This document shows, in pieces, positions 1 to 51,366 of a DNA stretch of 51,366 nucleotides. A model generated the notes under the pieces. The model searched no databases and had not been told where the DNA came from. It saw nothing but the letters and a program-made list of their open reading frames with translations. Position numbers and translations under genes: made by a program. The stretch comes from Catellatospora coxensis. GTDB taxonomy: Bacteria; Actinomycetota; Actinomycetes; Mycobacteriales; Micromonosporaceae. The stretch is taken from the NCBI RefSeq assembly GCF_016862635.1, contig NZ_BONI01000068.1, positions 1 to 51,366 of the forward strand. The letters are read 5' to 3'. How positions within the stretch are numbered: the first letter of the stretch is position 1; every line of letters begins with the position of its first letter.

Positions 1-93
1 TCCGCGCTGGCCCTGGACATGGTCGTGGTGGCCGCGCTGGTCATGGCGATCTACCTGCCCCTGCAACGACGGAGCGCCCGTTGGCTGCGCTGA
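1..93 (+). CDS. C-terminal end of an ABC transporter permease (partial)
   Basis: The first 30 codons read through a hydrophobic helix and a basic cytoplasmic tail to a TGA at 91-93; the rest lies outside the window. The next permease gene starts inside it (TTG at 81), so the two are translationally coupled. Paired permeases followed by an ATPase are typical of PotB/PotC-type importers, so this is most likely the first (PotB-like) permease. Family assignment rests on context, because only the last helix is visible. Confidence 0.7.
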   Translation, partial: SALALDMVVVAALVMAIYLPLQRRSARWLR

Positions 94-908
94 CCCGCCG
101 CGCCCGCGCCTGGCACGGCTTCGTGCTGGCCCTGGCCGGGCTCTACTTCGCCGTACCGCTGGTCGCGTCGTTCGTGTTCACCGTCGACGTGCCGGGGCAG
201 GGCCTGACCGGGCAGGCGTACACGCGGATCCTCGGCGCGCCCGGCTTCCTCGACGGGCTCGGGCTGTCGCTGCTGCTGGCCGCCGCGACGATCGTGCTGG
301 TGCTGGCGCTCGTGGTGCCCGCGCTGGTCGCGGTGCGGCTGCGACCCGGCCGGCTCGGCTCGGTCATCGAGGTGCTGTGCACCCTGCCGCTGGTCGTGCC
401 GCCCATCGCGTTCGTCGCCGGGATCGGCTCCATCCTGCGGCTCGGCCCCGAACGGCTCTCCCACACGCCGCTGTACCAGACGTTCCTCGCCGTGCAGGAC
501 GAACGTTTCCCGCTCGCGCTCGTGCTGTCGTACACGGTGCTGGCACTGCCGTTCGTGTTCCGCTCCCTCGACTCGGGCCTGCGCGCCGTCGACGTGCCGA
601 CGCTGACCGAGGCCGCCCGCAGCTGCGGGGCGAGCTGGTGGCAGGTGCTCGTCCGGGTACTGCTGCCCAACCTGCGCAGCTCGCTGGCCGGGGCCGCGTT
701 CCTGACCCTGGCGCTGGTGCTGGGCGAGTACACCATCGCCCGGATCCTGACCTTCGAGACGTTCCCGGTGTGGATCGTCAAGGTCAGCGGCAGCGAGGCG
801 CGGCTGTCGGTCGCGGTGTCGCTGCTCAGCCTCCTGATCACCTGGTTGCTGCTGCTCGCCCTGTCGAGCGCGGGCACCCGGACCACCAAGAACGAGGAAA
901 AACGATGA
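81..908 (+). CDS. ABC transporter permease, PotC/PhnV-like
   Basis: A 275-residue inner-membrane protein with about six hydrophobic segments, starting with the first near residues 11-33. The EAA loop that docks on the ATPase is visible as EAARSCGASWWQ followed by VLLPNLRSSL near residues 177-200. The TTG start at 81 overlaps the preceding permease and the TGA overlaps the ATG of the ATPase (ATGA), so the three are one operon. PotC-type permeases import polyamines, 2-aminoethylphosphonate, thiamine or iron. The substrate cannot be assigned because the binding-protein gene is outside the window. Confidence 0.85.
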   Translation: MAALTRRARAWHGFVLALAGLYFAVPLVASFVFTVDVPGQGLTGQAYTRILGAPGFLDGLGLSLLLAAATIVLVLALVVPALVAVRLRPGRLGSVIEVLCTLPLVVPPIAFVAGIGSILRLGPERLSHTPLYQTFLAVQDERFPLALVLSYTVLALPFVFRSLDSGLRAVDVPTLTEAARSCGASWWQVLVRVLLPNLRSSLAGAAFLTLALVLGEYTIARILTFETFPVWIVKVSGSEARLSVAVSLLSLLITWLLLLALSSAGTRTTKNEEKR

Positions 909-1966
909 CCATGTCGGCGACGAAGCCGGGTGCCGGCGTCGAGTTCCGCGCCCTGCGCCGCACCTTCGGCAGCACCGTCGCGCTGGACGGCCTCGACCTC
1001 ACCATCGCACCGGGCGAGCTGCTCGCCCTGCTCGGCCCGTCCGGCTGCGGCAAGACCACCGCCCTGCGCATGGTCGCCGGGTTCGACCACCCCGACTCCG
1101 GGCAGGTGCTCGTCGACGGGGCCGACATCGTCGGGGTGCCCGCCAACAAGCGCGACGCGGGCATGGTGTTCCAGTCGTACAGCCTGTTCCCGAACCTCAC
1201 CGCCCGCGACAACGTCGCGTTCGGGCCGCGCATCCGCAAGGTCGACGCGGCCACCCGCCGCGCCCGCGCCGACGAGCTGCTCGCGATGGTCGGCCTGCCC
1301 ACCCAGGGCGACCGGTATCCGCACCAGCTCTCCGGCGGGCAGCAGCAGCGGGTGGCGCTCGCGCGGGCGCTGGCGCTGCAGCCCCGGGTGCTGCTGCTCG
1401 ACGAGCCGCTGTCGGCGCTGGACGCGCAGGTGCGGCTCACCCTGCGGGAGGAGATCTCCCGGCTGCAGAAGAACCTCGGCATCACCACGATCTTCGTGAC
1501 CCACGACCAGGAGGAGGCGCTGTCCATGGCCGACCGGGTCGCGGTGCTGCGCGACGGGCGGCTGGAGCAGTGCGCGACACCGGTCGAGCTCTACCACCAC
1601 CCGGCGACCGCGTTCGTGGCCGAGTTCGTCGGCACGATGAACCGCGTGCCGGGACGGCTCACCGGCGAGGGCCGCGTCGAGGTGGCCGGACAGCGACTTC
1701 CGGTGCTGGGTGACGTCCCCGCCGAGAACACGGTCGACGTGCTGATCCGGCCCGAGGACGTTCGCGTCAGCGCGGACGCCGACGGGGCGGCCCGGGTGGT
1801 GACCGTGTCGTTCCTGGGGCCGACCACGCGGCTGTACGTGGAACTTCCGGACGGGGTCGGGGTCAAGGCCGACCTGGCGACCCGCCAGGCCGCGGGCCTA
1901 GGTCCCGGTGCCGCCGTCCGGGTGGAGCTGGCCGAGCACCCGGTGCGGGTGGCCGCGTCACGCTGA
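905..1966 (+). CDS. ABC transporter ATP-binding protein with TOBE domain (PotA/PhnT-like)
   Basis: A 353-residue ATPase. It has Walker A GPSGCGKTT (residues 44-52), a Q-loop in VFQSYSLFPN, signature LSGGQQQR, Walker B VLLLDEP and H-loop VTHDQEEAL. The last ~110 residues look like a TOBE-type regulatory domain. It energises the importer formed by the two upstream permeases. The start at 905 overlaps the permease stop and has a GAGGA ribosome-binding site; ATG 911 is a weaker alternative. A perfect hairpin after the stop closes the operon. The polyamine, aminophosphonate, iron and thiamine branches cannot be separated from the sequence alone. Confidence 0.92.
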   Translation: MTMSATKPGAGVEFRALRRTFGSTVALDGLDLTIAPGELLALLGPSGCGKTTALRMVAGFDHPDSGQVLVDGADIVGVPANKRDAGMVFQSYSLFPNLTARDNVAFGPRIRKVDAATRRARADELLAMVGLPTQGDRYPHQLSGGQQQRVALARALALQPRVLLLDEPLSALDAQVRLTLREEISRLQKNLGITTIFVTHDQEEALSMADRVAVLRDGRLEQCATPVELYHHPATAFVAEFVGTMNRVPGRLTGEGRVEVAGQRLPVLGDVPAENTVDVLIRPEDVRVSADADGAARVVTVSFLGPTTRLYVELPDGVGVKADLATRQAAGLGPGAAVRVELAEHPVRVAASR

Positions 1967-1977
1967 CGTCGCGAGCG

Positions 1978-2013
1978 GGCACGGCAACGCTCTGGAGCGG
2001 CCGTTGCCGTGCC
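1978..2013 (+). terminator. Hairpin terminator after ABC importer operon
   Basis: Perfect 12-bp stem GGCACGGCAACG / CGTTGCCGTGCC with a 12-nt loop, starting 12 nt after the ATPase stop. It has no U-tract, which is usual for actinomycete terminators. Confidence 0.75.
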
Positions 2014-2090
2014 TCCCGGTGCCACCGCTTGTCGTCGGACCCGCACCGTAGTCTGCGTGGCCTCGGTCCGGTGGATTACTGGGAGTGGTG

Positions 2091-2846
2091 ATGGGCGCGA
2101 AGACCGCGTTGCTGGCGTTCGCGGACGGGGACGTCCGTGCGGCCCTACGGGGCGCGGCACCTGCCGGGCAGGCGGAGGCGGAACGGGCGGTGCGCCGGAT
2201 CCACCCCGGCCATCAGGTCGAATTCGACGACGAGACCACTCTCGACGCCACCTACCCCGCCGACGACGTCACCAACGTGACCGTACTGGCCGGTGCGGAG
2301 ATCTTCTGCGACCGCCGGCTCGTCCTCGACCGGCCGTCGGAACTGCCCGAGCATGTGCTCGCCCTGGGTGCGGGCCGGCGGATCGTCATGCACGGCATGC
2401 ACTCGGTCGTCGACTGGCTCTGCTTCGCGGTCTGGGAGGACGGCCGGCTGGTCCGGTCGCTGAGCCTGTCGCCGGACAGCGGCATCATGGAGAACATCGG
2501 CGAGCCGTACGCGTTCGAGCTGCCGTACTGGGCCGGCGAGCACCCGGTCGAACCCTGGCCGGGCGAGGACGACGAGCCCTACCCGCTGCCGTTCCACCCG
2601 CTTGAACTGGGCGAAGAGGCGCTGCGGGAGCTGTTCGGCTTCGTCCTCGAAGGGTACCCGGAACCGGACGACCTCGACGTGGAGTCCGTGCCCATGTTCG
2701 GTTTCCAGGTCACCGATCCCACCGGGGCCGAGCAGGCCGCCCGGGAGGCCATGTACGCACAGATCAGCGCGTCGATGGGGCCGCCGAGACTGTTCCGGAT
2801 GGGATCGGACGGCCGGATGCACGAGGTCGGCCTCGACGAGCTCTGA
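2091..2846 (+). CDS. DUF6928-like hypothetical protein
   Basis: A 251-residue soluble acidic protein beginning MGAKTALLAFADGD, a start I associate with the actinobacterial DUF6928 family. It has no signal peptide or membrane segment and no catalytic motif that I recognise. A conserved-looking core (MHGMHSVVDWLCFAVWEDGRLVRSLSLSPD) precedes a Pro/Glu-rich stretch. ATG 2091 is chosen over GTG 2085 because GGGAG lies 5 nt upstream. It is monocistronic, between two hairpins. Function unknown; the family name is from memory and of moderate certainty. Confidence 0.75.
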   Translation: MGAKTALLAFADGDVRAALRGAAPAGQAEAERAVRRIHPGHQVEFDDETTLDATYPADDVTNVTVLAGAEIFCDRRLVLDRPSELPEHVLALGAGRRIVMHGMHSVVDWLCFAVWEDGRLVRSLSLSPDSGIMENIGEPYAFELPYWAGEHPVEPWPGEDDEPYPLPFHPLELGEEALRELFGFVLEGYPEPDDLDVESVPMFGFQVTDPTGAEQAAREAMYAQISASMGPPRLFRMGSDGRMHEVGLDEL

Positions 2847-2854
2847 GCACCCGA

Positions 2855-2890
2855 CGTGCCGGTGGCCGCCATCGGGCTGCCACCGGCACG
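2855..2890. terminator. Bidirectional terminator between convergent genes
   Basis: Perfect 12-bp stem CGTGCCGGTGGC / GCCACCGGCACG with a 12-nt loop. It fills the gap between the convergent genes ending at 2846 (+) and 2900 (-). Confidence 0.75.
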
Positions 2891-2899
2891 GTGCACAGA

Positions 2900-3493
2900 T
2901 CAGGGCAGGGTGTACTTGACCTGGTAGGAGCCGCCGTCGCCGACGTAGTACGCCCAGCCGCCGATGCTGCTGCTGGCCGTGGCGACCATGTCGTCGTTGG
3001 ACAGGTAGGTCGCGGTCGTGTTGCGCAGTGCGGCCCGCATCTCCGAGATCAGCGTGGTCGTTGGCTTCCAGAACGACAGCTGGTACTGGTTGTACATGTT
3101 GGTGCCGATGTCCTGGAGCTCAGCGGCGTTGAGGTCGTTGTCGTAGTCCTCCTCCACCATCAGCGAGATGAGCCGCCAGCTGCTGCTGCTCACACCGCTG
3201 ACGATCGAGGCGTTCGGGCTGTAGGAGTCGCCGGTGGCGATCTCGGCGTCCCAGCCGCCGGGGCCCCACTTGCCGAAGGCCGTGGCGCCCGGGTTGGTCG
3301 TGCTGGCGGCGAAGACCAGGAAGTACGGGCTGTCGTCGCCGATCTCGTCGGTCTCCTCGTTGCAGATGACGGTCGCGACCTTCAGCGTGGTGGCGGCCTG
3401 CGCCGGAGTGCCGACGGCGAGACCCGCGGCGAGCGCGACGCCGGTCAGCGCGCCGAGCGCGCCGAGCCTGCGCAGGAGGGAGATGGTCTGCAT
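2900..3493 (-). CDS. Secreted hypothetical protein
   Basis: A 197-residue protein with a clear Sec signal: RR at residues 8-9, a hydrophobic Leu/Ala/Gly core, and an AQA|A cleavage site near residue 33. The mature part of about 164 residues is rich in Ser, Thr, Asn and Tyr and has a single cysteine in VICNEETDEIGDDSPYF. DDSPYFLVFAA is followed by alternating polar/hydrophobic strands, suggesting a small beta domain. I recognise no enzyme motif. It is convergent with the DUF6928-like gene and has its own upstream region (3494-3638). Confidence 0.8.
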   Translation of the reverse strand: MQTISLLRRLGALGALTGVALAAGLAVGTPAQAATTLKVATVICNEETDEIGDDSPYFLVFAASTTNPGATAFGKWGPGGWDAEIATGDSYSPNASIVSGVSSSSWRLISLMVEEDYDNDLNAAELQDIGTNMYNQYQLSFWKPTTTLISEMRAALRNTTATYLSNDDMVATASSSIGGWAYYVGDGGSYQVKYTLP

Positions 3494-3588
3494 GGGGGAC
3501 TCCGTTCCGCCGCGGGCCGGGTGGACCTCGCGGCTGCTGTGCGGGGAACGGGCCGGTGGTCCCGGCCGCTGGGGGCAGCGAACGCGAC

Positions 3589-3621
3589 CGGGGTTGTGAC
3601 GGGGTTGTGTCCGGGTTGTCG
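3589..3621. repeat. Three tandem copies of an 11-nt G-rich unit
   Basis: Units CGGGGTTGTGA, CGGGGTTGTGT and CCGGGTTGTCG lie back to back just downstream of the poxB-like stop and upstream of the secreted-protein start (both genes leftward). It could be slippage-derived or part of the promoter of the gene at 3493. No function can be assigned. Confidence 0.6.
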
Positions 3622-3638
3622 TGCAGGTCAGCGGCCGG

Positions 3639-5375
3639 TCATTCGGTGTCGAGGTCGCGCAGGTTCGTCTTGGCCAGCTCGACGATCTCGGAGCCGCGCC
3701 CGGACAGGATGGTCCTGGTGGCGTACAGCGTGAAGCCCTTGATCTGGCCGAAGGTGAGCTTGGGCGGCAGGGACAGCTCCTGCCGCGCGGTGCGCACGTC
3801 GAGCAGCGCCGGGCCGGGATGCGCGAACGCGGCCCGCACGGCGTCCTCCAGGTCGCCCGCCTTGTCGACGCGGGCCCCGAACAGACCGGCGGCCTCGGCC
3901 ATCGCGGCGAAGTCGGGGTTGTCCAGCTCGGTGGCGAAGGTGACGAAGCCCGCGGCCTTCATCTCCAGTTCCACGAACGACAGCGCACCGTTGTTGTACA
4001 CCACCACCTTCACCGGCAGCCGTAGCTGGCGCAGCGTGATCAGCTCGCCGAGCAGCATCGCCAGCCCGCCGTCGCCGGACAGCGAGACGACCTGGCGGGC
4101 GGGGTGTTCGGCCTGCGCGCCGATGGCCTGCGGCAGCGCGTTGGCCATGGACCCGTGGTTGAACGAGCCGATGAGCCGGCGGCGGCCGTTCATGTGCAGG
4201 TAGCGGGCGGCCCAGATGCAGGGCGTGCCGACGTCGGCGGTGAAGATCGCGTCGTCGGCGGCGAGCCGGTCGATGACCGCGGTGACGTGCTGCGGGTGCA
4301 GCGGCGAGTCGTCGGCGGCGGACTCGGCGAGCCGGTCGAGCTTGGCGCGGGCCCGCCGGTAGTGGGCGGTCATCCGGTCCAGGTGCGCCGAGTCCGCCTT
4401 GGCCGTGAGCCTCGGCAGCAGGGCGTCGACCGTGTCGCGGACCGTGCCGACGAGCGGCACGTCGACGGGCACCCGGCGGCCGATCTGCTCCCCGCGCACG
4501 TCCACCTGCACCACCGGCACGCCCTCGGGATAGAACTGGCGGTAGGGGAAGTCCGTGCCGAGCATGAGCAGCGCGTCGCAGTGCTCCATCGCCCGGTAAC
4601 CGGAGCTGAAGCCGATCAGCCCCGTCATGCCCACGTCGTACGGGTTGTCGTACTCGACGAACTCCTTGCCGCGGAACGCGTGCACGACCGGAGCCTGCAG
4701 CGCCCCGGCGACCGCGAGCAGCCGGTCGTGCGCTCCGGCGCAGCCCGCCCCGGCGAGGACGGTGACCCGCTCGGCGGTGTTCAGCACCGCCGCCGCCGCG
4801 TCGAGCGAAGCGTCGTCGGGTCGCACCAGCGGCGTCACGGGGCGGATCGCCAGCGGCTCGGCGTCGTCCGGCGCGTCGGCGAGGAACACCTCGCCGGGCA
4901 CCACGACGACGGCGACCCCGCCGCGGGCCAGCGCGGTGCGCAGCGCGGTCGCCAGCACCTGCGGCAGCTGGCCGGGGACGCTGACCAGCTCGCGGTAGAC
5001 GGAGCACTCGCGGAACAGCTCCTGCGGGTGCGTCTCCTGGAAGTAGCCGGAGCCGATCTCGTCGCGCGGGATCTGCGCGGCGATCGCCAGCACGGGGACG
5101 CGGCTGCGGTTCGCGTCGAACAGGCCGTTGATCAGGTGCAGGTTGCCCGGTCCGCAGCTGCCCGCGCAGACCGCCAGCTCGCCGGTCACGGCGGCCTCGC
5201 CCGCGGCGGCGAACGCGGCGGCCTCCTCGTGGCGTACGTGCTGCCAGGTGATCCCGCCGTCGCGGCGCAGCGCGTCGGTGAGCCCGTTGAGCGAGTCGCC
5301 GGGCACCCCGTACATGCGGCGCACCCCGGACGCCTGCAACGTCGCGACCATCAGGTCGGCCACCGTGCGTGCCAT
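3639..5375 (-). CDS. poxB: Pyruvate dehydrogenase (quinone), PoxB-type
   Basis: A 578-residue ThDP- and FAD-dependent enzyme expected to convert pyruvate to acetate and CO2, passing electrons to membrane quinone. The N-terminal ThDP domain has GVPGDSLNGL and the catalytic glutamate in RHEEAAAFAA (around residue 50). GSCGPGNLHLINGLFD and GSGYFQETHPQELFREC closely match my memory of E. coli PoxB. The C-terminal domain has the ThDP/Mg motif starting at GDGG and ends in the conserved RTILSGRGSEIVELAKTN. ATG 5375 gives the PoxB N-terminus with a GGGGGCG site upstream; ATGs at 5387 and 5396 are alternatives. Monocistronic. Lactonase- or acetolactate-type relatives are less likely. Confidence 0.92.
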   Translation of the reverse strand: MARTVADLMVATLQASGVRRMYGVPGDSLNGLTDALRRDGGITWQHVRHEEAAAFAAAGEAAVTGELAVCAGSCGPGNLHLINGLFDANRSRVPVLAIAAQIPRDEIGSGYFQETHPQELFRECSVYRELVSVPGQLPQVLATALRTALARGGVAVVVVPGEVFLADAPDDAEPLAIRPVTPLVRPDDASLDAAAAVLNTAERVTVLAGAGCAGAHDRLLAVAGALQAPVVHAFRGKEFVEYDNPYDVGMTGLIGFSSGYRAMEHCDALLMLGTDFPYRQFYPEGVPVVQVDVRGEQIGRRVPVDVPLVGTVRDTVDALLPRLTAKADSAHLDRMTAHYRRARAKLDRLAESAADDSPLHPQHVTAVIDRLAADDAIFTADVGTPCIWAARYLHMNGRRRLIGSFNHGSMANALPQAIGAQAEHPARQVVSLSGDGGLAMLLGELITLRQLRLPVKVVVYNNGALSFVELEMKAAGFVTFATELDNPDFAAMAEAAGLFGARVDKAGDLEDAVRAAFAHPGPALLDVRTARQELSLPPKLTFGQIKGFTLYATRTILSGRGSEIVELAKTNLRDLDTE

Positions 5376-5488
5376 CGTCGCCCCCATCGCCGGCATGGAC
5401 GTGGTATCGGTCCCGGTTGCGCAGGCCGACGGGGGCTCGCACCATTATCGCCCGCGATGGGCGCGGTGTGCTGCGGAAAGAGCGAGGT

Positions 5489-5947
5489 TCAGGCGAAGTA
5501 CTCCGACATCAGCTGGTCCACCCACTCGGGCTGCCGGACGTCGCGCGGGACGAACTGGCGCATGACGGGTTTGAGGTCCAGGACCGGGGTGCCGTCGATC
5601 GCGTCGAGCCCGCGGACCCGCAGCTCGCGGCCGTCGACCGCGACGATCTCGGCCACGGTGCAGCCGATGCGGTTGGGCCGCCGCGGCCCGCGGTCGGCGA
5701 ACACGCCGACCTCGGGCAGGTCGGCGCGGCCGCGCGGGCGCAGCGGACTGCCGTAGTCCTCGCGTTCGGCCAGGCGGTCGAAGAAGAAGAGGACCTCGAC
5801 GTGCGAGAAGTCGGCCAGGCCGGTCAGGCCGGCGTCGCCGAATCGCGCGTCGACCACGATCGTGCTCTCCTCGCCACCCCAGTGGTCGGAGTTCTGCGGG
5901 TCGGTCCGTGCGTTGTGGACCGTGCCCACCGGGGTCATGTCGATCAT
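5489..5947 (-). CDS. TrmO/TsaA-like SAM-dependent methyltransferase family protein
   Basis: A 152-residue single-domain protein of the TsaA/YaeB fold. Visible are PVGTVHNAR near the N-terminus, ADFSHVEVLFFFDRL (the usual 'L.gf.H..vlf.f' segment) and VGVFADRGPRRPNRIGCTVAEIVAVDGREL (family core 'R.P.RPNpIG'). E. coli TrmO N6-methylates threonylcarbamoyl-A37 in tRNA; actinomycete single-domain members are unproven and may have other targets. The start at 5947 is supported by GGGAGCAG upstream; the longer frame to 6073 lacks such a site. Confidence 0.82.
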   Translation of the reverse strand: MIDMTPVGTVHNARTDPQNSDHWGGEESTIVVDARFGDAGLTGLADFSHVEVLFFFDRLAEREDYGSPLRPRGRADLPEVGVFADRGPRRPNRIGCTVAEIVAVDGRELRVRGLDAIDGTPVLDLKPVMRQFVPRDVRQPEWVDQLMSEYFA

Positions 5948-6083
5948 CGTCTGCTCCCGAAGTGGTGATACTCGTCGCCGGGGTGCCGGTGCGCGCCCGA
6001 AATGCAGAACACCGCGATGATCGTGGGAGATTCCCGATAATCCGATCATTCCCAGGCAGCCGGCGGGCCGCAACCGGTCCGGA

Positions 6084-6641
6084 CTACGGTTGCCAGTCGC
6101 GCCGGAGCAGGCCGTAGACCCACGAGTCGGAGACGTCGCCGTTGACGATGCAGTCTTCGCGCAACGTGCCCTCGCGTACGAAGCCGAGCTTCTCCAGCAC
6201 CCGGGCGGATGCCACGTTGCGGGTGTCCGCCTCCGCCTGGACGCGGTTGAGGTCCAGCGTTTCGTACGCCCAGCCCAGCAGGGCGCGCCCGGCCTCCGTC
6301 GCGTACCCGTGGCCCCATGCCGCCTCGCCGAAGCAGTAGCCCAGCGACGCGCTGCGGTAGTCCGGATTCCACCGGTTCAGGGTGCACCAGCCGAGGAAGG
6401 CGCCGTCCGCGCCGCGCTCCACGGCCAGCCGTGCTCCGGTGCCCTCCTCGGCCAGCTGCCGGCAGACCGCGAGGAAGCGCGCGGCGCGCGCGGGTTCGGT
6501 CCACGGCGGCGAGTCCCAGTAGCGCAGCACGTGGGCGTTGCTGTGCAGCGCGAAGAGGTCGTCCGCGTCCGCGTCGTCGAAGGGACGCAGGCGCAGGCGG
6601 GCGGTGTGCAGGGTGGGGGTGGGCAGCGACATGCGGGTCAT
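6084..6641 (-). CDS. GNAT acetyltransferase, RimJ/RimL type
   Basis: A 185-residue acetyl-CoA N-acyltransferase. The N-terminal TARLRLRPFDDADADDLFALHSN is typical of the RimJ/RimL (Acetyltransf_3) branch. The acetyl-CoA pyrophosphate loop is in GYATEAGRALLGWAYETLDLNRVQAEAD, followed by NVASARVLEKLGFVREGTLRED. The start at 6641 has an excellent site (GGAAGGAAC directly upstream); the longer frame to 6827 would read through the promoter of the divergent secreted-protein gene. The acceptor may be a protein N-terminus, an antibiotic or a small amine; this cannot be decided here. Confidence 0.9.
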   Translation of the reverse strand: MTRMSLPTPTLHTARLRLRPFDDADADDLFALHSNAHVLRYWDSPPWTEPARAARFLAVCRQLAEEGTGARLAVERGADGAFLGWCTLNRWNPDYRSASLGYCFGEAAWGHGYATEAGRALLGWAYETLDLNRVQAEADTRNVASARVLEKLGFVREGTLREDCIVNGDVSDSWVYGLLRRDWQP

Positions 6642-6758
6642 GTTCCTTCCGCGATCGGGGTCGATCAACCAGACATCTGATGCCCGCCGCTCGCAACGGG
6701 TTTTCCTGGCGCTCGACAACCGCGCGGGTGGGAATGTCTGTCTACTGTGGTCGGAGGT

Positions 6759-6781
6759 TCCCGGCGGAGATGCCGCCGGGA
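6759..6781 (+). promoter_or_regulatory. Hairpin in 5' leader of secreted protein gene
   Basis: Perfect 9-bp stem TCCCGGCGG / CCGCCGGGA with loop AGATG, ending 21 nt before the GTG start at 6803. It may stabilise the leader or affect ribosome access. Confidence 0.45.
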
Positions 6782-6802
6782 CCATTACGAAACGGGGTAA
6801 AC

Positions 6803-7207
6803 GTGTCCACCCTTCGGACCAAAGCATTCCGGGCGCTCGGTGTCGCCGGTGTCGCGCTCGCCACGACGCTGCTCGTGCACGAGGTCGCGCTCGCGGGCAC
6901 CGCGCAGACGCCGGTCGGCCAGCTGACCAGCAGCCTGGAGGGCTGCAACGACCACGGTGGGGAGGTGCTGGTCGTGCTGACCGGCGGACAGCCCAACACG
7001 GTGTACAGCGCGAGCACCGCCCGTGGTTTCCACCACGACGACACCTTCACCACCGACGCGAGCGGCAACGGCCAGGGCTACTTCCACAACGCGTGGGCCG
7101 ACGTCGACCCGCACTGGTCCGGCCAGGCTGTCATCACGGTCACCGGGAACGGTCAGACCGGCACCGTGACGGTGCAGATCGACTGCCTGGACCCGAAGGG
7201 CGAGTAG
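6803..7207 (+). CDS. Small secreted hypothetical protein
   Basis: A 134-residue protein with an N-terminal signal (basic start, hydrophobic residues 11-30, cleavage near ALA-GTA at ~31). The mature domain of ~100 residues contains two cysteines (LEGCNDHGG and QIDCLD) that could form one disulfide, and alternating strands ending in GQAVITVTGNGQTGTVTVQ. The start is the GTG at 6803, the only one that gives a signal peptide; the frame upstream lacks one. The Shine-Dalgarno site is weak (GGGG). No known family recognised. Confidence 0.72.
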   Translation: MSTLRTKAFRALGVAGVALATTLLVHEVALAGTAQTPVGQLTSSLEGCNDHGGEVLVVLTGGQPNTVYSASTARGFHHDDTFTTDASGNGQGYFHNAWADVDPHWSGQAVITVTGNGQTGTVTVQIDCLDPKGE

Positions 7208-7247
7208 GCTCCGCCGCGCGGGTCCTGCCGGCCGCGCCGACGGAAGG

Positions 7248-7290
7248 AACGTCCGCTGACAGGGGCCGAGGCTGCCTGCCGGCGGACGTT
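7248..7290 (+). terminator. Putative terminator after secreted protein gene
   Basis: Inverted repeat AACGTCCGC / GCGGACGTT (9 bp, perfect) with a 25-nt loop that is itself GC-rich, 41 nt after the stop at 7207. Confidence 0.5.
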
Positions 7291-7292
7291 TC

Positions 7293-7825
7293 GCGTCGGT
7301 CGCGATCGAGGCGCTGTACGCGGACAGCCCGGGGGCCGACGCGGCCAACGCCCTGCACGGGTAGGTGTCCCGGCTGCGGCGTGTGCTGCACGGCACCGGG
7401 GCCCTGCGGCGCGCCACGGAGAGGCGCTGGTCACGGTCGGCGGCGGCGAGGACGCGGGCCTGGCCCGCCTGAAGGCCCTGCGCGGACTGGGCTGGGTCGC
7501 CGCGTTCACCGGCCGCGCCGAGGAAGCCGCCCGGCACCACCGCGCCGCCCTCGGCGAAGCGGTCGGGCGGGGCAACTACCTGCTCGCCGCGGACGCGGTC
7601 GCCGGCCTCGCCGGTGCCGCCCTGCAGGCCGGGGACGGCGTACGGGCGGCACGGCTGCTCGGTGCGGCCCGCGCCGTGCACGGCGGGCGGCTGGCTCCGG
7701 GCTCGGACATGATGCGGGTGGCACGGGCGACGCTGGAGTTGATCGGCTCGGCGACGTACACGGACGCGGTCGCCGACGGCCAGGCGCTGAGCCGGGCGGA
7801 GGCGCTGGCGGTGGCCACGGGTTGA
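7293..7825 (+). pseudogene. Remnant of a SARP/AfsR-family transcriptional regulator
   Basis: Two pieces of a SARP-type activator remain. The frame from 7293 reads AIEALYADSPGADAANALHG, a TAG at 7362-7364, then VSRLRRVL: the DNA-binding winged-helix region, with the stop where the family usually has Gln (CAG>TAG). The frame then shifts, and from about 7466 to the TGA at 7823-7825 it reads a TPR-like C-terminal end (WVAAFTGRAEEAARHHRAALGEA ... AARLLGAARAVHGG ... ALSRAEALAVATG). Intact SARP-AfsR proteins run to 600-1000 residues, so the BTAD/NB-ARC middle is deleted. The disabled regulator is not adjacent to a biosynthetic cluster here. Confidence 0.75.
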
Positions 7826-7858
7826 CCTCGCCCCAAGGGCACGCCGCAGACTGGCCGG

Positions 7859-8659
7859 GTGGCACAGGATCATCTGCTGGCGGGGGAGTTCGGGGCGGCG
7901 GCGCGGCTGTCGCCGAAGGCGCTGCGCCTGTACGCCGAGCAGGGCCTGCTCCCGCCCGCGCGGGTGGACCCGGCCACCGGCTACCGCTACTACCGCCCTG
8001 ACCAGCTGCCCCGCGCCCGCCTGATCGCCCGGCTCCGGCGGCTCGGGCTGCCGCTGGCCCGGATCGCCGTGCTGGCCGACCTGAGCCCGCAAGACCGGGC
8101 GCTGGAACTGCGCGGCTGGCTGCACGCCCAGCGCTGCCTGCTCGACGACCGGGCCGCCGTGGTGGAGGCCGTGCAGGGCTCATCCGACGGCTCGGGGCTC
8201 GCCGCGGCCGTGGCGCAGCGGGACGTGCCGGTGACGAAGGTGCTCGGCCGCCGTCGCCGGATCGACTCCACCGCGCTGCCCGGCTTCACCCAGTCGGCCG
8301 AGCGGGACGTCCGCGCCCAGCTCCGGGCCTGCGGGCTGGCCGCGGACGGTCCCCGGTTCGTGTTCTTCGAAGACCTGATCACCCCGGACAGCGACGGGTA
8401 CGTGGAGGTCGCGGTCGCCTGCGACGGGTGCGTCGAACCGGTCGACGACCTGCACGTCCGTCTCGTGCCGGCGCACACGGCGGTGTACCTGCCCGTGCCG
8501 CCCGGCTACGAGGACCTGCCGCTGATCCTGCGCGTCTACGACGCGATCGAGGCCTGGACCGACGCCCGCCCCGGCGTCGTCTGCACCGGCCACCCCTACG
8601 AGATCTGTCCGGGCACCGGCACGCGCTTCGACGTCGCGTACCCGGTCGCCGTTCACTGA
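7859..8659 (+). CDS. MerR-family transcriptional regulator with GyrI-like effector domain
   Basis: A 266-residue regulator. Residues 7-75 form a MerR winged helix (AARLSPKALRLYAEQGLLPPARVDPATGYRYYRPDQL). A linker helix follows, then a GyrI/BmrR-type ligand-binding domain (residues ~125-266) ending GTRFDVAYPV. Such proteins twist promoters with long spacers in response to small hydrophobic or cationic ligands. The GTG start at 7859 lies 7 nt after a CAGACT -10-like hexamer (7847-7852), so the mRNA may be leaderless. A papain-like-fold gene follows after 14 nt, almost certainly in the same operon. Confidence 0.88.
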   Translation: MAQDHLLAGEFGAAARLSPKALRLYAEQGLLPPARVDPATGYRYYRPDQLPRARLIARLRRLGLPLARIAVLADLSPQDRALELRGWLHAQRCLLDDRAAVVEAVQGSSDGSGLAAAVAQRDVPVTKVLGRRRRIDSTALPGFTQSAERDVRAQLRACGLAADGPRFVFFEDLITPDSDGYVEVAVACDGCVEPVDDLHVRLVPAHTAVYLPVPPGYEDLPLILRVYDAIEAWTDARPGVVCTGHPYEICPGTGTRFDVAYPVAVH

Positions 8660-8673
8660 GCGAGAGGCTTCCC

Positions 8674-9594
8674 GTGCGTCACCTTCCCTACGTGGGCAGC
8701 GGCCCCTACTGCTACTCGAACTCGTTCGCGATGCTGCTCGGCGCGCAGGCGCCGTCGACCGCGGTCATCGAGGTCGCCACCGGCGGGCCGTTCGGCATGC
8801 AGCTCATCGGCGGCACGCTGGTGTTCTTCGACGCGTACGGGTGGGACCCCGAGCAGGGGTTCGACCGGGCGCTTGCCGCGATCGGCTGGACGTCGACCGT
8901 CAGCAAGGGCGGCGACGCCGATTCGGCCCTGGCCCGCCTCGCGGCCGCCGTGCGGCAGGGACCGGTGTGGGTCGGGCCGGTCGAGATGGGGCACCTGCGC
9001 CACCAGCCGGAGATGACGGGCCCGATCGGGGCCGATCACTTCGTGGTCGCGCTCGACGTGGACGACGAGCGGGTGCTCGTGCACGACCCGCACGGGTATC
9101 CGTACGCCGAGGTGCCGGTCGGCGACTTCATGACGGCGTGGCGGGCCGAGACGGTCAGCTACGGCGACGCGTACACGATGCGCACCGGCTTCGCGAAGGT
9201 CGCCGAGGTCAGCGACGCCGACGCGATCCGCTCGATCATTCCGGCCGCGCTCGACTGGCTGTCGATGCGCACCGAGGCCGAGATGCCGCCCGGCAGCCTC
9301 GGCAACGGCGCGGCCGCCGAACGGGTCGCCGGGCTGGTCGAGGCCGGGGCCGGGGACGGGCTACGCGAGCACCTGATGTACTTCGCGATCCGGGTCGGCG
9401 CGCGCCGGCTCAGCGACACCGCCGACTGCCTGCTGCTGGCCGGCTACGACGAGGCGTCCCGGATCGCCGCGGAGCAGGCCAGGCTGGTCGGCTCGCTGCA
9501 GTACCCGATGGTCACCAAGGATTTCCCGGCGGCAGCCGCCGCGCTGCGCAGGCTCGCTCCGACGTACGACCGGCTGCGCGCGGCGCTCGCTTAG
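8674..9594 (+). CDS. BtrH N-terminal / peptidase C39-like fold protein
   Basis: A 306-residue cytoplasmic protein. GPYCYSNSFAMLLG near the start puts a cysteine at residue 13 in the position of a papain-like nucleophile. GADHFVVALDVDDERVLVHDPHGYP supplies His122 and Asp138, completing a Cys-His-Asp triad. The same layout occurs in BtrH-type acyltransferases (butirosin side-chain transfer) and C39-like peptidases. The C-terminal ~100 residues are helical. GTG 8674 has GAGAGG 6 nt upstream and follows the MerR gene by 14 nt. No signal or membrane segment, so an intracellular acyl transfer or amidase role is more likely than export processing. Confidence 0.75.
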   Translation: MRHLPYVGSGPYCYSNSFAMLLGAQAPSTAVIEVATGGPFGMQLIGGTLVFFDAYGWDPEQGFDRALAAIGWTSTVSKGGDADSALARLAAAVRQGPVWVGPVEMGHLRHQPEMTGPIGADHFVVALDVDDERVLVHDPHGYPYAEVPVGDFMTAWRAETVSYGDAYTMRTGFAKVAEVSDADAIRSIIPAALDWLSMRTEAEMPPGSLGNGAAAERVAGLVEAGAGDGLREHLMYFAIRVGARRLSDTADCLLLAGYDEASRIAAEQARLVGSLQYPMVTKDFPAAAAALRRLAPTYDRLRAALA

Positions 9595-9629
9595 CGCGGG
9601 TCGAACCCCGCGCTGGTGGGTCACGCGGT

Positions 9630-9681
9630 GAGTGCCTACATCTATTTTGATGTGCCCACATCGAAAAAGATGTAGGCACTC
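9630..9681. terminator. 52-bp near-perfect inverted repeat between convergent genes
   Basis: Arms at 9630-9654 and 9657-9681 match at 23 of 25 positions around a 2-nt centre (CC). The outer 14 bp (GAGTGCCTACATCT) and inner 6 bp (GATGTG) are perfect, and the T-run/A-run inner part is AT-rich for this genome. Position between the stops at 9594 (+) and 9696 (-) suggests a bidirectional terminator. The extreme symmetry and base composition also fit a small mobile palindrome. Confidence 0.75.
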
Positions 9682-9695
9682 GGAGCGTTGCCCAG

Positions 9696-12009
<2,314 letters not shown>

Positions 12010-12020
12010 GGCCAACCCGT

Positions 12021-12095
12021 GATCGTCCAACTTGCCTGGCATTCGTGCGTATCTTGAAGCTCCATTTCCACAGGTGCCTGGCAAGTCGGGTGACC
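12021..12095. repeat. 75-bp dispersed palindromic element, copy 1
   Basis: Starts GATCGTCCAACTTGCC and ends CTGGCAAGTCGGGTGACC, so the ends are inverted repeats. It matches the reverse complement of 19027-19101 at about 55 of 75 positions with no gap, including GTGCGTATCTTGA and GGCAAGTCG. It lies between the convergent dgdR and MFS genes, where it could also act as a terminator. Confidence 0.75.
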
Positions 12096-12117
12096 TTGGC
12101 GCGGTCGGCGACCGGGC

Positions 12118-13746
12118 TCACGTCCGGGGTGGGGGAGCCGGTTCCGGTGTGCCCGGCTGGTGGACGGGGATGCCGCGGGTGAGGAACAGCGCCGCGAGCG
12201 CGATCAGTGCGAGCAGGCCGAGCGCCGCGCGCAGGCCGTCGAGCCGGGACTGCTCGTTCTGCTCGATGGCGGCGGTCGCGGTGGCCTGGTCCACGCCGGC
12301 GTCGGACAGGGCCGCGGCCAGCTGTTCGTTCGACAGGAAGGGGACGCCCGCCGCCAGCTGCACCTGCGCCTGCGCGGACAGGTCCGCCGGGATGGCCGGG
12401 TTGGCCTGTATCCCGGTGAGGAAAGAGGTGGTGAGACCCGCGATGAGCACCGCGCCGGCCAGCGCGGTGCCGATGGACGCGCCCAGGTTGGTCACGGTGT
12501 TCTGCAGGCCGCCCACCTCGGCGCTGCGCTCGTCGGGGACCGCCGACACGGTGACGCTGCCCAGCTGGGAGGCCAGCGCGCCGATGCCGAGCCCGGCCAG
12601 CAGCAGCGGCAGCGTGACGATCTCCGGTCCGGCTTCGGCGTTCAGTGCGGCGGCGAGCGCGACGATCCCCGCGAACAGGGCCGCGAAGCCGAGCTGCACC
12701 ACGCGGCGGGGGGACGCGTCGGGGAAGAACCTGGGCACGCCGACGGCGGCCAGCAGCAGCGTCAGGGACAGCGGGAGGATGCGCAGGCCGGTGTCGATCG
12801 CGGACAGACCGAGCGCGACGGACAGGTAGAGCGGCACGGTGAAGAACAGGCCCGCCTGCAGCAGGTACTGGAACAGGAACGAGTTGAGGCCGCCGCGCAG
12901 CAGCCGGTTGTCCAGGAGACCCGGGTCGAGCAGCACCGGTTGTCCGCGGCGCCGGCGGGCCCGTTCCCGGGACAGGAACCAGCGCAGCACCAGGCCACCG
13001 GCGATGACCAGCCAGAACACGGGCGACAGGCCGAGCCAGGCCGGTCCGCCGGGTTTGGGGTTGAGGAAGCCCCAGGTGCCGCCGCGTAGCACGCCGAAGA
13101 CGACCAGCACCAGGCCGAGGCCCGACAGGGCGGTGCCGCCGAGGTCGAGGCGGGTGGCGCGGTCGGGCGGCAGGCCGCGCATCCGCCGGGTCAGCAGCAG
13201 GATGCCCAGGACCACGACCACCTCGCCGGCGAACACCCAGCGCCAGGAGGCGTACGTGGTCAGCAGTCCGCCGATCAGCGGACCGACCGCGACCGCGATC
13301 GCGCCGAACGCGGCGACCAGGCCGTATGCCCGGGGGCGTTCGCTGCGGCCGAAGTTCGTCGCGACCAGCGCCACGATGGCGGGCAGGATGAGCGCGGCCC
13401 CGATGCCTTCGAGCAACGACCAGCCGATGAGCAGCACGGTGAGGTCCGGTGCCAGCGCGGTGGTCAGCGAGCCCACGCCGTAGATGACGCAGCCGATCGC
13501 GAACGAGCGCTTGAAGCTGATGATCTGGCCGATCTTCCCACCCGTGATCATCAACGCGGCCATGACGAGGGTGTACATCGTGATCGCCGTCTGGATGCCG
13601 GTCACGGTGGTGCCCACGTCCTCGGCGACCGTCGCGATCGACACGTTCATGACCGAGCTGTCCAGCGTCATCAGGAACTGGCCGCAGGCCAGGGTGAACA
13701 GCACTGTTCCGGTCGCGACCTGGCGATCGCCTGATGTCGGGGCCAT
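12118..13746 (-). CDS. MFS multidrug exporter, DHA2 (EmrB/QacA) family
   Basis: A 542-residue, probably 14-helix transporter. Helix 1 carries LACGQFLMTLDSSVMNVSIATVAEDVG, with the DHA2 'LDxTIVNVALP'-type motif in the form LDSSVMNVSIA. Motif A follows as GGKIGQIISFKR and motif C as GVGSLTTALAPDLTVLLIGWSLLEGIGAALILPA. A ~60-residue Asp/Gln/Ala-rich extracytoplasmic loop separates the last helices, and the tail is Pro-rich. ATG 13746 follows GGAGGAGC. Proton-driven efflux of drugs or hydrophobic cations is the family role. No dedicated regulator is adjacent; the LysR gene converges on it. Confidence 0.88.
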   Translation of the reverse strand: MAPTSGDRQVATGTVLFTLACGQFLMTLDSSVMNVSIATVAEDVGTTVTGIQTAITMYTLVMAALMITGGKIGQIISFKRSFAIGCVIYGVGSLTTALAPDLTVLLIGWSLLEGIGAALILPAIVALVATNFGRSERPRAYGLVAAFGAIAVAVGPLIGGLLTTYASWRWVFAGEVVVVLGILLLTRRMRGLPPDRATRLDLGGTALSGLGLVLVVFGVLRGGTWGFLNPKPGGPAWLGLSPVFWLVIAGGLVLRWFLSRERARRRRGQPVLLDPGLLDNRLLRGGLNSFLFQYLLQAGLFFTVPLYLSVALGLSAIDTGLRILPLSLTLLLAAVGVPRFFPDASPRRVVQLGFAALFAGIVALAAALNAEAGPEIVTLPLLLAGLGIGALASQLGSVTVSAVPDERSAEVGGLQNTVTNLGASIGTALAGAVLIAGLTTSFLTGIQANPAIPADLSAQAQVQLAAGVPFLSNEQLAAALSDAGVDQATATAAIEQNEQSRLDGLRAALGLLALIALAALFLTRGIPVHQPGTPEPAPPPRT

Positions 13747-13887
13747 GGCCCGCTCCTCCGCGATCGGTCCCAGGCTGATTTGACAAGTTTTCATCCTATA
13801 TGACCCTTGTCTGCGTCGGAGGGTGCGCGCCGCTCCAGGTGCGCCTCCGAAGGCCTCGGCCGTAATGCAACCGTGATCTGGTGTCCA

Positions 13888-13984
13888 TTGACCTTGCCCC
13901 CCTCGCCGTCGAATTATGTGAGCGTTCACAAGCCCGTAATCTGCGAAAGTCGCCGGTTACCGAAAAAGTTTGTGAGCGCTCACA
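13888..13984 (+). promoter_or_regulatory. Promoter with two LacI-type operators for chvE-gguAB
   Basis: A -35 TTGACC (13888-13893) and a weak -10 AATTAT (13912-13917) are 18 bp apart. Two palindromes follow: TGTGAGCGTTCACA (13917-13930), at or just after the start of transcription, and TGTGAGCGCTCACA (13971-13984), centred 54 bp further on. This is the classic LacI-family half-site pair (TGTGAGC/GCTCACA). A repressor bound at both could loop or block elongation. No LacI gene lies in the window. Confidence 0.8.
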
Positions 13985-14039
13985 GCCTGCCGCCTGTCCT
14001 GGCGGCCGGTGGGCCGTTCCCGTCGGGAGAAGGAGCGAC

Positions 14040-15164
14040 ATGAAGATCGCAAGATTGGCCGCCGCCGCGTTGGGACTGGTCGTGGCCACGAGCCTCGCCG
14101 CCTGCGGTTCGAGCACCAAGACCGCCGACCAGGAGCAAGCCGGCGGCACGGAGGGCGCGCTGGTGGGCGTGACGATGCCGACCAAGTCCTCCGAGCGCTG
14201 GATCCACGACGGGGAGAACCTGAAGACCCAGCTGGAGGCGCTCGGCTACAAGGTCGACCTGCAGTACGCCGAGAACGACATCCCGACCCAGGTCAACCAG
14301 ATCGAGAACCAGATCACCCGGGGCGCGAAGCTGCTGATCGTCGCCTCTATCGACGGCACGGCGATCACGACGCAGCTGCAGCAGGCCGCGGACAAGAAGA
14401 TCCCGGTCATCGCGTACGACCGCCTGATCCGCAACTCGCCCAACGTCGACTACTACGCCACGTTCGACAACTACAAGGTCGGCGTGCAGCAGGCGACCTC
14501 GCTGCTGGTGGGCCTGGGCCTGAAGAAGGCCGACGGCTCGGACGGCACCGCGAAGGGCCCGTTCAACATCGAGCTGTTCGCCGGTTCGCCCGACGACAAC
14601 AACGCGACGTTCTTCTTCAACGGCGCGATGGACACCCTCAAGCCCTTCATCGACAAGGGCACGCTGGTCGTCAAGAGCAAGGAGACCGAGTTCAAGACGG
14701 TCGCGATCCTGCGCTGGGACCCGGCGACCGCGCAGAAGCGCATGGAGGACCTGCTCACCAAGACCTACGCCAAGGGCGACAAGGTGCAGGGCGTGCTGTC
14801 GCCGTACGACGGCCTGTCCATCGGCATCCTGTCCGCGCTCAAGAGCAGCGGCTACGGCACCGCCAACCAGCCCTACCCGGTGGTGACCGGCCAGGACGCC
14901 GAGGTCGCCTCGGTCAAGTCGATCATCGCGGGCGAGCAGTACGCGACGATCTACAAGGACACCCGGGAGCTGGCGAAGGTCACCGTGAAGATGGCCGACG
15001 CGGTCCTCAAGGGCGGCAAGCCCGAGGTCAACAACACCAAGGACTACGACAACGGCATCAAGGTCGTCCCGTCGTACCTGCTCGAGCCGATCGTCGTCTA
15101 CAAGGACAACTACAAGGCGACCCTGATCGACACCGGCTACTACACCGCGGACCAGCTCAAGTAG
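14040..15164 (+). CDS. chvE: Multiple-monosaccharide ABC transporter, substrate-binding lipoprotein (ChvE-like)
   Basis: A 374-residue lipoprotein with lipobox LAAC (Cys22) and then a sugar-binding type I periplasmic fold. Features include [81 protein letters not shown] and [31 protein letters not shown], all typical of ChvE/MmsE. ChvE-type proteins bind galactose, glucose, arabinose and xylose. The ATG is preceded by GGGAGAAGGAGCGAC. It is the first gene of a three-gene import operon controlled by the twin LacI-type operators. The exact sugar is not determined. Confidence 0.9.
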
Positions 15165-15173
15165 CACCGCCGC

Positions 15174-15206
15174 GCCCGTCCGGCCGGTCACCCCGGCCGG
15201 GCGGGC
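15174..15206 (+). promoter_or_regulatory. Intercistronic hairpin after the binding-protein gene
   Basis: A 14-bp stem GCCCGTCCGGCCGG / CCGGCCGGGCGGGC (one G-U pair) with a 5-nt loop, 9 nt after the chvE stop and 27 nt before gguA. Hairpins at this place commonly protect the upstream message or partly terminate, so that binding protein exceeds ATPase. Confidence 0.65.
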
Positions 15207-15233
15207 GTCCCGCCGAACCGGAGGAGGACGACC

Positions 15234-16763
15234 TTGACCGACGTGATCCTGCAGATGCGTCACATCACCAAGACGTTCCCGGGGGTCACCGCCCTCGACG
15301 ACGTCAACCTCACGGTCCGCCGCGGGGAGATCCACGCGATCTGCGGCGAGAACGGCGCGGGCAAGTCCACCCTGATGAAGGTCCTGTCCGGGGTCCACCC
15401 GCACGGCGACTACAGCGGTGAGATCACCCTCGACGGCCAGCCCTGCCGGTTCGCCAACATCCGCGACAGCGAACGCCTCGGCATCGTGATCATCCACCAG
15501 GAGCTGGCGCTGTGCCCGAACCTGTCGATCGCGGAGAACATCTTCCTCGGCAACGAGCGGGCTCCCGGCGGCGTCGTGAACTGGAACCGCACCCACGCCG
15601 AGGCCGCCGAACTGCTGCACCGGGTGGGCCTGCACGAGAACCCGGCCACGCTCGCGATGGACCTCGGCGTCGGCAAGCAGCAGCTGACCGAGATCGCCAA
15701 GGCGCTGTCCAAGCGGGTGCGCCTGCTCATCCTCGACGAGCCGACCGCCGCGCTCAACGACGAGGACTCCGCGCACCTGCTCGACCTGCTGCGCGGCCTG
15801 CGCGACCAGGGCATCACCTGCGTGATCATCTCGCACAAGCTCAACGAGATCCGGGAGATCGCCGACACCACCACCATCCTGCGCGACGGCCGGACCATCG
15901 AGACCCTCGACATGTCCGCCGGTGTCACCGAGGACCGCATCATCGCCGGCATGGTCGGCCGCGACCTGGAGCACCGGTTCCCCGACCACGAGCCGAACAT
16001 CGGCGACGAGGTGCTGCGCATCGAGGACTGGACCGTGCACAGTCCCACCCAGCACGGGCGGGTCGTGGTCCAGGGCGCGAACCTCAACCTGCGCCGCGGC
16101 GAGATCGTCGGCCTGGCCGGGCTGATGGGCGCGGGCCGCACCGAGCTGGCGATGAGCGTCTTCGGCCGCAGCTACGGCATCGGCATCTCGGGCCGGATCT
16201 TCAAGGACGGCCGCGAGATCCGCCTGAAGACCGTCGGCGACGCGATCCGCCACGGCATCGCGTACGCCACGGAGGACCGCAAACGCTACGGCCTCAACCT
16301 GATCGAGGACATCAAGCGCAACGTCTCCGCGGCCGCCCTGAACAAGCTCGCCACCCGCGGCTGGATCCACGACAACGAGGAGTACCGCGTCGCCGACGGC
16401 TTCCGGGCCGGCATGAACATCAAGGCCCCGAACGTCGCGGCCGTCACCGGCAAGCTCAGCGGCGGCAACCAGCAGAAGGTCGTCCTGTCGAAGTGGCTGT
16501 TCACCGACGCCGACGTCCTCATCCTCGACGAGCCCACCCGCGGCATCGACGTCGGCGCCAAGTACGAGATCTACTCGATCATCAATCACATGGCCGACCA
16601 GGGCAAAGCCGTACTGGTCATCTCCTCCGAACTGCCTGAGCTGATCGGCGTCTGCGACCGCATCTACGCGATGTCGGCCGGACGGATCACCGGCCAGGTC
16701 ACCCGCGAGCAGGCCACCCCCGAGCGGCTCATGCAGTTCATGACCAAGGTGAAGGAGCAGTAG
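15234..16763 (+). CDS. gguA: Multiple-monosaccharide ABC transporter ATPase (GguA/MmsA-like)
   Basis: A 509-residue protein with two fused ABC domains. Domain 1 has Walker [10 protein letters not shown] (residues ~37-45), an LGVGKQQL signature variant and Walker [12 protein letters not shown]. Domain 2 (from ~265) has the degenerate Walker [10 protein letters not shown], signature LSGGNQQKV and Walker [21 protein letters not shown], as in sugar importers of the MglA/RbsA/GguA group. It starts with TTG at 15234 behind a GGAGGAGG site. It energises uptake through GguB. Ribose/galactose relatives are alternatives, but the ChvE-like partner favours GguA. Confidence 0.9.
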
Positions 16764-16767
16764 GACC

Positions 16768-18039
16768 ATGACCAGTGTCGGCCCCACGACCGGCCCGGCC
16801 ACCGCAGTGCCGGCGACCGCGAGCGAACTCGCGGTGACCAAGGCACCGGACCGATTCGGCGGTCGGCTCTTCTCGGCCAACCTGCGCCAGAACGGCATCT
16901 ACATCGCGTTCGCGCTGATCATCGCCCTGTTCGCGTACCTCACCGACGGAGACCTGCTCGCCCCGCAGAACATCTCCAACCTGGTGGTGCAGAACTCCTA
17001 CATCCTGATCCTCGCCATCGGCATGATCCTGATCATCATCGCCGGGCACATCGACCTGTCCGCCGGCTCGGTCGTCGCCGTCACCGGCGCGATCTCCGCC
17101 GTACTCATGGTCAACAACGATGTGCCGTGGCCGCTGGCCATCCTGATCACCCTGATCTGCGGCGGCCTCATCGGCGCGTGGCAGGGCTACTGGGTCGCCT
17201 ACTTCGGCATCCCCGCGTTCATCGTGACGCTGGCCGGCATGCTGCTGTTCCGGGCGCTCACCCTCGCGGTGCTCGGCAACCAGGGCATCGGCCCGTTCCC
17301 GGACGAGGTCCGCACCATCGCCAACGGCTTCATGCCGACCACCCTGGGCAACATCGGCCTCGGCCCGCTGGGCGGCGCGGACCTGCTCACCCTGCTGATC
17401 GGCGTCGCCTTCGTCGCCGGCATCGTCGTCACCCAGTGGCGCAGCCGCGCCGGACGCGCCCGCTACGGCCAGGTCGTCGAGCCGACCGCGCTGTTCGTCA
17501 CCAAGATCGCCATCGCCGCCGTCGTCGTGATGACCGTCATCGTGCAGCTGGCCAGGTTCAAGAACCTGCCCTGGGTGCTCGTGCTGCTGGCCGCGCTGGT
17601 CCTGGCGTACTCGCTGCTCACCGACCGGGTCGTGTTCGGCCGCCACATCTACGCCATCGGCGGCAACCTCAACGCCGCCACCCTGTCCGGCATCAAGGTC
17701 AAGTCCGTCACGTTCTGGCTGTTCGTCAACATGGGCGTGCTCGCCTCGATCGCGGGCATCGTCTTCGCCGGGCGGCTCAACCAGGCCGGCCCGACCGCGG
17801 GCAACGGCTTCGAACTCGACGCCATCGCGGCCGCGTTCATCGGCGGCGCGGCCGTGCAGGGCGGCGTCGGCCGGGTCGTCGGCGCGATCACCGGTGGGCT
17901 CATCATGGGCGTCATCAACAACGGCATGTCCCTGATCGGCGCGCCGAGCGAGCGGGTCATGCTGTTCAAGGGCCTGGTGCTGCTGGCCGCCGTCGCGTTC
18001 GACGTCTTCGCCAAGCGCCGCGCCGGAACCGCACGCTGA
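16768..18039 (+). CDS. gguB: Multiple-monosaccharide ABC transporter permease (GguB/MmsB-like)
   Basis: A 423-residue polytopic membrane protein. After a ~38-residue cytoplasmic N-terminus come LRQNGIYIAFALIIALFAYLTDG and the family block NSYILILAIGMILIIIAGHIDLSAGS (BPD_transp_2 'GIDLSVG'). The EAA-like region is YAIGGNLNAATLSGIKVKSVTFWLFVNMG, and the C-terminus has AAFIGGAAVQGGVGRVVGAITGGLIMGVINNGMSLIG. It starts 4 nt after gguA and ends at a perfect hairpin. With ChvE and GguA it forms a monosaccharide importer. The length above 400 matches GguB better than RbsC (about 320). Confidence 0.9.
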   Translation: MTSVGPTTGPATAVPATASELAVTKAPDRFGGRLFSANLRQNGIYIAFALIIALFAYLTDGDLLAPQNISNLVVQNSYILILAIGMILIIIAGHIDLSAGSVVAVTGAISAVLMVNNDVPWPLAILITLICGGLIGAWQGYWVAYFGIPAFIVTLAGMLLFRALTLAVLGNQGIGPFPDEVRTIANGFMPTTLGNIGLGPLGGADLLTLLIGVAFVAGIVVTQWRSRAGRARYGQVVEPTALFVTKIAIAAVVVMTVIVQLARFKNLPWVLVLLAALVLAYSLLTDRVVFGRHIYAIGGNLNAATLSGIKVKSVTFWLFVNMGVLASIAGIVFAGRLNQAGPTAGNGFELDAIAAAFIGGAAVQGGVGRVVGAITGGLIMGVINNGMSLIGAPSERVMLFKGLVLLAAVAFDVFAKRRAGTAR

Positions 18040-18046
18040 CGGGGGA

Positions 18047-18079
18047 GGTCGGGGCCGCTGCCGTGCGGCGGCCCCGACC
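18047..18079. terminator. Bidirectional terminator, gguB / esterase
   Basis: Perfect 12-bp stem GGTCGGGGCCGC / GCGGCCCCGACC with a 9-nt loop, filling the 45-bp gap between convergent genes. Confidence 0.8.
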
Positions 18080-18084
18080 ACGTG

Positions 18085-18831
18085 TCAGCTGCTGAGGCGC
18101 TGGATGAAGGCGACGCTGCCGTCGAAGATGCGCGGCGCGTCGTGGTCCAGCGTCGCCACGTGGTAGCTGTCCTGCAGGACGATCTCCTGCACATCCGTCG
18201 ACGTGATGTGCTTCAGCACGATCTCGCTGTTGACCGGCTCCACGACGTGGTCGTTGGCGGAGTGGTACAGCAGCACCGGCTGAGCGACCTTGGCCAGGTC
18301 CTGACGGACCACCGCCTGGAAGCGGCGCAGCGACGCGGCGGCCCGCACCGGCGTACGCGGGTAGGCACCCTCGTCGACGCCGGGCTTGGCGATGTCGTTG
18401 CCGATCGCGGGCACCGACGGGACGAGCATGCCCAGCACGGGCAGCAGCTTCGCGTCCCAGCGCAGCATCGTCACGGCCGGGTTCACCAGCACGATGCCGG
18501 CCAGGTCGGGGTGCTGCTGGGCCAGGCGCAGGGCGAGCGTGCCGCCCATCGACAGGCCGACGGCGTACACCGAGGTGCAGTGCCCGCGCAGCTCGGTGAC
18601 CGCGCGCTCGACCTCGGTGTACCAGTCCTGCCAGGTGGTGCGGTTCGCGTCGCGCCAGCTCGTGCCGTGGCCCGGCAGCAGCGGCAGCCGCACCGACCAG
18701 CCCTGCGCGGCCAGGTGCCGGGCCCAGGGCCGCATGCTGTGCGGCGAGCCGGTGAAGCCGTGGCAGACCACGACCCCGATGCCGCTGTCGCCGTCATGGT
18801 GCAGGGGAGCGTGGTCGATGGCGTTGTCCAT
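18085..18831 (-). CDS. Alpha/beta hydrolase, Est30/monoglyceride-lipase-like carboxylesterase
   Basis: A 248-residue cytoplasmic serine hydrolase. The oxyanion region is VVVCHGFTGSPHSMRPWARHLAAQGW. The nucleophile elbow is GLSMGG with Ser94, the acid is in YHSANDHVV, and the catalytic His is in SYHVATLDHDAP. The short lid and the 'GFTGSP' signature match the Est30/YvaK group acting on short acyl esters or monoacylglycerols. The start at 18831 (GGAGC upstream) removes a Pro-rich extension of the longer frame. Convergent with gguB; otherwise monocistronic. Confidence 0.88.
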   Translation of the reverse strand: MDNAIDHAPLHHDGDSGIGVVVCHGFTGSPHSMRPWARHLAAQGWSVRLPLLPGHGTSWRDANRTTWQDWYTEVERAVTELRGHCTSVYAVGLSMGGTLALRLAQQHPDLAGIVLVNPAVTMLRWDAKLLPVLGMLVPSVPAIGNDIAKPGVDEGAYPRTPVRAAASLRRFQAVVRQDLAKVAQPVLLYHSANDHVVEPVNSEIVLKHITSTDVQEIVLQDSYHVATLDHDAPRIFDGSVAFIQRLSS

Positions 18832-19026
18832 GGGTGCTCCAGCGGCGGGGTGAACGGGGTGTGGGACGGGTGCCGCCATACTGCCATGTCCCGGTGCGGG
18901 TGGGCAGGGTGCGAGCGGGCGAATGCACATCGGTGGGCCAGGTCGTCGGTGAAACCGGCGATCGGTGCGGGTGGGGCAGGGCGAGAAAGCGGGACGATGG
19001 AACGTGCGGGGCGCGAGTCACACCGA

Positions 19027-19101
19027 GGTCGTTCGACTTGCCAGAAACCTGGTGGATTCGGGGCTCAAGATACGCACAGGTGCTGGGCAAGTCGGATGAT
19101 C
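19027..19101. repeat. 75-bp dispersed palindromic element, copy 2 (inverted)
   Basis: Ends GGTCGTTCGACTTGCC and GGGCAAGTCGGATGATC are inverted repeats with about 18 of 25 pairs. The reverse complement aligns gap-free with 12021-12095. It lies in the 349-bp gap between the esterase start and the 3' end of the gene at 19181-19774. I see no gene in the rest of that gap. Confidence 0.75.
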
Positions 19102-19180
19102 GAGGGCTTGGCGTGGAGGATGCGGGTGACCCGGAACTCAGCTGAACCGGCAAACTGCGCGGCGGCGTGGTCGAGTCCTC

Positions 19181-19774
19181 TCAGCGCAACACCTGGCCCG
19201 GGAACTCGGCACACCCGGTCGAGCCCACAGAGTGGATCCTGAAGCCGGAGGGCGGAATCGAAGCTTCTACGCATGCGTAGGACCAGAAGAGTGCGAACCG
19301 CATGCCATATCGCCGGTCGAGAGCGAAGGTGGCGGTATGAGTGATGCCACTGCGTGAGTTCTCGAACGTCTTTCGGGGATGCCGGATGCAGTCCCAGTCA
19401 TCCGCCTCCAGCCAGGTGCCGTCCTCGAATTCGATCCGTGGGATGGTTCCTGTCTGCAGGTAAGGCCCTAACGGGCCGGGCCTCAGCTCGGAGTGCACGG
19501 GCTTCGGGCAGCTCACCGACTCGCCGGGAGGGTAGAAGACGGAGAACACGATCGTCGTGCTACGTACCTCGACCCTTCGCAGTCGCATGTGGCCGTCGGG
19601 GGTCATGTGAACGTCGCCCGTCGTGACTGCGGGGCTCGGCTGCACGGCCGCCTCGATGCGCCGATCCGCCTCCCACTGAGCCACCTTCATGAACACTGTG
19701 AGGACCGCGATCATTCCGCAAAAGCAACACATGAGAAGTATTGCGGCGATCAGCTTTAGCGCCCGGAAATCCAT
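19181..19774 (-). CDS. Membrane-anchored hypothetical protein
   Basis: A 197-residue protein. One N-terminal helix (residues ~6-29, LKLIAAILLMCCFCGMIAVLTVF) is followed by an amphipathic stretch and an outside-facing domain with five cysteines after the anchor. FEDGTWLEADDWDCIRHP and YGMRFALFWSYACVEASIP are the most structured segments. No family recognised. The DNA is visibly less GC-rich than its neighbours, suggesting acquisition. It lies 43 bp downstream of a SUKH-type gene in the same direction and may share its transcript. Confidence 0.7.
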   Translation of the reverse strand: MDFRALKLIAAILLMCCFCGMIAVLTVFMKVAQWEADRRIEAAVQPSPAVTTGDVHMTPDGHMRLRRVEVRSTTIVFSVFYPPGESVSCPKPVHSELRPGPLGPYLQTGTIPRIEFEDGTWLEADDWDCIRHPRKTFENSRSGITHTATFALDRRYGMRFALFWSYACVEASIPPSGFRIHSVGSTGCAEFPGQVLR

Positions 19775-19794
19775 GGATGCCGTTGTCCAATGTC

Positions 19795-19817
19795 GAGCTG
19801 AGCTGAGCTGAGCTGAG
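19795..19817. repeat. Pentanucleotide tandem repeat (GAGCT)n
   Basis: Four full GAGCT units plus GAG directly abut the stop codon of the leftward SUKH gene at 19818. A short slippage-prone tract; copy-number change would alter only the spacing between the two genes. Confidence 0.8.
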
Positions 19818-20555
19818 TCAATCCTCGTCCCCTTCGTCTTCCGGGACCATCAGCCAATCGCCCGGTAGCCTGTCCCGCACGGCTTGCACCGCCGCCGGGG
19901 TCCGGCCGTGGACCCACAGCCACGTGCCGCTGTCCTCGCGCAGCAGCACGTCGGGACCGGCGAACCAGCGCACGGGCGACTGATCCGGAGCGGCCCAGAG
20001 CGGGAGATCCGGCAGCGGCAGGCGTACGAACATCGCCCTCAGTGCCACCCGGGCGGCATCGTCGAGGTCAGCCCGGTTGTCGACGGTCTCCTCGTCAGCC
20101 GAGAACATCGCCTCCGACAGCACCATCTCGACCAGGGCGATCGACAGCCGATCGGCGTACGGCATCCAGCGGCCGCCGGTGCTCATCAGGACCGGCGGGT
20201 CGTCGTGGGCGTCGGACTCGGGCGACACGCCCCACGACGCGCAGTGCTGGTTCTCGACGCGGAACACGAGGACACCCTCGGCATCGCACCGAAGCTGGCC
20301 GGGTGTCAGCAGGCGGTCCTGTGCGGCAGTCAGGTCCCTGCGTCGCCCGAACAGCAGGTACGCCTCACGCAGCGCAGCCGGTAGCGCGATGCCGAGCCGT
20401 TCCTCGGCGGCCCGCAACCGGTCGGCGTCGACACCGTCGCCCTCGACCACGGGGCGGCCGTACGCCGCAGCCTGCGCGTGGACGAACTCCCACCCCCGGC
20501 GGCAGTCGCGGTCCTCGCCGCACAGCGCCTGAAGCGCGTCGAGACCGTCCAACAT
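19818..20555 (-). CDS. SMI1/KNR4 (SUKH) family protein
   Basis: A 245-residue protein. Residues ~42-75 (DADRLRAAEERLGIALPAALREAYLLFGRR) carry the SUKH signature 'aE..LG..LP..lr..y...g'. It continues with the LVFRVENQHCASWGV core strand and a variable C-terminal domain ending in an acidic tail. SUKH proteins often act as immunity proteins against polymorphic toxins; many actinomycete copies are orphans of unknown role. No toxin gene is adjacent. The start at 20555 fits the family N-terminus (MLDGLDALQALCGEDRDC); the Shine-Dalgarno site is poor. Confidence 0.8.
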   Translation of the reverse strand: MLDGLDALQALCGEDRDCRRGWEFVHAQAAAYGRPVVEGDGVDADRLRAAEERLGIALPAALREAYLLFGRRRDLTAAQDRLLTPGQLRCDAEGVLVFRVENQHCASWGVSPESDAHDDPPVLMSTGGRWMPYADRLSIALVEMVLSEAMFSADEETVDNRADLDDAARVALRAMFVRLPLPDLPLWAAPDQSPVRWFAGPDVLLREDSGTWLWVHGRTPAAVQAVRDRLPGDWLMVPEDEGDED

Positions 20556-20589
20556 GCCGCCAACCCTACTGACTGACGCATTGTGCGGC

Positions 20590-20627
20590 TTGACTTCGAG
20601 TGTGCTCCAACTGCGAGGCTGGGCGGC
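20590..20627 (+). promoter_or_regulatory. MerR-type promoter/operator, 19-bp spacer, leaderless
   Basis: -35 TTGACT (20590-20595) and -10 GAGGCT (20615-20620) are 19 bp apart, the over-long spacing that MerR activators correct. The spacer holds the dyad TTCGAGTGTGCTCCAA. The expected start of transcription coincides with the ATG at 20628, so the mRNA is probably leaderless and autoregulated. Confidence 0.75.
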
Positions 20628-21008
20628 ATGGAGGAAGGGCTGTCGGTAGGCGAGGTCGCGGCCAAGACCGGGCTGACGGCATACACCCTGCGCTGGTACG
20701 AGCAGGTCGGGCTGCTCGACCCGATCCCGCGCGACCACGCGGGCCGCCGCCGCTACCGGCTGCGCGACGTCGAGCGGCTCGACCTGCTGACCAAGATGCG
20801 CGCCACCGGCATGCCGGTGCGGGAGATGCTCCGCTACATCGAGCTGGTCCGCGCGGGCACGCACAACCGCCGGGAAAGGCTGGAGCTGCTGGAACAGCAC
20901 CGTACGACGGTGCTGCGCCAGATCAGCGAGCTGGAGCGCGACCTGGCCGTCATCGATCGGAAGATCACCAGATATCGGGGGTACCTAGATGCAGAGCAGA
21001 CTGATTGA
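20628..21008 (+). CDS. MerR-family transcriptional regulator
   Basis: A 126-residue activator. The winged helix is LSVGEVAAKTGLTAYTLRWYEQVGLLDPIPRDHAGRRRYRLRDVERL (residues 5-51). A dimerisation coiled coil (RRERLELLEQHRTTVLRQISELERDLAVIDRKI) and a short tail without metal-binding cysteines follow, so it is not of the CueR/ZntR type. The downstream aldo/keto reductase starts 20 bp before its stop, forming a coupled two-gene unit. MerR-AKR pairs of this kind are common in actinomycetes; the inducer is unknown. Confidence 0.9.
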   Translation: MEEGLSVGEVAAKTGLTAYTLRWYEQVGLLDPIPRDHAGRRRYRLRDVERLDLLTKMRATGMPVREMLRYIELVRAGTHNRRERLELLEQHRTTVLRQISELERDLAVIDRKITRYRGYLDAEQTD

Positions 21009-21960
21009 CCCGGCCGGACCGGCGATCCCGGCGCTCGGCCTGGGCTGCATGGGCATGAGCACCAACTACGGCCCGGCCGACCAGGACGAGTCGCTGGCCA
21101 CCCTGCACCGGGCGCTGGAACTGGGCGTGGTGCACTTCGACACGTCGGCGTCCTACGGCGAGGGCCGCAACGAGGAGCTGCTGGCGCGGTTCCTGCCCGG
21201 CAACCGCGACCGGGTCTTTCTGGCCACCAAGTTCGCCATCCGGCGCGACGGCGGCGTGCACCGGGTCGACTCCAGCCCCGGCTGGGCCCGGCAGTCCTGC
21301 GAGAACTCGCTGCGCCGCCTCGGCGTGGACGTGATCGACCTGTTCTACCTGCACCGGCGCAACCCCGAGGTCCCGATCGAGGACACCGTCGCGGCGATGG
21401 CCGACCTGGTCGCGCAGGGCAAGGTGCGCCGGCTGGGGCTGTCGGAGGTCGGTGCGCAGACGATCCGGCGGGCGCACGCGGTGCACCCGATCAGCGCGTT
21501 GCAGATCGAGTACTCCCTGTTCAGCCGTGACATCGAGGACGAGGTGCTGCCGGTGTGCCGGGAGCTGGGCATCCGGCTCGTGGCGTACTCGCCGATCGGG
21601 CGGGGCCTGCTCACCGGCACGATCCGGTCGACCGACGGCCTGGACGGCAGCGACAACCGGCTGAACCACCCGCGTTTCGCCGCCGGCAACCTCGATCACA
21701 ACCTGGCGCTGGTCGACCGGATCCGTGACATCGCGGGCGCGGCCGGGTGCACCCCGGCGCAGGTGGCCATCGCGTGGGTACTGGCGCAGGGCGACGACGT
21801 GCACGCCATCCCGGGCACGACCCGCCGCACCCACCTGGCCGAGAACGTCGCCGCCGCCGACGTCGTGCTCACCGAGGAGCAGCTCGCGGCACTGAGCGGG
21901 CTCGGCCCCGCGGCGGGGGCGCGACTGTCGGCGTTCGCGCAGACGATGGTCGGCCACTGA
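20989..21960 (+). CDS. Aldo/keto reductase
   Basis: A 323-residue NADPH-dependent TIM-barrel oxidoreductase. The catalytic tetrad is visible: Asp and Tyr in HFDTSASYGEGRNEELL, Lys in VFLATKF, and His in DLFYLHRRNPEVPIEDTV. The C-terminal cofactor site appears in IPGTTRRTHLAENVAAADVVLTEEQ. The G-C-M-G-M-S start and 'RNEELL' fit the AKR13/YakC group. Substrates are reactive aldehydes or ketones. The start overlaps the regulator, indicating joint induction. Confidence 0.9.
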   Translation: MQSRLIDPAGPAIPALGLGCMGMSTNYGPADQDESLATLHRALELGVVHFDTSASYGEGRNEELLARFLPGNRDRVFLATKFAIRRDGGVHRVDSSPGWARQSCENSLRRLGVDVIDLFYLHRRNPEVPIEDTVAAMADLVAQGKVRRLGLSEVGAQTIRRAHAVHPISALQIEYSLFSRDIEDEVLPVCRELGIRLVAYSPIGRGLLTGTIRSTDGLDGSDNRLNHPRFAAGNLDHNLALVDRIRDIAGAAGCTPAQVAIAWVLAQGDDVHAIPGTTRRTHLAENVAAADVVLTEEQLAALSGLGPAAGARLSAFAQTMVGH

Positions 21961-22002
21961 TGCCTGGGTGGCGCTCAGGTCGTATCGCGAGCGGGGAGGG
22001 CC

Positions 22003-22557
22003 ATGATTGTGCCGTCCGAGGTTGACTTCTCCCGTGTTCTGCAACTGCTCCGGAGGGTTCCTTTGCCCCCCGAGGGCGAGGTTGTCCAAGGTGCGGACGA
22101 CGCCCAGGTTGCCGCGATCGCAGAAAGATACGGCCAGCCTCTACCCAGTAGTTATGTGGAATGGCTGCGTGTCTGCAACGGTTCATCTGCGGGGCCGGGC
22201 GGGATATTCGGCGCACGTGTCCAGGCGAACCGGCCGGATGCTCTGGACATCCTGGATTTCCATCCCGAGTGGATCGATTTCGGCTGGATACCCGTGGCGG
22301 GCGATGGGTGCGGAAATTACTATGTGTTGGATTTCTCCAGGCGGTATATAGATCGGGACGCCGTTTTCTTTGTGGATTCCATGGATGGTGAAGGGCTGAC
22401 CTATGTAGCTGCGAGCTGCCTGCCGATATTCCTTGAATCCCTGCTGGAGAGGGAGTTGGGCGAGCGGAGCTGGCCCTTTTCGGCTGCCTATGTCAAGGAC
22501 AAGGATCCTGACATCATGCTGATTCGGGACGCGATTCTACTGCCCTGGTACGGCTGA
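22003..22557 (+). CDS. SMI1/KNR4 (SUKH) family protein
   Basis: A 184-residue protein. The SUKH core is visible as DDAQVAAIAERYGQPLPSSYVEWLRVCNGSSAG, then the hydrophobic strands WIPVAGDGCGNYYVLDFSRR and AVFFVDSMDGEGLTYVAASCLPIFLESLLERE. 'GDGcGNyy.lD' is typical of the knr4 family. The ATG has a strong GGGGAGGG site. Third codon positions hold many A/T compared with neighbours, suggesting recent transfer. Most likely an orphan immunity-type protein; the partner toxin is not in the window. Confidence 0.85.
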   Translation: MIVPSEVDFSRVLQLLRRVPLPPEGEVVQGADDAQVAAIAERYGQPLPSSYVEWLRVCNGSSAGPGGIFGARVQANRPDALDILDFHPEWIDFGWIPVAGDGCGNYYVLDFSRRYIDRDAVFFVDSMDGEGLTYVAASCLPIFLESLLERELGERSWPFSAAYVKDKDPDIMLIRDAILLPWYG

Positions 22558-22574
22558 TCGCCTTCTCGGATGGT

Positions 22575-22604
22575 GCCGTCGCGCCGACATGCCGGCGCGA
22601 CGGC
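22575..22604. terminator. Bidirectional terminator between SUKH gene and PBP gene
   Basis: Perfect 12-bp stem GCCGTCGCGCCG / CGGCGCGACGGC with a 6-nt loop, followed by CCTTCT, between convergent stops at 22557 and 22655. Confidence 0.8.
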
Positions 22605-22654
22605 CCTTCTCGGTGTGGATATGTTCAGGTCGTGCGCAGTGGTGGACCTGCCGG

Positions 22655-25339
22655 TCAGTCCGAGGCGGACGGCAGAGGGCCGGGTGGTGTGTGGCCCGGT
22701 CCCTGTCCGCCGGTCGAGGGCGACGGCACCAGGTCGGCGTTGCCGGGAACGTTCGGGCTGGCCCCGAGGCACAACGGCATGGGTTTGCAGCCGTCCGGCT
22801 TCGGCTTCTTCGACGGTTCGACGCCGTCGCCCACGCCCTCGGACTCGCCGAGCTTGCCGTTGGTGCCGTTGGCCAGGGGTTCCAGCGGGAGTTTCATGTC
22901 GGCGTGGGCCTGGTTCATGAAGCCCTGCCAGATCTCGGCGGGCAGGCCGACGCTGGTGATGTTGCCGCCGCCGAGCGCGGCGGGCCGGTAGATCGGGTCC
23001 GAGGCGTTCTTGACGTTGCCGACCCAGATGGCCGAGGCGATCTGCGGGGTGTAGCCGACGGTCCAGACGTTGGAGTGGGCCTTGTCCTGGACCTTGCTCT
23101 CCCAGGTGCCGGTCTTGGCGGCGGCCTGGCGGCCGCCCGCGAGCGCCCGGTAGTAGCTCTTGGGCAGCTGCTTGAGCATGCCGGTGACCTCGTCGGCGAC
23201 TTCCTGCCGGATGCGCCGCTCGGCCTTGCTGACCTCGCCGGTGTTGGGCACCAGCCGGTACTTGCCGTTCTCGTCCTTCTTCTCGACGCGGAGCACGACG
23301 TGCGGCTTGTTGTAGACGCCGTGGTTGGCGAAGGTGGCCATGCCGGTGGCGTGGTCGAGCACGGTGATCGGGTACTGGCCGAAGCCGACCTGGTAGTCGA
23401 AGGAGGCGCGGCTGGTGTCGGTCTCGGGCTTGGTGAGGTCGCGGGCCTTGCCGTCGCTGACCGCCCACATGGTGTCGATGCCGGCGGCGTGGGCCATGGC
23501 GACGACGTTCTTCGGCTCGATCTTCTTGGCGATCTTGAAGAACGGCACGTTGAGGGAGAGCCGGGTGACGTCCTGCAGCGTGCACTTGCGCTTGCACTTG
23601 AGGCTGCCCGCGTCGCGGCCGGCGTTCTCCACCTCGTACGGGCAGAGCTTGTACTTGTCGCAGTTCCTCTTCTTGCCGGTGGCGACGATGGGCGTCGGGT
23701 CCCAGGTGGACTTGAGCGAGATGCCCGCGTCGATCGCGGCGGCCAGCGTGTACACCTTGAACGACGACGCCGGCGGGTGGCCGCCGTCCTCCCAGATGGT
23801 GCCCTCGTTGATCTTTCCGGCGTAGTCGATGCCGGTGCCGTCCGCGCCGCCGTAGTAGGCCAGGATGCGGCCGTTCCTCGGGTCGATGGCCACCCCGGCC
23901 GCGATCACGTTCTTGGGATAACCCTTGATCTTCGTGTACGCCCCGTCGACCTTGTGGTCCACGGCCTTGACGACGTCGTTGGTGCACTCCTTCTCGTCGC
24001 CCTTGCCCTTGCAGGTCTCCTTCCACTCGAACGTGCGGTACAGCTGCGCCTCCAGCGCCTTCTGCGCCTTGGAGTTGATCGTCGTGGTGATCCGGTACCC
24101 CTTGTTGCGCCAGTCGGTGATGCCCCAGGCGGCCATCTCCCGCTCGACGTATTTGTTGATCACGAAGCCGGTGCCGGTGCCCTGGATGCCGGTCTCGCCG
24201 GACCGGGCGGAGTACTTGCGCAGCGTCTTGTCCGGGTAGACCATCGCCGCGCGCTTCTGCGGGTCGAGCCGGCCCATCTCGACCATGTTGTCGAGCACGT
24301 AGTTCCAGCGGGTGCGGGCGGCGTCGGGGCTGAGGTGCGGGTCGTAGCCCTTGGTGCCGTCGTAGTCGTTGGGCTCGGGCTGCTTGAGCACCGCGCCGAG
24401 CACCGCCGCCTGCTCGACCGTCAGCTGGCTGGCCGACCTGTTGAAGTAGGCCTTCGCGGCCGCGCCGACGCCGCTGGAGCCGCGGCCGAACCAGACGGTG
24501 TTCACGTAGAACCCGAGGATCTCGTCCTTGGAGTGCTCCTCCTCCAGCCGCCGCGCCATCACCGCCTCGCGCAGCTTGCGGGCGTAGGTGACCTCCAGGT
24601 CCTTGGCCGCGTTGCGGGCGTACTGCTGGGTGATGGTCGATGCGCCCTGGGTCTCGCCGCCGGTCAGGTTGTTCCAGGCGGCGCGTGCGATGCCCCACAG
24701 GTCGATGCCGCTGTGGTTGAAGAAGTTCTTGTCCTCGCCCGCGATGAGCGCGACCTTCACCTCGTCGGACAGCCGGGACATGGGGACGATCTCGCGGTTC
24801 TCGCCGCCGAGCTTGGCGATCTGCTCGCCGTCGGCGGAGTAGACGAAGGTGTTCTCGTTGGGGCTGAAGTCGGCGGGCTCGGGGACCGAGTCGTAGAGGT
24901 AGGTGACGCCGATCAGGCCGCCGCCGGCGAGCATGACGACGATCGCCGCCGAGGCCAGCACGATGCTGCGCCACTTACGCCGCCAGCCCTTGCCCTTGCG
25001 GCCGGGGCTCTTGCCGGAGTTCTTGCCGTCCGGGTGGTCGCCGTCGGCGCCCTTGCTCGTGGGCAGCACGGTGGTGCGGTTCGTGCCGCCGACCGTGGCC
25101 CGGCCGGTGACGCCGCCGACGCTCGCCCGTCCGGCGGCGGACGGCACGGGGGCGCGGCCGGCGCCGGGGCGCAGCGGGGCCGGACCGGCCGGCGCGGGGC
25201 CGTGGCCGCCGCTGGTGCGGCCGGCCCGGTCGCCGCCGGGGCCGGGCCGGTCGGGGCGGACGCTGGGGCCGGGAGGCTTGCCGGGGCCGTCGGATGGCGC
25301 CGAGGCGCGGGCCGAGCCGGGTGCCGGGGGCGTGGTCAT
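22655..25339 (-). CDS. Class A penicillin-binding protein (bifunctional transglycosylase/transpeptidase)
   Basis: An 894-residue peptidoglycan synthase. The cytoplasmic N-terminus (1-123) is Pro/Gly/Ala-rich and ends in a basic patch, and one transmembrane helix spans ~125-148. The GT51 domain shows GEDKNFFNHSGID (E202, H209), GASTITQQYARN and FYVNTVWFGRGSSGVGAAAKAYF. The transpeptidase domain has the SxxK serine at S525 (ASSFK), SLN as SxN and AAKTGTWES as KTG. Unusual Cys/Lys-rich inserts (ETCKGKGDEKECTND and KKRNCDKYKLCPYE) precede and follow the SxxK motif. The tail is long and Pro/Ser-rich. Start ATG 25339; monocistronic. Confidence 0.93.
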   Translation of the reverse strand: MTTPPAPGSARASAPSDGPGKPPGPSVRPDRPGPGGDRAGRTSGGHGPAPAGPAPLRPGAGRAPVPSAAGRASVGGVTGRATVGGTNRTTVLPTSKGADGDHPDGKNSGKSPGRKGKGWRRKWRSIVLASAAIVVMLAGGGLIGVTYLYDSVPEPADFSPNENTFVYSADGEQIAKLGGENREIVPMSRLSDEVKVALIAGEDKNFFNHSGIDLWGIARAAWNNLTGGETQGASTITQQYARNAAKDLEVTYARKLREAVMARRLEEEHSKDEILGFYVNTVWFGRGSSGVGAAAKAYFNRSASQLTVEQAAVLGAVLKQPEPNDYDGTKGYDPHLSPDAARTRWNYVLDNMVEMGRLDPQKRAAMVYPDKTLRKYSARSGETGIQGTGTGFVINKYVEREMAAWGITDWRNKGYRITTTINSKAQKALEAQLYRTFEWKETCKGKGDEKECTNDVVKAVDHKVDGAYTKIKGYPKNVIAAGVAIDPRNGRILAYYGGADGTGIDYAGKINEGTIWEDGGHPPASSFKVYTLAAAIDAGISLKSTWDPTPIVATGKKRNCDKYKLCPYEVENAGRDAGSLKCKRKCTLQDVTRLSLNVPFFKIAKKIEPKNVVAMAHAAGIDTMWAVSDGKARDLTKPETDTSRASFDYQVGFGQYPITVLDHATGMATFANHGVYNKPHVVLRVEKKDENGKYRLVPNTGEVSKAERRIRQEVADEVTGMLKQLPKSYYRALAGGRQAAAKTGTWESKVQDKAHSNVWTVGYTPQIASAIWVGNVKNASDPIYRPAALGGGNITSVGLPAEIWQGFMNQAHADMKLPLEPLANGTNGKLGESEGVGDGVEPSKKPKPDGCKPMPLCLGASPNVPGNADLVPSPSTGGQGPGHTPPGPLPSASD

Positions 25340-25673
25340 CGAGTCAACCCTTCCGGTCGGAGATGAGCTGAGTGCGGGGACAGGGGGAAGGAGCGGTGCG
25401 GCACCGCCCGGTGGGGCCTCGGCCCACGGCCAGGTGCGCCGCGTGGTGCTCAGGCGGCCCCGCTCAGCCCCCGGGAGACACCGTTCTCATGGGCGGCGAG
25501 GGCGACCTGTGCAAAGGCCACTCCACGTCCGACATCCTGCCTCACAAATCGGGTGAAGTCCGGCAAGACACCACGCTGCGGGCGTCGCGCCCGGCAGGGA
25601 GAAGCCCTGTGGCGTATCCCGAAAGCGGCGAGAAGTCCTCCGTGATGCGCCTGAGCTGGGGCAACGCAAGATC
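25340..25673. other. Intergenic region without recognisable gene
   Basis: About 330 bp upstream of both the PBP (-) and the aldo/keto reductase (+). It should hold the PBP promoter. I see no coding pattern; the frames here are short or composition-driven. Confidence 0.6.
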
Positions 25674-25723
25674 TGGACTTGACGGTCCAATTCTGCGGAG
25701 CTACGTTGGACCGAGCGGTCCAA
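25674..25723 (+). promoter_or_regulatory. Promoter with two palindromic operators for aldo/keto reductase
   Basis: -35 TTGACG (25679-25684) and -10 TACGTT (25702-25707) are 17 bp apart. Each hexamer is embedded in a TGGAC-N6-GTCCA dyad: 25674-25689, and 25706-25723, where TTGGACCG AG CGGTCCAA is a perfect 8-bp-arm palindrome. This is a textbook TetR-like repression layout, but no such regulator gene is in the window. Confidence 0.75.
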
Positions 25724-25758
25724 TACCGGCCGCGAGACTTCGATCAGGGACGGCGGCT

Positions 25759-26844
25759 GTGAACGACTACTACCTGCTCGGCAGGTCCGGGCTGCGGGTG
25801 AGCAGGCTGGCGCTGGGCACGATGAACTTCGGCGTGGACGGCTTCCATGCCGCGTACGGCAAGACCGAGAGCGAGGCCGAGCCGATCTTCCGGCGCTACC
25901 TGGAGGGCGGCGGCAACTTCATCGACACGGCGGACTTCTACACCGCGGGCGAGAGCGAGACCATCCTCGGGCGGCTGATCGCGTCCGCCGGGGTGCGCGA
26001 CCGGGTGGTGCTGACCAGCAAGTTCACCAACACCGTCGACCCGTCCGACCCGAACGCGGCGGGCAATGGCCGCAAGCACGTCATGCGCGCCGTCGAGGCG
26101 TCGCTGAAGCGGCTCGGCACCGACTACCTCGACCTCTACCTGCTGCACACCTGGGACCGGATCACCCCGGTCGAGGAGGTGGTGCGCACCTTCGACGACC
26201 TGGTGCGCGCCGGCAAGATCCGCTATGCGGGGCTGTCCGACGTGCCCGCCTGGTACGCCGCCCGCGCCCAGAGCCTCGCCGAGGCCCACGCGCTGACCCC
26301 GATGATCAACCTGCAGCTGCCGTACTCCCTGGTCAATCGGGGCATCGAGGCCGAGTATCCGGCGATGGCCCAGTCGCTGGGCATGGGGCTGACCGCCTGG
26401 AGCCCGATCGGCGGCGGCCTGCTGTCGGGCAAGTACCGGCGCACCGGCGACGGGCTGGCCGGGGACGGGCGGCTCGGCGGGGGAGCGCAGCCGGTCGCCG
26501 AGCGCGACTGGGCGGTCATCGAGGTCCTGGAGCAGGTCGCGGGCGAGCTCGGCCGCAGCATGGCCCAGGTCGCGGTCAACTGGGTGGCGACCCGGCCCGC
26601 CGTGGGCTCGGTGATCATCGGGGCGAGCAGCGCCGGGCAGCTGGACGCCAACCTGGCCGCGCTCGACTTCACCATCCCGGCCGAGCTGCGCGACCGGCTG
26701 GAGCGGGCCGGAGCGCCGGAGCCGGGCGGGCCCTACGCGATGTTCACCCCGGGGTACCAGTCCTGGATCGTGAGCCCGGGTCTCGGCATCGGCGACAAGC
26801 CGGCCGGGTATGCCCCACCGGTCTGGAACGGCGCGGCCGCCTGA
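25759..26844 (+). CDS. Aldo/keto reductase
   Basis: A 361-residue TIM-barrel oxidoreductase. The catalytic Asp/Tyr lie in NFIDTADFYTAGESETILG, Lys in VVLTSKF and His in DLYLLHTWDRITPVEEV. SVIIGASSAGQLDANLAALDF forms the NADP site. The N-terminus YYLLGRSGLRVSRLALGTMNFG and the GSSMAQ-like 'GRSMAQVAVNWV' match the large AKR11/12-type bacterial group. GTG 25759 has AGGGA 8 nt upstream. It is controlled by the double operator promoter just upstream and closed by a hairpin, so it is a single-gene inducible unit. Confidence 0.9.
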   Translation: MNDYYLLGRSGLRVSRLALGTMNFGVDGFHAAYGKTESEAEPIFRRYLEGGGNFIDTADFYTAGESETILGRLIASAGVRDRVVLTSKFTNTVDPSDPNAAGNGRKHVMRAVEASLKRLGTDYLDLYLLHTWDRITPVEEVVRTFDDLVRAGKIRYAGLSDVPAWYAARAQSLAEAHALTPMINLQLPYSLVNRGIEAEYPAMAQSLGMGLTAWSPIGGGLLSGKYRRTGDGLAGDGRLGGGAQPVAERDWAVIEVLEQVAGELGRSMAQVAVNWVATRPAVGSVIIGASSAGQLDANLAALDFTIPAELRDRLERAGAPEPGGPYAMFTPGYQSWIVSPGLGIGDKPAGYAPPVWNGAAA

Positions 26845-26848
26845 CCTC

Positions 26849-26882
26849 AGCCGGCGCCGCTCCTCGCCGGGCGGCGCCGGCT
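26849..26882 (+). terminator. Terminator after aldo/keto reductase
   Basis: Perfect 11-bp stem AGCCGGCGCCG / CGGCGCCGGCT with a 12-nt loop, 4 nt after the stop, followed by CGCTCTATTT. Confidence 0.8.
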
Positions 26883-26971
26883 CGCTCTATTTCGGACGGT
26901 CATTGCCGACCTGAGCTGCTGATATGCGGCATACTTGCATGTGTTCGGGCCGAAATCACGACCTTGTATGG

Positions 26972-27000
26972 TTGACACTGTCGATGCGTGTCGCAAGAAT
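26972..27000 (+). promoter_or_regulatory. Promoter of the diaminopropionate-type biosynthetic operon
   Basis: -35 TTGACA (26972-26977), 17-bp spacer, -10 AAGAAT (26995-27000): one of the strongest sigma-70-like matches in the window. The region GACAC...GTGTC forms a small dyad overlapping it, a possible operator. Transcription would begin near 27006, about 185 nt before the first candidate start codon. Confidence 0.65.
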
Positions 27001-27190
27001 TACCTCCGGTCACCCCCGGGTGCGGCATCGCGACTGATGCTGCGCTCCCTCACCCCTGCCGGATCGTGCCGCCACGATCGCCGGACGGGGTGCCTTCTTG
27101 CTGCCCTCAGCGGGCCAGCGACTGCGCGCAACGGGGCTCGCGGACGATCCGTCACGCCATGATGCAGCCAGGGTCCGAAAGAGATGCGCC
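27001..27190 (+). promoter_or_regulatory. Long structured 5' leader of the biosynthetic operon
   Basis: No gene is evident. It contains a strong hairpin near 27060-27090: GATCGTG / CACGATC with loop CCGC, flanked by CCG and CCGG that extend the stem. A leader of this length with a stable stem can host attenuation or a regulatory RNA. I could not match it to a known riboswitch by eye. Confidence 0.4.
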
Positions 27191-27274
27191 GTGTCCGAAC
27201 GAACCATGCCCTCGTTCCGGGAAGTTCGCGCCGCAGCCGTACGCGCCGGGGAACCGGCGAGGCCGGCCCGGTGA
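27191..27274 (+). CDS. Possible 27-residue leader peptide overlapping the sbnA-like start
   Basis: GTG 27191 opens a 27-codon frame starting MSERTMPSFREVRAAAVR and rich in Arg and Ala. Its TGA (27272-27274) overlaps the GTG start of the next gene as GTGA, the same coupling used at most junctions in this operon. A purine-rich GAAAGAGA lies upstream. It could be a translational-coupling leader or a small functional peptide. No homologue is known to me; the coding call rests on the overlap geometry only. Confidence 0.4.
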   Translation: MSERTMPSFREVRAAAVRAGEPARPAR

Positions 27275-28263
27275 GCTCCGCCCGCGGCACCTGCTTCGTC
27301 CCGCTGATGGTGGGCAACACCCCGCTGGTGGTGGTGCGCCTGCGCGTCGGCGGGCGGGCCGCCACCCTGCGGCTGAAGCTGGAGTCCTTCAACCCCTGCG
27401 GATCCATGAAGGACCGCACGGCGGTCGCGCTGTACGACTCGGTGGCGGACAAGCTCGACCCCGCCGTCGGCATCGTCGAGTCGACCTCCGGCAACCTCGG
27501 GGTGGCCCTGGCGAGCCTGGCCCGCGCCAACCGCGTCCGCTTCACCGCGGTCGTCGACCCGCGGGTGCCCTCGGCTGCCCTGCACGAGCTGCGCCGCCTC
27601 GACGCGACCCTGGTGCTGGTCGACGAGGAGGACGGCCGCGGCGGCTACCTGATGAACCGGCTGCGCCGGGTGCGGGAGCTGCTCGCCGAGCAGCCGGCCC
27701 TGTGCTGGACCAACCAGTACGACAACCCCGCCAACCCGCGCGCCCACGAGTTCGGCACCGCGCCCGAGCTGGCCGCGCAGGTGCCCGGGGACAGCGTGGT
27801 GCTGGTCGCGGTGTCCACCGGCGGCACGCTGGCCGGCATCCGCCGCTACGCCGCCGGGGCGACCCGCTGGGACGTGCGCGGCGTCGACGTGTACGGCTCG
27901 TACGCCGTCGGGCACGTGCCGGGCCGGCGGGTGCTGCCCGGCATCGGCTCCAGCCGCCGCTCGGAGTTCGCCGCGGCCGTCGACGGCCCCACCGAGTGGG
28001 TCGGCACCGACGACGCGGTGGCTGCCTGCCTGTGGCTGCTGGAGTCGTGCGGCATCGGCGTCGGGGCCAGCGCCGGGGCGCTGGTGTCGGCGGCGCTGCG
28101 CCTGATCGAACGCGAGGGTCTCGACGACGTCGTGTGCGTGTGCCCGGACGGGGCCCGCAACTACCTGAGCACCGTGTACTCGGCGGGGTGGCGGCGCGCG
28201 CACGGGGTCGACCCGGTGCCGCCGGCCGCCGTGTGCGAGTCGGTGGACTGGGAGGCGCCGTGA
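27271..28263 (+). CDS. SbnA-like PLP enzyme, 2,3-diaminopropionate biosynthesis (cysteine synthase fold)
   Basis: A 330-residue fold-type II PLP protein. VGNTPLVVVRL opens the family core. K47 in SFNPCGSMKDRTA is the Schiff-base lysine, VESTSGNLGVALA is the substrate/PLP loop, VSTGGTLAGI binds phosphate, and GVGASAGALVSAAL is the C-terminal pyridine-N serine region. Cysteine synthase homologues paired with an ornithine-cyclodeaminase homologue (here at 29183) make N-(1-amino-1-carboxy-2-ethyl)-glutamate from O-phosphoserine and glutamate (SbnA). Start GTG 27271 is chosen for the GTGA overlap with the upstream frame; 27184 is possible. Ordinary cysteine synthesis is unlikely in this context. 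Confidence 0.8.
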   Translation: MSSARGTCFVPLMVGNTPLVVVRLRVGGRAATLRLKLESFNPCGSMKDRTAVALYDSVADKLDPAVGIVESTSGNLGVALASLARANRVRFTAVVDPRVPSAALHELRRLDATLVLVDEEDGRGGYLMNRLRRVRELLAEQPALCWTNQYDNPANPRAHEFGTAPELAAQVPGDSVVLVAVSTGGTLAGIRRYAAGATRWDVRGVDVYGSYAVGHVPGRRVLPGIGSSRRSEFAAAVDGPTEWVGTDDAVAACLWLLESCGIGVGASAGALVSAALRLIEREGLDDVVCVCPDGARNYLSTVYSAGWRRAHGVDPVPPAAVCESVDWEAP

Positions 28264-29180
28264 GCGAGTCGCCGCTGGCCGACTGGCACGAGCGGGCCGG
28301 GGTGCGGGTCGATCCGCGCCGGGTGCTCGGCGGCGACCTCGACGCCGGCAAGGTGCTGTTCCCGGAGCGGCTGATCCCTTACCTGGCGCATCCGCTGGTC
28401 GCCGGGCTCGACCCGGGGACCCGCGAGCAGCTGGTGGCGCGGCACGCGTACCAGTACTTCGCGTTCACCGCGCACTTCGAGACCCGGGTGGTCAACCGGG
28501 CCACCGAGCTCATCGCCAACGGCCGCACCGACGTCGTGCTCGGCGGCGACGTGCGCGAGGACGCGTACAAGATCTACTGCGACGAGGCGTACCACGCGCT
28601 GTACTCGTTCGACGTGGTACGGCAGCTGGAGGCGGCCACCGGCGTCGCCGCGCTGCCGTACACGTTCGAGCCGGTGATCACCGAGCTCGACGCCGTCGCC
28701 GCCGAGTGCCTGCCGCAGGCCGGGTCGCTGCCGTACCTGCTCCAGGTCGTGGTGTTCGAGACGCTGATCACGAGCCTGCTCGCCGAGCTGCCCAACGATC
28801 CCGACCTGGTCGGCCTGGTGCGCACCACGGTTCGCGACCACGCCCGCGACGAGGGCCGCCACCACGCCTACTTCGCCCGTTTCTTCCGGGAGCTGTGGAC
28901 CGGCTGCGACCTGCGTACCCGGCGCGAGATGGCGACCGCGCTGCCCCGGCTGATCACCCAGAGCCTGCGCCCGAATCAGGACGCCGTCGCCGCGACGCTG
29001 CGCGCGGCGGGACTGGCCGAGCCGCAGGTGCGCGACGTGCTCGCCGACGTGTACGCCCCGGACCGGGTCCGGCAGACCGCCCGTGAGCAGTCCGTGCAGT
29101 CGGTGCGGCTGTTCCGGGCCGCCGGAGTGCTCGACCTGCCCGGCGCCGACGAGGCGTTCGCCCAGGAAGGACTGATCTGA
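28260..29180 (+). CDS. AurF-type diiron amine N-oxygenase
   Basis: A 306-residue all-helical protein with the complete AurF-type ligand set in the right order and spacing: E74 (AHFETR), E109 and H112 (CDEAYHAL), E167 (VVFETLI), H194, E198 and H201 (RDHARDEGRHHAYF). AurF and CmlI oxidise aryl amines to nitro groups through a peroxo-diiron intermediate. Here it sits between the two diaminopropionate genes, with GTGA overlap to the first and 2 nt before the second. An aliphatic amine substrate derived from diaminopropionate is the natural hypothesis but unproven. Confidence 0.85.
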   Translation: MSESPLADWHERAGVRVDPRRVLGGDLDAGKVLFPERLIPYLAHPLVAGLDPGTREQLVARHAYQYFAFTAHFETRVVNRATELIANGRTDVVLGGDVREDAYKIYCDEAYHALYSFDVVRQLEAATGVAALPYTFEPVITELDAVAAECLPQAGSLPYLLQVVVFETLITSLLAELPNDPDLVGLVRTTVRDHARDEGRHHAYFARFFRELWTGCDLRTRREMATALPRLITQSLRPNQDAVAATLRAAGLAEPQVRDVLADVYAPDRVRQTAREQSVQSVRLFRAAGVLDLPGADEAFAQEGLI

Positions 29181-29182
29181 AC

Positions 29183-30271
29183 GTGTCCACAGAGGAACTC
29201 ACCCGGACGCCCTGGTTCACCGCCGGGCTGCGCGGCCTGGGCGGCGCGGGACCGGTGCTGCTGATCTCCCGGGACGAGGTGGCGCGCTGCCTGGCGCTGC
29301 TGGATCCGGTGGCGATCGTGCGGGAGGCCCTGGTCGACCACCACGCGGGCCGCACCGTGCTGCCCGCCGAGGCGTACCTGCGCTGGGACAACGACCAGGG
29401 GGCCTACACCCGCTCGATCGCGATGCCCGGCGGTGTCGTGCGCGACGGCGGCCCGGCCGCGTACGGCATGAAGATCATCAACGCGAGCGTGTCCAATCCC
29501 GCCGCGGGCCTGGAACGGGCCGGCGGCGTCGGGCTGTGCTTCGACCCGCAGACCGCCCGGATCAGCGCGATCATCGAGATCGGCCTGATCAGCTCGGTAC
29601 GCACCGCCGCGGTGTCACTGGTCGGCGTGCAGGCGGCCGGGCACGCCGACGCGACCTGCCTGGCCGTGCTGGGTTGCGGCACGCAGGGCGGCACCCACCT
29701 GTTCCTGCTCGCCGACCGGCTGCCCGGCCTGCGCCGGGTCGCGCTGCACGACGCCGAACCGGCGGCCGCCGCGGCCCTGGCCGAGCGGGTGCGCCGGCAC
29801 CGCCCCGGGATCGAGGTGGCGGTGCTGCCCGACGCCCGAAGCGCGTTGCGCGACGCCGAACTCGTGGTCACCGCGACCACCGCCGACGACGGCTACCTCC
29901 CGCCGGACTGGATCAGGCCCGGCGCGGCGGTGGTCAACGTGTCCCTGGCCGACCTCACCGCCGAGGCCCTGCTGCAGGCCGGGCGGCTCTACGTCGACGA
30001 CGTCGAGCTGGTGGAGCAGAACCCGCGCCGCCCGCTCGGCCGGCTCATGCAGCAGGGCCTGGTCACCGCCCCGGGTTCGACCGGCGGCGGCCGCCCGATC
30101 GACGCGACCATCGGCGCGCTCGCCGCCGGGGCCGTGACCGCCGCGCCGCCGGCGCCCACGTCGTACACGGTGATCAACCCGTTCGGCATGGGCGTGCTGG
30201 ACGTGGCGCTGCTCGACGCGATCCGGCGCGCCGCGACCGGCCTGGGCCTGGGCACGGAGGTGGCGCTGTGA
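29183..30271 (+). CDS. SbnB-like NAD-dependent dehydrogenase (ornithine cyclodeaminase/mu-crystallin family)
   Basis: A 362-residue protein. The N-terminal substrate domain has AYGMKIINASVSNPAAGLERAGGVGLCFD and ISSVRTAAVSLVG (family 'RTaA' motif). The Rossmann domain has LAVLGCGTQGGTHLFLL, and the cofactor region continues with LVVTATTADDGYLPPDWIRPGAAVVNVS. Next to an SbnA homologue it should oxidise the ACEGA intermediate to L-2,3-diaminopropionate and 2-oxoglutarate. It starts 2 nt after the diiron gene and overlaps the next gene by GTGA. Ornithine cyclodeaminase itself is less likely because there is no proline-related context. Confidence 0.82.
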   Translation: MSTEELTRTPWFTAGLRGLGGAGPVLLISRDEVARCLALLDPVAIVREALVDHHAGRTVLPAEAYLRWDNDQGAYTRSIAMPGGVVRDGGPAAYGMKIINASVSNPAAGLERAGGVGLCFDPQTARISAIIEIGLISSVRTAAVSLVGVQAAGHADATCLAVLGCGTQGGTHLFLLADRLPGLRRVALHDAEPAAAAALAERVRRHRPGIEVAVLPDARSALRDAELVVTATTADDGYLPPDWIRPGAAVVNVSLADLTAEALLQAGRLYVDDVELVEQNPRRPLGRLMQQGLVTAPGSTGGGRPIDATIGALAAGAVTAAPPAPTSYTVINPFGMGVLDVALLDAIRRAATGLGLGTEVAL

Positions 30272-31248
30272 CCACGACGCAGCCCCCGCAGGTCACGCCC
30301 GCGCTCGTCGACGTCGCGCGCAACCGCCGCCGCAGCCTGCTCAGCGTGCGGCAGCTGACCGCGGCGCAGCTCGACGCGCTCGTCGAGCGGTCGGTGGGCA
30401 TCGCCGCCGCGCCCGCCGACGTCGCCCCGGTGCTGGACGGGCTGGTGGTCGCCACGCTGTTCGAGCGCACCTCTACCCGCACCCGCACCGCGTTCAGCGT
30501 CGGCGCGCTGCGCCTGGGCGCGAAGCTGCTCACCTACGACGCGGCCGGGCTGCAGCTGCAGACCGGCGAGACCATCGAGGACACCCTGCGGGTGCTCGGG
30601 CTCATGCTCGACGGCGTCGTCATCCGCAGCACCCGTACGCTGGCCGAACTCGACGGGCTGCTCGACCGGGGCGCGCCGCCGATCGTCAACGCGATGGCCC
30701 GCGAGGAGCACCCCACTCAGGCCGTCTGCGACCTGGCCACGATGCGCGCCCACCTCGGGGCGCTCGGCGGGATCTCCGTGCTGTACGTGGGAGAGGGCAA
30801 CAACTCCGCCTCCGCGCTGGCGTACGCGCTGGCCCGGGTGCCCGGCGCGAAGCTCTCGCTGTACGTGCCGCCCGGCTACGGCCTGCCCGAGGAGCAGCTG
30901 GCGCTCGCCGTCGCCGACGCCGCGGCGCACGGCGCGCAGGTCCGGCAGGTCGAGCGGGCCGACGAGCTGCCCGACCACGTCGACGTCGTCTACACCACAC
31001 GCTGGCAGACGACAGGCACCAGCAAACCCGACCCGGCCTGGCGCGAGACGTTCCGCCCGTACCACGTCGACGAGGCGTTCCTGGGCCGCTGGCCGGCCGC
31101 CCGCTTCCTGCACGACCTGCCCGCCCACCGCGGCGAGGAGGTCACCGGCGCGGTGCTCGACGGCCGGGCCAGCCTGGCCTGGCAGCAGGCGCGGATGAAG
31201 CTGTGCAGCGCCATGGCGGTGCTGGAGACCTGCTGGACGGCGCGATGA
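30268..31248 (+). CDS. OTC-fold N-carbamoyltransferase with altered acceptor site
   Basis: A 326-residue aspartate/ornithine transcarbamylase homologue. Carbamoyl-phosphate motifs are intact: ERTSTRTRTAFSVG (S69-R73) and EEHPTQAVCDL (H148-Q151). Ornithine-binding motifs are not. The usual YTDVW.SMG is YTTRWQTTG (residues 242-250) and HCLP is HDLP (282-285). Viomycin/capreomycin-type relatives carbamoylate diaminopropionate residues, so N-carbamoyl-diaminopropionate (albizziine) or a derivative is a reasonable product. It overlaps the SbnB-like gene by GTGA. Arginine biosynthesis is unlikely. Confidence 0.85.
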   Translation: MTTTQPPQVTPALVDVARNRRRSLLSVRQLTAAQLDALVERSVGIAAAPADVAPVLDGLVVATLFERTSTRTRTAFSVGALRLGAKLLTYDAAGLQLQTGETIEDTLRVLGLMLDGVVIRSTRTLAELDGLLDRGAPPIVNAMAREEHPTQAVCDLATMRAHLGALGGISVLYVGEGNNSASALAYALARVPGAKLSLYVPPGYGLPEEQLALAVADAAAHGAQVRQVERADELPDHVDVVYTTRWQTTGTSKPDPAWRETFRPYHVDEAFLGRWPAARFLHDLPAHRGEEVTGAVLDGRASLAWQQARMKLCSAMAVLETCWTAR

Positions 31249-31277
31249 CCACGCCGTGGCGAAAGGACGGATGAGGC

Positions 31278-32636
31278 ATGCAACCCGCGGTTCTGCTCGT
31301 GTACGCCAAAGGCGGCCCGGCCCTGGAGTTCCTGCTGCCCCGGCTGGTGAGCCGGGCGCTGGTGGACGTGCTGCTGATCGGCGAACCCCAGGCTTGGCAG
31401 CGTGAGCTGCTGGAACGGCTCTGCCGACGGGTTGTTCCCGCCGATCCGTCGGCCGCCCTGCCCGACGAGATCGTCCGGGTGGCCACCGAGCTGCGCAGCG
31501 ACGGGGTGCTGACGTTCTCCGAGTTCTGCGTCGTCGCCACCGCGCAGGCCTGCCTGCGGCTGGGCATCCCGGGGCCGGGGGAGGGCGCGGCCCGCTCGCG
31601 CGACAAGGTGCTGATGCGCCAGGCGTGGCAGGCGGCCGGCGTGCCCAATCCGGCGTTCCGGCCGGTGGACTCGCTGGCGGAGCTGGAGGCGGCCCGCGCC
31701 GAGATCGGCGGCGACGTGATCGTCAAGTCGGCGCTGGGCGCGGGCTCCATCGGGCAGGCGATGCTCAGCCCGGGTGAGGACGGCGCGGCGGTGTGGCGCG
31801 AGGTCGAGGCCGCCACCGAAGCGGCCCGCCGCTCCGGCATGAGCGAGCACGGCGACCGCACCGGCCCGCGCTACCTGGTCGAGGAGATCATCCAGTCCAG
31901 CGTGGACGGCTGGTACGACCAGCCCGGCTACGGCGACTACCTCAGCGTCGAAGGCCTGGTGGCCGGCGGGGTCTACCACCCGGTGTGCCTGACCGCCCGG
32001 CTGCCGACCGTGCCGGTGTTCGTCGAGCTGAGCAACCACGCGCCCTGCACGCTGGCCCCCGAGCTGCAGCAGCGCATCGCCGACGTGTGCCGCCGGGCGG
32101 TCGACGCGCTGGGCCTGGACACCTGCGCCACGCACACCGAGGTCAAGCTGATGCCGGACGGCACCGTGCGGCTGCTGGAGTCCGCCGCGCGGGCCGGTGG
32201 CGCGGCGGTCACCCGCGAGCTGGTCGAGGCGTACGGCGTGGACCTGATCGGGCTGCAGCTGGCGGCCGCGCTCGGGGAGCGTCCCGCGGTGCCGGACCGG
32301 TTGCTGCTGCCCGCCGACGCGCGTGGCGCTGCCGCGTCGCTGTCGGTCATCGCCGTCGACTCCACCGGCAAGCCCTGGTCGTCGCTGCCGCCGTTCCGGC
32401 CCGACCTGGTCGCCTGGGAGGAGCTGGTGTCCGCCGGCACCACCGTCGAGCTGGTGCGCGGGCAGTCCCAGCCGCTCGGCGCCCCCATGCCCGCGTTCCA
32501 CCCGCACACCGGGGTGCTGGCGTACGCGGGCCTGCTGCTGGTCCGCGCCGCCGATCCGCTGACCCTGCGCGACGACTGCTACCGCATCCTCGACGGCCTC
32601 GAAGAGGCCATGACCAGGGCCGCTGCCGACGCCTGA
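31278..32636 (+). CDS. ATP-grasp amino-acid ligase
   Basis: A 452-residue ATP-grasp enzyme. The N-terminal pre-ATP domain starts AVLLVYAKGG. The ATP-binding subdomain has RSRDKVLMRQAWQAAGVPNPAF, GGDVIVKSALGAGSIGQ and RYLVEEIIQ. The catalytic core CATHTEVKLMPDGTVRLLESAARAGGAAVTRELVEAYGVDLI contains the Mg/ATP Glu residues, as in BacD/DdaF-type L-amino-acid ligases. These join a carboxylate to an amine through an acyl phosphate. It lies 29 nt after the carbamoyltransferase with GATGAGGC before the ATG. It may couple a diaminopropionate derivative to another amino acid or cyclise it. Confidence 0.85.
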   Translation: MQPAVLLVYAKGGPALEFLLPRLVSRALVDVLLIGEPQAWQRELLERLCRRVVPADPSAALPDEIVRVATELRSDGVLTFSEFCVVATAQACLRLGIPGPGEGAARSRDKVLMRQAWQAAGVPNPAFRPVDSLAELEAARAEIGGDVIVKSALGAGSIGQAMLSPGEDGAAVWREVEAATEAARRSGMSEHGDRTGPRYLVEEIIQSSVDGWYDQPGYGDYLSVEGLVAGGVYHPVCLTARLPTVPVFVELSNHAPCTLAPELQQRIADVCRRAVDALGLDTCATHTEVKLMPDGTVRLLESAARAGGAAVTRELVEAYGVDLIGLQLAAALGERPAVPDRLLLPADARGAAASLSVIAVDSTGKPWSSLPPFRPDLVAWEELVSAGTTVELVRGQSQPLGAPMPAFHPHTGVLAYAGLLLVRAADPLTLRDDCYRILDGLEEAMTRAAADA

Positions 32637-32706
32637 CCGAGCACCACCGCCGATCGAGTACGCACCGCCGCCGCCGCGGCGGCATCCGAGCGAAAGCGAG
32701 ACTGCC

Positions 32707-34467
32707 ATGTCCCTCGTGCTGGGGCTGAACCTGAGCCACGACCGTTCCGCCTGCCTGGTCCGCGACGGCGAGATCGTCGTCGCGATCGAGGAGGAGCGGC
32801 TCGACCGGATCAAGCACTCGGAGGGCTTTCTCATCCAGGGCCACTTCGAACGCCTGACCAAGACGATCCCGATCAAGTCGGTGGCGTACTGCCTCGACGC
32901 CGCCGACGTGGGCATCGACGACCTGGACCTGGTGGTCGGCAACCGGCCGCTGGGCGACGGTGCGGTGTGGCGCATCCGCCGCGACCTGCCGATCCGGGAC
33001 AAGTCGAAGATCCGGGAACTGCCGCTGCCCGGCCACCACCTCGGGCACGCCTCGGTGGCGTTCTACCCGTCCGGGTTCGAGCAGGCCGCGGTGCTCGTCG
33101 TCGACCAGGCCGGCGCGCGGTGGCCGGGCACCGGCCGGATCGAGAAGCACACCCTGTTCCGGGGTGAGGGCAGCAGACTGACCCGGGTCGCGGCCGTGGA
33201 CTACCCGTCGGACTACTCGGACATGAGCCTGGGCCTGTTCTACGACTTCTTCACCACCAAGCTCGGCTTCGTCACCCGCTACGGCACCGCCGACTGGGGC
33301 GTGTTCGGCTGCGGCGGCTACCCGGAGGCGGGCAAGACGATGGGCCTGGCCCCGTACGGGCGGCCGCGGCCGGACTGGGGCAACTGGCTGGCCTTCGACG
33401 GGTTCGACATCAAGGTGTCGCAGCAGTCCCTGGAGGACATCTGGCAGCGGCTGCTGGCCGCCGAAGGCGGCGAGTTCTCCGCCGCCGACCCGCTGCGCTG
33501 GCAGACCCAGTTCGCCAAGGACGTGGCCCGCAAGATCCAGGACGAGCTGGAGACGGCCATGCTGCACCTGGCCGAGCACGCCCGGGAGGTCACCGGGTTG
33601 GACCGGCTGTGCCTGGCCGGCGGGGTGCTGCTCAACTCGGTGGCCAACGAGCGGGTGCGGGCCGAGTCCGGGTTCACCGACGTGTTCATCCCCGCCCCGG
33701 CGGGCGACTCCGGCGTGGCCATCGGCGCGGCCCTGTACGGCAGCATCGAGCTGCTGGGCGAGGCCCGGCCGGCGCCGATGCGGCACGCGTCGTTCGGCCG
33801 CGCGTACACCCGCACCGAGGTGCTGGAGGCGCTGGCCACCGTCACCGGCTACACCGGCGTGGAGCTGACCTGCCGCGACGCGGGCCCGCGCGACGTCGCC
33901 GAGCTGCTGGCCGGGCACCAGGTCGTCGGCTGGTTCAACGGCGGCTCCGAGATGGGGCCGCGGGCGCTGGGCCACCGCAGCATGCTCGCCGACCCGCGCC
34001 ACCCCGAGATGCGCGACTACCTCAACAACGTGGTCAAGCACCGCGAGCCGTTCCGCCCGTACGCCCCGTCGGCGGTGGCCGAGGAGGCCGGCAAGTGGTT
34101 CGACTTCTCCGGGGAGAGCCCGTTCATGCTGCTCGTGCCGAAGGTGGCCGGGCACGCCCAGCAGCTGCTGCCCGCCGTCACGCACGTCGACGGCACCGCG
34201 CGGCTGCAGACCGTCTCGGCCGAGGCCAACCCCGCCTACCACCAGGTCATCGCCGAGTTCGGCGCGCTGACCGGGGTGCCGATCGTGCTCAACACGTCGT
34301 TCAACGACGCCGGTGAGCCGATCGTGGAGACGCCGCTGCACGCGCTGTGCACCTTCGTACGCACCGAGATGGACCACCTCTACCTGGACGGGCTGCTCGT
34401 CTCCAAGGCCGGCCGGGACCTGCCCGCCGCGCACCCCGCCCGCTCCCCGCTGGCCGCGGCCCGCTGA
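32707..34467 (+). CDS. NodU/TobZ-family O-carbamoyltransferase
   Basis: A 586-residue two-domain enzyme. The N-terminal Kae1-like domain starts VLGLNLSHDRSACLVRDGEIVVAIEEERLDRIKHS and has HHLGHASVAFYPSGF (metal/carbamoyl-AMP site histidines), TMGLAPYGRP and LCLAGGVLLNSVANE. The C-terminal YrdC-like half has WFNGGSEMGPRALGHRSMLADPR, REPFRPYAPSA and VLNTSFNDAGEPIVETP. TobZ-type enzymes convert carbamoyl phosphate and ATP to carbamoyl-adenylate and transfer the group to a hydroxyl, often on a sugar. In this cluster a sugar or N-hydroxyl acceptor is possible. It follows the ATP-grasp gene by 70 nt with a weak ribosome site. Confidence 0.9.
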   Translation: MSLVLGLNLSHDRSACLVRDGEIVVAIEEERLDRIKHSEGFLIQGHFERLTKTIPIKSVAYCLDAADVGIDDLDLVVGNRPLGDGAVWRIRRDLPIRDKSKIRELPLPGHHLGHASVAFYPSGFEQAAVLVVDQAGARWPGTGRIEKHTLFRGEGSRLTRVAAVDYPSDYSDMSLGLFYDFFTTKLGFVTRYGTADWGVFGCGGYPEAGKTMGLAPYGRPRPDWGNWLAFDGFDIKVSQQSLEDIWQRLLAAEGGEFSAADPLRWQTQFAKDVARKIQDELETAMLHLAEHAREVTGLDRLCLAGGVLLNSVANERVRAESGFTDVFIPAPAGDSGVAIGAALYGSIELLGEARPAPMRHASFGRAYTRTEVLEALATVTGYTGVELTCRDAGPRDVAELLAGHQVVGWFNGGSEMGPRALGHRSMLADPRHPEMRDYLNNVVKHREPFRPYAPSAVAEEAGKWFDFSGESPFMLLVPKVAGHAQQLLPAVTHVDGTARLQTVSAEANPAYHQVIAEFGALTGVPIVLNTSFNDAGEPIVETPLHALCTFVRTEMDHLYLDGLLVSKAGRDLPAAHPARSPLAAAR

Positions 34468-35693
34468 TGGAGCAGCCCGCGCCGTATGCCCGGATCAGCA
34501 ACGGCTTCCTCGTCAGCCAGGTGTTCTTCGGCCTGGCGACGAGCCTGTTCGACATGTACTACGCGCTGCACCTGCAGCAGGTCGGGATCGGCCCGGCCGG
34601 GGTCGGGCAGATCTTCTCCGTCGGCTTCATCGTGATGGCCGTGGTCGTGCTGCCGCTGAGCGCGGTCACCGACCGGTTCGGGCTGGAGCCGTCGATGGTG
34701 GTCAGCAGCGTCGGCTTCGGCCTGACCATGCTGGTCATGCCGCTGTTCGACGGGTTCGCCGCCCAACTGCTGCTGTTCGCGGTCAACAGTGTCGCCGCGG
34801 CGATGATGCTGGTCAGCGTGAACGCGGTGGTGGGCGCGTCGATACCCGACGAGCAGCGCCGGCTGAGCCTGTTCCGCCACGGGTTCGTGGCGTTCCTCGC
34901 GGCGTCGGCGGCGGGCAACCTGCTGGGCGTCGGGTTGGCCGCGTTCGGTGAAGCCGCGACCGGTGACTACCGGTTCGAGCTGCTGCTGTCCGGGGCGCTG
35001 GCGCTGCTCATCGGTGCGGCGCGGGCGATGATGTGGCAGCGCGGCACGGTGCGGTCCGCCCCGGCCGGCGGCACCATGCGCGCGCTGCGGGACGCGGTGC
35101 GCGACCACGGCGCCCGGCTCGGCGAGCTGCTGCTGCTCGCCGGGCTGGTCGGCGGGGCCGGGGTGCTGGCGATCCGGTTCGTGCCGCTGCTGGTGGTCAA
35201 CCACCTGGGCCTGGACGAGCAGTGGCTCGGCTGGGTGCTGGTCGCCGACCGGGTCGCCAGCGTCGTCGGCATCTTCGTGCTGTTCCCGCTGATGCACCGG
35301 GGCGGGGTGTTCCGCGTCGCGGGCTGGGGCATGTGCGCGGCGCTGCTGTTCCAGGGCCTGGGCGCGGCGGCGACCGGCGCGGCGCTGTTCCTGCTCTGGT
35401 ACCTGCTGCGCCAGGGCAGCCACTACGCGCAGATGCCGGTGCTCGACCACACCGCGAACCTGCTCGCCCCGACCGGGGCCCGCGCGTTCGTCAACGGCGT
35501 GCAGCGCATGGGCATCTTCGTCGGCAGCGCCGTAGCGTCCCTGGCGTACGGCGCGCTGATGGACCACGGCGCGTACCGGACGGCGATCGTGCTGTCCGGG
35601 GCGCTGTCGTTCCTGGCCGGTCTGCTGTACCTGCGCCGCGCGCGGGCGGAGCGACGGGTCCCGGTCGCCGTGGAGCAGGCCGTGTCCCGGTGA
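34467..35693 (+). CDS. MFS transporter, probable product exporter
   Basis: A 408-residue, ~12-helix protein. Motif A is the degenerate LPLSAVTDRFGLEPS after helix 2; LFRHGFVAFLAASAAGNLLGVGLAAFG lies near helix 5. The second half begins GELLLLAGLVGGAGVLAIRFVPLLVV. The ATG overlaps the carbamoyltransferase stop (TGATG), so it belongs to the same operon, and it is the last rightward gene before the convergent operon. Export or self-resistance for the cluster product is the simplest role. Confidence 0.82.
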   Translation: MEQPAPYARISNGFLVSQVFFGLATSLFDMYYALHLQQVGIGPAGVGQIFSVGFIVMAVVVLPLSAVTDRFGLEPSMVVSSVGFGLTMLVMPLFDGFAAQLLLFAVNSVAAAMMLVSVNAVVGASIPDEQRRLSLFRHGFVAFLAASAAGNLLGVGLAAFGEAATGDYRFELLLSGALALLIGAARAMMWQRGTVRSAPAGGTMRALRDAVRDHGARLGELLLLAGLVGGAGVLAIRFVPLLVVNHLGLDEQWLGWVLVADRVASVVGIFVLFPLMHRGGVFRVAGWGMCAALLFQGLGAAATGAALFLLWYLLRQGSHYAQMPVLDHTANLLAPTGARAFVNGVQRMGIFVGSAVASLAYGALMDHGAYRTAIVLSGALSFLAGLLYLRRARAERRVPVAVEQAVSR

Positions 35694-35716
35694 CCGCGGG
35701 TGCGCCGGCCGCGCCG

Positions 35717-36724
35717 TCAGCGGTCGGCGTACAGGACCGCCAGCTCGCGGCGCAGCAGCGGCGGGCTCTGCTCGACGAGCTTGAGCAGCGCGTCGGCCTC
35801 GGCGAGGGTCATCGCGTGCTCCCAGCGCCTGCGGAACAGGAACGCGTCGAGGGCCTGGTGCCGGCGGCAGAAGTGGTCCAGGTTGCGCATCAGCTGGGCG
35901 CGCATGACGCGCTGCGCCACCGCCGGGTTCGGGTCGGCCAGCGGGTGCACCTGGTGGTAGTTGACCGCCGTGGTGCGCACCGAGAACGCGACCCCCGCCC
36001 GGTGCAGCCGGTAGCTCAGGTCGGTGTCCTCCAGCCCCCAGCCGGTGAACGACTCGTCGAAGCCGCCCACCTCCTTGACCGCGGCCCGGCGCACCGACAG
36101 GTTCGCGGTCGTGGCCAGGGCCCAGCCGAACCGGAAATCGGCCAGCTCGGGTCCGTACTGTTCGACGATCGCGTGGTAGTTGTCGGGCTCGTCGCCGAGT
36201 TCGGTGCGGGCGAACGCGGCGGCCGGGTCGGCGGCCACCTCGCCCGGCGCGAGGAAGTGGATCGGCACGGCCAGCCGCTCGACACCGCCGACCCGGTCGA
36301 CCAGGGTCAGCAGGTCCTGCTCGCCGAGCGGCAGGAGGCCGGGCCGCCACCAGGTCAGCGCCCGGCGCTTCCAGCCGATGACGCCGTCGCGGTCGTGCCG
36401 CGCCGCCGCGACGTGCTCGGCGACGAACTCCGGCGCGGCCATCCGGTCGTCGTCCAGGAAGACGATCAGCTCGCCGTCGGCGTGGGCCAGCGCGGTGTTG
36501 CGGGCGGCGGCCCGGCCCCGGTTCTCCTGGGTGATCAGCCTGATGTCGAGCCGGTCGCGCAGCGGCGCGACGACGTCCTCGACGCCGCCGGCGGTGCCGT
36601 CGTCGCAGAGCACGACCTCGAATCCGGGGTACGTCTGCGCGAGCAGCGACTCCAGGGTGAGTGCCAGGTACTCACGCTTGTCGCAGGTCGCCATCACCAG
36701 GCTGACCGGGAGCCGTTCTACCAT
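35717..36724 (-). CDS. GT2 glycosyltransferase with galactosyltransferase-type C-terminal domain
   Basis: A 335-residue GT-A enzyme. The start PVSLVMATCDKREYLALTLESLLAQTYPGFEVVLCDDGT binds the nucleotide. ENRGRAAARNTALAHADGELIVFLDDDRMAAPEFV carries the DxD metal motif, and FTGWGLEDTDLSYRLHRAGV is the ED-containing acceptor/base segment of the GT7-C module found in chondroitin-synthase-like enzymes. No membrane helix, so it glycosylates a soluble small acceptor. The start at 36724 overlaps the P450 stop by 7 nt; last gene of the leftward operon. Confidence 0.87.
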   Translation of the reverse strand: MVERLPVSLVMATCDKREYLALTLESLLAQTYPGFEVVLCDDGTAGGVEDVVAPLRDRLDIRLITQENRGRAAARNTALAHADGELIVFLDDDRMAAPEFVAEHVAAARHDRDGVIGWKRRALTWWRPGLLPLGEQDLLTLVDRVGGVERLAVPIHFLAPGEVAADPAAAFARTELGDEPDNYHAIVEQYGPELADFRFGWALATTANLSVRRAAVKEVGGFDESFTGWGLEDTDLSYRLHRAGVAFSVRTTAVNYHQVHPLADPNPAVAQRVMRAQLMRNLDHFCRRHQALDAFLFRRRWEHAMTLAEADALLKLVEQSPPLLRRELAVLYADR

Positions 36725-38121
36725 CCGAGCCTCCACCGCTCGTCGCCGTACAGGTCCACCATCTCGTTGAGGTCGCCCTCGACCCGGTCCACGCGCGACG
36801 GCACCGCCGACACGGGGTGCGCGACCACGGGCACCGGCCCCTTCGGCGACATCAGCAGCCCGACCTCGCGCGAGACGGGGTTGCCAGGCACGGGGACCAG
36901 CACGTGGCGGCTGAGGATCGCGCCGAGCACGATCTTCATCTCCAGGTCGGCGAAGGCCGCGCCGATGCACACGTGCGGCCCGGCGCCGTAGGGCAGGTAC
37001 TCGTACCGGGTGGGGCTCGCCGTCTCCCAGCGCTCGGGCTGGAACCGCAGCGGCTCGGGGAATCGGGCCGGGTCGCGGTGGGTGACGTACTTGCTGGTCA
37101 CGACCTGGCACCAGGCGGGGATCTCGTGCTCGCCGAGCATCGTCGGCGCGACCGTGATCCGGGCGGTGTTCGGCCCCGGCGGCAGCAGCCGCAGCGTCTC
37201 CTTGAGAATGCGGTCGAGCACCGTGGACCCGGCGTGCTCCTCCGGAGTGCGCCCGGCGGCGGCGTCGAGCACCTCGTCGAGGTCGGGGCGGTGCTGCGAG
37301 AGCAGGATCAGCGCCCAGGACAGCGTGCTGGACGACGTCTCGTGCCCGGCGACCAGCAGCGTCGTGAGCTGCCCGACGAGCTGGTCGTCGGACAGGCCCC
37401 GGCCCTGCTCGTCCCGGTCGGCCAGCAGCGACTGCAGCAGGTCGGGCTGCTCGCCGGCGGACCGCCGGGCGTCCACGATGGAGGCCAGCGCGTCGTCCAG
37501 CCGCCGGATGACCGTCAGCAGCCGCCGGTACGGCGTGCCGGGCAGGTCGAACGGGAAGTAGCGGATCGGCGTGGCGAAGTAGCGCAGGGCCAGCATCTGC
37601 TGCACCAGCGCGCCGATCGAGTCGGCGTCGCGGGCGATGTCGACGCCGAAGAAGCACTGGCAGGCGATCCGCAGGGTGAGCCGGCGCATGCTCGCGGTCA
37701 GGTCGAACGCCCGCCCCGGCACCCACGAGTCGACCTCCTCCGCGGCGAGCCGGGCGATGACGGCGGCGTGGCGGCCCATCGCCTGCGGTCGGAACGACGG
37801 CGTCACGGTGTGCCGGGCCGCGCGGTGGTCGGGGCCGTTCATGTTGAGCAGCCCGATGCCGCGGCGCGCCTGCCGGATCCGGGCCGGGATCGCGTACTCC
37901 AGCACGGTGTGGAACACGTCGCCGCCGGTCAGCACCGTCCGGTTGTGCTCCGCGCCGAACGCGAACACCTGCCGGCGGTCGCCGTGCACCAGGCCGCTGA
38001 CCGGGCCGAACTCGTGGTGCAGGCGCGCGGTGTAGGCGACCGGATCGGCGGCGTACGCGTGCGCGTTGCCGCGCCGGCCCGTCCAGCGCGACGGCGGCGG
38101 ACCCGGGACCGGCCGGCTCAC
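36718..38121 (-). CDS. Cytochrome P450
   Basis: A 467-residue soluble P450. I-helix AGHETSSST (258-266) provides the acid-alcohol pair in variant form, the K-helix ExxR is ETLR (308-311), PERW is in QPERW, and the heme loop is YGAGPHVCIG with Cys385. Tyr replaces the usual first Phe of the heme signature. GTG 38121 overlaps the preceding stop (GTGA). No ferredoxin gene is adjacent, though a flavoprotein heads this operon. Likely a tailoring oxidase of the product. The overall pattern suggests a CYP102/CYP110-like clan, not the typical actinomycete CYP105/107. Confidence 0.9.
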   Translation of the reverse strand: MSRPVPGPPPSRWTGRRGNAHAYAADPVAYTARLHHEFGPVSGLVHGDRRQVFAFGAEHNRTVLTGGDVFHTVLEYAIPARIRQARRGIGLLNMNGPDHRAARHTVTPSFRPQAMGRHAAVIARLAAEEVDSWVPGRAFDLTASMRRLTLRIACQCFFGVDIARDADSIGALVQQMLALRYFATPIRYFPFDLPGTPYRRLLTVIRRLDDALASIVDARRSAGEQPDLLQSLLADRDEQGRGLSDDQLVGQLTTLLVAGHETSSSTLSWALILLSQHRPDLDEVLDAAAGRTPEEHAGSTVLDRILKETLRLLPPGPNTARITVAPTMLGEHEIPAWCQVVTSKYVTHRDPARFPEPLRFQPERWETASPTRYEYLPYGAGPHVCIGAAFADLEMKIVLGAILSRHVLVPVPGNPVSREVGLLMSPKGPVPVVAHPVSAVPSRVDRVEGDLNEMVDLYGDERWRLGW

Positions 38122-39206
38122 TCGGCGTACCAGCCGGGATACGGCCGTTCGAGGCCCGCCTGCCCGCCGTGCCGGAACGCCGTTGCCGCGAAGCGCCCAG
38201 CCGGCCCGCGCAGCGCCGACACGGTCGTCATCGGCAGGTAGCGCCGGAACAGCCCCGGGAACGCGGTCGCGAACGCGCGTTCGGCCAGCGGTCCGGGCTC
38301 GGGGCGCACCGGCTCCGGCGTGGCCAGCCCGAGCATGAAGCAGGTCGTCCAGTACTCGAACAGGGTCAGCTCGCTGACCGCGCCGGTCAGCGCCGGCTCG
38401 GCGGCCAGGTCGGCGTAGAAGCGCCCGGACAGGTCCGCCTTGCGTTGCCCGTCGGGCAGCCTGGTGTCGGCGAACTCGCCGAGCCAGGCCAGCTCGCCCT
38501 CGTCGCCGCAGTAGAACCACTCGGCGTGCACCCGCATCCAGGACGCCCACGGCACCCAGGTCAGGCCGTCACCCGCCACGGGGGTGCCGAAGTCGACGGG
38601 CGCGTCGCCGTCGGCGGGGCAGGCGGCGTGCCGCAGGCCCTGGAAGCCGTTGCCGGTCAGGCTGAGGTGGTCGTCGTGCTCCAGCAGGTGCGGCACGGTG
38701 ACCAGGGTGCGCCGCCCGGTGGCGCGCAGGTGCGCCGCCAGGGCGAGGTCGTCCGCGCCGGTGGGGTCGGTGATGCTCGCGGCGAAGTCGAGCGCCGCCT
38801 GCCGGGGCAGCACCAGGCCCTGCGACGGGGTGTACACGTCGACGGCCCGCGCCCAGGACCAGCCCTGCCAGGCGGCGGCGCGGACCAGGCCGGCGGTGCG
38901 CGAACCCCACTCGCAGAACAGGCTGACCGCGTCGTCGGGCCGGGCCCGCACGGCCCGGTGCAACTGCTCGGCGAACCCGGCGCAGGGGATGACGTCGTCC
39001 TGCAGCACCAGGTGGTGGGTCGCGCCGTCGCCGGCCGCGGCCCAGGCCCGTACGGCGTTGCCGAGGTTGCCGCGCCCCGGCTCGCCGGTGTCGACGACCA
39101 GGTCGGGAGACAGCTCGGTGAGTTCGTCGGCGAGCGCGCGGGCGCGGTCGGCCCGCGCCGGATGAGTCATGATCACCGTCGACAGCCGGACGTCACTGTG
39201 CGGCAT
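38118..39206 (-). CDS. GT-A-like glycosyltransferase (divergent)
   Basis: A 362-residue protein. The N-terminus LSTVIMTHPARADRARALADELTELSPDLVVDTGEPG resembles the first beta-alpha-beta of GT-A enzymes. GNLGNAVRAWAAAGDGATHHLVLQDDVIPCAGF holds a DD motif at the metal position, and PTGADDLALAAHLRATGRR could be the acceptor-side acidic motif. The C-terminal ~140 residues are unlike families I know. The start at 39206 overlaps the GT1-like gene by 14 nt. It may be a second, unusual transferase or a GT-fold protein with another task. Confidence 0.6.
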   Translation of the reverse strand: MPHSDVRLSTVIMTHPARADRARALADELTELSPDLVVDTGEPGRGNLGNAVRAWAAAGDGATHHLVLQDDVIPCAGFAEQLHRAVRARPDDAVSLFCEWGSRTAGLVRAAAWQGWSWARAVDVYTPSQGLVLPRQAALDFAASITDPTGADDLALAAHLRATGRRTLVTVPHLLEHDDHLSLTGNGFQGLRHAACPADGDAPVDFGTPVAGDGLTWVPWASWMRVHAEWFYCGDEGELAWLGEFADTRLPDGQRKADLSGRFYADLAAEPALTGAVSELTLFEYWTTCFMLGLATPEPVRPEPGPLAERAFATAFPGLFRRYLPMTTVSALRGPAGRFAATAFRHGGQAGLERPYPGWYAE

Positions 39207-40440
39207 GGACGCTCCTCGTGATCCGGTGCAGGGCGACGGCGCGCTCCACGTGGTCGATCATCGCCTGCGCGCCGTCGGCGGCCCGCAGCGTGGCCGCGAA
39301 CGCCGTGTGCGCCGCGCGGTCCGGCGGGGCCAGTATCGACCTGATCTTCTCGGTGACGGCCTCCACCGGATCGTCCGGCGCGACGGTCGTGCCCAGGCCC
39401 AGGTCGGTGATGCGGCCGGCGTTGCCGCGCTGCTCGGCCGAGTGCGGCACGAATACCAGCGGCGTCGCGCACAGCAGGCCCTCGATCATCGAGGAGTGGC
39501 CGCCGTGCACGACGGCGGCGGTGGCGCGGGCCATCAGGTCGACGGCGTCGTGCCGGAAACCCACGACGTCGACCTCGGCGTCGCCTGCGGCGGCCCGCAC
39601 CTGCGCGGCGAGGGCTTCGCTGCCAGGACCTTCGACGCCCAGCGTGACCGCCATCGGCACGCCGAGCCCGCGGGCGGCGGCGACCACGCGGAGCAGGTCC
39701 TTGTCCCCGGCGCCGCTGCCGCCGAGGGTGATGTTGAGCAGCGGCGCGCGCTCGCCGTGCTCCGGCGCCGTGCCGCTCGCGCCTGCCGCGACCGCCGGCA
39801 CCGCGCACAGCTCGGCCGGAATCAGGGCTCCGATGTGGCGGATCTCGCTGACCAGGCTGGTGACCAGGCCCATCGTCTCGGCGGGCACGTCGGACAGCGG
39901 GTCGAGCAGCGCCAGATCCGGCACCAGCATCGCGTCGCCGAGCACCTTGCCGGCGTGCACGTCGGCGATGCCGAGCTGGTCGAGGGTGATGAGCACCTCG
40001 GGCAGCACGGCGTGCATCGGGTGCCGGAACAGCCGCAGGTTGTGGCAGGTGACACTGGGCAGCCCGCGCATGGCGGCGGCCACCGAGGCGGTGTTGCGCA
40101 TGTCGCTGACCACCAGGTCGGGCCCGAAGCCGTCGATCGCGCGCAGCTCGTCGGCCAGGCAGGTCTCGACGTACGCGGGACTGGCCAGCCGGGTGCGGGC
40201 GAACGCGCGCAGCTCCGCGACGTCGTCCATGCCGCGCCAGGCGGGCGCGGGCCCGATCTCGTCGATGCCGATCCAGGGCAGCCCGGCCCGTTCGACGATC
40301 GGGCGGACCTCCTCGTGGGCGGCGACGGCGACCTCGTGCCCGGCGAGCCGGAAGCGCTGCGCGGCCGTGCGCATCCGGGTGACGTGGCCGAGGCTGGAGC
40401 GGCTGAACGCCACGAACAGCACCCGCAGCGGAGTGGTCAT
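39193..40440 (-). CDS. GT1/GT28-like glycosyltransferase
   Basis: A 415-residue GT-B enzyme. The N-terminal acceptor domain starts LRVLFVAFSRSSLGHVTRMRTAAQRFRLAGHEVAVAAHEE. The C-terminal donor domain has LLNITLGGSGAGDKDLLRVVAAA and the UDP/NDP-sugar signature VVHGGHSSMIEGLLCATPLVFVPHSAEQRGNAGRITDLGLG (HGG...E, then the Q of AEQRGNA). It should transfer an activated sugar to the cluster product. The ATG overlaps the MFS stop (ATGA). No sugar-nucleotide biosynthesis genes are present, so a housekeeping sugar is likely the donor. Confidence 0.87.
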   Translation of the reverse strand: MTTPLRVLFVAFSRSSLGHVTRMRTAAQRFRLAGHEVAVAAHEEVRPIVERAGLPWIGIDEIGPAPAWRGMDDVAELRAFARTRLASPAYVETCLADELRAIDGFGPDLVVSDMRNTASVAAAMRGLPSVTCHNLRLFRHPMHAVLPEVLITLDQLGIADVHAGKVLGDAMLVPDLALLDPLSDVPAETMGLVTSLVSEIRHIGALIPAELCAVPAVAAGASGTAPEHGERAPLLNITLGGSGAGDKDLLRVVAAARGLGVPMAVTLGVEGPGSEALAAQVRAAAGDAEVDVVGFRHDAVDLMARATAAVVHGGHSSMIEGLLCATPLVFVPHSAEQRGNAGRITDLGLGTTVAPDDPVEAVTEKIRSILAPPDRAAHTAFAATLRAADGAQAMIDHVERAVALHRITRSVHAAQ

Positions 40441-41666
40441 CGGACTGCTTCCTCCAGGGTGAGCGTGCGCGGGGTGCGCACGGCGACGACCAGGCCGGCC
40501 AGGGCGCACGCGGCCAGCAGCGCCAGGGCCTGGCGCGGCCCGGCGACCTCGGTGAGCCAGCCGCACAGCAGCGTGCCCAGCGGCACCGAGCCCCACGCGA
40601 TCATCCGGCCGACCGCGTTGACCCGGCCCTGCAGGCTCAGCGGGGTGATCACCTGCCGTACCGAGATGCCCACCACCATGAAGCAGGTGTGCACGGTGTT
40701 CCAGCACAGCAGGGCGGCCAGCGCCACGGCCCAGTTCGGCGCGGCGGCGTACGCCAGCAGCAGGACGAGGTCCGCACCGATCAGCCAGCGTGCGGTCGGG
40801 ACCGGGGGCGCGTTCTTGAGCCGCCGGGCCGCGAGTGCCCCGAGCAGCGCGCCGACCCCGCACGCGGTCATGATCCAGGCCAGCCGGTAGTCGTCGGTGG
40901 GCAGGCCGAGTGCCCGCGAGGCGAAGACCACGAGCATGCCGTACACCGCGCCGGCGCTGATCCCGACGCCGATGTTGACGATCGTGTACGCGCGCAGCAG
41001 CGGCTGCCCGCCGATGAACCGCAGGCCCGCCCAGATCGCGCCGCGCTCCCGTGCCCGGCCCGGCTCCGGCGCGGCGGCGTCCGGCAGCCGCAGCAGCGCG
41101 ATCAGCACCGCCGACACCAGGTAGAAACCGGCCAGCACGGCGAACGTCGGGCCGAGCCGCAACGCGTCCAGCAGGAAGAAGCCGACGGGTGCGGCGACCG
41201 AGGTGACGACCGTGCCGGCCATCCACAGGTAGCTGTTGGCGCGGAACACCCCGTCCTTGCCGACGACCGCCGGGATGGCCGCGGAACTGGCCACCTCGAA
41301 CCACACGTACACGGTGGCGGAGGCGAAGCCGACCAGGATCAGCGCCGCGGGGTGCGTGCCGACGGCGCCCGCCAGCAGCGGCACGCACAGCAGCACGGCG
41401 GCGTTGCCGGTCTCCATCCACACCATGACCCTGGTCGGCGACGACCGGTCGACGACCGCCCCGGCGAGCAGCCCGAACACCAGGAACGGCAGCACGTTGA
41501 CGGCCGAGGCCAGCGCCGCGACGAGCGCGGACCCGCTGGAGCGGTACACGTACAGCGGCAGCAGCACCCACAGGATCGAGTACGCCACCGTCGAGGCGAA
41601 CTTGCTGGCGACGAGCAGGCCGAGCCCGCTGCCGGCGGACGAGCCGGCCTTGGCGATCACGGTCAC
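40437..41666 (-). CDS. MFS transporter, EntS-like exporter
   Basis: A 409-residue, 10-12-helix transporter of the MFS_3/EntS-type group. GLLVASKFASTVAYSILWVLLPLYVYRSSGSALVAALASAVNVLPFLVFGLLAGAVVDRSSPTRVMVWME contains the family's first helices and motif A variant. LQGRVNAVGRMIAWGSVPLGTLLCGWL is characteristic near helices 10-11. It starts with GTG at 41666, 4 nt after the flavoprotein gene. It is the second exporter of the convergent cluster. Confidence 0.87.
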   Translation of the reverse strand: MTVIAKAGSSAGSGLGLLVASKFASTVAYSILWVLLPLYVYRSSGSALVAALASAVNVLPFLVFGLLAGAVVDRSSPTRVMVWMETGNAAVLLCVPLLAGAVGTHPAALILVGFASATVYVWFEVASSAAIPAVVGKDGVFRANSYLWMAGTVVTSVAAPVGFFLLDALRLGPTFAVLAGFYLVSAVLIALLRLPDAAAPEPGRARERGAIWAGLRFIGGQPLLRAYTIVNIGVGISAGAVYGMLVVFASRALGLPTDDYRLAWIMTACGVGALLGALAARRLKNAPPVPTARWLIGADLVLLLAYAAAPNWAVALAALLCWNTVHTCFMVVGISVRQVITPLSLQGRVNAVGRMIAWGSVPLGTLLCGWLTEVAGPRQALALLAACALAGLVVAVRTPRTLTLEEAVR

Positions 41667-41669
41667 GGG

Positions 41670-42293
41670 TCAGGAGGTCCTTCCGACGCGCCGCTCGACC
41701 TCTTCGGGCCGCGGCAGCCTCGTCCCCGACTCGATCAGCGCCGTGCCGACGTCGACGATCCGGTCGACGGTGCGGCGCAGCGCGTCCATGCCCTCGGTGT
41801 CGGACAGGATGCCCTGCTCGCCGCCGGAGTGGATGGTCACCGGGAAGCCGCTGCCGACCAGGATGAAGCGGTTGAGCAGCAGGTTGTGCAGCAGCTGGGC
41901 GTGCACGTCGAGGTGGCCGTAGCGGCGGCCGACGACGATCGCCGCGCCGATGGTGTTGGTCAGCGGCCGGGTGAACCGCAGGTGGCCGACCCCGGCGCGC
42001 TCGATGAAGGTCTGCATGAGCGACGACAGCCCGAATCCGTGCACCGGGGCGGCGAAGACGACCGCGTCGGCCTCGATCATCGCGGCGACCACCTCGCCGA
42101 CGCTGTCGTCGACCGGGCAGGGGTCGGGCCGGGAGTTGCAGGCCCCGCAGTCGCAGGCGAGCACCCGCTGCTCGGCCAGGTTGATGACCTCGGTCCGGCA
42201 GCCGCGCTGCTCGGCGTGGGAGGCGACCTCCTGCGCGGCCTGCCACGTCGAACCCCTGCTGCGCTCGGATCCGTTGATCGCCAGAATCTTCAT
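41670..42293 (-). CDS. NADPH-dependent FMN reductase / iron-sulfur flavoprotein-like
   Basis: A 207-residue flavodoxin-fold protein. FMN phosphate loop INGSERSRGSTW (7-18) and a compact cysteine motif ACDCGACNSRPDPC (C47, C49, C52, C59) followed by DD resemble Isf-type proteins, which may hold a 4Fe-4S cluster. ADAVVFAAPVHGFGLSSLMQTFIERAG is the family dimer/FMN segment. It is the first gene of the leftward cluster operon (start at 42293, GGGTGAG upstream). It could supply electrons to the P450 or reduce an N-oxygenated intermediate; both are inference. Confidence 0.83.
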   Translation of the reverse strand: MKILAINGSERSRGSTWQAAQEVASHAEQRGCRTEVINLAEQRVLACDCGACNSRPDPCPVDDSVGEVVAAMIEADAVVFAAPVHGFGLSSLMQTFIERAGVGHLRFTRPLTNTIGAAIVVGRRYGHLDVHAQLLHNLLLNRFILVGSGFPVTIHSGGEQGILSDTEGMDALRRTVDRIVDVGTALIESGTRLPRPEEVERRVGRTS

Positions 42294-42370
42294 GCTCACC
42301 CGATCATCTGTGCGGGATGCCCACGGCGTACGCATCGTCGCGTGATCGGGCATCGTCCCCCGGCCGCCGA

Positions 42371-42390
42371 CCTGATTCGGTCCAATCAGG
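42371..42390 (-). promoter_or_regulatory. Palindromic operator upstream of the leftward cluster operon
   Basis: CCTGATT / AATCAGG, 7-bp perfect arms around CGGTCC, 78 nt upstream of the flavoprotein start. On the minus strand a -10-like TAGACT immediately precedes it. A likely regulator site for the leftward operon. Confidence 0.5.
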
Positions 42391-42607
42391 AGTCTAGCCA
42401 CACCGTGGGAGCGCGATCGGGACCACGCATGTGCATGTCTCAAGGCGTGGACCGTGCCGCATAGCGGGCCGGGTCAGGCGGGCGCAACCAGGTCACCCGG
42501 CCGAGGACAGATCTTTGACGTAACTGCCGGTGACCGAGGCTTCACTGCCACGCTGGCTGTGGCGGCGTCCCGCACCGGGCGGCGCGTACAGGTGGCGGGG
42601 GTCGGAC

Positions 42608-42928
42608 ATGGGTGGGGTCTGGGTGGGAGTCGGCTGGTTCGGCCTGGCGCGGCGGCGTGTCCCGAATTCGGCGGTGATCTTCGCGGTGCGCCGGGACTGG
42701 CCGGACTGGCATACCCACGATTTCGTGGCGCCGCGGTCGACCGAGGCCGAGGCGGTGCGGGCCGCGCACAACGAGCTGGCGTACTGGCGGCGCGGCCCGG
42801 CCCGCCCGGCGGTGAGCATCGTCCGGATGAGCGTCAACGACTACCGCATCCACCGCGACCGCCGCGACTGCCGAGCCCCGGACTGCGCGGCGGCGACCTC
42901 ACGCCGGGCCGGCCAGGCCCGGTCGTGA
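42608..42928 (+). CDS. Small hypothetical protein
   Basis: A 106-residue basic protein (132 residues if GTG 42530 is used). After a hydrophobic start (GGVWVGVGWFGL) it has VIFAVRRDWPDWHTHDFVAPRSTEAEAVRAAHNELAYWRRGPARPAVSIVRMSVNDYR, which looks like a compact alpha/beta domain with codon bias of a real gene. Two cysteines sit in the tail. ATG 42608 has GGGGGTC upstream. No family recognised; converges on the 28-residue peptide gene. Confidence 0.5.
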   Translation: MGGVWVGVGWFGLARRRVPNSAVIFAVRRDWPDWHTHDFVAPRSTEAEAVRAAHNELAYWRRGPARPAVSIVRMSVNDYRIHRDRRDCRAPDCAAATSRRAGQARS

Positions 42929-42939
42929 CGTCGCCGCGT

Positions 42940-43026
42940 TCAGTACACCTGGGCGAAGCAGCCCACGGCGACGACCAGTGACAGCATCGCCATCGACAGC
43001 ACCATGAGGGGTTTGGGCATACGCAT
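42940..43026 (-). CDS. 28-residue hydrophobic peptide
   Basis: A short frame starting MRMPKPLMVLSMAMLSLVVA: a basic N-terminus then a 15-20-residue hydrophobic helix ending near a lone Cys, with GCFAQVY at the end. GGAGAAG lies 5 nt before the ATG, a strong ribosome site. It follows the NmrA-type gene by 22 nt in the same direction. It looks like a single-span membrane peptide or a signal-like stub. No homologue known to me. Confidence 0.6.
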   Translation of the reverse strand: MRMPKPLMVLSMAMLSLVVAVGCFAQVY

Positions 43027-43048
43027 CGTGCTTCTCCGTTTCGTGTGA

Positions 43049-43984
43049 TCAGCCGGCAACGGCTGGTGTTTCCGCAGCTCCACCCAGGTAGAAGTCCTTG
43101 CGGGCGGCCACGAACGACGCGATCGTCCGCGCGGGCGAGCCGGTGACGCGTTCGACGCCGTCGGAGGTGCGGTCGTAGCGGTTCTCGTGGTGCAGCCGGG
43201 CCATGGTGGCGATGTGCTGCTCGGTGTGCGGCGGCAGGCCCGCCTTGGCCAGCACCTCGGTGCGCCACCGGTCCAGCGGCACGTCCACGTACCTGATCTC
43301 GCGGCCGAGCGCGCGGGAGAACTCCTCGGCCAGCTCCGTCATGTCGACGGTGCGCGGCCCGGTCAGTTCGTACACGTGCCCGACGTGCGGGGCCGGGTCG
43401 GCCAGCACGGTCGCGGCGACCCGGGCGACGTCGTCGACGGCGATCGGCGAGGTGCGGCCGGTGCCGAACGGCAGCGCGATGGTGCCGTCCGTGCGGATCG
43501 TCGCCGCGGCCAGGGTGGTGAACAGCGGGTTGTCCAGGAACGAGGTGGGCCGCAGGTGCACCATCGGCAGGCCCGACCAGTCGAACACCTGCTCGGCGAG
43601 CCAGTGCAGCCGCTGCTGGTGGGACTCGGCGGTGCTGGTCGCGGTCATCTGCGACACCGTCATCTGGGACATGTCGACCAGGGCCGCCAGCTGCCCGTAC
43701 TCCCGGGCCACGCTGGCCGTCACGGTCGCCGCCAGCAGGTGGTCGGGCGACACGGGCATCGCGAAGTACATTCGCCCGACGTCGCGCAGCGCGGCCGCCA
43801 CGGTCTCCGGGCGGGTCAGGTCGCCGAGGACCACCTCCGCGCCGCGGGCGCGCAGCCTGTCGGCGTGCTCGCCGTCGCGGCGCACCATCGCCCGTACCGG
43901 CACGTCCTGCGCCCGCAGCTTGTCGAGGACGGCGCTGCCCACGCCGCCCGCGCCGGCGATGAGCACCAGCTCACTGGTTGCCAT
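43049..43984 (-). CDS. NmrA-like NAD(P)-binding protein
   Basis: A 311-residue atypical short-chain dehydrogenase. VLIAGAGGVGSAVLDKLRAQDVPVRAMVRR is the Rossmann loop (variant of GxxGxxG), GAEVVLGDLTRPETVAAALRDVGRMYFAMP follows, then STAESHQQRLHWLAEQVFDWSGLPMVHLRPTSFLDNPL. No canonical YxxxK is seen, as usual in NmrA/HSCARG-type redox sensors and quinone reductases of the QOR2 type. The start at 43984 has GAAGGAGC. It lies 20 nt after the flavin oxidoreductase gene, same operon. Confidence 0.85.
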   Translation of the reverse strand: MATSELVLIAGAGGVGSAVLDKLRAQDVPVRAMVRRDGEHADRLRARGAEVVLGDLTRPETVAAALRDVGRMYFAMPVSPDHLLAATVTASVAREYGQLAALVDMSQMTVSQMTATSTAESHQQRLHWLAEQVFDWSGLPMVHLRPTSFLDNPLFTTLAAATIRTDGTIALPFGTGRTSPIAVDDVARVAATVLADPAPHVGHVYELTGPRTVDMTELAEEFSRALGREIRYVDVPLDRWRTEVLAKAGLPPHTEQHIATMARLHHENRYDRTSDGVERVTGSPARTIASFVAARKDFYLGGAAETPAVAG

Positions 43985-44004
43985 GGGGTTGCTCCTTCGG
44001 TGGA

Positions 44005-45483
44005 TCAGTGCGTGGGCGGCTTGCGCCGGGGCTGGTGGCGGTCGCGGTAGGTCTCCAGCAGGCGCAGCCACACCTCGCTGATCGTCGGGAAGGCGGGGAC
44101 CGCGTGCCAGAGCCGTTCCAGCGGGACCTCGCCGGTCACGGCGACGGTGGCCGAGTACAGCAGCTCCCCGACGCCCGGCCCGACGAACGTGGCCCCGGCG
44201 ACGATGCCGCGGTCCAGGTCGATCAGCAGGCGGGCCTGCCCCCGGTAGCCCTCGGCGAACTGGTGCGCGCCCGCGACCCGGGCGATGTCGTAGTCGACGA
44301 CCTCGATCCGGCGGCCGCTGCCGGCCACGTCGCGGGTGGTCAGGCCGACCGTGGCGACCTCGGGGTCGGTGAACACGACCTGGGGCACCGCCGTGTGGTC
44401 GGCCGTCGAGACGTGGGCGCCCCAGCGAGCGTCGTCGACCGGCTCGCCGTTGGCGCGGGCGCCGATCGCGGCCCCGATCATCCGGGCCTGGTACTTGCCC
44501 TGGTGGGTCAGCAGCGCCCGGTGGTTGACGTCACCTGCGGCGTAGAGCCAGCCGTCGGCGACGGCGGTGACCTGGCCGGTGTCGTCCACGGTCAGCCAGT
44601 CGCCGGGAGTGAGGCCGACGGTGTCCAGTCCGACGTCACCGGTCCGCGGGCTGCGCCCGGTGGCGTACAGGATCTCGTCGGCGGCCAGCGCGGTGCCGTC
44701 GGCCAGCGTCATCCGGGCTTCGCGGCCCTCGCGGTGCACCGTCGCCACGGTCGCGCCGAACCGGATCTCGACCCCCGCTTCGCGGAGCCCGTCGGCGACC
44801 AGCTCCCCGGCGAACGGCTCCAGCTTCGACAGCAGCCCCGCGTCGCCGCGCACCACCATGGTCACCTGGGAGCCGAGGGCCTGCCAGGCGGCGGCCATCT
44901 CGACGGCGACCACGCCGCCGCCGACGATGACGAGCCGGCCGGGCACCTCGCCGGCGCTGGTCGCCTCGCGGCTGGTCCACGGGCGGGCGAGGTCGAGGCC
45001 CGGGGTGTCCGGCAGGGCCGCGCTGGTGCCGGTGCAGACCGCCACGGCATGCCGCGCGGTCAGCCGGACGGTCCCGCCGTCCGGGGTCTGCACGGTGACC
45101 TGGCGCGGGCCGTCGAGCCGGCCGTGGCCGCGGATGAGGTCGACATCGACCGAGTTCAGCCAGTCGACCTGGTCCTCGTCGTGCCAGTGGTTGGCCAGGT
45201 CGTCGCGGTGGGCGAGCACCGCGGGCACGTCCAGCGGCCCGACGGACTGGCGCAGCCCCGGCACCCGGCGCGCGTCGGCACGAGCGATCACCGGCCGCAG
45301 CATCGCCTTGCTGGGCTCGCAGGCCCAGAACGAGCATTCACCGCCGAGCAGCTCGCGCTCGATGATCACGGTGCTGAGCCCGGCCGCGCTGGTCCGGTCG
45401 GCCACATTCTCGCCGACCGGACCAGCGCCGACGACGATCACGTCGTACGTCCGGGCTGCCTCGTTCGTCGCTGCTTCGCTCAT
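44005..45483 (-). CDS. FAD-dependent pyridine nucleotide-disulfide oxidoreductase
   Basis: A 492-residue class I flavoprotein. FAD loop VIVVGAGPVGENVADRTSAAG (14-34), redox disulfide GGECSFWACEPSKA (C50, C55), NAD(P) loop LVIVGGGVVAVEMAAAW, YATGRSPRTG and AAGDVNHRALLTHQGKYQARMIG are in order. The C-terminal dimer domain lacks the strict HPT.SE motif of dihydrolipoamide dehydrogenase; it reads FPTISEVWLRLL. So it is a mercuric-reductase/Lpd-like paralogue of unknown disulfide or quinone substrate. First gene of an operon with the NmrA-like protein. Confidence 0.88.
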   Translation of the reverse strand: MSEAATNEAARTYDVIVVGAGPVGENVADRTSAAGLSTVIIERELLGGECSFWACEPSKAMLRPVIARADARRVPGLRQSVGPLDVPAVLAHRDDLANHWHDEDQVDWLNSVDVDLIRGHGRLDGPRQVTVQTPDGGTVRLTARHAVAVCTGTSAALPDTPGLDLARPWTSREATSAGEVPGRLVIVGGGVVAVEMAAAWQALGSQVTMVVRGDAGLLSKLEPFAGELVADGLREAGVEIRFGATVATVHREGREARMTLADGTALAADEILYATGRSPRTGDVGLDTVGLTPGDWLTVDDTGQVTAVADGWLYAAGDVNHRALLTHQGKYQARMIGAAIGARANGEPVDDARWGAHVSTADHTAVPQVVFTDPEVATVGLTTRDVAGSGRRIEVVDYDIARVAGAHQFAEGYRGQARLLIDLDRGIVAGATFVGPGVGELLYSATVAVTGEVPLERLWHAVPAFPTISEVWLRLLETYRDRHQPRRKPPTH

Positions 45484-45570
45484 TGCTGCTCCTGTGGGTC
45501 GGATCGAATGCTGTCGGCTCCCGTTCTCCCGATCATCGCGGAGAGCGGCCGGGCGCCACGGGTGCGCCCG

Positions 45571-45609
45571 GCCGGGCCGCTGGGCGAGTTCCCGCCCCAG
45601 CGGCCCGGC
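45571..45609 (-). terminator. Terminator after VOC gene
   Basis: Stem GCCGGGCCGCTGG / CCAGCGGCCCGGC extended by GCG / CGC with a 1-nt bulge; loop AGTTCC. It separates the VOC gene from the flavin oxidoreductase operon. A second competing hairpin (GGCCGGGCGC / GCGCCCGGCC, 45547-45573) overlaps its foot. Confidence 0.7.
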
Positions 45610-45626
45610 GCCGGCGTCGTACGGTG

Positions 45627-46100
45627 TCAGCGGCCGGGGGCACGCATCCGGACCTCCTGGAGCACCCAGCCGTTGCCGTCCGGGTCGCTGAAGGTGGCGA
45701 AGGAGCCGTAGTCGGCGCGCTCGGGGTGCCTGCCGGTGACGCGGCCCTGGCCGGGGCCGTCGTGGGTGATGTCGCCGCCCCCGTGGCCGTGGTACACCAG
45801 CGCGTTCGCGTCGTGGAACACCTCGCTCACGGCGACCCCGCGGGCGACCAGCTCCGCGCGGGCCTGCTCGATGTCGGGCACGACGAGGTAGAGGCCCTGG
45901 ACGGAGCCCGGAGCGGCGGCGGTGAGTCCCTTACCGAACATGATCGAGGCCTCGGATCCGGGCGGGGTCAGGTGCACGGCACGCCACTGCTCGTTGGCGG
46001 CCTTGTCCAGGTCCAGGCGGAACCCGGCCGACTCGTAGAAAGCCTTGGCCCGATCGACGTCGGATACGGGCAGCACGATGAGTTCGAGCTTAAGGTCCAT
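45627..46100 (-). CDS. VOC (glyoxalase/bleomycin resistance) superfamily protein
   Basis: A 157-residue two-repeat betaalphabetabetabeta protein. LELIVLPVSDVDRAKAFYESAGFRLDLD opens the first module, LYLVVPDIEQARAELVARGVAVSEVFHD the second, and ATFSDPDGNGWVLQEVR ends with the metal-ligand Glu region. Metal-ligand candidates are E8, H44 and E150. It could be a dioxygenase, isomerase or drug-sequestering protein. The start at 46100 has AGAAGGA. Divergent from a MarR gene with several palindromes between, so MarR control is likely. Confidence 0.88.
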   Translation of the reverse strand: MDLKLELIVLPVSDVDRAKAFYESAGFRLDLDKAANEQWRAVHLTPPGSEASIMFGKGLTAAAPGSVQGLYLVVPDIEQARAELVARGVAVSEVFHDANALVYHGHGGGDITHDGPGQGRVTGRHPERADYGSFATFSDPDGNGWVLQEVRMRAPGR

Positions 46101-46133
46101 GAGTTCGTCCTTCTTTCCCGACGCGGTCAGATA

Positions 46134-46149
46134 AGTCGACCGGTCTACT
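46134..46149. promoter_or_regulatory. Inverted repeat near VOC promoter
   Basis: AGTCGACC / GGTCTACT, 7 of 8 pairs, centred on the perfect core GACCGGTC, 34 nt upstream of the VOC start. Close to the TAGACC-GGTCTA type bound by several TetR/NemR-like repressors. Confidence 0.5.
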
Positions 46150-46312
46150 ATTTCTGGCCGCGGCGGTTTCAACCGTCGCCGGCCACCTGGTGTTCCCCGG
46201 TCGGGGAGGGCACGCCCGCCGCCTGTCTCATCGTCCGCTGCCCGTCCGGGCTGTGACCACCAGATGCGCCTGCTGGTCATGACTCTGTAAGGGCTGGGGC
46301 GTGCGGTGGAAC

Positions 46313-46334
46313 GATACGAGCATATGCTCCTATC
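46313..46334. promoter_or_regulatory. 22-bp inverted repeat in VOC-MarR intergenic region
   Basis: GATACGAGCAT / ATGCTCCTATC pair at 10 of 11 positions around GAGCATATGCTC, a perfect 12-bp core. Size and symmetry match MarR operators; it lies 123 nt before the marR-like start. The 356-bp gap holds no gene that I can support. Confidence 0.6.
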
Positions 46335-46396
46335 GGCTCGCGACAAGGAGGTCGGCGTGCCCGCCGGCCGGGCTGTCAGGAGCGGCTGCGGGCGGG

Positions 46397-46414
46397 TGCT
46401 CGCAGTTGCGAGCA
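46397..46414. promoter_or_regulatory. 18-bp palindrome before the MarR-type gene
   Basis: TGCTCGCA-GT-TGCGAGCA has perfect 8-bp arms. It shares the TGCTC/GAGCA half-sites with the dyad at 46313-46334, in everted order, and lies 43 nt before the start codon: a likely autoregulatory operator. Confidence 0.65.
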
Positions 46415-46456
46415 GCTACTCGTATTCTTGGTCGGGTAGACGGGGAGGGGGAGACG

Positions 46457-46909
46457 GTGACCACAGCGGGTGGCGACCCCACCGACGCGTGCAACAACCT
46501 GGCGCTGCGCAAGGCGGCCCGATACCTCGGCGCGACCTACGACAAGGCGCTGGCCCCGTCCGGCCTGCGCGCGACCCAGTTCACCATCCTGCAGAAGCTC
46601 AACGCGCACGGCGAGCTCACGATCGGCGGCCTCGCCGACGCCATGGCCATGGACCGCACGACGATGGCGTCCAACCTCAAACCCCTCGCCCGGCAGGGCC
46701 TGGTCACCGTCGAGCAGTCGGCGAGCGACCGCCGCGCCCGGACCGTCACGCTCACGCCCGACGGCCTGGCCCGGATGAAGGCGGCGCTGCCGCTGTGGCA
46801 GGACGTGCAGGCCCGGTTCGAGGAGAGGTTCGGGCACGACGAGGCGGCCGGGCTGCGGGCCTGCCTCAAGGGTGTGCTGGACACCGGATTCGACCCCTGG
46901 GCCGAGTGA
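46457..46909 (+). CDS. MarR-family transcriptional regulator
   Basis: A 150-residue dimeric winged-helix repressor. The DNA-binding part is LRATQFTILQKLNAHGELTIGGLADAMAMDRTTMASNLKPLARQGLVTVEQSASDRRARTVTLTPDGLARM (residues ~36-106), with the D.R wing. NNLALRKAARYLGATYDKAL is the N-terminal dimer helix. An extra CNN near the start gives a cysteine (Cys11) that could sense oxidants. GTG 46457 follows GGGGAGGGGGAG. It is divergent from the VOC gene with shared half-sites between. Confidence 0.9.
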   Translation: MTTAGGDPTDACNNLALRKAARYLGATYDKALAPSGLRATQFTILQKLNAHGELTIGGLADAMAMDRTTMASNLKPLARQGLVTVEQSASDRRARTVTLTPDGLARMKAALPLWQDVQARFEERFGHDEAAGLRACLKGVLDTGFDPWAE

Positions 46910-47027
46910 CGCTCGGCCGGCGACCGGACCGGCAGCCGACCGGCGATTCTGCCGACTCGGCCGGGGCCCCCGCCGCCATAGCATCGGACCTCCTCATATC
47001 CATGGACGAGAATGGAGTACGGATCCG

Positions 47028-48338
47028 ATGCGCACCGTTCTGCCGGCCGTCACCGCCGCGCTCGTGCTGACCGTCGTACCGGCCGCCGCGGGCTTCGCGG
47101 CCACGCCGCCCGCCCACGCCGCCGCACCGCCGCGGCCCATCGTGTTCCTGCACGGGGCGGCCGGGTCCGCGGCACAGTTCGAGACCCAGGCCAAACGATT
47201 CGCGAGCAACGGCTACCCGGTCGAGGTCATCGACGGCATCGACTACGACTACTCGTTCGGCGCGGAGAGCAGCAGCGCCGTGCTGAACCGCCTGGAACAG
47301 CGGATCGACCAGCTGCGCCGGCAGACCGGGGCGGACAAGGTCGACCTGGTCGCGCACTCGCTGGGCACGTTCCTGAGCCACAGCTTCCTGCGCACCCGGT
47401 CCCGGGCGGCGAAGGTCGCCCACTACGTCAACCTCGACGGGGCGACCGCGCTGAGCCGCCCCGGCGGCGTGCCCACCCTCGCCATCTGGGGCGAGGGCTC
47501 CACCAGCCGGCGCATCTGGGGCGCCACCAACGTGTACCAGAGCGACCAGTCCCACACCCAGACGGTCACCTCTACGCAGAGCTTCGTGCAGATGCACCGG
47601 TTCCTCACCGGCGCGGACCCGGCCACCACCGCGGTCGCCGCCGAGACCGGCCCGATCACCCTTACCGGCCGGACCGTGCTGTTCCCGTCGAACGCCGCCG
47701 CGACCGGGGCACGCGTCGACGTGTACGAGATCGACGCCGGCACCGGCCGCCGCCTGACCGCGCAGCCCTTCGCCCGGTTCACCGTCGCCGCCGACGGCGG
47801 GTTCGGCCCGCTCACCGCCGCGCCGCAGGCCCGCTACGAGTTCGCGATCGTGCACAGCGAAGGCCACGTGCAGCACCACTACTTCCAGCCGTTCCAGCGC
47901 ACCGACCGGCTGCTGCGCCTGCTCACCAACCGGCCCGGCGAGGGCATCAGCAGCCGGGTGCCCGTCGACCCGCGGCACAGCGCGCTGTCGCTCACCCGGT
48001 ACAAGGAATGGTGGGGTGACCAGGGCACGGGCAGCGACCACCTGACGGTCAACGGCGTCGACATCCTCAACGCGGTCACCGCGCCGCGCGACAAGCGGGC
48101 CAGCCTGTTCGCCCACGACCAGCTCGTCGACCAGCGCACCGACCTGAACGCGGCCATCCCCGACTTCGACGAGGTGTTCATCACCGCCGCCGACGTCTAC
48201 ATTCCCGCCGCCGCCGACGCCTCCGGCACGGTCACCGTGACCATCCAGTCCCGGGCAGGCGGCGGCGCCCAGCGGTTCACCGTGCCGAACTGGCCGTCGC
48301 ACACCGACCGCATCACCCTCAACGCCCTCGACCTCTGA
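47028..48338 (+). CDS. Secreted lipase-like alpha/beta hydrolase
   Basis: A 436-residue exported enzyme. Signal peptide residues 1-31 (ends AHA|AAPP). The hydrolase domain has PIVFLHGAAGSAAQFETQAKRFASNGY and the nucleophile AHSLG (Ser111). The C-terminal half, from about residue 205, is beta-rich and may be an accessory or lid domain. It resembles class 2 lipases with TPLTGR-type C-terminal modules. Likely extracellular ester or lipid hydrolysis. ATG 47028 has GGAGTACGG upstream; a perfect hairpin follows the stop. Confidence 0.87.
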   Translation: MRTVLPAVTAALVLTVVPAAAGFAATPPAHAAAPPRPIVFLHGAAGSAAQFETQAKRFASNGYPVEVIDGIDYDYSFGAESSSAVLNRLEQRIDQLRRQTGADKVDLVAHSLGTFLSHSFLRTRSRAAKVAHYVNLDGATALSRPGGVPTLAIWGEGSTSRRIWGATNVYQSDQSHTQTVTSTQSFVQMHRFLTGADPATTAVAAETGPITLTGRTVLFPSNAAATGARVDVYEIDAGTGRRLTAQPFARFTVAADGGFGPLTAAPQARYEFAIVHSEGHVQHHYFQPFQRTDRLLRLLTNRPGEGISSRVPVDPRHSALSLTRYKEWWGDQGTGSDHLTVNGVDILNAVTAPRDKRASLFAHDQLVDQRTDLNAAIPDFDEVFITAADVYIPAAADASGTVTVTIQSRAGGGAQRFTVPNWPSHTDRITLNALDL

Positions 48339-48346
48339 CGAGCACC

Positions 48347-48377
48347 GCCCGGGGAGGCGCCACGGTCCTCCCCGGGC
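48347..48377 (+). terminator. Terminator after secreted lipase gene
   Basis: Perfect 11-bp stem GCCCGGGGAGG / CCTCCCCGGGC with a 9-nt loop, 9 nt after the stop. Confidence 0.8.
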
Positions 48378-48394
48378 GCACGCGCCGCAGGGCG

Positions 48395-48400
48395 TACGCT
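48395..48400 (+). promoter_or_regulatory. -10 element of a leaderless NYN-LOTUS transcript
   Basis: TACGCT ends 8 nt before the GTG at 48408, placing the start of transcription at the start codon; no ribosome-binding site is present. Confidence 0.5.
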
Positions 48401-48407
48401 GACCTGC

Positions 48408-49496
48408 GTGGATCAAGAGGAGCGCATTGCCCTGTTCCTGGACTACGAGAATCTGGCGATCGGGGCCCGTGATCACCTCGGCGGGATGACGTTCGACCTG
48501 CGCCCCATCGCTGATGCGCTCGCCGAACGCGGGCGGGTCGTGGTGCGCCGGGCATACGCCGACTGGTCGTACTTCGACGCGGATCGCAGGCTGCTCACCA
48601 GGTCGCATGTGGAGCTGATCGACATCCCGCAGCGGATGGGCGCCTCCCGCAAGAACGCCGCCGACATCAAGATGGCCGTCGACGCCCTCCAGCTGGCCTT
48701 CGAGCGGGACTACATCTCCACGTTCGTGTTCGGCACCGGCGACAGCGACTTCACGCCGCTCGTACACAAGCTGCGCGAACTCAACAAGCGTGTCATCGGT
48801 GTCGGCGTCGAGCAGTCGACCTCGGCGCTGCTCCCACCCGCCTGCGACGAGTTCCTCTACTACGACCGGCTCGAAGGCGTCGAGATCAGGCCGGCGCGCA
48901 CCCGGCCCGGCCGGACCCCCGCGCCGGCCAAGCCCCAGGAGACCGCACCGCAGCCGGTCGAGCAGGAGATCGAACTCCCGGTGGCCGCCGAGGAGTCGCC
49001 CCGTGACGTCGACACCCTCGCGGTGCTCGCCGCGCAGACCGTCGCCGGGCTCCAGGGCAGCTCCGGCGGTGCGGTGACCGCGTCGACGCTCAAGCGCACC
49101 CTGCTGCGCAAGGACCCGACGTTCAACGAGGCCGACTACGGCTTCCGCACCTTCGGGGAGCTGCTGCGGTATCTCGCCGAACGCAACGTCGTCGAGCTGG
49201 GCGAGGGTCCCGCCAAGGGGGACCCGGAGGTCTCGCTGCCCGAGCCCGGCGGTCCGGAGGCGGAGTTCGGGCTGCTCGGCTCGGTCGTCGCCGACCTGAG
49301 CCGGAACGCCGGCCCGGTGGCGCTGTCCGGCCTGAAGAATCAGCTGCGCCGGGCGAAGCCCGATTTCAGCGAGAAGAAGCTGGGGTATCGGAGCTTCCTG
49401 CAGTTCTGCAAGGCGGCGGCGACGGCCGGGGTCGTCGACCTGCGCTGGGACCCCGAGACCGACGACTACCTGCTCACCACCGTGCCGCGACCCTGA
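48408..49496 (+). CDS. NYN-domain (LabA-like) protein with two LOTUS/OST-HTH domains
   Basis: A 362-residue protein. The NYN/PIN-like nuclease domain (residues ~7-155) starts IALFLDYENLAIGA, with acidic residues of the active site in DYEN, KNAADIKMAVDAL and FGTGDSDFTPLV. After a Pro/Glu linker come two RNA-binding LOTUS domains, ~203-262 (VTASTLKRTLLRKDPTFNEADYGFRTFGELLRYL) and ~285-358 (VALSGLKNQLRRAKPDFSEKKLGYRSFLQFCKAA). Likely an RNase or RNA-binding regulator. Transcript probably leaderless; closed by a 16-bp hairpin. Confidence 0.9.
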   Translation: MDQEERIALFLDYENLAIGARDHLGGMTFDLRPIADALAERGRVVVRRAYADWSYFDADRRLLTRSHVELIDIPQRMGASRKNAADIKMAVDALQLAFERDYISTFVFGTGDSDFTPLVHKLRELNKRVIGVGVEQSTSALLPPACDEFLYYDRLEGVEIRPARTRPGRTPAPAKPQETAPQPVEQEIELPVAAEESPRDVDTLAVLAAQTVAGLQGSSGGAVTASTLKRTLLRKDPTFNEADYGFRTFGELLRYLAERNVVELGEGPAKGDPEVSLPEPGGPEAEFGLLGSVVADLSRNAGPVALSGLKNQLRRAKPDFSEKKLGYRSFLQFCKAAATAGVVDLRWDPETDDYLLTTVPRP

Positions 49497-49503
49497 ACAG
49501 GAG

Positions 49504-49539
49504 GGGAGTCGGATCCGAGCGTCCTCGGATCCGACTCCC
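49504..49539. terminator. 16-bp bidirectional terminator
   Basis: Perfect stem GGGAGTCGGATCCGAG / CTCGGATCCGACTCCC with tetraloop CGTC, between convergent stops at 49496 and 49556. The longest perfect stem in the window. Confidence 0.9.
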
Positions 49540-49555
49540 GATCATGCAGCCCCGT

Positions 49556-50371
49556 CTACTGGTGAAGAGTCGCCACCTGGATCGCGTTCAACCGCGAGTC
49601 CCGGACGAACCCGCTCTCGGCGTCGCCCCCGTTGTCGATTTCGCAGGTGAGGCTGACTTCGGTGTTCGCATCGGTCAGCACCGCGCCGGCCGTCAGCGTG
49701 AAGGGCACGGTGTTGTTGGGCAGCTCATGGATGTCGATCCGAATGTTCGACAGCTGATCCGTGTCTGCCAACAGGTTGCAGACCACGGACGAAAGTCCGT
49801 CGCCGCCCGCCACGCCGTTTGCGATGAGCAGGAACGACCCTGCGGGCAGGGTCACGCTTGCCACCTCCTCCGGTTGCTGGTCCGGTGGCAGGGTTGCGTT
49901 GCCGCTCGGCTCCATCACCCATGCGTCGCTGGGTCCCCGCAGCCCTGGAGGTCCGCTGGGTCCAGGCAGGCCTTGTGTCCCCGGAGCGCCGCTGGGTCCG
50001 GGTACGCCCTGTGCCCCCGTGGCACCCGGTGGGCCGGGCGGGCCGGGAATCCCCGGCAGGCCGGGCAGGCCCGCGACTCCCGGCAGGCCTGGCAACCCGG
50101 CAGCGCCCGGCGGCCCCGGGGGGCCGGGCGGACCCTGCTGGTTCCAGGTCAGCGGTGACTCGTTCTTGCCGCACTTCTCCTTCTCGGTGATGACCCGCAC
50201 CTCACCGCGGGCATCCCCGGACCCGACGCACGACTTGATGCGGTCGCGGCCCTCTCCGTTCTCACCGTTCATCGCGGACGCGGCCGTGCCGCCCAGCACC
50301 ACGACGAGCATCGCGCCGGCCACGGCCAGCCAGCGGCTACGGCGAAGGCCCCACCTGGTAGTTGATCTCAA
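49556..50371 (-). CDS. Collagen-like secreted protein
   Basis: A 271-residue exported protein (280 if ATG 50398 is used). The signal/anchor is [29 protein letters not shown] short domain with two cysteines (SCVGSGD...EKCGKNES) comes next. About 22 uninterrupted Gly-X-Y triplets starting [19 protein letters not shown] and ending GPPGLRGPS form a trimeric collagen-like rod. A C-terminal ~105-residue beta-rich head (two cysteines) follows. The TTG start at 50371 has GGAGGGG 6 nt upstream; the ATG has none. Likely a surface stalk; role unknown. Confidence 0.82.
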
Positions 50372-50528
50372 TGCGCGCCCCTCCGGCCTGTTCGGCATCC
50401 GGTCCGTGCCGAATGCCGCAAATCGACGACCCTCAGGGGGATCATGCCGGTCGTGACGGCGTTTGCGCTGCATGCGGGCAGTGTGTCGAACGGGATCGGC
50501 AAACCGCGGCAATGACCGTCGAGCGCAC

Positions 50529-50534
50529 TAACCT
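50529..50534 (+). promoter_or_regulatory. -10 element for a leaderless hydrolase mRNA
   Basis: TAACCT ends 7 nt before the ATG at 50542; no Shine-Dalgarno site precedes that ATG. Confidence 0.45.
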
Positions 50535-50541
50535 GGGTCGC

Positions 50542-51216
50542 ATGACGACCTTCGTGCTCATTCCTGGCGGGGGCGGCGACGCCTGGTACTGGCACCTTGT
50601 CGAGGCCGAACTGACCAGGCGCGGCCACGACGTCGTCAACGTGGACCTGCCCGCCGATGATGAGAAGGCAGGCCTGCGCGAGTACGCCGACGTGGTCGAC
50701 GCGGCGGTGGGGGAGCGGACCGACCCGATCCTGGTCGCGCTGTCCATGGGTGGGTTCACCGCCGCGATGGTGGCCGCGCGGCGGCCGGTGTCCGCGATCG
50801 TCTTCGTCAACGCGATGATCCCGCTGCCCGGGGAGAAGCTCGAGGACTGGGGAGAAGCCACCGGTCAGTCCGCGGCCCAGCGCGAGCAGTCCGTCCGGGA
50901 GGGCAGAGATCCCGACGCAGACTTCGACCTGCGCGCCGCCTTCTTCCACGACGTGCCCGCTGACCTCACCGAGTACGCCCTCAGCCACGATCGCGACCAA
51001 TCGGAGCGGGCCTTCGGCGATCGGTGTGAGTTCGAGGCCTGGCCGTCGGTGCCGATCCGCGTGCTCGCCGGTCGTGACGACCACCTGTTCCCGGCGGAGT
51101 TCCAGCGGCGCGTCGCGCACGAACGGCTCGGCGTGGAGGCGGAGCTGGTGCCGGGCGGTCACCTGGCGCCGCTCAGTCACCCGGTCGAGCTCGCCGACCG
51201 CGTCGAACGGTCCTGA
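50542..51216 (+). CDS. Alpha/beta hydrolase, salicylate-esterase-like family
   Basis: A 224-residue cytoplasmic serine hydrolase. FVLIPGGGGDAWYWHLVEAELTRRGHDVVNVDLPADD is the oxyanion region. ALSMGGFTAAMVA carries the nucleophile Ser68, VLAGRDDHLFPAEFQRR the acid, and VPGGHLAPLSHPVELADR the catalytic His. The 'GG.GDAWYWH' start is common in small actinomycete esterases. The ATG lies 7 nt after a -10-like element (leaderless). Monocistronic; substrate unknown. Confidence 0.88.
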   Translation: MTTFVLIPGGGGDAWYWHLVEAELTRRGHDVVNVDLPADDEKAGLREYADVVDAAVGERTDPILVALSMGGFTAAMVAARRPVSAIVFVNAMIPLPGEKLEDWGEATGQSAAQREQSVREGRDPDADFDLRAAFFHDVPADLTEYALSHDRDQSERAFGDRCEFEAWPSVPIRVLAGRDDHLFPAEFQRRVAHERLGVEAELVPGGHLAPLSHPVELADRVERS

Positions 51217-51322
51217 CCGGCGCGCTGCTCGTTGCCAATTAGGCACGTATTGGCTGGTCAGAGCGATGACCGAAATACCGTTGAAAGCGAAGGTGATTCA
51301 AGGATCGGCAGGCGGTGATGAT

Positions 51323-51366
51323 GTGACGGGGGACAACCGACCCCGATTTGCATCCCGGCTGACGGG
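51323..51366 (+). CDS. Possible N-terminus of a regulator (partial)
   Basis: GTG 51323 opens a frame MTGDNRPRFASRLTG that runs off the window. AGGCGGTGAT upstream is a modest ribosome site. The start resembles 'FA.RL..LR' openings of XRE-type regulators, but 14 codons cannot prove this. Confidence 0.3.
   Translation, partial: MTGDNRPRFASRLT

What the first reader, a model, noticed from the sequence alone, without database searches (positions are those of the whole stretch)
26972..42293. Candidate biosynthetic gene cluster for a diaminopropionate-derived, N-oxygenated, carbamoylated, glycosylated product
Seen: two convergent operons with nearly every junction overlapping. Rightward: SbnA-like, AurF-like, SbnB-like, OTC-like, ATP-grasp, NodU-like, MFS. 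Leftward: flavoprotein, MFS, GT1-like, GT-A-like, P450, GT2. Established: SbnA/SbnB homologues make L-2,3-diaminopropionate; AurF enzymes oxidise amines; TobZ/NodU enzymes O-carbamoylate; ATP-grasp ligases form amide bonds. Inference: the set would build a small non-NRPS metabolite with N-O chemistry and up to two carbamoyl groups. I know no described cluster with this exact combination; viomycin-type and alanosine-type pathways share only parts.
Basis: partly seen in the sequence, partly recalled or inferred. Interest (0 to 1): 0.9.

Follow-up and report, generated by a model that had tools for sequence, protein, structure and literature searches.

The report
Diaminopropionate N-oxidation and carbamoylation gene cluster
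A seven-gene bacterial operon that appears to build, oxidise and twice carbamoylate an unusual amino acid sits beside, but is separate from, an older sugar-attaching operon; its product looks like an undescribed small peptide.

Summary
The genes are real and the family names mostly right, but the reading as ONE cluster is not supported. The rightward operon (R1-R7) is complete in three closely related Micromonospora-type genomes without the leftward one; the leftward operon (L1-L6) is complete in five same-genus and five Glycomyces genomes without the rightward one. In two same-genus genomes the flanks of the rightward operon are neighbours, so it is a ~8.7 kb insertion beside an older operon, and glycosylation of its product is unsupported. 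R1/R3 match the capreomycin enzymes CmnB/CmnK best. R4 carries HDLP and TRWQTTG, motifs of diaminopropionate-type transcarbamylases, not ornithine ones. R2 keeps the AurF metal ligands; R5 is BacD-like, R6 TobZ/GdmN-like. An R4-like gene accompanies AurF in 25 of 80 AurF-type loci. Best reading: L-Dap is N-oxygenated and N-carbamoylated to a (hydroxy)ureidoalanine, O-carbamoylated, ligated to an amino acid and exported. Boldest reading not excluded: two carbamoyl groups on one N-OH close to a quisqualate-type ring; my literature searches found no bacterial route of that kind. All chemistry is inferred.

The parts
26880..35703 (.). R operon insertion relative to same-genus genomes (flanks align up to ~26838-26879 and from 35704-35717; relative to G092 the left border is ~27010)
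   Evidence: blastn against G084, G086, G087 and G092 stretches; border sequences
27271..28263 (+). R1, PLP enzyme, CmnB/SbnA-like (L-Dap synthesis, first half); GTG start 27271 preferred, ATG 27184 possible
   Evidence: Pfam PALP; best PDB hit CmnB 194.8 bits, SbnA 147.3; start candidates
28260..29180 (+). R2, AurF-family diiron N-oxygenase
   Evidence: PF11583 81 bits; E74, E109, H112, E167, H194, E198, H201 invariant in A1 and aligned with AurF 3chh; that these are the metal ligands is recalled
29183..30271 (+). R3, CmnK/SbnB-like dehydrogenase (L-Dap synthesis, second half)
   Evidence: PDB CmnK 252.8 bits
30268..31248 (+). R4, diaminopropionate-type transcarbamylase (STRTR, HPTQ, TRWQTTG, HDLP)
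   Evidence: sequence; below the NCBIfam OTC cut-off
31278..32636 (+). R5, BacD-like ATP-grasp amino-acid ligase
   Evidence: PDB BacD 148.4 bits
32707..34467 (+). R6, TobZ/GdmN/NodU-type O-carbamoyltransferase
   Evidence: Pfam Carbam_trans_N and C; GdmN and TobZ hits
34467..35693 (+). R7, MFS exporter
   Evidence: conserved in place in three genomes; start
35717..36724 (-). L6, GT2 glycosyltransferase (leftward operon, judged separate)
36718..38121 (-). L5, cytochrome P450 (leftward operon, judged separate)
38118..39206 (-). L4, unassigned protein, weak GT-A-like fold (leftward operon, judged separate)
39193..40440 (-). L3, GT-B-type glycosyltransferase (leftward operon, judged separate)
40437..41666 (-). 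L2, MFS (leftward operon, judged separate)
41670..42293 (-). L1, FMN-reductase-fold protein with a Cys cluster CDCGACNSRPDPC (leftward operon, judged separate)

Best explanation
The rightward operon is a self-contained, inserted biosynthetic cluster for a small peptide-like metabolite. R1 and R3 make L-2,3-diaminopropionate (from phosphoserine and glutamate, as recalled for SbnA/SbnB). R2 oxygenates a nitrogen of it, most simply the beta nitrogen, to the hydroxylamine. R4 transfers a carbamoyl group from carbamoyl phosphate to the beta nitrogen, giving beta-ureidoalanine or its N-hydroxy form. R6 transfers a second carbamoyl group to an oxygen, most simply the N-OH. R5 joins the amino acid to another amino acid by an amide bond. 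R7 exports the product. The leftward operon is a separate, older pathway. Shown: gene content, conservation, conserved active-site motifs, insertion at a site that is empty in two relatives, separate occurrence of the two operons. Inferred: every substrate, the order of steps, the site of oxygenation and of O-carbamoylation, and the dipeptide.
For: R1-R7 in the same order in G270, G244, G286 without L genes (L4 search). R1 closest to CmnB and R3 to CmnK. R4 has HDLP and TRWQTTG, which passages of a review give as marks of diaminopropionate transcarbamylase (PMC4581275), while two other transcarbamylases of this genome have HCLP and DxxxSMG. AurF-family loci: 25 of 80 carry an R4-like gene in the fetched stretch, 25 of 25 with HDLP and 22 of 25 with TRWQTTG; SbnA-like genes in 19 of these 25, against 1 of the other 55 read from the listing. 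On a quick AurF tree the R4-linked label needs 4 changes, shuffled mean 23.7, 0 of 500 as low. AurF ligand positions conserved. R6 aligns with GdmN over residues 5-581 of 586.
Against: Nothing biochemical was tested. 6 of the 25 loci show no SbnA and 11 no SbnB in the stretch (some are short or end-of-contig). Seven of those eleven genomes were searched for SbnB elsewhere: two have one at 40-46%, five have none or only 31-32% matches; as the SbnB of other loci of this set is itself only 30-32% from R3, distant SbnBs are not excluded, but Dap is not certain to be the substrate throughout. R6-like proteins (64-65%) also stand without AurF or other R genes in two genomes of another family, one with a second NodU-like gene of 35% nearby, so R6 need not act on an N-OH. 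The three Micromonospora-type loci are syntenic at 90-94% DNA identity and count as one occurrence. MAG locus L091 shows no R3 or R7 (its contig ends ~1.2 kb before R1) but has a second ATP-grasp and another MFS.
Confidence: 0.6

Rival explanations
1. One reading: both operons make one glycosylated product, the leftward glycosyltransferases and P450 decorating the Dap-derived core.
For: Direct adjacency (23 bp). A related AurF + 2 NodU + 2 ATP-grasp operon lies ~2.7 kb from the leftward operon in three Glycomyces genomes, and a fourth (G118) keeps what looks by eye like a remnant of that operon's first gene and promoter beside it. Two such neighbourhoods in different genera look unlikely by chance (my estimate, not computed).
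Against: Complete leftward operon without R2 or R6 orthologues in five same-genus genomes; complete rightward operon without leftward genes in three genomes; empty site in G084 and G086. In Glycomyces the AurF operon lies on the opposite side of the leftward operon, and in G119 on another contig.
Confidence: 0.12
2. The O-carbamoyl group on the N-O oxygen is a leaving group: heterolysis of N-O drives N-N bond formation (aza-Lossen type) or another rearrangement.
For: In the family-level search (354 genomes) 9 of 9 genomes with an R6-like protein of 66% identity or more have an AurF-like gene beside it. Chemical plausibility is from general knowledge.
Against: No cupin or similar domain linked to N-N formation among the R genes. 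R6-like proteins also occur without AurF.
Confidence: 0.1
3. AurF carries its nitrogen further, to nitroso or nitro, as AurF does with p-aminobenzoate, and the carbamoyl groups sit elsewhere.
For: Same family and ligand positions as AurF.
Against: Diaminopropionate transcarbamylases turn Dap into beta-ureidoalanine (passages of PMC6022934 and PMC4581275), which a nitro group at that nitrogen would block; the R4-linked label clusters on the AurF tree.
Confidence: 0.1

Closest known systems
Capreomycin / viomycin Dap and beta-ureidoalanine enzymes (CmnB, CmnK, diaminopropionate transcarbamylase)
   Same: R1 and R3 hit CmnB and CmnK best in the PDB; R4 has the HDLP/RWQ motifs that review passages give for the transcarbamylase of these pathways
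   Different: Here an AurF N-oxygenase sits in the cassette, and a BacD-like ligase, O-carbamoyltransferase and MFS follow; no NRPS among the R genes
L-alanosine pathway (ala/aln)
   Same: Reviewed as passing through N3-hydroxy-L-diaminopropionate (PMC11705231 passages)
   Different: Its proposed N-hydroxylase is a flavin-dependent acyl-CoA-dehydrogenase-like protein, not AurF, and it ends in a nitrosohydroxylamine
Bacilysin ligase BacD
   Same: R5 aligns over residues 57-343 (148 bits); amide ligase plus MFS exporter logic (exporter comparison recalled)
   Different: Far below the NCBIfam BacD cut-off (157 of 850 bits); different warhead genes
Padanamide diaminobutyrate transcarbamylase
   Same: N-carbamoylation of a short diamino acid by an OTC-like enzyme with related motifs (passages)
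   Different: Substrate is diaminobutyrate; whether an AurF gene is present there was not checked
Quisqualic acid of the plant Quisqualis indica
   Same: The proposed end point of the boldest reading has its ring
   Different: The plant route, as I recall it, joins a preformed ring to O-acetylserine; searches listed no bacterial route

Membership tests
SbnA/SbnB 2,3-diaminopropionate synthesis pair | NCBIfam equivalog score cut-offs (TIGR03945, TIGR03944) | tested here: not met
   246.3 of 349.95 and 200.2 of 326.9 bits; top NCBIfam families for both but below cut-off; CmnB and CmnK score higher than the other PDB chains listed
Ornithine carbamoyltransferase | DxxxSMG and HCLP ornithine motifs; NCBIfam cut-off | tested here: not met
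   TRWQTTG and HDLP instead (sequence); TIGR00658 199.8 of 280.85
Diaminopropionate transcarbamylase | STRTR, HPxQ, (T/S)RWQTTG and HDLP motifs | tested here: met
   sequence against PMC4581275 passages; PMC6022934 assigns the two RWQ variants the other way round, so Dap versus diaminobutyrate is not settled by motif alone
Diaminopropionate transcarbamylase | Activity on L-Dap | not testable with these tools
   needs an assay
AurF family diiron oxygenases | Pfam PF11583 and seven metal-ligand positions | tested here: met
   81.2 bits over cut-off 29.6; positions aligned with 3chh; ligand identity recalled
AurF 4-aminobenzoate N-oxygenase proper | NCBIfam NF045603 cut-off | tested here: not met
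   31.6 of 620
BacD alanine-anticapsin ligase | NCBIfam NF053745 cut-off | tested here: not met
   157.3 of 850
CmcH/NodU O-carbamoyltransferases | Kae1-like N domain and YrdC-like C domain | tested here: met
   Carbam_trans_N 126.6 and Carbam_trans_C 220.9 bits; GdmN 249.5 bits
NodU nodulation protein | NCBIfam NF041651 cut-off | tested here: not met
   159.5 of 1000
Single cluster R + L | Co-inheritance of the two operons | tested here: not met
   a related AurF operon beside L in three Glycomyces genomes is the exception noted
MIBiG entry for the full set | Match to a described cluster | not testable with these tools
   no MIBiG on hand; ten paper searches listed no matching cluster

The most novel reading that the evidence does not exclude
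The operon encodes a bacterial route to a quisqualate-type 1,2,4-oxadiazolidine-3,5-dione amino acid carried in a dipeptide. N3-hydroxy-Dap is N-carbamoylated by R4 and O-carbamoylated by R6; the ureido NH2 attacks the O-carbamoyl carbonyl and expels ammonia, closing the ring. This explains why one operon needs Dap synthesis, one N-oxygenase and two carbamoyltransferases of different kinds. Behind it stands a wider AurF + diaminopropionate-type-transcarbamylase module (25 of 80 AurF-type loci) that would make N-hydroxyureido amino acids. In the related Glycomyces-type operons the transcarbamylase was not found in the stretch but a second NodU is present, so the count of two carbamoyltransferases is kept; those operons also show no SbnA or SbnB, so their scaffold may differ.
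Probability: 0.15. Interest if true: 0.8.

Novelty: new variant of a known kind. Interest (0 to 1): 0.55.

Why it matters
If the assignments hold, Dap and beta-ureidoalanine chemistry known from peptide antibiotics has been combined with aliphatic N-oxygenation and double carbamoylation outside any assembly line. The recurrent pairing of an AurF enzyme with a diaminopropionate-type transcarbamylase in many actinomycetes would be a general handle for finding N-hydroxyurea-type amino acids, and would extend AurF enzymes from aromatic to amino-acid amines. It also corrects the cluster boundary: work on the product should not assume the glycosyltransferases.

Tried and rejected
Rejected: one glycosylated cluster (above). 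R4 as an ornithine enzyme: rejected on motifs and because two canonical transcarbamylases lie elsewhere in the genome. A strict R6-AurF link was my first inference from the family search (9 of 9) and failed in two genomes of another family. PabA/PabB-like genes seen beside the Glycomyces AurF operon were first taken as a sign of an aromatic amine; a PabB-like gene precedes L1 also in G118, where no AurF gene was found, so they go with the leftward operon. A shared regulatory sequence between R and L promoters: the 25 most widely shared 12-mers of 14 upstream regions were shared only within Glycomyces. Structure of L4: model too poor to be decisive. Paper searches for the gene set, hydroxyureido amino acids, bacterial quisqualate and oxadiazolidines listed no matching pathway; the quisqualate listing was read as titles and abstract beginnings only.
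Full report
Observation. The thirteen genes are present as described, and the family names stand except that L4 has no family match and its GT-A label rests on a poor model. Junction overlap is 7 of 11 from the coordinates, not nearly all.

Origin. The window lies in a 9.35 Mb genome. Genus g15 matches Glycomyces the same way.

Two operons, two histories. R1-R7 are collinear in G270, G244 and G286 at 61-78% protein identity, with no L genes in the 34 kb fetched for each beyond weak P450 hits of 26-27%; these three loci are 90-94% identical in DNA and count as one lineage. A search for L4 in 354 genomes gave 13 proteins of 62% identity or more: the window, five same-genus genomes and seven Glycomyces genomes. 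All six L genes are present in the five same-genus genomes and in five of the seven Glycomyces genomes; in the other two only L1-L4 were found in the stretches fetched. In the five same-genus genomes R2 has no orthologue (G091: 39% and 36%; three others: E 6.5e-5 or weaker; G087: none) and R6 has no match at 1e-60. blastn shows that in G084 and G086 the aldo/keto reductase gene left of the R operon and the L6 gene right of it are neighbours (aligned flanks ~29 bp apart, or overlapping by 27 bp); in G087 and G092 1.66 and 1.21 kb of other sequence lie there. In G092 that sequence holds an apparently truncated chorismate-binding/glutamine-amidotransferase gene. For the fifth, G091, only the L operon itself aligned. 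The R operon is thus an insertion of about 8.7-8.8 kb into a variable slot beside a resident operon. G+C content does not mark it out (0.718-0.755 over the R operon, 0.72-0.755 over the L operon).

A caveat. In Glycomyces G110, G117 and G124 an operon of ATP-grasp, two NodU-like proteins (one 68% identical to R6), an AurF-like protein (48-49% to R2) and a second ATP-grasp lies about 2.7 kb from L1 (an MFS follows in L111 and L140), on the side opposite to that in the window. In G119 it is on another contig. In G118 it was not found but seems to leave a piece of promoter and first gene beside the L operon (by eye). G277 has a similar operon with no L genes found in its stretch. The repeated neighbourhood may reflect a shared hot spot or a loose functional tie; I cannot tell.

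Chemistry. R1 matches CmnB (194.8 bits) above SbnA (147.3), and R3 matches CmnK (252.8 bits) above the other chains listed; both are below the NCBIfam SbnA/SbnB cut-offs. R4 has the carbamoyl-phosphate motifs STRTR and HPTQ but TRWQTTG and HDLP in place of DxxxSMG and HCLP. Passages of PMC4581275 give (T/S)RWQTTG and HDLP as marks of diaminopropionate transcarbamylase; passages of PMC6022934 give the same HDLP but assign the RWQ variants the other way. Two other transcarbamylases of this genome carry HCLP and DxxxSMG. R2 is in the AurF Pfam family; the seven positions I recall as AurF metal ligands are invariant in the ten aligned sequences and align with the AurF structure's sequence. R5 aligns with BacD, R6 with GdmN, the novobiocin carbamoyltransferase and TobZ.

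A wider module. Of 80 AurF-type loci kept by one scan of GTDB genomes (86 found, 80 kept), 25 carry an R4-like gene in the fetched stretch; 25 of 25 have HDLP and 22 TRWQTTG. 19 of the 25 also have an SbnA-like gene and 14 an SbnB-like gene; among the other 55 loci the listing, which also asks for 35% coverage, shows one SbnA-like gene. In a quick maximum-likelihood tree of 84 AurF proteins the R4-linked label needs 4 changes against a shuffled mean of 23.7 (0 of 500 as low), and the five two-NodU operons form one group (SH-aLRT 95) beside an R4-linked protein (quick method, 23 forks open, several long branches). Nine of the 80 loci carry a methyltransferase family near AurF. Against a uniform Dap route: seven of the eleven genomes whose cluster shows no SbnB were searched; two have an SbnB-like gene at 40-46% elsewhere, five have none or only 31-32% matches, a level at which distant SbnBs also lie.

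Reading. The most economical reading is Dap synthesis, N-oxygenation, N-carbamoylation, O-carbamoylation, amide ligation and export. The presence of an N-oxygenase and two kinds of carbamoyltransferase in one short operon suggests, but does not show, a doubly carbamoylated N-OH that could close to the ring of quisqualic acid. The ring idea is mine; no tool result shows it, and R6-like proteins without AurF warn against tying R6 to the N-OH.

Literature. Seen beyond listings: passages of PMC11705231, PMC6022934, PMC4581275 and PMC11479980. The last names an AurF-domain protein and a putative carbamoyltransferase with near accession numbers among Streptomyces scabies proteins discussed with potato tubers; whether they share a cluster was not checked. 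No paper describing this gene set was listed. MIBiG was not available.

Noticed in passing
L084 (G118) about 14150-14900: By eye, a remnant of the ATP-grasp gene start and promoter of the Glycomyces AurF/NodU operon beside an intact leftward operon: the AurF operon was probably there and was lost.
   Followed up: partly
L077 (G092) 15221-16207: Apparently truncated chorismate-binding/glutamine-amidotransferase gene in the slot where the window has the R operon; PabB-like genes (and by eye a PabA-like gene in L111) precede L1 in Glycomyces. The leftward pathway may start from chorismate (an SgcD/SgcG-like logic is recalled, not tested).
   Followed up: partly
window 41670-42293: L1 carries a cysteine cluster CDCGACNSRPDPC, as in iron-sulphur flavoproteins (recalled), rather than being a plain FMN reductase.
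   Followed up: no
L103, L109, L116, L121, L125, L126, L129, L135, L137, L142, L147: A second AurF group sits with a gene that looks by eye like tryptophan 2,3-dioxygenase (11 of 80 loci), suggesting an aromatic amine substrate.
   Followed up: no
L098 14043-15194 and relatives: A protein that looks by eye like a class I aminoacyl-tRNA synthetase fragment (no Pfam hit) recurs in 5 of 80 loci beside the Streptomyces cassette.
   Followed up: partly
L224 and L226 (G774, G992): R6-like NodU proteins at 64-65% identity with no AurF or other R genes in ~35 kb; a second NodU-like gene (35%) lies ~8 kb away in G774.
   Followed up: partly
L039 7284-10199: In G270 a HemN-like radical SAM protein and an amino-acid permease lie directly upstream of R1; in the window other genes lie upstream of R1.
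   Followed up: partly
window about 26970-27002: By eye, a sigma-70-like promoter (TTGACA, 17 bp, AAGAAT) at the left border, in sequence largely shared with G092, so the inserted operon may use a resident promoter.
   Followed up: no
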